DNA from: Boothiomyces macroporosus
Lineage: Eukaryota > Chytridiomycota > Chytridiomycetes > Rhizophydiales > Terramycetaceae
Direction: 5' to 3'
NCBI GenBank assembly: GCA_027604185.1
Contig: JADGKB010000156.1
Location: 1-24,871, forward strand
DNA length: 24,871 nucleotides
Below, in pieces: positions 1-24,871 of the stretch. Each line of letters starts with the position of its first letter. Position 1 is the first letter of the stretch. The translations under genes and the position numbers were made by a program. Under the pieces are notes generated by a model. It was not told the DNA's origin and made no database searches. It saw only the letters and a list, made by a program, of their open reading frames with translations.

Positions 1-1278
1 CCTTCGTACGCCCCTCCAATTCTATCATTGTATAGCTACACTTCCGATGCTAGTTATACGGATCAATCCGCTGCGACGTTTGACGGCTTGATTCGATATG
101 CCAGCCGGCAATCATATCAGCAAACCATCATGTATTTGATCACAGGGAATGCTAAATATGCCGATAATGCCATTTCCATCATTTCCAATTGGACATCTGT
201 CGCGGCTTTTCCTTCGTATTTTCCCAATTATCAGTCCGATTGCCCAACACATTCAAATTGGTGGATGTGCCAAAACTCTCCACTTGTTTTAGGTTGGGTT
301 TCTGTCAGCTGGTTTCGAGTTGCTGAAATTCTAAAATACACATATCCAGGATGGTACAATAGCACTGCAGAGCAACAACTTGTCACATGGTTTGAAAGTA
401 ACCAAGTCGAAACTCTATGGAAGGCTACTACACTCATTGATCCTTCCGCGGCAAAAGCACAGTATGGGATGGGAAATTGGCACTCTACCATGATTGAAGG
501 ACTGATGAATTACTACTTTTTAAAGAGCAACGTTACTGGCTTAAACTATGTGATCCAATACTATCAAAGGATGGTGAATGGCAGCAACCTGTTTCCGCCG
601 TTCTATGCTGCGAACGGGGAAGAATGCGAGCTTTGTCGCGACGTGGAACATGCCAACTATGGTATAGGCAGTTTAGTGCAAATTGCGGAATCATTTTGGC
701 ACCAAGGGATTGATTTGTATTCGTATGGGCCGTCGGGGTATTCTGGACTACCTGGTTTAGCTCAAGTAATTGAGACTACGGCGTATGTCATTCTCAACAA
801 CAACTGGCCCCCAAACATAACATCGATCGATCTAGGGTGGGGGAACTGTACCACTTTTTTGAAAAACACGTTCACACCAGGTGGTTTCTACATTGGGTAC
901 AACCACTACTCTGGCAGACTTGGTTTGAAATTACCAAACACGCAAGCATTGTTAGGGCTTTACAGTGACACTGCATATTATTTTAATTGGGGACTTGGAG
1001 TACTGACTCATTCTAGCACTGGTCTTTGTGACAGTACACTAGGAACCTCAACTATTAGCCCTTCTGCTTCACCCTCATCCACTGGAATCAGTGTGACTAC
1101 TTCAAATACAACTTCAAAGTATTCCACTACTACCATGGTTACTGGAATTGTCGGTTCAATCGTTTTGGTTTCAGTAGGATCAATTTTCCTTGTATTGAGA
1201 AAGAGATATAGAGTTCGACAGCCATCTGCTACCCACCCACCAAATCTACAACAGATTAAATCTGTTTTTGTAAAATAA
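1..1278 (+). CDS. Alginate-lyase-like domain protein with C-terminal membrane anchor (5' partial)
   Basis: The frame is open from the first base, so the N-terminus lies outside the window; 425 residues are visible. The body resembles the alginate lyase superfamily fold (Pfam Alginate_lyase type): a WWMCQNSPLVLGW stretch, NWHSTM, and a RDVEHANYG motif followed by AESFWHQGIDLY, which carry the His, Arg and Asn residues typical of such polysaccharide lyases. A Ser/Thr-rich stalk (residues about 345-370) precedes one hydrophobic segment (about 373-393) and a short basic tail (RKRYRVR), so the enzyme is probably a type I surface protein. Several N-glycosylation sequons support extracellular exposure. 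The substrate is not determined by sequence; alginate is only the family label. No intron is needed in the visible part. It is convergent with the phosphatase gene, with 24 nt between the stops. Confidence 0.75.
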   Translation, partial: PSYAPPILSLYSYTSDASYTDQSAATFDGLIRYASRQSYQQTIMYLITGNAKYADNAISIISNWTSVAAFPSYFPNYQSDCPTHSNWWMCQNSPLVLGWVSVSWFRVAEILKYTYPGWYNSTAEQQLVTWFESNQVETLWKATTLIDPSAAKAQYGMGNWHSTMIEGLMNYYFLKSNVTGLNYVIQYYQRMVNGSNLFPPFYAANGEECELCRDVEHANYGIGSLVQIAESFWHQGIDLYSYGPSGYSGLPGLAQVIETTAYVILNNNWPPNITSIDLGWGNCTTFLKNTFTPGGFYIGYNHYSGRLGLKLPNTQALLGLYSDTAYYFNWGLGVLTHSSTGLCDSTLGTSTISPSASPSSTGISVTTSNTTSKYSTTTMVTGIVGSIVLVSVGSIFLVLRKRYRVRQPSATHPPNLQQIKSVFVK

Positions 1279-1279
1279 A
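1274..1279 (+). promoter_or_regulatory. AATAAA polyadenylation signal overlapping the stop codon
   Basis: AATAAA contains the TAA stop (1276-1278) of the alginate-lyase-like gene. The motif is seen directly; its use as a poly(A) signal is inferred from the same arrangement at 12038, 18560 and 21015. Confidence 0.5.
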
Positions 1280-1302
1280 GTGTATTCCTTTTATTGAATT
1301 TG

Positions 1303-2175
1303 TTAATACTTTGATTTCTGAACTGTAATGATTGATTTAATCGCTTCTTGTTGAGCAACACCAACTCCAATGGACTCTAGGTACTTTGAAGCAGATCCAT
1401 ATTCATTTTCAATAAAAGAAATTGTCTTTTCCATCACTGTTGCATCACTGCCTGAAAATTCTGGTCCCAATCCAAGCTTTCCTAGTCGTTGCACTATATT
1501 ACCGTGCTCACTCTCCAACAGTCTTGCAGAGTCAGAGTATTGATTTACAATATCATCTTTTGGAACATTACAGATTAGTTGAATTAGGGCAATCGTTAAT
1601 CCAGTGCGGTCTTTTCCGGCAGAACAGTGAATTATAACAGGATAGCTATCAGGCTTAGCCAATATATCCATCATTCGCTTAATGTCTTGACCGCCACTCT
1701 TTAGAAAAGCCATATTTAACCCAAATAGCCCTTCCTTTCCTACATAGCTATGTGACAGTAGTAGCTTTTGAGCATAGAGCTTTTGTCCACGCAGCCTATA
1801 ATACAAAAAACATCTATATTAAATCGTCAATACAGTTTAACCCACCAGGAAACAGAGTACCATAGAGTATTCCTAAGTGATTTCGCGATATCAATTCTGA
1901 AAATGTTCCTCTGCGATTCAGTTTGTTCAACACTGTTTGCTGAATGCAGATTAAAATGCTGGTGAACAGACTCCTTATCTTCAGTTGCTAATGACTCTCC
2001 ACCACCTCGCAAGTCAATGATAGAATTGATTTTATGCGTTTGGAGTATTTTGGTAATGTCTGATGATGTTGCCTTGTCCAGAGTTGCAGACCGGTAAATC
2101 ATGTTGGGTTTTATTGATCTCATTAATAATTGGTTACCCCAAGGCAGCATCCCTAAAGTTATTGATTCCCTCCAT
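1303..2175 (-). CDS. Protein tyrosine/serine phosphatase (Y_phosphatase3 type)
   Basis: Three exons on the minus strand (2175-2138, 2118-1834, 1813-1303) separated by introns of 19 nt (2119-2137) and 20 nt (1814-1833) give 277 residues. The start at 2175 is chosen because it yields the family's N-terminal NFRD motif, joined by the first intron to IKPNMIYRSATL, another family hallmark. The P-loop HCSAGKDRTG lies near residues 165-174 and holds the catalytic Cys and Arg. The second intron restores an uninterrupted SWWVKLCFLYYRL stretch between the two blocks. Family members dephosphorylate phosphotyrosine and sometimes phosphoinositides in the cytoplasm; the substrate here is unknown. Without the introns this looks like two broken frames. 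It is convergent with the alginate-lyase-like gene and divergent from the small secreted gene. Confidence 0.85.
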
Positions 2176-2360
2176 AGATTTCAAAAAGTTGAGAATTAAT
2201 ATCGGCCGAGTGATTAGGAGTTTAGGGTTTCGTCTTTGATTTCCAGACAGACAGTCTTGTCAAATAGCAGGAATATCTCCGAATCCATTGTGCAATAAAA
2301 TTAATCTATTTACTTTTGTTTACTATTCATTTCAATGCTCAATTGTTTCACATTTTTTCC

Positions 2361-2759
2361 ATGAAATTCTTACTTGCCAGTTTGATGTCTTCAGCAGCAG
2401 CGTACATTACCGGAGCAGTAATGTTTTATGAACAGGATTGCCCAGCAGGAGGTCAGCTACCTCCAATATTCAACATCAAGCCAGACTCAAAAATCACACC
2501 AAAGAATGTAGAATCAATTAAATCATTGCAATGGGCATATCCAAGCACTTCATTCCAATTGCTATTCTATTTAAATGATGCCGCTACAGATCCATATGCC
2601 GTTATCACTGGCCCACCAAACCCTTCTTACTCTGGCAACCTTTGTGGGTTCCAGAACCCTAAAGGACTCCAAGTCTTATCGCTGAACGATGCTGTCATTG
2701 GAAATTCTGATCGCTTATTTATCAATGACGATTCTTACTGCAAGTTTATTCTTGTCTAG
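2361..2759 (+). CDS. Small secreted protein, paralogue of the gene at 9789
   Basis: This intronless gene encodes 132 residues. The start at 2361 opens a clear signal peptide (MKFLLASLMSSAAA); the frame extends upstream only through a non-ATG codon. I do not recognise the family. It shares with the 9789 gene an FYE..CPA motif after the signal peptide, KSLxWxYPSxSF, PYAVxTG, LCGF, and a C-terminal LFIxxDS block, so the two are clearly paralogous. Two cysteines are conserved (in the CPA and LCGF motifs) and could form a disulfide in the mature protein. AATAAA follows the stop closely (about 2767), and the ATG13 start lies only 53 nt after the stop. A secreted role is inferred; the function is unknown. 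Confidence 0.75.
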   Translation: MKFLLASLMSSAAAYITGAVMFYEQDCPAGGQLPPIFNIKPDSKITPKNVESIKSLQWAYPSTSFQLLFYLNDAATDPYAVITGPPNPSYSGNLCGFQNPKGLQVLSLNDAVIGNSDRLFINDDSYCKFILV

Positions 2760-2812
2760 AGTTAAAATAAAAAGTAAACCTTAATAATTTTGACTTCTTT
2801 CCGTCCGCAATC

Positions 2813-5261
2813 ATGGAATCGTCTACCACCACAAACCAAGAATCGAAATCAAAGGCAGATTCCTTGTTGCAGCAATTTTATTCAAAGACAGCACAAATAA
2901 TAGTTCGGTCTCGTCTTTCCTTGGAGCCAAACAACTCCAAGAGGAACAAATGGGTATGATAATTCTCATGTAGTTTAATATTGAACTTGAAGATTACGAA
3001 CCTTTGCGAGAGGAAATGAAGTTTTGGAAGGGACAGCTTGTTGCGACTGCTCAAGCACCGCCATTATTTGTAGATATTTTATTGGATATTTCGCACCTCA
3101 CGATAGCGCAGCATTTGATATTGACAAATAATTCAACAGGCAGGAAACACAGGATAAGACCTGAGGATTTGATGGGTGTAGATCCAACGGGAAGACCGAT
3201 CAGAAAGAGAAATATCTTGTTGGAAACGTGGCAATTGACATTTAGGTATTTGCTTATTGAGATAGACCTGAAATTGGTGAGCAGATACCCGAGTTACCCC
3301 TCGTTTACAAGAAATGTATTATATTCTTTAGATCTTTATACAGCTTCTTGCGTCTGATGCCCTCATTCAAGCTGTGCAAGAGGATCGGAAAGATGGATTC
3401 TACTTGCAAAATAATCTATAGAGTGGGCTCTTCAAGGACTAATTCTCCATATGACGCGGGGTTAGGTATAGATTTTTTTAAACAGATCAACTTCATTCTT
3501 CCAATGATATGCGGTTAGGGTTATCTGAATCGGATTTTGAAAACCTTGAAACTCCATTAGGGTAGCTATAGTTAATGGTAGTGTTTTTCATTTACATGTC
3601 ACGTATAGATTGGATTGTGATTTTGATATTGATGATTCAGAAAGCGCTCTGGATAGATTCACTGATCTGGAACCACACTTTTTTCATGTCGAAGAAATTT
3701 CCAAACGAAGGTCTAGCTTGGCATCTCTACAGGTTTCAGAACGAGATTCCATTACAAGGTTGGGAAGGCATTCGCCAAGTACTGATTTTGGAAAAAGTAG
3801 AATGGGATCTATCCCCAAATCTAGAGAAGGTGTTTCTATTCCAAATAGAAGCCGATGGAAAGATACTTCATTTGGAAAAAACTCGTTATCATCAGTTTCA
3901 CCCGATACTCAATTCCGGATAGGTACTGCACCTAGCAGAGGATACCAGTACGATCAAAGGTCGTTAAATTCTCCAAACTTTGTTCCTTTCACACCACCGA
4001 CATCGGATCCTGTTATTCCATTTAACAATGACTGGCTCTTTAGATTTCCAACTGAACTACCTCCATTCTCAACGCCAGCTACTGAATCAGAATCTACCAA
4101 ATTTATAGTAAACAAGCCAGAATTTATAAGCGAGTCGCCTCCTTTTGCGCTTTCTAAGCCAGACGTAATTCGTATTAACTGTAGTCTGAAGATTTAAACA
4201 GATCTCTTTCAATAGTTCGTAGACCATCCTACATATTTCCTACAAATTCTCCAACACAAATTGGTGCTACTCCTCCCCATCCTCCATTATTATTTACACC
4301 ATCTTCATCATTTAGACAAGCATCATTAAGAAGTCGAACTTCACCACCACCATTATTATTGAGACAGAATTATGAAAGCAGTCATAATTCTCCCGATGTA
4401 GAACATTTTCTCAGCTCAATTGATCAAGCAAGAGCATTAAAAATCACTTCCGGTACAGAAAAAGTACAACAGTCAATCTTGGATGGCTCAAAAGGTGAAT
4501 CTTCTGTTCAAATTGAAGTAATCTTGATTAACCAAGAATGCTCTTAGTAAATTCAGGATTCTACAAAAGGACAATTCAGCATTTACAAAAAAAGTTGATT
4601 TTATGATATCCAAGGATGATCCACCATCCGAGCCGCCAAAAGGCGCACCAAAAGTATTTATATTTAATATTAGCAACCATCTTCAACTGGTTTAATTTTG
4701 GAAAAGCCTTTTCATTCTGTTTGGTCGCCAAATGTGGGTGAAACTACTCCAGTAAACCCCAAGCCAGTCTCAAACTCTTGGACCACCAGAGATACAAGAG
4801 TAGAAACGTTTGATTGGAGGGAAGGAAATAAAGCGCCATTCAATTGGAACGCTCAATCCAATAAACCCTCTGACATCGAGCCATTTCAGTATGGCCCTGA
4901 ACAAAAGCCATTTGATTACCCTCAAGAAGAAAAGCCTTTTGAATATCCCGAGCAAAAGCCCTACAATTGGGAGAACAAGGAAAAGCCCTTTGACTGGGAA
5001 AAAAAGGAGGAATACAAATGGAATCAAACCGAACAAAACTTTGAATGGAACCAAAAAAAGAATTCAGATTGGGAAAAGAATGATTCTACACTATCAGCTA
5101 CTCGCACAAAATCAAAACGAGGTAGACAGCGTTCAGTCACCTCTGATTGGCAACAAAGGGAACCTGTGCAGCTCGAAAATCTAAGTCGATCAGAAAGCTT
5201 CAGAGATAGCAAGTACGACGAAGACGAGTTAGTTTTCAACATGTCTGAATTAGACTTGTAA
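2813..5261 (+). CDS. ATG13: Autophagy-related protein 13
   Basis: Regulatory subunit of the Atg1 kinase complex that starts autophagosome formation. Eight exons (2813-2953, 2974-3245, 3266-3465, 3486-3561, 3582-4164, 4185-4517, 4537-4653, 4674-5261) with seven introns of 19-20 nt encode 769 residues. The N-terminal HORMA domain (about residues 8-260) shows FYSKTAQIIVRSR, NKWFNIELED, LLETWQL, PLVYKKCIIFFRSLYSFLR and ETPLG...VTYRLDCDF, each completed by intron removal. A Ser/Pro-rich disordered middle follows. The extreme C-terminus (DEDELVFNMSEL) matches the fungal ATG13 tail. Residues about 620-709 form an unusual aromatic repeat (see separate entry). It starts 53 nt after a secreted-protein gene and ends 41 nt before the GCN20 start. 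Confidence 0.93.
4809..5078 (+). repeat. Aromatic-tripeptide repeat region inside ATG13
   Basis: About 90 residues near the C-terminus contain ten spaced units of the form aromatic/Ser-x-aromatic: FDW, FNW, FQY, FDY, FEY, YNW, FDW, YKW, FEW and SDW. They are separated by 4-11 polar, charged residues and are often preceded by KP (EKPFDW, QKPFDY). The repeat is degenerate at DNA level, so it is not a recent tandem expansion. It sits where other ATG13 proteins carry disordered Atg1- and Atg17-binding segments. Confidence 0.8.
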
Positions 5262-5302
5262 TATAATGTACATTTTTGCAAATTTCTAAATTTTTTTTTG
5301 GA

Positions 5303-7517
5303 ATGAGTAAGCCAAAAGAACTGCTCACAAAAATCGCAAAGAACTTGAACCCCGACCTCCTCGCATACGTAATCAATCATTAATAAGGCTTTGGGTTACT
5401 TGGAAGACGACACTAGCGATTTGTCCTACTCTTCAATTTACGAATTCATTCAACCAATATTAGAAGAAGTCGATGTTCCTGATAGCGATATTCAGATGCT
5501 TTGTAAAGAATTGGCAAGGGATGAACAGGAAGATGAAGGTGCAATTGAATTGAGCGAAAAGATCCAAATGCATGCCAGCATGTCAGAGACAATTATTTTC
5601 CAAAAGAAAGTTGGAGATATCAGACATGGTTATCAAACTTAACCTTAGGAATGTCTAGTAGAGGTCCGCAGCAATCTACAGTTGATTTGAAGAAATTGCG
5701 AAATGCAGAGCGCAAAATTGAAGAGAAGAGGAAGCAACGTGAATTCAATGGGGAAATTATTCCAGAGTGGAATCCTAATGTCGCACCTTCGATGATCGTC
5801 AATCAAGCAAAACAGAATATCTCTGCTGACTCGAGATCAAAGGATATCAAATTAGAGTACTTTTGTCTAATCATAGTGATTTTGATATTCAGTTTGCTGG
5901 GAAAAAGATTCTCCTCAATGCTAGTTTGCTACTAGCAAATGGCAGGAGATATGGGTTGGTTGGAAAGAACGGTGTTGGTAAATCCACACTGTTGAGAGCA
6001 ATTGGAAGTAGAGAACTAGGCATTCCGCAACACATCAAAGTACTTCACGTAGAACAGGAAATCGTTGGAGATGACACTCCAGCACTGCAATCAGTCTTGA
6101 AGGCGGATACGGAAAGAGAATCGCTTTTGGAGGAAGAAGTCAAACTCAACCAAAAATTAAACAAAAACTCTACTTCAATTGAGGAAAGTGCCACCATTAC
6201 CACAAGATTGAAATATATTTATGGTAGACTGGAAGAGCTTGAAAGCGATACTGCTGAATCAAGGGCCTCTGCAATCTTGTCTGGTTTAGGATTCACTGTT
6301 GCACAGCAAAGTGCTGCTACAAAGACTTTTTCTGGTGGTTGGAAGATGAGATTGGCTTTGGCAAGAGCAATTTTCTGCAAGCCTGACTTGCTACTTGCGG
6401 ATGAAGTCACCAACTATCTTGATTTCCCTGCGGTTGTCTGGCTTGAAAAGTGTTTTGAAAACTGGGAAGGTACAATTCTTGTTGTGTCCCACGACAGGTC
6501 TTTCTTGGACACTGTCGCTACAGATATTTTACATTTGCAGAATAACCAACTTGATGCATATCGTGGAAACTTTTCTTACTTTGTTTCCACAAGAGCAGAA
6601 AAGAGGAGAAACCTTATCAGAGAATATGAATCACAACTTCAGTATAGACAGCACTTGCAAGACTTTATTGATAGGTGGAGATATAATGCAAAAAGAGCAG
6701 GTAGCTCATAACTAACATAGCTCTCGCTCAAAGTAAGATCAAGATTTTGGAAAAGCTGCCTCCACTTGTTGAACCGCCAAAAGATGATATGGAAGGTCTT
6801 GGTGAAGGTCAAGATGGGTTATACTTTAGATTCCCTGATCCAGAAAAGTTGTCGCCTCCAATTCTTCAGATGGACGAGGTGACTTTTGGCTACACAAAAG
6901 AAAGAACTATTTTGAAGGGCGTATCATTTGATGTACAAATGGATAGCAAGATTGCAATCGTTGGTCCTAATGGAGCTGGTAAATCCACTCTTATCCACTT
7001 ATTGACTGGTGAAAACCCTCCATCATCAGGCATTTGCCACCGTCATGGACGTCTTCGTTTAGCTCTTTTCTCTCAGCACCACGTTGATCAATTGGTTCTG
7101 GCAAACAGCTCTGTACAATTCTTGCAAGGCAAATTCCCAGGTATGGTTGAGGAAGAATACAGAAAGATTTTGGGAAGATTTGGACTGACTGGAATGACTG
7201 CGATGCAACCTATTGGTACTTTGTCTGGAGGTCAAAAATCTAGAGTAGTGTTTGCATGGATGTCAATGATGAACCCCCACGTAATTGTTCTCGACGAACC
7301 GACTTCACACTTGGACATGGACTCTATCGACGCTCTCAGTAACGCCCTTAAAGAATTTAGAGGTGGTATTGCTATTGTTTCTCACGACCAAAGATTCTTG
7401 GATTCAGTTTGTAAAGAAGTATGGATTTGTAATGGAGGAACACTGACCAAATTTGGAGGAAAAGACGGCGATCCAAGAGGAGTGGTAGAACAGTACAAGG
7501 CTTCATTAGTTGGTTAG
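5303..7517 (+). CDS. GCN20: ABC-F ATPase of the GCN20/ABCF3 type
   Basis: Soluble twin-ATPase translation factor; in yeast Gcn20 works with Gcn1 on the ribosome to activate Gcn2. Five exons (5303-5368, 5388-5628, 5649-5856, 5877-6700, 6721-7517) with introns of 19, 20, 20 and 20 nt encode 711 residues, the usual length. There is no membrane segment. NBD1 has Walker A GKNGVGKST (about 201-209), signature FSGGWKMR (about 323) and DEVTN (about 347); NBD2 has GPNGAGKST (about 528-536), LSGGQKSR (about 614) and LDEPTSHLD (about 638). The linker is restored as NAKRAALAQSKIKILEKLP by removing intron 6701-6720. The second intron has a GTT donor, the only one of 35 not starting GTA. NBD1 carries Val where DEPTN has Pro (residue 349). 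It is convergent with TRMT2, with 21 nt between stops. Confidence 0.93.
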
Positions 7518-7538
7518 TATATAATAATAAAGAGTTTA

Positions 7539-9504
7539 TTATACTGTTGGTTCATTTGGTTGATCATTGGATACTTCATCAACTTGGCTTACTTCTGTAT
7601 CTTTAATCTCTGCCTTTTTAGGCTCTTGTCGAACCAACTCGACAATAATTTCACAATGGTTGGTGTGTGGGAACAAGTCAAGCGGGATTGCCTGCACTGG
7701 GATGAATGGATGTCCTTTAAACTTGTTTGAAGTAGGCCGGGCTAAACTAACATTAGTAAAAATTACTCTATCAAATTCTGGGTGGATTGCTTCAAATCAC
7801 AAGCGACAAATACAACATGCTTTAACGTTGGGATGTCACGAATTGATTTGATGACAGAGTAGTAAACGCCAGCTCTTGGAGGATCAAGAACAGCTACCAC
7901 TACATCATCCCTGGAAACATGATTTTTGAACACATCATGCATGGCATCTTCTACTTTACTGCAAATGTATGTGATATTGGTCACTCCATTTGCCGCTGCG
8001 TTTCTTTTGGCATCTTCGATTGCTTCTGCGACCAATTCTACACCAATAACCTTTTTGAAATGTTTAGCCATAGTAATTCCAATAGTACCAGTGCCACAAC
8101 ATAAATCTAGCAACACTGCCCCAGCGTTTGGAGAATTTGCTTTTGCCTTTTCAGCTGCTTGTAGCCCCAACTCACGGATTTTATCGTACAATAATTCAGT
8201 GGCAGTTGGATTGACTTGGAAAAAGGAAGTAGGTGAAATTTGAAACTTGAAGCCCAGCAATTCTTCCGTAACAAACTTTGTCCCGTGCAACACTTCCATT
8301 GGAGCCTCTTCCTTGATACCATTAAAGTCGTCATTGTATTCCTGGATGAAAAAGAACTTACTTGAATCAATAGTGAATCCAAAGAGATTGAATGTTCACT
8401 GAATTCTTTCAAAAGTGTATCCTTGATTGATTTCTTTTCCTTTGCAATTGTTTCAGAGTCCAGTTCGTTTGTCTTTAGCTGAACCATAACTAAACACTGG
8501 CCAGATGCCAAAGTACGTACCAAAGCCAATCTGTAGACTCCTGATTTGGATACACGATCATAAACATCATGCTCAGATTGTTGAACATATTTTTCCAAAA
8601 TATTTGCAATATCTTTGGCTTTTTTAGACACGTTCAAACAAGAGTTTGGATTTAGTACGGTAGTAATGCCATTTTTGTATAAACCTAATAGGAAACCACA
8701 AGTTTTGTTTCCATCCATGTCTCTACCAAAGGTAAACTCACATTTGGTTCTGTAACCTTCTGTTTCTGGTGAAGCAATGGTATCTAGAATCTTGCACGGT
8801 AAGCCATCAAATTCCTTTCGTGCACCATTCAACCAATCGAGTTGTTCCAAAGCCCTCTGCTCAGTAGTCATACTTTTAATTCTTTCCAACGGAGATATTG
8901 AATCATCAACTGGTGGCGGTTGAGCTTTGTAGTTCTTTTTTGGAAAGAACTTTGCCAATGATTTGGCATAGTTTGTCAATGTCTTTTTGAAATCCTCCTT
9001 CTTCATTTGCAATTGTTCTTCATAAGGAACTTTCCACAAAGGGGTGACTTGGTCAGCAATCCGTTCCTCTGGCGATCTGCCATCATCAACGAATTCTTTT
9101 GGGGCTGGGGCTTCCCTCTGCTGTACTACATTTTCTTTGGTAAACAACTTTTTTCCTTTGAATTCAACACCGTCCAGTTTGCCTTTGGCAATGCTGTAGT
9201 CATTGTTGTTTTCAAAGGAAATGACTGCGTATGTCCACTTTGGCGCAATTTTTATCTTTGTGTATTTGACTTGATGGGTTTCAAGTATTTTAAGCACATC
9301 CTTTTTGTAAGCATGTCTCCCAAGTCCTCCCAATTTCAATTTCATTACTCCGTCTTTCTCTTGCTGCTCTGCTTCTTGCCCTTCCGGTTGTTCTGCTTCG
9401 TGCTCTTCCGGTTGTTCAGCTTCAATATCTTGATGTTCTTGGTGTTCAGTTTTTAATTTCTTTGTTGCTTCCAACTCTGAATCCTCTTCCTTTCTTTTTT
9501 GCAT
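7539..9504 (-). CDS. TRMT2A: TRMT2-type tRNA (uracil-5-)-methyltransferase with N-terminal RRM
   Basis: Three exons (9504-8362, 8341-7767, 7746-7539) with two 20-nt introns (8342-8361, 7747-7766) give 641 residues. Members of this RumA/TRMT2 family methylate U54 in the T-loop of tRNA using S-adenosylmethionine. An acidic, Glu/Gln-rich N-terminus (repeated EHEAEQPEG-like units) is followed by an RRM-like domain (about 53-130, KLKLGGLGRHAYKKD). SAM motif I reads LLDLCCGTGTIGI and motif IV LDPPRAGVY. The catalytic Cys is retained in VACD, though most relatives have SCNP there. The C-terminal block KGHPFIPVQAIPLDLFPHTNHCE matches TRMT2A after intron removal. TRMT2A versus TRMT2B orthology is inferred from the RRM. 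It runs convergent to GCN20 and divergent from the 9789 gene. Confidence 0.88.
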
Positions 9505-9756
9505 TCAAAAAAAATAAAAAAAATAATTATGGTCAGCACATCTATACTCGTTGCATTTATAGTAGTCATATTAGTCTTCTAACATAGAATCTGTCTATGG
9601 TCTGCTGAGCTGCGATTAGGGATTTAGGATTTATTTTTGTATTTGGTTGATAGCCAGAGTATCTTTACACAAATTGGAGGTCTCAAAGTTGGATATACAG
9701 GATGCGCTCGTCTGTGCGCATTCTCTTAAAGTTTCCAAATTTGAATTTTGAAAAAG

Positions 9757-9764
9757 TATAAAAG
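9757..9764 (+). promoter_or_regulatory. TATA box of the 9789 gene
   Basis: TATAAAAG lies 32 nt before the ATG at 9789. The same spacing recurs at 12177, 13544, 15042 and 15631, so it is unlikely to be chance. If transcription starts about 25-30 nt downstream, as is usual, the leader would be only a few bases long. Confidence 0.65.
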
Positions 9765-9788
9765 CAACGCATGATACTCGCCACTTAA

Positions 9789-10190
9789 ATGCTTTCCTCT
9801 CTTCTAGCCTTGATTTCAACCACTATTGCTGCACCAATTGTTGGCTCAGTTTCGTTTTATGAAGGTAGCTGTCCAGCACCAACAGAAGGCCCTAGATTTT
9901 ACAAAACTGCACCAGGATCTGTGATCACACCAAGCAATGCTGCTTCTGTAAAATCCTTAGAATGGGAATACCCAAGCTCTTCTTTCCGTCTGTCGTTCTA
10001 TGTGGATAGCCATGCTTCATCCCCATATGCTGTTGTTACAGGATTAGACCACCCTACCTTCCAAGGCAAGCTTTGCGGATTCTCCGAACCCCAGGGATTA
10101 AATGTCATTCATCTTGACAAGACAGTAGTAGGCAGCTCAAAGAACCTATTCATCAGCCCAGATTCATTTGTAAAAGTTGAAACTGCCTAA
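9789..10190 (+). CDS. Small secreted protein, paralogue of the gene at 2361
   Basis: An intronless gene of 133 residues with a signal peptide (MLSSLLALISTTIAAP). I do not recognise the family. It aligns along its whole mature length with the 2361 gene: FYEGSCPAP, KSLEWEYPSSSF, PYAVVTG, KLCGF and LFISPDS. The two cysteines are conserved, and no other motif indicates catalysis. A TATA box is 32 nt upstream. AATAAA follows the stop by a few bases, and the CDKAL1 start lies only 42 nt after the stop. Both copies thus precede an unrelated housekeeping gene at very short distance. An extracellular role is inferred. Confidence 0.78.
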   Translation: MLSSLLALISTTIAAPIVGSVSFYEGSCPAPTEGPRFYKTAPGSVITPSNAASVKSLEWEYPSSSFRLSFYVDSHASSPYAVVTGLDHPTFQGKLCGFSEPQGLNVIHLDKTVVGSSKNLFISPDSFVKVETA

Positions 10191-10232
10191 TGCCAATAAA
10201 AAATTTTGACCATTTCTTTTTTTTTGAAACCA

Positions 10233-12042
10233 ATGGACGATATTGAAGACATTGTAGCCCCAACAGACGGTCAGCAAGTAAGAAAATCAGCTGGATTAGT
10301 CGGAATAAAGAAATTCAAGAATTCTGTTACAGAAAAGCAAACCGACGAGGACTCTTTCCTGCCTGGACAAGCTTCAGTTTATGTGAAAACCTGGGGATGG
10401 TAATTTACAATAACCTAGTGGCCATAATAATTCAGATGGGGAATACATGGCAGGTCTATTGGCCGCAGAAGGATATAATGTGCTGTTGGAAACTGATAAA
10501 GCTAATGATGCTGATGTTTGGGTGTTGAATTCTTGTACAGTTAAAGGGCCTTCTCAACAAACATTTGCGAATGATATTCAAAAAGGAATTGATGGCGGGA
10601 AAAAAGTTGTGGTTGCTGGATGTGTACCACAAGGTAACCCAAATGGTGATGAGTGGAAAAACCTGTCAATTATCGGTGTGCAGCAGATAGACCAGGTAGT
10701 ACATGTTGTCGAAGAAACATTGAAAGGCAATACAGTTAAATTCTTGCGTGACGCCAAAGAATTAAATGAAGAAGGAAAGAAACGAAAGGCAGGAGGTGCG
10801 CCATTGAATTTACCTAAAATCCGTAGAAATCCTTTCATTGAAATCATTCCTGTGAATACTGGGTGTCTAAATCAATGTACTTATTGCAAAACCAAACATG
10901 CCAGAGGAGATCTAGGGTCATATTCTATCGAAGAGATTGTTTCCAGGGTGAATGCTGTACTTGACGAGGGTGTGTTGGAAATCTGGCTCACTTCCGAAGA
11001 TATTGGTGCATATGGAATTGATATTGGAGTCACCATCGTACAGCTGTTGTGGAAAATTATTGAAGCTATGGAGAACCATCCTTCCAAGATTGCAAAACTC
11101 CGAGTTGGTATGACGAACCCTCCTTACATTTTGGAACACTTGGAAGAAATGGCAAAGATTCTGTCCCATGAAAGAGTCTACAGCTTCTTGCATGTCCCTG
11201 TTCAAGCTGGTTCGACCAAAGTCTTGGATGATATGAGAAGATTGTACAAAATTGAAGATTTTGAACGCGTTTGTGATATTCTACTAGAAAAGGTTCCAGG
11301 AATCACTTTGGCAACCGATATCATTTGTGGTAAGTTTCATTTGACATTAGGATTTCCAACAGAAGCTGAAGAAGACTTTGATGAAACCATGAGAATTTTA
11401 GAAAAGTATAGATTCAGTGTTTTGCACATCTCTCAATTCTACCCACGACCAGGTACACCTGCTGCACGAATGAAAAGGGTTCCAACTCAAGAAGTAAAGA
11501 AGCGATCAAGAAGAGCAACTGCTTTCTTTGAATCATACACTTCTTATGACAAATACTTGAATGAAGAAGTAGAAATTTTGATCACAGAAGCTTCTTCTGA
11601 TGGTAATAATTATATTGGACACGATAAATTCTATCATCAAGTTCTTGTGGAAAAAGATCCAAAGTTGATGGGACAACAAGTGCGCGTTAGAATTACAAAG
11701 ACCAGCAAGTGGAATCTAATGGGAACTGTAATCCCTGAGTCACTGCAAGAAATCAACTCTGGAACAGTGTTGCCAAAAAGAATTCCAAAGTTAGTAAGAG
11801 TAAACAAGCAAGTAGTTGTTTTGGAGGAAAATACAGAATCAGACCAAAGAGCCGATGGCGCACTTCTCTCCATGGGCAAAGTAGAAAAAGAAATTGCAGT
11901 TGAAGCCCCACCAAAAGGGCAATTGATCAAGTACGGCGGTTTGGGTGTGTTTTCAGCTTTAGTATTAGCAGCTCCTATCAGGGCGACTTTGAAAGCATCC
12001 TTGATTGCATTTGGAGCAATTGCTACTCATTACTACAAATAA
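10233..12042 (+). CDS. CDKAL1: Threonylcarbamoyladenosine tRNA methylthiotransferase (CDKAL1 type)
   Basis: Radical-SAM enzyme that converts t6A37 to ms2t6A37 in tRNAs. Three exons (10233-10399, 10419-11329, 11351-12042) with introns of 19 and 21 nt encode 589 residues. The first intron restores VKTWGCGHNNSDGEYMAG. The second (11330-11350) contains no stop and is in frame, but its removal rebuilds IICGFPTEAEEDF. The N-terminal MTTase domain has three cluster cysteines (TWGC, NSCT, AGCVP). The radical-SAM motif GCLNQCTYC is at about 204-212. A TRAM-like region (VRVRITKTSKWNLMGTV) and a C-terminal hydrophobic segment (about 550-585) follow; the latter fits the ER tail anchor known for CDKAL1. 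AATAAA overlaps the stop. Confidence 0.94.
11330..11350 (+). other. In-frame 21-nt intron without stop codon (CDKAL1 intron 2)
   Basis: Runs from GTAAGT to ATTAG with a phase-1 junction. Left in, it would insert seven residues into the invariant ICGFP segment of radical-SAM methylthiotransferases; removed, the motif is perfect. An ORF-based annotation would translate it. Confidence 0.85.
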
Positions 12043-12043
12043 A
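12038..12043 (+). promoter_or_regulatory. AATAAA polyadenylation signal overlapping the CDKAL1 stop
   Basis: The TAA stop (12040-12042) is part of AATAAA. The use as a signal is inferred. Confidence 0.5.
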
Positions 12044-12176
12044 TTAATTTGAAATGCAGCTTTTTAAAAGATTTATTTTCCCTGTTGGCTTTAAATGGTG
12101 TCAACTGTCACACTACCATCTGAATAAGATTTAACTTTTAACTTTTCAAGCTTTATAAACCTTAACCTTAATTTGG

Positions 12177-12184
12177 TATAAATA
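12177..12184 (+). promoter_or_regulatory. TATA box of DMC1
   Basis: TATAAATA lies 32 nt before the DMC1 ATG (12209), the same spacing as at 9757. Confidence 0.65.
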
Positions 12185-12208
12185 CAAACCTCTTTCAATC
12201 AACCCAAA

Positions 12209-13386
12209 ATGCAACAAGAAGTTCCCGAAATTGAGCAAGAATTAGAATCTGTTTTTGACCAAGGTATCTTTGCTGCTAATTAGAATTGATGGATGTACAT
12301 GCAGTTAATCTAGATTGATGAGCTGCAATCAAAAGGAATCAATCAAGCAGATATCATCAAACTGAAACAGCAGGGAATCACCACAATAAAGGTAAATTAA
12401 TCTAACATAGGCAGTGCAGATGGTTACTGCCAGGTATTTCTTTTTAACAAAGAACTTTGCTCAAGATTAAAGGATTTACTGAAGCTAGAGTTGAAAAAAT
12501 CAAAGATTGCGGTACTAGATTTTAATCAAGCTGGAAAGTTAATTGCGAATGGGTTCATAAATGCCACTGAGCTTGAACAACGAAGAAAGATTAGTATAGG
12601 ACAGATTAATGACAGTTTTGAAAATTTCTACTGGGAGCAAGGAATTTGATAATCTCTTGGGTGGTGGTAACTTACAAATAACTTTGGTATAAACACAATG
12701 TCAATTACTGAAGCCTTTGGGGAATTTCGCACTGGTAAAACGCAACTTGCTCATACTCTATGTGTAACTGTTCAGCTGCCACCTGAAATGGGTGGTGGAA
12801 ACGGAAAGGCTGCATTCATTGATACCGAAGGTACATTTCGTCCAGAAAGAATCAGAGCAATAGCAGCCAGATTTGGCATTGATCCAGATACTACTTTGGA
12901 TAACATCACCGTTGCAAGAGCGCATAATTCAGAGCATCAACTAGATCTATTAAATGAATTATGCATTCGACTCTGCGAAGATAAACAGTACCGATTGGTA
13001 GTTGTCGGTAAACTGTCAGTGATTATTTAGATTCAATCATGGCATTGTTTCGAGTGGATTATTCAGGAAGAGGTGAGCTGTCAGAAAGACAACAGCGGCT
13101 CGGCCAAATGCTATCCAAATTAGTAAGAATATCTGAAGAGTTCAATATTGCAATCTACATTACTAATCAAATGACTGCTGATCCAGGAGCAACGCTTTCT
13201 TTTGCAGCGGATACAAAGAAGCCTATTGGTGGACATGTGTTGGCTCATGCCTCAGCAACTCGATTGTATCTGAAAAAAGGAAGGGGCGAAACCAGAGTGT
13301 GTAAGATTTGGGACTCTCCAGATGTACCAGAAGCTGAATGCACTTATCAGATCACTACTGGTGGGATCAACGATGCACAAGACTGA
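12209..13386 (+). CDS. DMC1: Meiotic recombinase DMC1
   Basis: RecA-family strand-exchange protein acting on meiotic double-strand breaks. Nine exons (12209-12263, 12284-12294, 12314-12391, 12411-12433, 12453-12511, 12531-12593, 12616-12666, 12687-13007, 13031-13386) with introns of 20, 19, 19, 19, 19, 22, 20 and 23 nt encode 338 residues, the normal DMC1 length. The N-terminal helix-hairpin-helix region ([39 protein letters not shown]) is rebuilt only by splicing. Walker A GEFRTGKT is at about 125-132 and Walker B ends LVVVD at 221. [25 protein letters not shown] sequence and ARAHNSEHQ favour DMC1 over RAD51. Exon 2 has only 11 nt. The seventh intron ends TTG instead of AG. The TATA box is 32 nt upstream. 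Confidence 0.95.
12284..12294 (+). other. 11-nt microexon of DMC1
   Basis: Flanked by introns of 20 nt (12264-12283) and 19 nt (12295-12313), both GTA...TAG. It adds the end of one codon plus three codons and connects FDQ to IDELQ in frame. Skipping the microexon, by treating everything from 12264 to 12313 as one intron, gives an immediate stop. Confidence 0.75.
12667..12686 (+). other. DMC1 intron with non-canonical 3' splice site (TG)
   Basis: The required 20-nt excision runs GTAACTTACAAATAACTTTG. It has the usual GTA donor and a TAAC-like branch motif, but ends TG. Removal restores [15 protein letters not shown]; keeping it gives a stop. No AG lies at a usable place. Confidence 0.7.
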
Positions 13387-13543
13387 ATATATAACTTGCT
13401 AATTGGACACTAAAACATAAACTTCCCTAATTTGATATACTGAGATGGTCGCCAATGAAAATTAGTGGAAAGCACTGAAATCCTTATTTCTCATTCAAAT
13501 GAACCAAAGAGCTAAGCCCCGAAAGCCACAATTTCGGAAAAAG

Positions 13544-13551
13544 TATAAATG
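13544..13551 (+). promoter_or_regulatory. TATA box of the 13577 gene
   Basis: TATAAATG lies 33 nt before the ATG at 13577. Confidence 0.65.
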
Positions 13552-13576
13552 GCAAAGGTGAGTAAACTCTTTCAAA

Positions 13577-14357
13577 ATGTCAATTCGCTCCGTAGTCTTT
13601 GAAGAAACTAAACCGCAAGCAATTGGTAAGCTCAAATTAATTTGAAGCTTCAAAAATTCATGAACAAAAGTACTTTTTTGTTATTCATACAGACGATGGA
13701 AAGGCACACACTGTACAATATCATGAAGGTGTTGATGGAAAGCCCGGTCAAGTTAAAATTATTGATGCCGCTACTAAATTCCTTGAAATGGTAAAGGCCT
13801 ATGAATTCGATGTTCACCCAGACGTTGCTTATTCCTGGAAGGATTTTGAAAAGTGGGTAATGAACCACTCTGGATATAACAACACCGTCTCTAACCAGTC
13901 CCACAACCAATTTACTTTTGTGGATGTGTGTGTTGCTAAACTTACCAGCAAGTGCATGAGACCAATCACTGTTGAAAAAGTTGCTTCGGAAATCCCTCTA
14001 ACTGTTCACCCTGCTGCTGCTAGTGATAAGGCATTATTTGAAAAGTTCAAGGTAATACTTTTCTAATGCAAGCACGATGTTGAACGCAAAGTGCAAATCA
14101 TTCAAAAGAGAGACACTGTCCACAAGACTTCCGTTGGTGCTGAAGCGCATATTTCTGCTTTTGTGGTAGAGCAAGCTGCTGAGCATAAAGTTCAATACGG
14201 CACAATCCACTTTGCAAAGGTTAACATTGGTAAAGTATATTTGCATGTTCGTTGCCATCAATTCCACAATGGAGAAGCTGAATTCCATTCAATTGACACT
14301 ACCCGATATTCATGTGTTTGGAAAAAGCAAGACCCACTTGTCTTTTTCGACTATTAA
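13577..14357 (+). CDS. Conserved protein of unknown family, copy A
   Basis: Three exons (13577-13625, 13648-14051, 14073-14357) with introns of 22 and 21 nt encode 245 residues. I do not recognise the family. It is paralogous to the 15668 gene along its full length, with shared blocks such as KAYEFDVHPDV, NHSGY.NT, SHNQ.TFVDVCVA, TSKCMRP, EHKVQYGTIHFAK, NIGKVYLHVRCHQFHN and IDTTRYSCVWKK. There is no signal peptide or membrane segment, so it is probably cytosolic. Alternating hydrophobic residues suggest a mostly beta fold. Four cysteines in the core (DVCV, SKCM, VRCH, YSCV) are kept in both copies. Both introns sit at the same positions and phases as in copy B. The TATA box is 33 nt upstream. 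The function is unknown. Confidence 0.8.
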
Positions 14358-15041
14358 GTAATAAATTGTAATACAAATTAACAAGCGGAGATTTCATATG
14401 AAAATAGTTTTGGCACCAATCGGTCACAAATTGCGGGTTCCATGACCTTGGAAGATGATCTCATCCATTAATTTCATCTCCGATATTACGACTCATTGAT
14501 AAAAATGTAAATGTTATCAAAGTTGGATCGTTTCTTGGTGTTATTTGAACTGGATCAACCATCATTACAAAGAATGATTCCGCATTTGAAACGAGATGTG
14601 ACCCGCATCTTTTGCGGGTAAAGTTTCATGTGAGACAATTCAAGATTTTTCAAATTTATGCAGCCAATTCACCTTAATTATGTACCGCGATGCCTGTATT
14701 GATTGAATAGAGAAATGAATTCCAACATTATATTCCCAGCCTCTTTGATTTCAACTTGCTCTTGTGATGCGCAGTGACAATGATAACAAATTGATAAGAA
14801 AGTTGATGGGACCTCGCATGACAAAAAACAATAGTAAATTTGAATTTTCTTTTTTTAAATTGATGGTAGACACAAGGGTCAATTAGGATAATGTCGGTAG
14901 CTATTTTGCGAACAAGTACGGGAAAGAATTCGTCCAGTACTTTGAAATTTCGCCAAGTTTTTGTGAAAAAGAGCCTCCTTCCCATTTTCGTTCATCTCCT
15001 CAATCTTCCAAGCCACCTCGCCAAAACCGGAGCCATTCGAA
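14358..15041. other. Longest gene-poor interval, with a hairpin and a repeated octamer
   Basis: About 700 nt without a convincing gene, large for this window. It holds a 7-bp stem (ACCCGCA 14601-14607, TGCGGGT 14613-14619) nested in an outer pair TGAAAC 14587-14592 / GTTTCA 14623-14628. The octamer TTGCGGGT occurs in the right arm (14612-14619) and again at 14431-14438. From about 14860 to 15069 the plus strand has open stretches that could be an upstream exon of the zinc-finger gene (see findings). No tRNA or other RNA gene was recognised. Confidence 0.5.
14587..14628. promoter_or_regulatory. Imperfect hairpin / dyad element
   Basis: The inner stem ACCCGCA/TGCGGGT has a 5-nt loop (TCTTT). 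An outer 6-bp stem TGAAAC/GTTTCA is separated from it by an asymmetric internal loop (8 and 3 nt). It could be a dyad protein-binding site or a structured transcript; the role is not known. Confidence 0.35.
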
Positions 15042-15049
15042 TATTTAAA
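15042..15049 (+). promoter_or_regulatory. TATA-like element of the zinc-finger gene
   Basis: TATTTAAA lies 31 nt before the ATG at 15073 and only 13 nt before the ATG at 15055. Compared with the other TATA boxes here, the spacing favours 15073 as the start. Confidence 0.45.
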
Positions 15050-15072
15050 CTCTGATGGAAAAATCAACCGTA

Positions 15073-15597
15073 ATGTCTGTTCATATAGGTCAGGAGCAAG
15101 CCCGCCCATACAAATGTACCGTCGAAGGGTGCTTTGCGAGCTTCACACAGTCTGGTTACTTGCAGAAACACAAAAAGACTCATCTTGGACTTCGATCTTT
15201 TGAATGTAACATCTGCAATAGAAAGTACACAACACTGGGCAATCTGAAAACTCACCAGAAGACTCACACTGAAGAAAAATCGTACAAATGTAAATTTCCT
15301 GGATGCGAATACTCTTCGTTTTATCTTTCGCATTTCAAAACACATTGTCTCAACCATACCAACGAGAAACCATTCAAGTGCGATGTACCTAGCTGTACCT
15401 ATGCTTGTACCCAATCTGGCAGGCTTCGAATTCACAAAAGGACTCATGAAAATCAAGAGAAGCGGAATTTAGGCAGTTACAATTTTAAAGAAATCCACTC
15501 TCCTAAATCTGATGTCTCGGACTCTTTTTTTGACAGCCAAATTCCCTACGCCAAGTCTATTATTGCGATTTCCAACCTAATCTCTCCCGTTGTATAA
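15073..15597 (+). CDS. C2H2 zinc-finger protein, four fingers
   Basis: From 15073 the protein has 174 residues. Four consecutive C2H2 fingers are visible: CTVEGCFASF...H..TH, CNICNRKYTT...H..TH, CKFPGCEYSS...H..NH and CDVPSCTYAC...H..TH. TH-x-EK-type linkers join fingers 2-3 and 3-4. A Ser-rich tail of about 50 residues follows. This is a nuclear DNA-binding architecture, probably a transcription factor; the target is unknown. An in-frame ATG at 15055 would add six residues. Alternatively a 19-nt intron at 15070-15088 may join an upstream exon ending in a KPEPFEYLNSDGKIN-like sequence to RQEQARPYKC. TATTTAAA spacing supports the short form. The gene lies between the two copies of the unknown paralogous family, and AATAAA starts at the last base of the stop. 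Confidence 0.8.
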   Translation: MSVHIGQEQARPYKCTVEGCFASFTQSGYLQKHKKTHLGLRSFECNICNRKYTTLGNLKTHQKTHTEEKSYKCKFPGCEYSSFYLSHFKTHCLNHTNEKPFKCDVPSCTYACTQSGRLRIHKRTHENQEKRNLGSYNFKEIHSPKSDVSDSFFDSQIPYAKSIIAISNLISPVV

Positions 15598-15630
15598 ATA
15601 AACTGTTTTTTAAAGATGCTCGCGATTTAA

Positions 15631-15638
15631 TATTTAAT
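15631..15638 (+). promoter_or_regulatory. TATA-like element of the 15668 gene
   Basis: TATTTAAT lies 37 nt before the ATG at 15668 and resembles the TATTTAAA before the zinc-finger gene. Confidence 0.4.
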
Positions 15639-15667
15639 GGTCCGTCAGTGCATTTGATCTTTGCAAA

Positions 15668-16439
15668 ATGTTTATTGCCAGTGTTGTTTATCAAGAGACC
15701 AAACCGCACAGTATTGGTAAATGATACTCAACTAGCTAAACCATACGATCAAAAGTACTATTTCGTTGTTCACACTGATGACGGAACCGCTAGAACAGTC
15801 CAGTATCATGGCGAAGAGGGAAAACCCGGTCAAGTAAAGATCGTTGACGGAGCAACCAAATCTCTTGAAATGGTAAAAGCATACGAATTCGATGTTCATC
15901 CAGATGTTGGTTATCCATGGAAAGAGTTTGAAAAATGGGTAATTAACCACTCTGGTTATCACAACACTATCCCGACGCAATCGCACAACCAATATACGTT
16001 TGTGGATGTTTGCGTTGCAAGAATCACCAGTAAATGCATGCGGCCAGTTACTATTGAACGAGCGGCGTTTGAGATTCCGTTATCTGTTCACACAGCAACA
16101 CCCGCAGAAAAGGCACTCTTTGAAAAATTCAAAGTAGACTTTGATTAATTCTAGCATGACGTTGAACACAAGGTCCATTTAATTCAACAACGCGATCTAG
16201 TTCATAACACTTTAGTCGGCGCTGATGCCCAAATTACTAGCTTTGTGGTTGAAGAAGCTGCCGAACACAAAGTACAATATGGAACTATTCACTTTGCAAA
16301 GATTAATATTGGAAAAGTGTATTTGCATGTTCGCTGTCATCAGTTCCACAATCGAGAAGCAGAGTTTCACTCCATTGACACTACCCGATATTCGTGCGTT
16401 TGGAAAAAGCACGATCCATTAGTTTACTTTGACTATTAA
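15668..16439 (+). CDS. Conserved protein of unknown family, copy B
   Basis: Three exons (15668-15716, 15736-16133, 16155-16439) with introns of 19 and 21 nt encode 243 residues. It is a paralogue of the 13577 gene with very similar sequence from the first exon to the shared C-terminal end (DP.V.FDY). The first intron interrupts the same codon after Ile as in copy A but is 19 rather than 22 nt. The second sits after the shared FEKFK block and is 21 nt in both. Intron sequences have diverged while coding blocks have not, so the duplication is not recent and the protein is under constraint. No signal peptide, membrane segment or known catalytic motif is seen. The function is unknown. Confidence 0.8.
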
Positions 16440-16687
16440 AACCTTTGCGATTCATCAATGACGCAAGTAGGCTCAACCTTAAAAATAAACAGCTTAATCA
16501 AAATCATCTCTGGCTTCCTACATTATTATGAAGATGTTGCTCAATTAATTGAATAATTTCGCACTGTATTAATATTTGAGATTTGCTTTTTTACTATGTG
16601 TGCAGTATCAATAGTGTGAATGGCAGTGAAAATGAGCCTCACTCCAGAACTAAAAGCAAACAGGAGAGTAAATATTTTACCATTAGA

Positions 16688-18564
16688 ATGCAACTATCAT
16701 TGCTCTTGGGTAGCATATTGTGCTCTCCTGTCCAAAAAGACATCAAAAAAACTGAATTCTATTATCCAAAGGCTTCAATGAAATCGTTTACCCAATCAAA
16801 CTCGACTGCCGCAAGCAAAATCTCAATTGACGATAACGGCCTTGGCTATCTGACTAATACCTTGAATATTAATCAAAACCAGTTCCAAGTATCTCATTCG
16901 TATAGTTCAAAGAACGGTTTATCTCATCTACACGGCGTTCATTTGGTAAACGGTGTTCCAGTAGATAACCATAATGCAGGCATTCATCTAATGAATGCTC
17001 AGCCAGTATGTATGTATACTTCGTTTAACCAACTTTTACTCGCACCAAATACAACACTAGATATGACTCCTCCCACCGTTACTACTCTTCAATTCTTTGA
17101 TTTGTCTCTAAAACTATTAAACTTGTTTGCTTCTGGCAATACAGTTACGGTGAAAGATGCAGTTGCAAAGATATCACTCGATGATGCTGTCCATTCAGCT
17201 GAATCAGCACTTGGAATCAAAAGGGATCAAGTTGATCACAAGATGGTATATATCGAAACGCCAGAAAAGGTCCTTGTTTATGCCTACCAGTTTCAACTGC
17301 GAGATGACGCTTCTCAGCAATGGGTACAGGTTTCAGTTGATTCGGAAACAGGAAACATTGTACAGCTGGTAGACTATGTGCATTACTATGATGCATCTTA
17401 CCGCGTAATTCCATTTCCTGTAAAGAATCCATTGTATGGTTGGGCCAAAGTCCAAGAAAAGAATGAAGCTTATTTGTTTGCCTCGCCCAAAGGATGGCAA
17501 AGTGATGGCAATTCCAACTACACTGATACTCAAGGCAATAACGTTGGATCCATGGTAGCTCAAAAATACGTTGCAAGCCAATCTTTAGATTTCACTCATA
17601 ACTGGGATCCTACACAAGATCCCACGTTCCCAGATAACCAAAGGGCATCTGCAATCCAAACCTTTTACAGTAAGATAGATTAATATTAGTTGCAAATGTA
17701 ATGCATGATATCCTTTATGAATTTGGATTTAATGAAGTTTCTGGTAACTTTCAAAACAATAACTATGGTCGAGGAGGAGCGGAAGGAGATCGAGTGACAA
17801 TATACAATCAAGCAGGTGGAATTGATAATGCGAATTTTGCAACTCCTCCAGATGGCCAGTCCGGTGTGATGAACATGTACATCTATGATAAATCAAAACC
17901 TAAACGAGATGGGTCTTTAGATGTTGGTATTCCTATGCATGAATACACTCATGGGCTCAGCAATAGATTAACTGGGGGAAACAGACAAGCAAACTGTTTG
18001 TCAACTCTTCAGTCAAGAGCTATGGGCGAAGGTATGAGGAATCTAATATTAGGTTGGAGTGACACTGTGGCAATGTTCTTGCTTCGAACCGAAAACGACA
18101 CGATAGACACTGACTATGTACATTCAGATTACGCAATGAACACTCCAAAAGGCTCTAGAACGTTTCCATATTCTACAAACATGGCTAGAAACCCCCTAAC
18201 CTTCAATGATTTGAATAATAGAACTGAAGTGCACGCTATGGGAGAAATTTGGGCAGCAACCTTGAATGAAGTATACTGGAATTTGGTGCAAAGGTTGGGA
18301 TTCACGCCAAACTGGTACAACTATCTTCAAATCAAAGGAAATATAGTCGCACTGAATATTGTTGTAAATGGGATGAAAATCCAGCCTTGCAATCCAACTT
18401 ATTTACAAGCGAGAAACGCCATCATTTCGGCTGCAAGCTACATGTACAGTGGGCTGTATGACTGTGAGGTTTGGAAAGGATTTGCTAAACGAGGTATGGG
18501 ATACGCGGCGTCAGATACAAGTGGATTCCATGCCGATTTCTCAGTAGCTCCACAATGCAAATAA
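16688..18564 (+). CDS. Fungalysin, secreted M36 metallopeptidase
   Basis: Extracellular zinc endopeptidase made as a proenzyme. Three exons (16688-17669, 17690-18031, 18053-18564) with introns of 20 and 21 nt encode 611 residues, the family's usual size. The start at 16688 begins a signal peptide (MQLSLLLGSILCSP). An FTP-like propeptide follows, with HGVHLVNGVPVDNHNAG and a YTSFN stretch. The catalytic domain has MHDILYEFGFNE, NNANFATPPDGQSG-like sequence, HEYTHG (zinc ligands His411, His415) and GEGWSD (third ligand Glu441). C-terminal QPCNPTYLQARNAII and WKGFAKRGMG blocks are typical. The second intron (18032-18052) is in frame and stop-free, splitting GEG from WSD. AATAAA overlaps the stop. 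In chytrids, fungalysins are often expanded; here one copy is seen. Confidence 0.94.
18032..18052 (+). other. In-frame 21-nt intron without stop codon (fungalysin intron 2)
   Basis: Runs from GTATGA to ATTAG with CTAATATTAG at its 3' end. Retention would insert seven residues immediately after the zinc-ligand glutamate in GEGWSD; removal gives the exact family motif. Confidence 0.87.
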
Positions 18565-18565
18565 A
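18560..18565 (+). promoter_or_regulatory. AATAAA polyadenylation signal overlapping the fungalysin stop
   Basis: The TAA stop (18562-18564) is embedded in AATAAA. The use as a signal is inferred. Confidence 0.5.
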
Positions 18566-18967
18566 GATTGTGTAAAATTCTAAATTTTCAGGGGTAACTT
18601 CACTTAATTCGAGTGGACGCTCAGAGAAAATTTGAATGAGGTGTTGTTGAGTATAGACTTGGACAGATAACTGGACGCTGGGACTACTGCCAAATACCAA
18701 AATTGGAACAAAAACAGAATTGTTGCGCAGATCTCACAATATTCCGTGCAAAATGCGTTGATGCTGCATTGAGTTGACTAAGGTATGCCACTAGAGACAG
18801 TTTCGTTGTCTGGATGGCACCATATCCTGCCAATATTGGGTGAAGGGAAAAACTCTCGGAGAAATGCAAGTGAAAATCGCAGAAATATGCGGATAAATCG
18901 CTCATTGGTGGATAATTGCGAGCAGTATAAAAACAAGAACACCATGAATCTATCATCAAACAATCAA
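18565..18967. other. Intergenic region and promoter before the NmrA-like gene
   Basis: About 400 nt without a supported gene; the antisense frames here show no family features. It contains the perfect 10-bp palindrome CCAATATTGG (about 18830), a short hairpin AGACA/TGTCT (about 18795-18811), the octamer TGGACGCT twice (near 18613 and 18671), and a TATA box at 18926. It most likely serves as promoter for the downstream gene. Confidence 0.4.
18926..18933 (+). promoter_or_regulatory. TATA box of the NmrA-like gene
   Basis: TATAAAAA lies 42 nt before the ATG at 18968 and 18 nt before an in-frame ATG at 18944. The spacing favours 18968, which also gives the compact NmrA start. Confidence 0.55.
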
Positions 18968-19837
18968 ATGGCATTTGAAACAGTCGCAGTCGTAGGAGCT
19001 ACCGGAAACCTTGGCGTGTCCATCGCGAAGGCAGTCATTGCAAAGAAGCTCAAAGTAAAGATCGTTACAAGACAAGACACACTTGCGTCCAAGAAGGAGC
19101 TCTTGGATGAGTTCAAGTCGCACGGCGCCGAGATTGTCGTCGCCGACTTCAAGAGCATCGACTCACTCGCAGCTGCACTCAAGGGCGTGCAGGTGGTGAT
19201 CTCGGCAACAGGTGGGGCAGCGCTGGGCGAGCAGATCCAGCTTATAGACGCGGCCAAGAAAGCTGGTGTGTCTCGCTTCTACCCGTCCGAGTACGGAATA
19301 GACGACGTCGAGTATCCAACAAAGCACCCAATTATCGACGCCAAGGTCAGCATTCGCAAGCACGCAGAGGCTGCAGGGCTGCAAACAGTGGTTGCGTTCA
19401 CTGGATTCTTTGCCGAGTGGGCGCTCTCTCCCTTCTACGCCGTAGACTTTGCAACCAGCACCATTGAAATCGTAGGAGACGGAAACGCAAAGATTGGAGG
19501 ATGGTCGATCCCCCAAATCGGCCAGGTGGTCGCCGAATCAATCAACCACGCAACCACAAGCAAAACTGACAAGATTATCTACCTCAGGGCACAAGGGCTG
19601 GTGTTCACGTACAACGAGTTGCTTGCCGAACACGAGAAGCAGACTGGAACAAAGTGGACCAAAAAGTACATTACCATCGACGAAGCCAAAAAGCGACTCG
19701 ACGGAGCAGATCCATATGCCGAGTTTGGCACATACCTCCGCACTTGGCAAGCACAGGGCTACGGTCTGTCCAAGGAGAACCACGCAAAAGAGTTTAACAT
19801 TACTCCAACCACATTTGCCCAAATCTTCAAGAAGTAA
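18968..19837 (+). CDS. NmrA-like / isoflavone-reductase-like NAD(P)-binding protein
   Basis: An intronless gene encoding 289 residues. An N-terminal Rossmann motif, VVGATGNLGVSIAKA, binds NAD(P), and TRQDT after the second strand fits an NADP-type pocket. FYPSEYG and KVSIRKHAE-like helices match the NmrA/isoflavone reductase group of atypical short-chain dehydrogenases. The family includes redox-sensing regulators and small-molecule reductases; the role here cannot be assigned. Codons end in G or C far more often than in neighbouring genes, visible in 19080-19760, which suggests high expression or horizontal origin. An in-frame ATG at 18944 would add eight residues. It is convergent with uL22m, with 18 nt between stops. 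Confidence 0.85.
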   Translation: MAFETVAVVGATGNLGVSIAKAVIAKKLKVKIVTRQDTLASKKELLDEFKSHGAEIVVADFKSIDSLAAALKGVQVVISATGGAALGEQIQLIDAAKKAGVSRFYPSEYGIDDVEYPTKHPIIDAKVSIRKHAEAAGLQTVVAFTGFFAEWALSPFYAVDFATSTIEIVGDGNAKIGGWSIPQIGQVVAESINHATTSKTDKIIYLRAQGLVFTYNELLAEHEKQTGTKWTKKYITIDEAKKRLDGADPYAEFGTYLRTWQAQGYGLSKENHAKEFNITPTTFAQIFKK

Positions 19838-19855
19838 CAAATATTTTCTTTTTAT

Positions 19856-20619
19856 TCAACAATAAACTGGTTTGATTGGACGTTTACTCCTCTTTTGTTG
19901 ATATAGCTGTTCAGCAGTTTCAGTTGTATCCTTTTTTCTATCACGTAATCTTGCACGCAACCATTCTAAAGGATCATTGGTTCTCTTTTGGAAACCTTGT
20001 GATCTTTCTTGGAGAACAAATTCCAATTTGCAGACTAGTGGATGTGGGGTTGCGCCGTATCTACCTCTACCACGCAGATATTTCTTTACGAACTTGTTTT
20101 GCAAGCCATGCTTGGTGTTCTTTACGTATGCATCAGCTACAATTAAGAGTGAATACCAATATAGGTCTTTTTCAAGTCAAATCCTTCTTCTTTTGCTCTC
20201 ACGATAACCTCGTTCAAAGTCTCTTTGAGCTTGTGAGATATGCGGTGTTGGTTCCATGATAATTGAAGGAGCGCATCGTCCAATGACAACCCTTTGATAT
20301 CACCCAAAGGCTGGATGAATCTTGTGTGTTCAATGTGGACAAAATTCTTGAAGGTCTTTAATATTTTTGATCCTCCGTCTTTTTCCAGTCTGTAAAGGAA
20401 GCCTTTTCCCCACTTTGCGTTGAGATTTATATCCCCTTCCTCCACTTGAATTGGCTCTGGTTCGCTCTTGATTGACTGTTTGATTTGCTCAATGTGCGCT
20501 GCTGCATTAGGGTTCACTGGCCCGTCCGTTTCCAAAATATTTTTGATTTTTTCATACACCCTTGGAGGAGTAGTGTTGGTTCCTTTAACTCTGGTGAAAA
20601 ATCGAACTTGTTTAAACAT
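19856..20619 (-). CDS. MRPL22: Mitochondrial large-subunit ribosomal protein uL22m
   Basis: Two exons (20619-20157, 20136-19856) with one 20-nt intron (20137-20156) encode 247 residues. The intron joins KKTYI to ADAYVKNTKHG. The core GDIKGLSLDDALLQLSWNQHR, the helix LNEVIVRAKEEGFDL and the C-terminal KKYLRGRGRYGATPHP hairpin are those of uL22, whose extended loop lines the ribosomal exit tunnel. The basic, hydroxylated N-terminus (MFKQVRFFTRVKG) fits a mitochondrial presequence, and the C-terminal extension (RTNDPLEWLRARLRDRKK) is as seen in mitochondrial forms. Its start codon is 37 bp from that of COA6 on the other strand. Its stop is 18 nt from that of the NmrA-like gene. Confidence 0.9.
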
Positions 20620-20656
20620 TGAAAAAAAAAGATTTTGGTTTTTTTCAAAATCAAGA
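20620..20656. promoter_or_regulatory. 37-bp bidirectional promoter between uL22m and COA6
   Basis: The whole space between two divergent start codons. It contains an inverted repeat TTGAAAAAAA (20619-20628) / TTTTTTTCAA (20639-20648) and a second inverted pair GATTTTG (20631-20637) / CAAAATC (20646-20652). Any core promoter must lie here or inside the opposite coding sequence. There is no TATA box. Confidence 0.6.
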
Positions 20657-21019
20657 ATGGGTTTAAATTTGCCTCCAACAAAGGACGACAGGAAAAAATG
20701 CTGGGCTGCAAAGGACGCTTACTTTAAATGCCTGGATGAAAATAATCTGTGGCTGGAGGGCCTTCAACCAACCACGCATGAGGAGATTACCCAGATTGAC
20801 ACAACGAATATCGTGATACAAAAGAAGAATTCAAAAAACAGCCATCTATTTACATGTTCGCAAGCCAGGGAAATGTTTGAAAGTAGCTGCTTGCCTTCAT
20901 GGTATAAGCATTTCAGCATGTTGCGTGTACAGGATTTACAAAAAAAACACTGGGTGGGAAAAATAGAGAATGAAAAAGTTAAAGACGATGGGTTTTGGGA
21001 ACGCATGAAGGAAAAATAA
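20657..21019 (+). CDS. COA6: Cytochrome c oxidase assembly factor 6 (COA6-like)
   Basis: An intronless gene encoding 120 residues. A CX9C motif (Cys15, Cys25: CWAAKDAYFKC) followed by LDENN, and a CX10C motif (Cys67, Cys78: CSQAREMFESSC) followed by P.WYKHF, are diagnostic of COA6. COA6 is an intermembrane-space protein assisting copper delivery to COX2 during complex IV assembly. The segment between the two cysteine pairs is 41 residues here against about 10 in human COA6. No 19-23-nt intron can account for the extra sequence, so it appears to be a real insertion. Twin disulfides and MIA40 import are expected from the family. AATAAA overlaps the stop. It is divergent from uL22m, and convergent with the VIT1 gene at 19 nt. 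Confidence 0.88.
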   Translation: MGLNLPPTKDDRKKCWAAKDAYFKCLDENNLWLEGLQPTTHEEITQIDTTNIVIQKKNSKNSHLFTCSQAREMFESSCLPSWYKHFSMLRVQDLQKKHWVGKIENEKVKDDGFWERMKEK

Positions 21020-21020
21020 A
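21015..21020 (+). promoter_or_regulatory. AATAAA polyadenylation signal overlapping the COA6 stop
   Basis: The TAA stop (21017-21019) lies inside AATAAA. The use as a signal is inferred. Confidence 0.5.
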
Positions 21021-21038
21021 TTGGAATGAAATCAGTTG

Positions 21039-21891
21039 TTAAGGTTTTGGTAATAGATTCGCGATTCCAAAAGCAGCACCTGCTGCCAATGCTCCGATAA
21101 ACATCATTTGTAATGCACCTACAAATGGTCTCTTATTTCCTAGCAATATTGATTTTACATAACCAAAAATGAAAAGCGTAGCAATTGTGACAATCGCGGA
21201 CACCAGCAATGCTGTTCTAGCATGCTCTATTAATGCGTAAGGAACCAACGGGACTACTCCACCACAGAAATAAGAAGCGCCAATGGTTAGCGCGCTAATC
21301 TATATTAAATCCAAGTACCCATGACCGACTTGCCTCTGGCTTTTCCAACCCAAGTTCAAATTTCATCATAAAATCTACCCATACTTCTTTGTCACTGTGT
21401 AGTTTCTCCAAAAGCGGTTCCAAATGATCACTGCTAATTCCATATGGTTCAAATATTTCATAAATTTCCTGAGTCTCTTTTTCTGGCATTTGGTCAACCT
21501 CCATCAACTCTCTCTTTCTTTCAGAATCATAATGCTCGATTTCAGATAATCCTGCTAAAAACCCACCTAGTGCCATTGAGATTGAACCTGCTACCACCTC
21601 TGCAACACCTGCAGTTAGCACTATCCGAGAGGAATCTAGGGTAGCTAATCCTGCAGCCAAGGCAAACGGCACAGTTAAACCATCAGACAAACCAACAATG
21701 ATATCTCGAACAACTTCTGCGGAGCCAAAATGTGGTTCAGCATGTGAGTTACACACTGAAACTCCATCGTGTATTATTAAAACTTGATCTTCGCGTATAT
21801 TTGTTGATGAACCCTGCGGAGTTGTTTCTGGAGTAGAGTTTTCTGATATTGGAAATGATTGCAGTAATGTAGGTGTGGGTTTAGCAGCCAT
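21039..21891 (-). CDS. CCC1: VIT1/CCC1-family vacuolar iron/manganese transporter
   Basis: Two exons (21891-21319, 21299-21039) with one 19-nt intron (21300-21318) encode 277 residues. The family moves Fe2+ or Mn2+ into the vacuole in exchange for protons. Transmembrane helix 1 has DIIVGLSDGLTVPFALAAGL and helix 2 GVAEVVAGSISMALGGFLAG, both family signatures. A cytoplasmic Glu/Met-rich segment (ERKRELMEVDQMPEKETQE, DFMMKFELGLE) matches the metal-binding domain of VIT1. The intron joins SRSW to ISALTIGASYFCGG, and three further hydrophobic helices follow. An N-terminal Ser/Thr/Pro-rich region of about 75 residues precedes the first helix. The start at 21891 is the first ATG before this region that does not run into the divergent neighbour. 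Confidence 0.92.
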
Positions 21892-22084
21892 ATCAATGCT
21901 TGCAAAAAAACGCGGAAATCTCAGCAATGCATAACCATGGTTTGATAGGAGACCGCTTACGTCAAAATATAAGATATTGTTTAATATTTCTTTGTTTACT
22001 TTTTTGTGGTAAATGCAAATTACAAATTCATTGCTGCCAGATTCACATGCTAACCAATTATCCTCTTTCCTGGATTTGTGTATA

Positions 22085-23047
22085 ATGATAGTCGCTGAAG
22101 AAAGCATTTGCGCACTACCGCTAAATTTGACAATCACCTCTCAAAAAGATCTCCAAGACCTACAAAGAATAAAATCAAAGCAGAATTTAAAGCACCAGAT
22201 GATCATCTTGGGGACAGTGTATACCTTTCTTTCAAAGATTATTAAAGAATTGTACGTGCGGCTGCCCGATGCCGGAATTAAAGAAACGTTTATCAAAGAG
22301 TGCAGCAGATGGTTAGTACAGCGAGTGACAGGGGAATTTTACTTGTACAAAGATCGCCAAGATGGCACTTTGGTGGTATCTGAAGATTTATCGCGCGTAT
22401 ATTTGGTCTTGGGGTTCACCAAACCACTAGGAAAGATGCTTCCATTGCCAATCAAAGTAAGAATGACGATACTCCCTTACAAAGAACACTTGTCATACGA
22501 TCGAACAATTATCCCAGTATCACCAGTTTCGCTGAAGAAACAAGCTGAAATTAAAAAAGTGGTTGAAAAGGCAGCAGTAGATGGCTCTCTGATTACCAGA
22601 TTTGATTCAATTGATCATACCAAAATATTAGAACCAAAGCAAAACACGGTCAAAATTTCTCAAAGGGATACACAATTGATGTCCGAACTGAAACCATTGC
22701 TCTTTGGGAAAATAGACCCAAATGAAACTTGGGTATGGAAAAGGTTTGGTATTTCATTGGCTGAAAACCCAAACAGATTAATAAGCTTGATTAATAACAA
22801 GGGCCAAGTACTCATGAATTTCCCAATGATGAAACTTGATCCTTGCATTCATGATGTGCTATCTACCATATTGTCTGGTATTAAAGTTGCAAATGTATCA
22901 CGTATAGCAAAAACTATGGCTGTTGACTATGAGCCACTTGTAGACCCATTAAACAAGCTTTTTGAAGAAACTGGAATCAGTTTTAGTTTGTATGAAATTG
23001 CATCACCAGAAGAAACATTTGCGGCAAATTATTTCAAGGAAAATTAG
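22085..23047 (+). CDS. Unrecognised 320-residue protein
   Basis: A single open frame without evident introns; the start at 22085 is the in-frame ATG nearest the conserved-looking body. I do not recognise the family. It has no signal peptide or membrane helix and looks soluble and globular. An N-terminal helical part includes IKECSRWLVQRVTGEFYLYKD; then come a beta-rich part (GTLVVSEDLSRVYLVLGFT and KVRMTILPY), a Lys/Glu-rich linker (KKQAEIKKVVEKA), and a helical C-terminal part. Codon use is like the neighbours', which supports a real gene. It is divergent from the VIT1 gene (193 nt between starts, with CCAAT near 22053) and convergent with CEP44 (94 nt between stops). Confidence 0.72.
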   Translation: MIVAEESICALPLNLTITSQKDLQDLQRIKSKQNLKHQMIILGTVYTFLSKIIKELYVRLPDAGIKETFIKECSRWLVQRVTGEFYLYKDRQDGTLVVSEDLSRVYLVLGFTKPLGKMLPLPIKVRMTILPYKEHLSYDRTIIPVSPVSLKKQAEIKKVVEKAAVDGSLITRFDSIDHTKILEPKQNTVKISQRDTQLMSELKPLLFGKIDPNETWVWKRFGISLAENPNRLISLINNKGQVLMNFPMMKLDPCIHDVLSTILSGIKVANVSRIAKTMAVDYEPLVDPLNKLFEETGISFSLYEIASPEETFAANYFKEN

Positions 23048-23141
23048 ATTTATTTTCGAAGAGATTTCGATAGTAACAGTCTGGCTTCTTTAAGTTTTAA
23101 TGAAACTGATTTTATGTGTTTCTGTGTGTCCTATTATTAAT

Positions 23142-24566
23142 TCAATTTACTCTTAAATCTGGAGTGCTTGTCTTTCTAATTACACTCTGCCGTAAAGCTA
23201 TGTCGTCGGATGGTGTATATCGCTTTTCGTATTGATTAACTAACTCGGCAGATTTGTGAGAACCTCCGTTTGTTACTGTATGCTTATGGTCTAATTGGGG
23301 CCATTTATTTACAGTTGACGTAGGATTGTTACGGAAACTAACAGAAATGTCAGACTCGGGTGTTATTGCAGGCTGAGGAATGAATTTAGGGGTCACTGAT
23401 ATAGAAGCACTTGCAGGTTGCGGCGTAAGTATTTCTGCAGTTGAATGGTTAGTGTTTTCTGCAAGAATTCCTTGCAATAATTTAAATGAGTTTTCTAATT
23501 CGGCAACTTTACTTCTAACGGCCTCTAATTCCGCCATTAACAACTTTTGCTGTTCATTAGACTCTTTCAGACTTTCTTCTAGCTGCTGCACCCGATCTGG
23601 CTCTGGTGTTTTCGCTCTTGTAGCAAAGTCCTGGAACAGGACTGTTCTTTTAGATGGAGAGCTTTTCAAACTACTTTTAGATGGTGAATTGGATTTTGAT
23701 CGGGGAATGTGTGAAATAATTTCAGGATATACAGCCTTGGATTCATATTCATCAAATCTGGGTGTATTTCTAGACTCAATCGTCCAAGAAGCAACTATTT
23801 CGTTCTGATGAACATCCATAATTGGCGTTATTGATCTGTATGATAAATCAGCAGATATCGTTCTTGTTTTTCGATCACTTGAAAATAATTGTTGGGTTGG
23901 ACTCCTACTATTAAAAGACGGAGATATCCTTTTTGCTTCTAGCGGATTATAGCTGTACGAATCTTTAAACTCCATATCATCAATATTTTCTCTGGGAATA
24001 TCCATCAGTGAATCATCCACACTGACAGACTCGTTGATTTCATTTGGGTGAGGGGCTGGATTTATCACTATAGCTTCTTGATGGTTTGTGATTGGCTTTG
24101 GGGTCTCTTTGTTGATTTGCTTCAGAGGTACACGCTGTTTCTCCCTGTTAAATCTCATGAATTCTTGTCTCTTTTCTTTAGCTAGCTTGATTGTATCCGT
24201 AACTAGTATACACTTTCTTTCCGCAAATCCTTTTGAGAAGAACTGGTCCCTAGATATTTTTGGTTTGTAATTGAAAACATCCCGCAATGCTAAATAAAGA
24301 AGAAGGTACCGGAATATATCGCTTCCATGAACCGCTTATCTCGCTTTCCATAAAGATCATAGTTTTGCTCAGAGAAATAGTTTGCCAATAGGGGCGAGTA
24401 TTCCAGGAATATATAGTGAAACAGCGGGAGAAAACAAACAGGATCGCCTTTGGATATTCTACATTAGCAGCAAGTACCCTGCAATACTGAACGGTCCGTT
24501 ATACTTGATTGTCTTTAGCTCTGATTCAAGGATGGCGATATTGTTTTTCAAGTCGCCCGTCGCCAT
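23142..24566 (-). CDS. CEP44: Centrosomal protein CEP44
   Basis: Three exons (24566-24478, 24458-24310, 24289-23142) with introns of 19 nt (24459-24477) and 20 nt (24290-24309) encode 461 residues. In animals CEP44 binds centriolar microtubules and is needed for centriole-to-centrosome conversion. The N-terminal CEP44 domain (residues 1 to about 125) reads MATGDLKNNI, then KGDPVCFLPLFHY, then DKRFMEAIYSALRDVFNYKP and GFAERK, each part on a different exon and in the family's order. A Ser/Pro-rich basic region (SPSKSSLKSSPSKR) and one coiled coil (about 312-355, RVQQLEESLKES...LEAVRSKVAELE) follow. The rest is disordered and lineage-specific. An open plus-strand frame at 24382-24849 is a shadow of these exons. 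Confidence 0.92.
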
Positions 24567-24834
24567 TTCGAGATTTGTAAAGTGCAGCAAGTTTTTCAAA
24601 GAGCTGAAATTGTGCAAATCTATAGAACATTATACAACTGGTGGTTTAACAGCTCTATTCAGAATTTACACGCCATTTTATTGGCCGCGCTGGATCCCTT
24701 TGATTCCATACAAGTATCAAGAGTATAAAGTATCAAGAGTATATATGGGATGTATATTTAAGAGTATTATCAGTTGGTTAATCATAAAACAAAGGAACCC
24801 TTTATGGCGCACACCAGAAAAACAGAGAACAAGC

Positions 24835-24871
24835 GGTTCTATGGTGTAGTTGGTTATCACGCAAGCTTAAC
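24835..24871 (+). tRNA. tRNA-Val (AAC), 3' half outside the window
   Basis: Begins with acceptor strand GGTTCTA, then TGGTGTAGTTGG (A box and D-arm), TATCAC, and anticodon-stem strand CAAGC. The window ends exactly at anticodon positions 34-36, AAC. The arm layout and sequence match eukaryotic tRNA-Val. The acceptor 3' strand, T-arm and any intron after position 37 are not visible. It lies upstream of CEP44, transcribed away from it. Confidence 0.85.

Follow-up and report, generated by a model that had tools for sequence, protein, structure and literature searches.

Ultra-short introns of 19–23 nt, probably spliceosomal, in the coding genes of the chytrid fungus Boothiomyces macroporosus

The analysed window, a 24,871-nt stretch of contig JADGKB010000156.1 from Boothiomyces macroporosus (Rhizophydiales, Terramycetaceae), was reconstructed as 12 genes carrying 35 introns, all of them 19–23 nt long. 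The genes and introns are listed with the evidence that placed them:

1303..2102, minus: tyrosine-phosphatase-like gene (Y_phosphatase3), 1 intron; Pfam match
1814..1833, minus: Y_phosphatase3 intron, 20 nt; within the Pfam match
2813..5261, plus: ATG13-like gene, 7 introns
2954..2973, plus: ATG13 intron 1, 20 nt; Kappamyces homologue spans it without a gap
3246..3265, plus: ATG13 intron 2, 20 nt; Globomyces and Kappamyces homologues (Terramyces model gapped here)
3466..3485, plus: ATG13 intron 3, 20 nt; homologue alignment
3562..3581, plus: ATG13 intron 4, 20 nt; homologue alignment
4165..4184, plus: ATG13 intron 5, 20 nt; gene finder and homologue alignment
4518..4536, plus: ATG13 intron 6, 19 nt; gene finder and homologue alignment
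4654..4673, plus: ATG13 intron 7, 20 nt; gene finder, outside the homology-resolved junctions
5303..7517, plus: ABCF3/GCN20-like gene, 4 introns; Pfam and homologues
5369..5387, plus: ABCF3 intron 1, 19 nt; gene finder and homologue
5629..5648, plus: ABCF3 intron 2, 20 nt, GTT start; gene finder and homologue
5857..5876, plus: ABCF3 intron 3, 20 nt; gene finder and homologue
6701..6720, plus: ABCF3 intron 4, 20 nt; gene finder and homologue
7539..9504, minus: TRM2/TrmA-like gene, 2 introns
8342..8361, minus: TRM2 intron 1, 20 nt; gene finder, weak homology
7747..7766, minus: TRM2 intron 2, 20 nt; gene finder, weak homology
10233..12042, plus: CDKAL1-like methylthiotransferase gene, 2 introns; Pfam and homologue
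10400..10418, plus: CDKAL1 intron 1, 19 nt; gene finder and homologue
11330..11350, plus: CDKAL1 intron 2, 21 nt, without an in-frame stop; ICGFPTE aligned with IVGFPGE
12209..13386, plus: DMC1-like gene, 8 introns; two of its internal exons measure 11 and 23 nt
12264..12283, plus: DMC1 intron 1, 20 nt; gene finder, Globomyces homologue spans it without a gap
12295..12313, plus: DMC1 intron 2, 19 nt; gene finder and homologue
12392..12410, plus: DMC1 intron 3, 19 nt; gene finder and homologue
12434..12452, plus: DMC1 intron 4, 19 nt; gene finder and homologue
12512..12530, plus: DMC1 intron 5, 19 nt; homologue
12594..12615, plus: DMC1 intron 6, 22 nt; homologue
12667..12686, plus: DMC1 intron 7, 20 nt, TG end instead of AG; homologue
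13008..13030, plus: DMC1 intron 8, 23 nt; homologue, same intron removed in the public protein model
13577..14357, plus: paralogue 1 gene, 2 introns; its sister is paralogue 2
13626..13647, plus: paralogue 1 intron 1, 22 nt; paralogue comparison
14052..14072, plus: paralogue 1 intron 2, 21 nt; gene finder and paralogue comparison
15668..16439, plus: paralogue 2 gene, 2 introns at positions and phases identical to paralogue 1; no Pfam match to its protein in the scan
15717..15735, plus: paralogue 2 intron 1, 19 nt; gene finder and paralogue comparison
16134..16154, plus: paralogue 2 intron 2, 21 nt; gene finder and paralogue comparison
16688..18564, plus: M36 metallopeptidase gene, 2 introns
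17670..17689, plus: M36 intron 1, 20 nt; gene finder and homologue
18032..18052, plus: M36 intron 2, 21 nt, stopless; homologue, missed by the gene finder
19856..20619, minus: ribosomal L22-family gene, product probably mitochondrial, 1 intron; Pfam match
20137..20156, minus: L22 intron, 20 nt; gene finder and Pfam match
21039..21891, minus: VIT1/CCC1-like gene, 1 intron; Pfam match
21300..21318, minus: VIT1 intron, 19 nt; gene finder and Pfam match
23050..24566, minus: CEP44-like gene, 3 introns; Pfam match
24459..24477, minus: CEP44 intron 1, 19 nt; gene finder and Pfam match
24290..24309, minus: CEP44 intron 2, 20 nt; gene finder and Pfam match
23131..23150, minus: CEP44 intron 3, 20 nt; gene finder, beyond the Pfam match

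The most frequent intron length is 20 nt (18 introns), followed by 19 nt (10), 21 nt (4), 22 nt (2) and 23 nt (1). GTA opens 34 of the 35 introns, the exception being the GTT at 5629..5648, and AG closes 34, the exception being the TG at 12667..12686; this is the single TG case in the window, and no general enrichment of TG 3′ ends was found. None of the 12 genes required a longer intron. The reconstruction thus reproduced the original prediction in its totals, length range, modal length of 20 nt, GTA and AG counts, and its claim that no longer intron was needed.

At least one homologous protein aligns gap-free over 22 of the 35 junctions (ABCF3 4/4, DMC1 8/8, ATG13 6/7, CDKAL1 2/2, M36 2/2); of the remainder, five lie within a Pfam match, four are supported by position and phase in the paralogue pair, and four are weakly supported. 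Removal of M36 intron 2 restores MGEGWSD, matching the homologues. Automatic gene models are impaired by such introns: the public DMC1 model on the same contig has 221 residues versus 338 in our reconstruction, and in the Terramyces ATG13 model segments are missing at several of the junctions. The very short internal exons of DMC1 make exon definition unlikely in that gene.

A frame-based gene finder that assumed only GT..AG ends and a gap of 10–150 nt, with flat lengths, was run on 224,871 bases and placed 48 of 127 introns at 19–23 nt, compared with 5–10 for seven decoy dinucleotide pairs. Using a signal model, again with flat lengths, it placed 137 of 209 in this range (three decoys: 5, 5 and 14). 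In the hold-out halves, 23 introns at 19–23 nt were called versus 0–2 in four decoys, and 5 versus 0 in the second half, which is low in power; an earlier, cruder hold-out had given 3 of 49 and 3 of 37, with decoys at 0–3. The finder is blind to stopless multiple-of-three introns such as M36 intron 2, and eight stopless 21-nt motif matches lie within called exons.

Across the 15.2-Mb genome, the motif GTAAN{7,8}TAAYN{2,3}AG has 6,289 matches against 747 for its reversed control, which bears out the genome-wide reach claimed for the pattern; a second genome-wide count gave 782 versus 236. The extrapolated total is at least 15,000 introns. Twenty 10-kb stretches, all from contigs 1–4, were also sampled; 17 of them hold a prior motif match and most were chosen for it, so the per-kb density is inflated while the genome-wide counts are unaffected. 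A frame-independent scan for GTA..TAAYN3AG found 51, 59 and 11 matches at 20, 21 and 22 nt over a background of ~4–5. Of 214 strict motif matches, 168 lie sense within gene models and 4 antisense. These counts bear on the reading that errors of assembly or sequencing produced the segments, or that the genes are decaying pseudogenes. The lack of AG in the intron at 12667..12686, possibly a base error, would suit that reading; one motif at fixed spacing, its genome-wide enrichment, its sense bias, and conserved proteins that read exactly through once the segments are removed make it extremely improbable.

Motif scans, gene finder and window genes all point to one narrow class of lengths, no greater than ~25 nt. 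We considered a mixed population in which ultra-short introns coexist with unseen longer ones, having other motifs or lying in UTRs. In its favour, 72 introns called with the signal model fall outside 18–23 nt, and coding regions alone were modelled. Three decoy donors, however, give 163–177 calls each, nearly all outside 19–23 nt, and the longer hold-out calls (24 and 17) are no more numerous than those of decoys (27–52 and 14–22). For the tested motif no longer class appeared: the frame-independent scan had no comparable peak at 23–59 nt or in the 60–119 nt mean, and motif pairs showed no clear excess over the product expectation in five bands covering 24–400 nt, the 100–200 nt band being slightly above it (998 versus 970). 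Genome-wide, the long-spacer N{25,55} version gave 5,900 matches, below the 10,642 of its reversed control, and its 95 matches per spacing combination are at background (sample-based expectations: 99.5 and 104.7). Together with the window genes, this makes a mixed population quite unlikely.

The introns follow one plan: GTA, a branch-like motif, mostly TAA(C/T), and AG, at rigid spacing. GT, A at position 3 and AG are each enriched 11-fold, and TAAC and TAAT are enriched 17-fold and 11-fold at fixed spacing; the remaining enrichment, in TA at the 5′ end and in xA and Gx dinucleotides at the 3′ end, is what a one-base shift of GT or AG would produce. Of the 194 introns that carry a TAAY motif, 169 have their putative branch A at position 14 or 15, rather than 10–13 nt from the 5′ splice site as first proposed, and in 173 the gap between motif and AG is 2 or 3 nt, not 3–6 nt. 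The four combinations of branch position (14/15) and tail (5/6 nt) are about equally common (55, 51, 49 and 59 matches; ~5 expected per cell), and lengths of 19, 20 and 21 nt at ~1:2:1 result from adding two spacers that each take one of two values. With A at position 13, nine cells sum to 14 matches versus ~30 expected, none of the 14 being a called intron. The lower wall at 14 is imperfect, as positions 10 and 11 give 45 and 43 pairs versus ~30 expected; of these 88, 13 are normal-length called introns with an additional TAAY upstream, and a further 10 overlap called introns, leaving the branch ambiguous for a few introns.

These data also bear on whether surveillance shapes intron length, with stopless multiple-of-three introns selected against, as has been proposed for Paramecium, whose introns range from 18 to 33 nt. 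An in-frame stop is present in 64 of 67 multiple-of-three gene-finder introns, a figure inflated by detection bias. Of 44 strict sense 21-nt matches in gene models, 10 are stopless (chance matches included; 3 such matches are antisense), 21 nt is not depleted relative to 1:2:1, and the phases of 21-nt matches (22, 14, 8) resemble those of the rest (114, 96, 50). Surveillance therefore seems an unlikely determinant of length.

The snRNA search covered U1, U2 and U6, and all three were found: the U1 5′ end, the U2 branch-recognition sequence and the U6 ACAGAGA are canonical, U2 is present in two copies with GUGUAGUAUC intact in both, and the U1 candidate scores 68.8, just below the Rfam cut-off of 69.5. 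The branch motif is complementary to U2 GUAGUA, although 66 of 260 called introns, some possibly false calls, have no TAAY; donor and branch motifs look major-type rather than U12-type. Slu7 and Prp18 are both above profile cut-off. Among the parts the original prediction had singled out, the U2 and U6 sites are thus canonical and SF1 is encoded, while the U2AF2-like gene scores 230.7, below the curated cut-off of 310.3, and two of the 14 bacterial genomes used as controls also give sub-cut-off matches to the U2AF2 profile.

Translationally bypassed segments and excised DNA elements are known in other systems. The evidence here comes from genome sequence, and segments that are kept in mRNA and bypassed, or excised as DNA, would be compatible with that; the GT..AG ends, the U2-complementary motif and the presence of the snRNAs, SF1, Slu7 and Prp18 render both very improbable. 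We conclude, with a probability of roughly 0.94, that these are U2-type spliceosomal introns and that practically all detectable introns in coding sequence are 19–23 nt long. Homology, the genome-wide motif, the lack of a long class for that motif and the snRNAs thus support the prediction that a fungal nuclear genome carries such introns throughout.

Splicing would proceed by intron definition through the ordinary two-step pathway, with a predicted lariat of a 14–15-nt ring and a 5–6-nt tail. U1 usually pairs with about −3 to +6 of the 5′ splice site; with U2 on about positions 9–15, ~3 nt would be left between them, so U1 would be expected to yield the 5′ splice site to U6 no later than during U2 docking. 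This handoff is a prediction; at +5 the customary G is found in just 18%, in keeping with a weaker reliance on outer U1 pairing. Most likely, longer ancestral introns were compacted to the shortest spacing usable by the spliceosome. We tentatively suggest, at somewhat less than even odds, a rigid two-spacer ruler, with branch A at 14/15, AG 5/6 nt on and a wall at 14, in which early assembly would depart from the textbook (U1 and U2 not both fully seated) even though snRNA sites, Slu7 and Prp18 have been retained. Should that be so, the shortest introns of any fungal nuclear genome may be found in this chytrid family.

Introns of ~20 nt that share one rigid layout and approach the smallest known offer a natural test of the minimal RNA needed for splicing. 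Boothiomyces is a culturable saprotroph and provides a system near yeast models for testing minimum spliceosome spacing; in a fungus whose tested splicing parts are otherwise canonical, intron size becomes separable from second-step factor loss. One survey excluded introns below 30 bp (PMC10639083), so that such introns would be invisible to it.

In the literature consulted, genome-wide introns of ~20 nt or less belong to relic nuclei, ciliates and reduced parasites (PMC10245619, PMC9505925), and no report of ultra-short introns in Boothiomyces was found in the open-licence literature searched. The systems first named for comparison, nucleomorphs and heterotrichs, are apt, but that list omitted mikrocytids, Encephalitozoon cuniculi, Paramecium and Nyctotherus. 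Chlorarachniophyte nucleomorph introns, numerous and confined to a narrow range of 18–21 bp (PMC10245619), resemble those of Boothiomyces in these respects, but belong to a relic endosymbiont nucleus in which >800 are spread over ~300 genes, against the total extrapolated here for a 15-Mb fungal genome. Stentor coeruleus shares uniform length, a GUA start, a fixed branch A, a 5-nt tail and conserved U1, U2 and U6 recognition sites, but its introns are 15–16 nt with branch A at 10–11 and no strong branch consensus, unlike the clear TAAY at 14–15 here (PMC9505925); placing our introns near the physical minimum was therefore an overstatement. Slu7 and Prp18, present in Boothiomyces, were reported as not found in Stentor (PMC9505925). 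If the ruler holds, a post-branch minimum of ~5 nt would be common to both, with ring size adjustable (10–11 there, 14–15 here). Mikrocytids (M. mackini, P. canceri) also have uniform lengths and conserved motifs, but at 16–17 bp, with 224 introns in M. mackini and a reduced parasite spliceosome (PMC10245619). Paramecium and Nyctotherus have short introns only, as here, but of ~25 bp (PMC5014332), and the fungal relative E. cuniculi has very short introns with strict motifs, but only 37, of 22–76 nt (PMC3629993). The Boothiomyces introns are of a kind already known, apparently arising in a fungus independently of the nucleomorph, heterotrich and mikrocytid cases.

Independent reconstruction of the introns from the window sequence and gene models, carried out without use of the earlier intron list, gave the same totals as the original prediction: 35 introns in 12 genes, 19–23 nt in length with a mode of 20, of which 34 start with GTA and 34 end in AG. 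At least one homologous protein crossed 22 of these 35 junctions without a gap, in the following genes:

2813–5261, + strand, ATG13: 6 of 7 junctions crossed gap-free by a homologue
5303–7517, + strand, ABCF3: 4 of 4 junctions
10233–12042, + strand, CDKAL1-like: 2 of 2 junctions
12209–13386, + strand, DMC1: 8 of 8 junctions
16688–18564, + strand, M36: 2 of 2 junctions

Five further introns lie inside Pfam matches. In a pair of paralogous genes (13577–14357 and 15668–16439, both + strand), four introns occupy identical positions and phases; exons 1–3 share 65%, 73% and 78% identity. Of the 22 columns in each intron alignment, 12 and 15 match, and the members of one pair are of unequal length (22 vs. 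19 nt). The weakest support was found for four introns (both in TRM2, the last in ATG13 and the last in CEP44), which were placed by frame and motif only or by weak homology. Along its entire length, the spliced ABCF3/GCN20-like protein shares 96% identity with that of Terramyces sp. JEL0728, a member of the Rhizophydiales (Chytridiomycota); for Globomyces the identity is 80% over 88%, and for Kappamyces it is 71%.

The RAD51-like gene of the window is DMC1, and the RAD51 identity was rejected: a deposited B. macroporosus DMC1 protein is 100% identical to residues 118–338 of our model. Three of its features stand out:

12284–12294, + strand, internal exon of 11 nt between ultra-short introns
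12411–12433, + strand, internal exon of 23 nt between ultra-short introns
12667–12686, + strand, intron 7, ending in TG, with the junction crossed exactly by homologues

The two exons are the only ones under 30 nt among 150 modelled internal exons (median 208). The public DMC1 model begins three residues past intron 7, whose terminal TG may reflect a genuine splice site, an allelic variant or an erroneous base. A wider class of TG-ending introns, which this case had suggested, was unsupported in the sample described below (15 observed vs. 14.3 expected).

Several other features of these genes and of the assembly were recorded. Relative to the window gene, the public Terramyces ATG13 model (600 aa) is missing exon 1 as well as residues at a number of junctions, which is what would result if short introns had been passed over in gene calling. 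The CDKAL1-like methylthiotransferase carries a C-terminal hydrophobic segment, here in a fungus; this enzyme is not known from Dikarya. Two small genes (2385–2759 and 9789–10190), with products alike by eye and secretion-signal-like starts, flank the ATG13-to-TRM2 block. An NmrA-like gene (18785–19837), modelled as intron-free, has a GC content of ~50% in surroundings near 40% and is possibly a recent transfer. On contigs C2, C3 and C20, matches recur within a contig at offsets of ~42.6, 21.6 and 45.1 kb, which suggests segmental or assembly duplication.

The suggestion that this intron style is genome-wide was borne out across the assembly (15.2 Mb, 216 contigs), in which the window is contig 156. 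A strict pattern (GTAA, 7–8 nt, TAAY, 2–3 nt, AG) matched 6289 times in the whole genome, compared with 747 for its reversal. A sample of 224,871 bases was then defined from the window and twenty 10-kb stretches; 17 of these stretches contain a listed motif match, which inflates intron density in the sample. Here, a frame-based gene finder that admitted any GT..AG gap of 10–150 nt at equal cost placed 48 of 127 gaps at 19–23 nt, against 5–10 for seven decoy dinucleotide pairs. With a signal model and a flat length distribution to 250 nt, 137 of 209 gaps fell at 19–23 nt (5, 5 and 14 for three decoys). Hold-out by halves, with full training replacing a cruder version of too little power, returned 23 gaps at 19–23 nt vs. 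0–2 for four decoys, and 5 vs. 0 in the weaker, low-power direction; gaps of greater length numbered 24 (decoys 27–52) and 17 (decoys 14–22).

The length profile obtained from a frame-free scan of GTA..TAAY..AG pairs in the sample peaked at 19–22 nt only. Five bands covering 24–400 nt showed no clear excess of observed over expected pairs (138/155, 177/194, 379/388, 998/970 and 1881/1939). Over the whole genome, the pattern with its spacer stretched to 25–55 nt gave 5900 matches vs. 10,642 for its reversal, or 95 per spacing combination vs. 99.5 and 104.7 expected. Because 86 of 260 modelled introns in the sample fit the strict pattern, the genome total can be extrapolated to roughly 17,000 introns, a figure that rests on the biased sample. 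Modelled density, likewise inflated in this sample, was 1.66 introns per kb of coding sequence; a mean of 3.93 per kb is given for two chytrids in the accessible text of PMC8476143.

In most introns, the putative branch adenosine is nucleotide 14 or 15 and is followed by a tail of 5 or 6 nt. The four combinations of branch and tail occurred 55, 51, 49 and 59 times in the sample (~5 expected each) and, therefore, lengths of 19, 20 and 21 nt are mostly sums of two binary choices. Branches at position 16 added 10 and 11 cases, and position 15 with a 4-nt tail contributed another 15. The nine cells for position 13 totaled 14 pairs where ~30 were expected, and 0 of the 14 were called introns. Positions 10 and 11 totaled 45 and 43 (~30 expected); of these 88 pairs, 13 were called introns in which an additional TAAY precedes the usual one, and another 10 overlapped called introns. 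We therefore take the wall at position 14 to be genuine, though not entirely sharp.

Position 3 is A in 95% of introns, position 4 is A in 56%, and position 5 is T in 47% and G in 18%; the upstream exon tends to end in AAG. GC content is 29.5% in introns vs. 39.9% in coding sequence. TAAY is absent from 66 of the 260 introns, and among 30 of these listed, many carry TGAY or TAAA-like motifs. An apparent deficit of stopless multiple-of-three introns (in-frame stop in 64 of 67 calls) was discarded as largely gene-finder bias.

U2, U6, SF1 and U2AF, which the original prediction had proposed to inspect for changes, were examined together with other splicing components. U6 contains ACAGAGA, both U2 copies contain GTGTAGTATC, and U1, which scored just under the cut-off, starts with ATACTTACCTG. 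By eye, a TATAAATA-like box lies 5' of each of the two U2 genes and the U1 gene, and a box close to TTAAAATGAAA lies just 3' of each; these resemble promoter and 3' boxes common to the three genes. SF1 (helix-hairpin, KH and zinc knuckles), Slu7 and Prp18 all exceeded their profile cut-offs. A U2AF2-like protein with three RRMs was the best of 25 profile matches, under the cut-off in an exon-by-exon search; of 14 control genomes, 2 also matched the U2AF2 profile weakly. The SF1, U2AF2-like and Slu7 gene models themselves contain introns of 19–24 nt, the 24-nt one in SF1 being putative.

Signal position and sequence are established, as are the named splicing parts and the absence of any detectable class of longer introns; how they work together can be proposed. 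Ordinary two-step splicing would yield a ring of 14–15 nt and a tail of 5–6 nt. Recognition would proceed by intron definition, because the DMC1 exons of 11 and 23 nt sit between ultra-short introns, although exons this short are exceptional among those modelled. Judging from the usual textbook extents of their pairing, U1 and U2 would exclude one another or undergo a rapid handoff.

The available text of PMC10245619 gives intron lengths of 18–21 nt for chlorarachniophyte nucleomorphs, 15–16 nt for heterotrichs and 16–17 nt for mikrocytids, and that of PMC3629993 gives lengths down to 22 nt for E. cuniculi. Fungal introns of such size are unmentioned in the accessible portions of PMC8476143 and PMC11649378, and introns under 30 bp were left out for all species according to the part available of PMC10639083. 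No report of ~20-nt introns in a chytrid was found in the open-licence library searched, a scope too narrow to prove novelty. Some short introns are already implied by public protein models, for example the DMC1 intron of 23 nt; even if never described, these introns thus have a partial presence in databases.

According to the accessible text of PMC9505925, Stentor introns have a 5-nt tail, close to the 5–6 nt of Boothiomyces, but a ring of 10–11 nt rather than 14–15 nt. With tails alike and rings different, the tail may mark a limit common to both, and ring size may be what can be adjusted. The same text states that Slu7 and Prp18 were not found in Stentor, whereas both are present here, which rules out their loss as a common adaptation. 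We file the Boothiomyces introns as a fungal case of the known ultra-short kind, with a geometry of its own and retaining the second-step factors that went undetected in Stentor.
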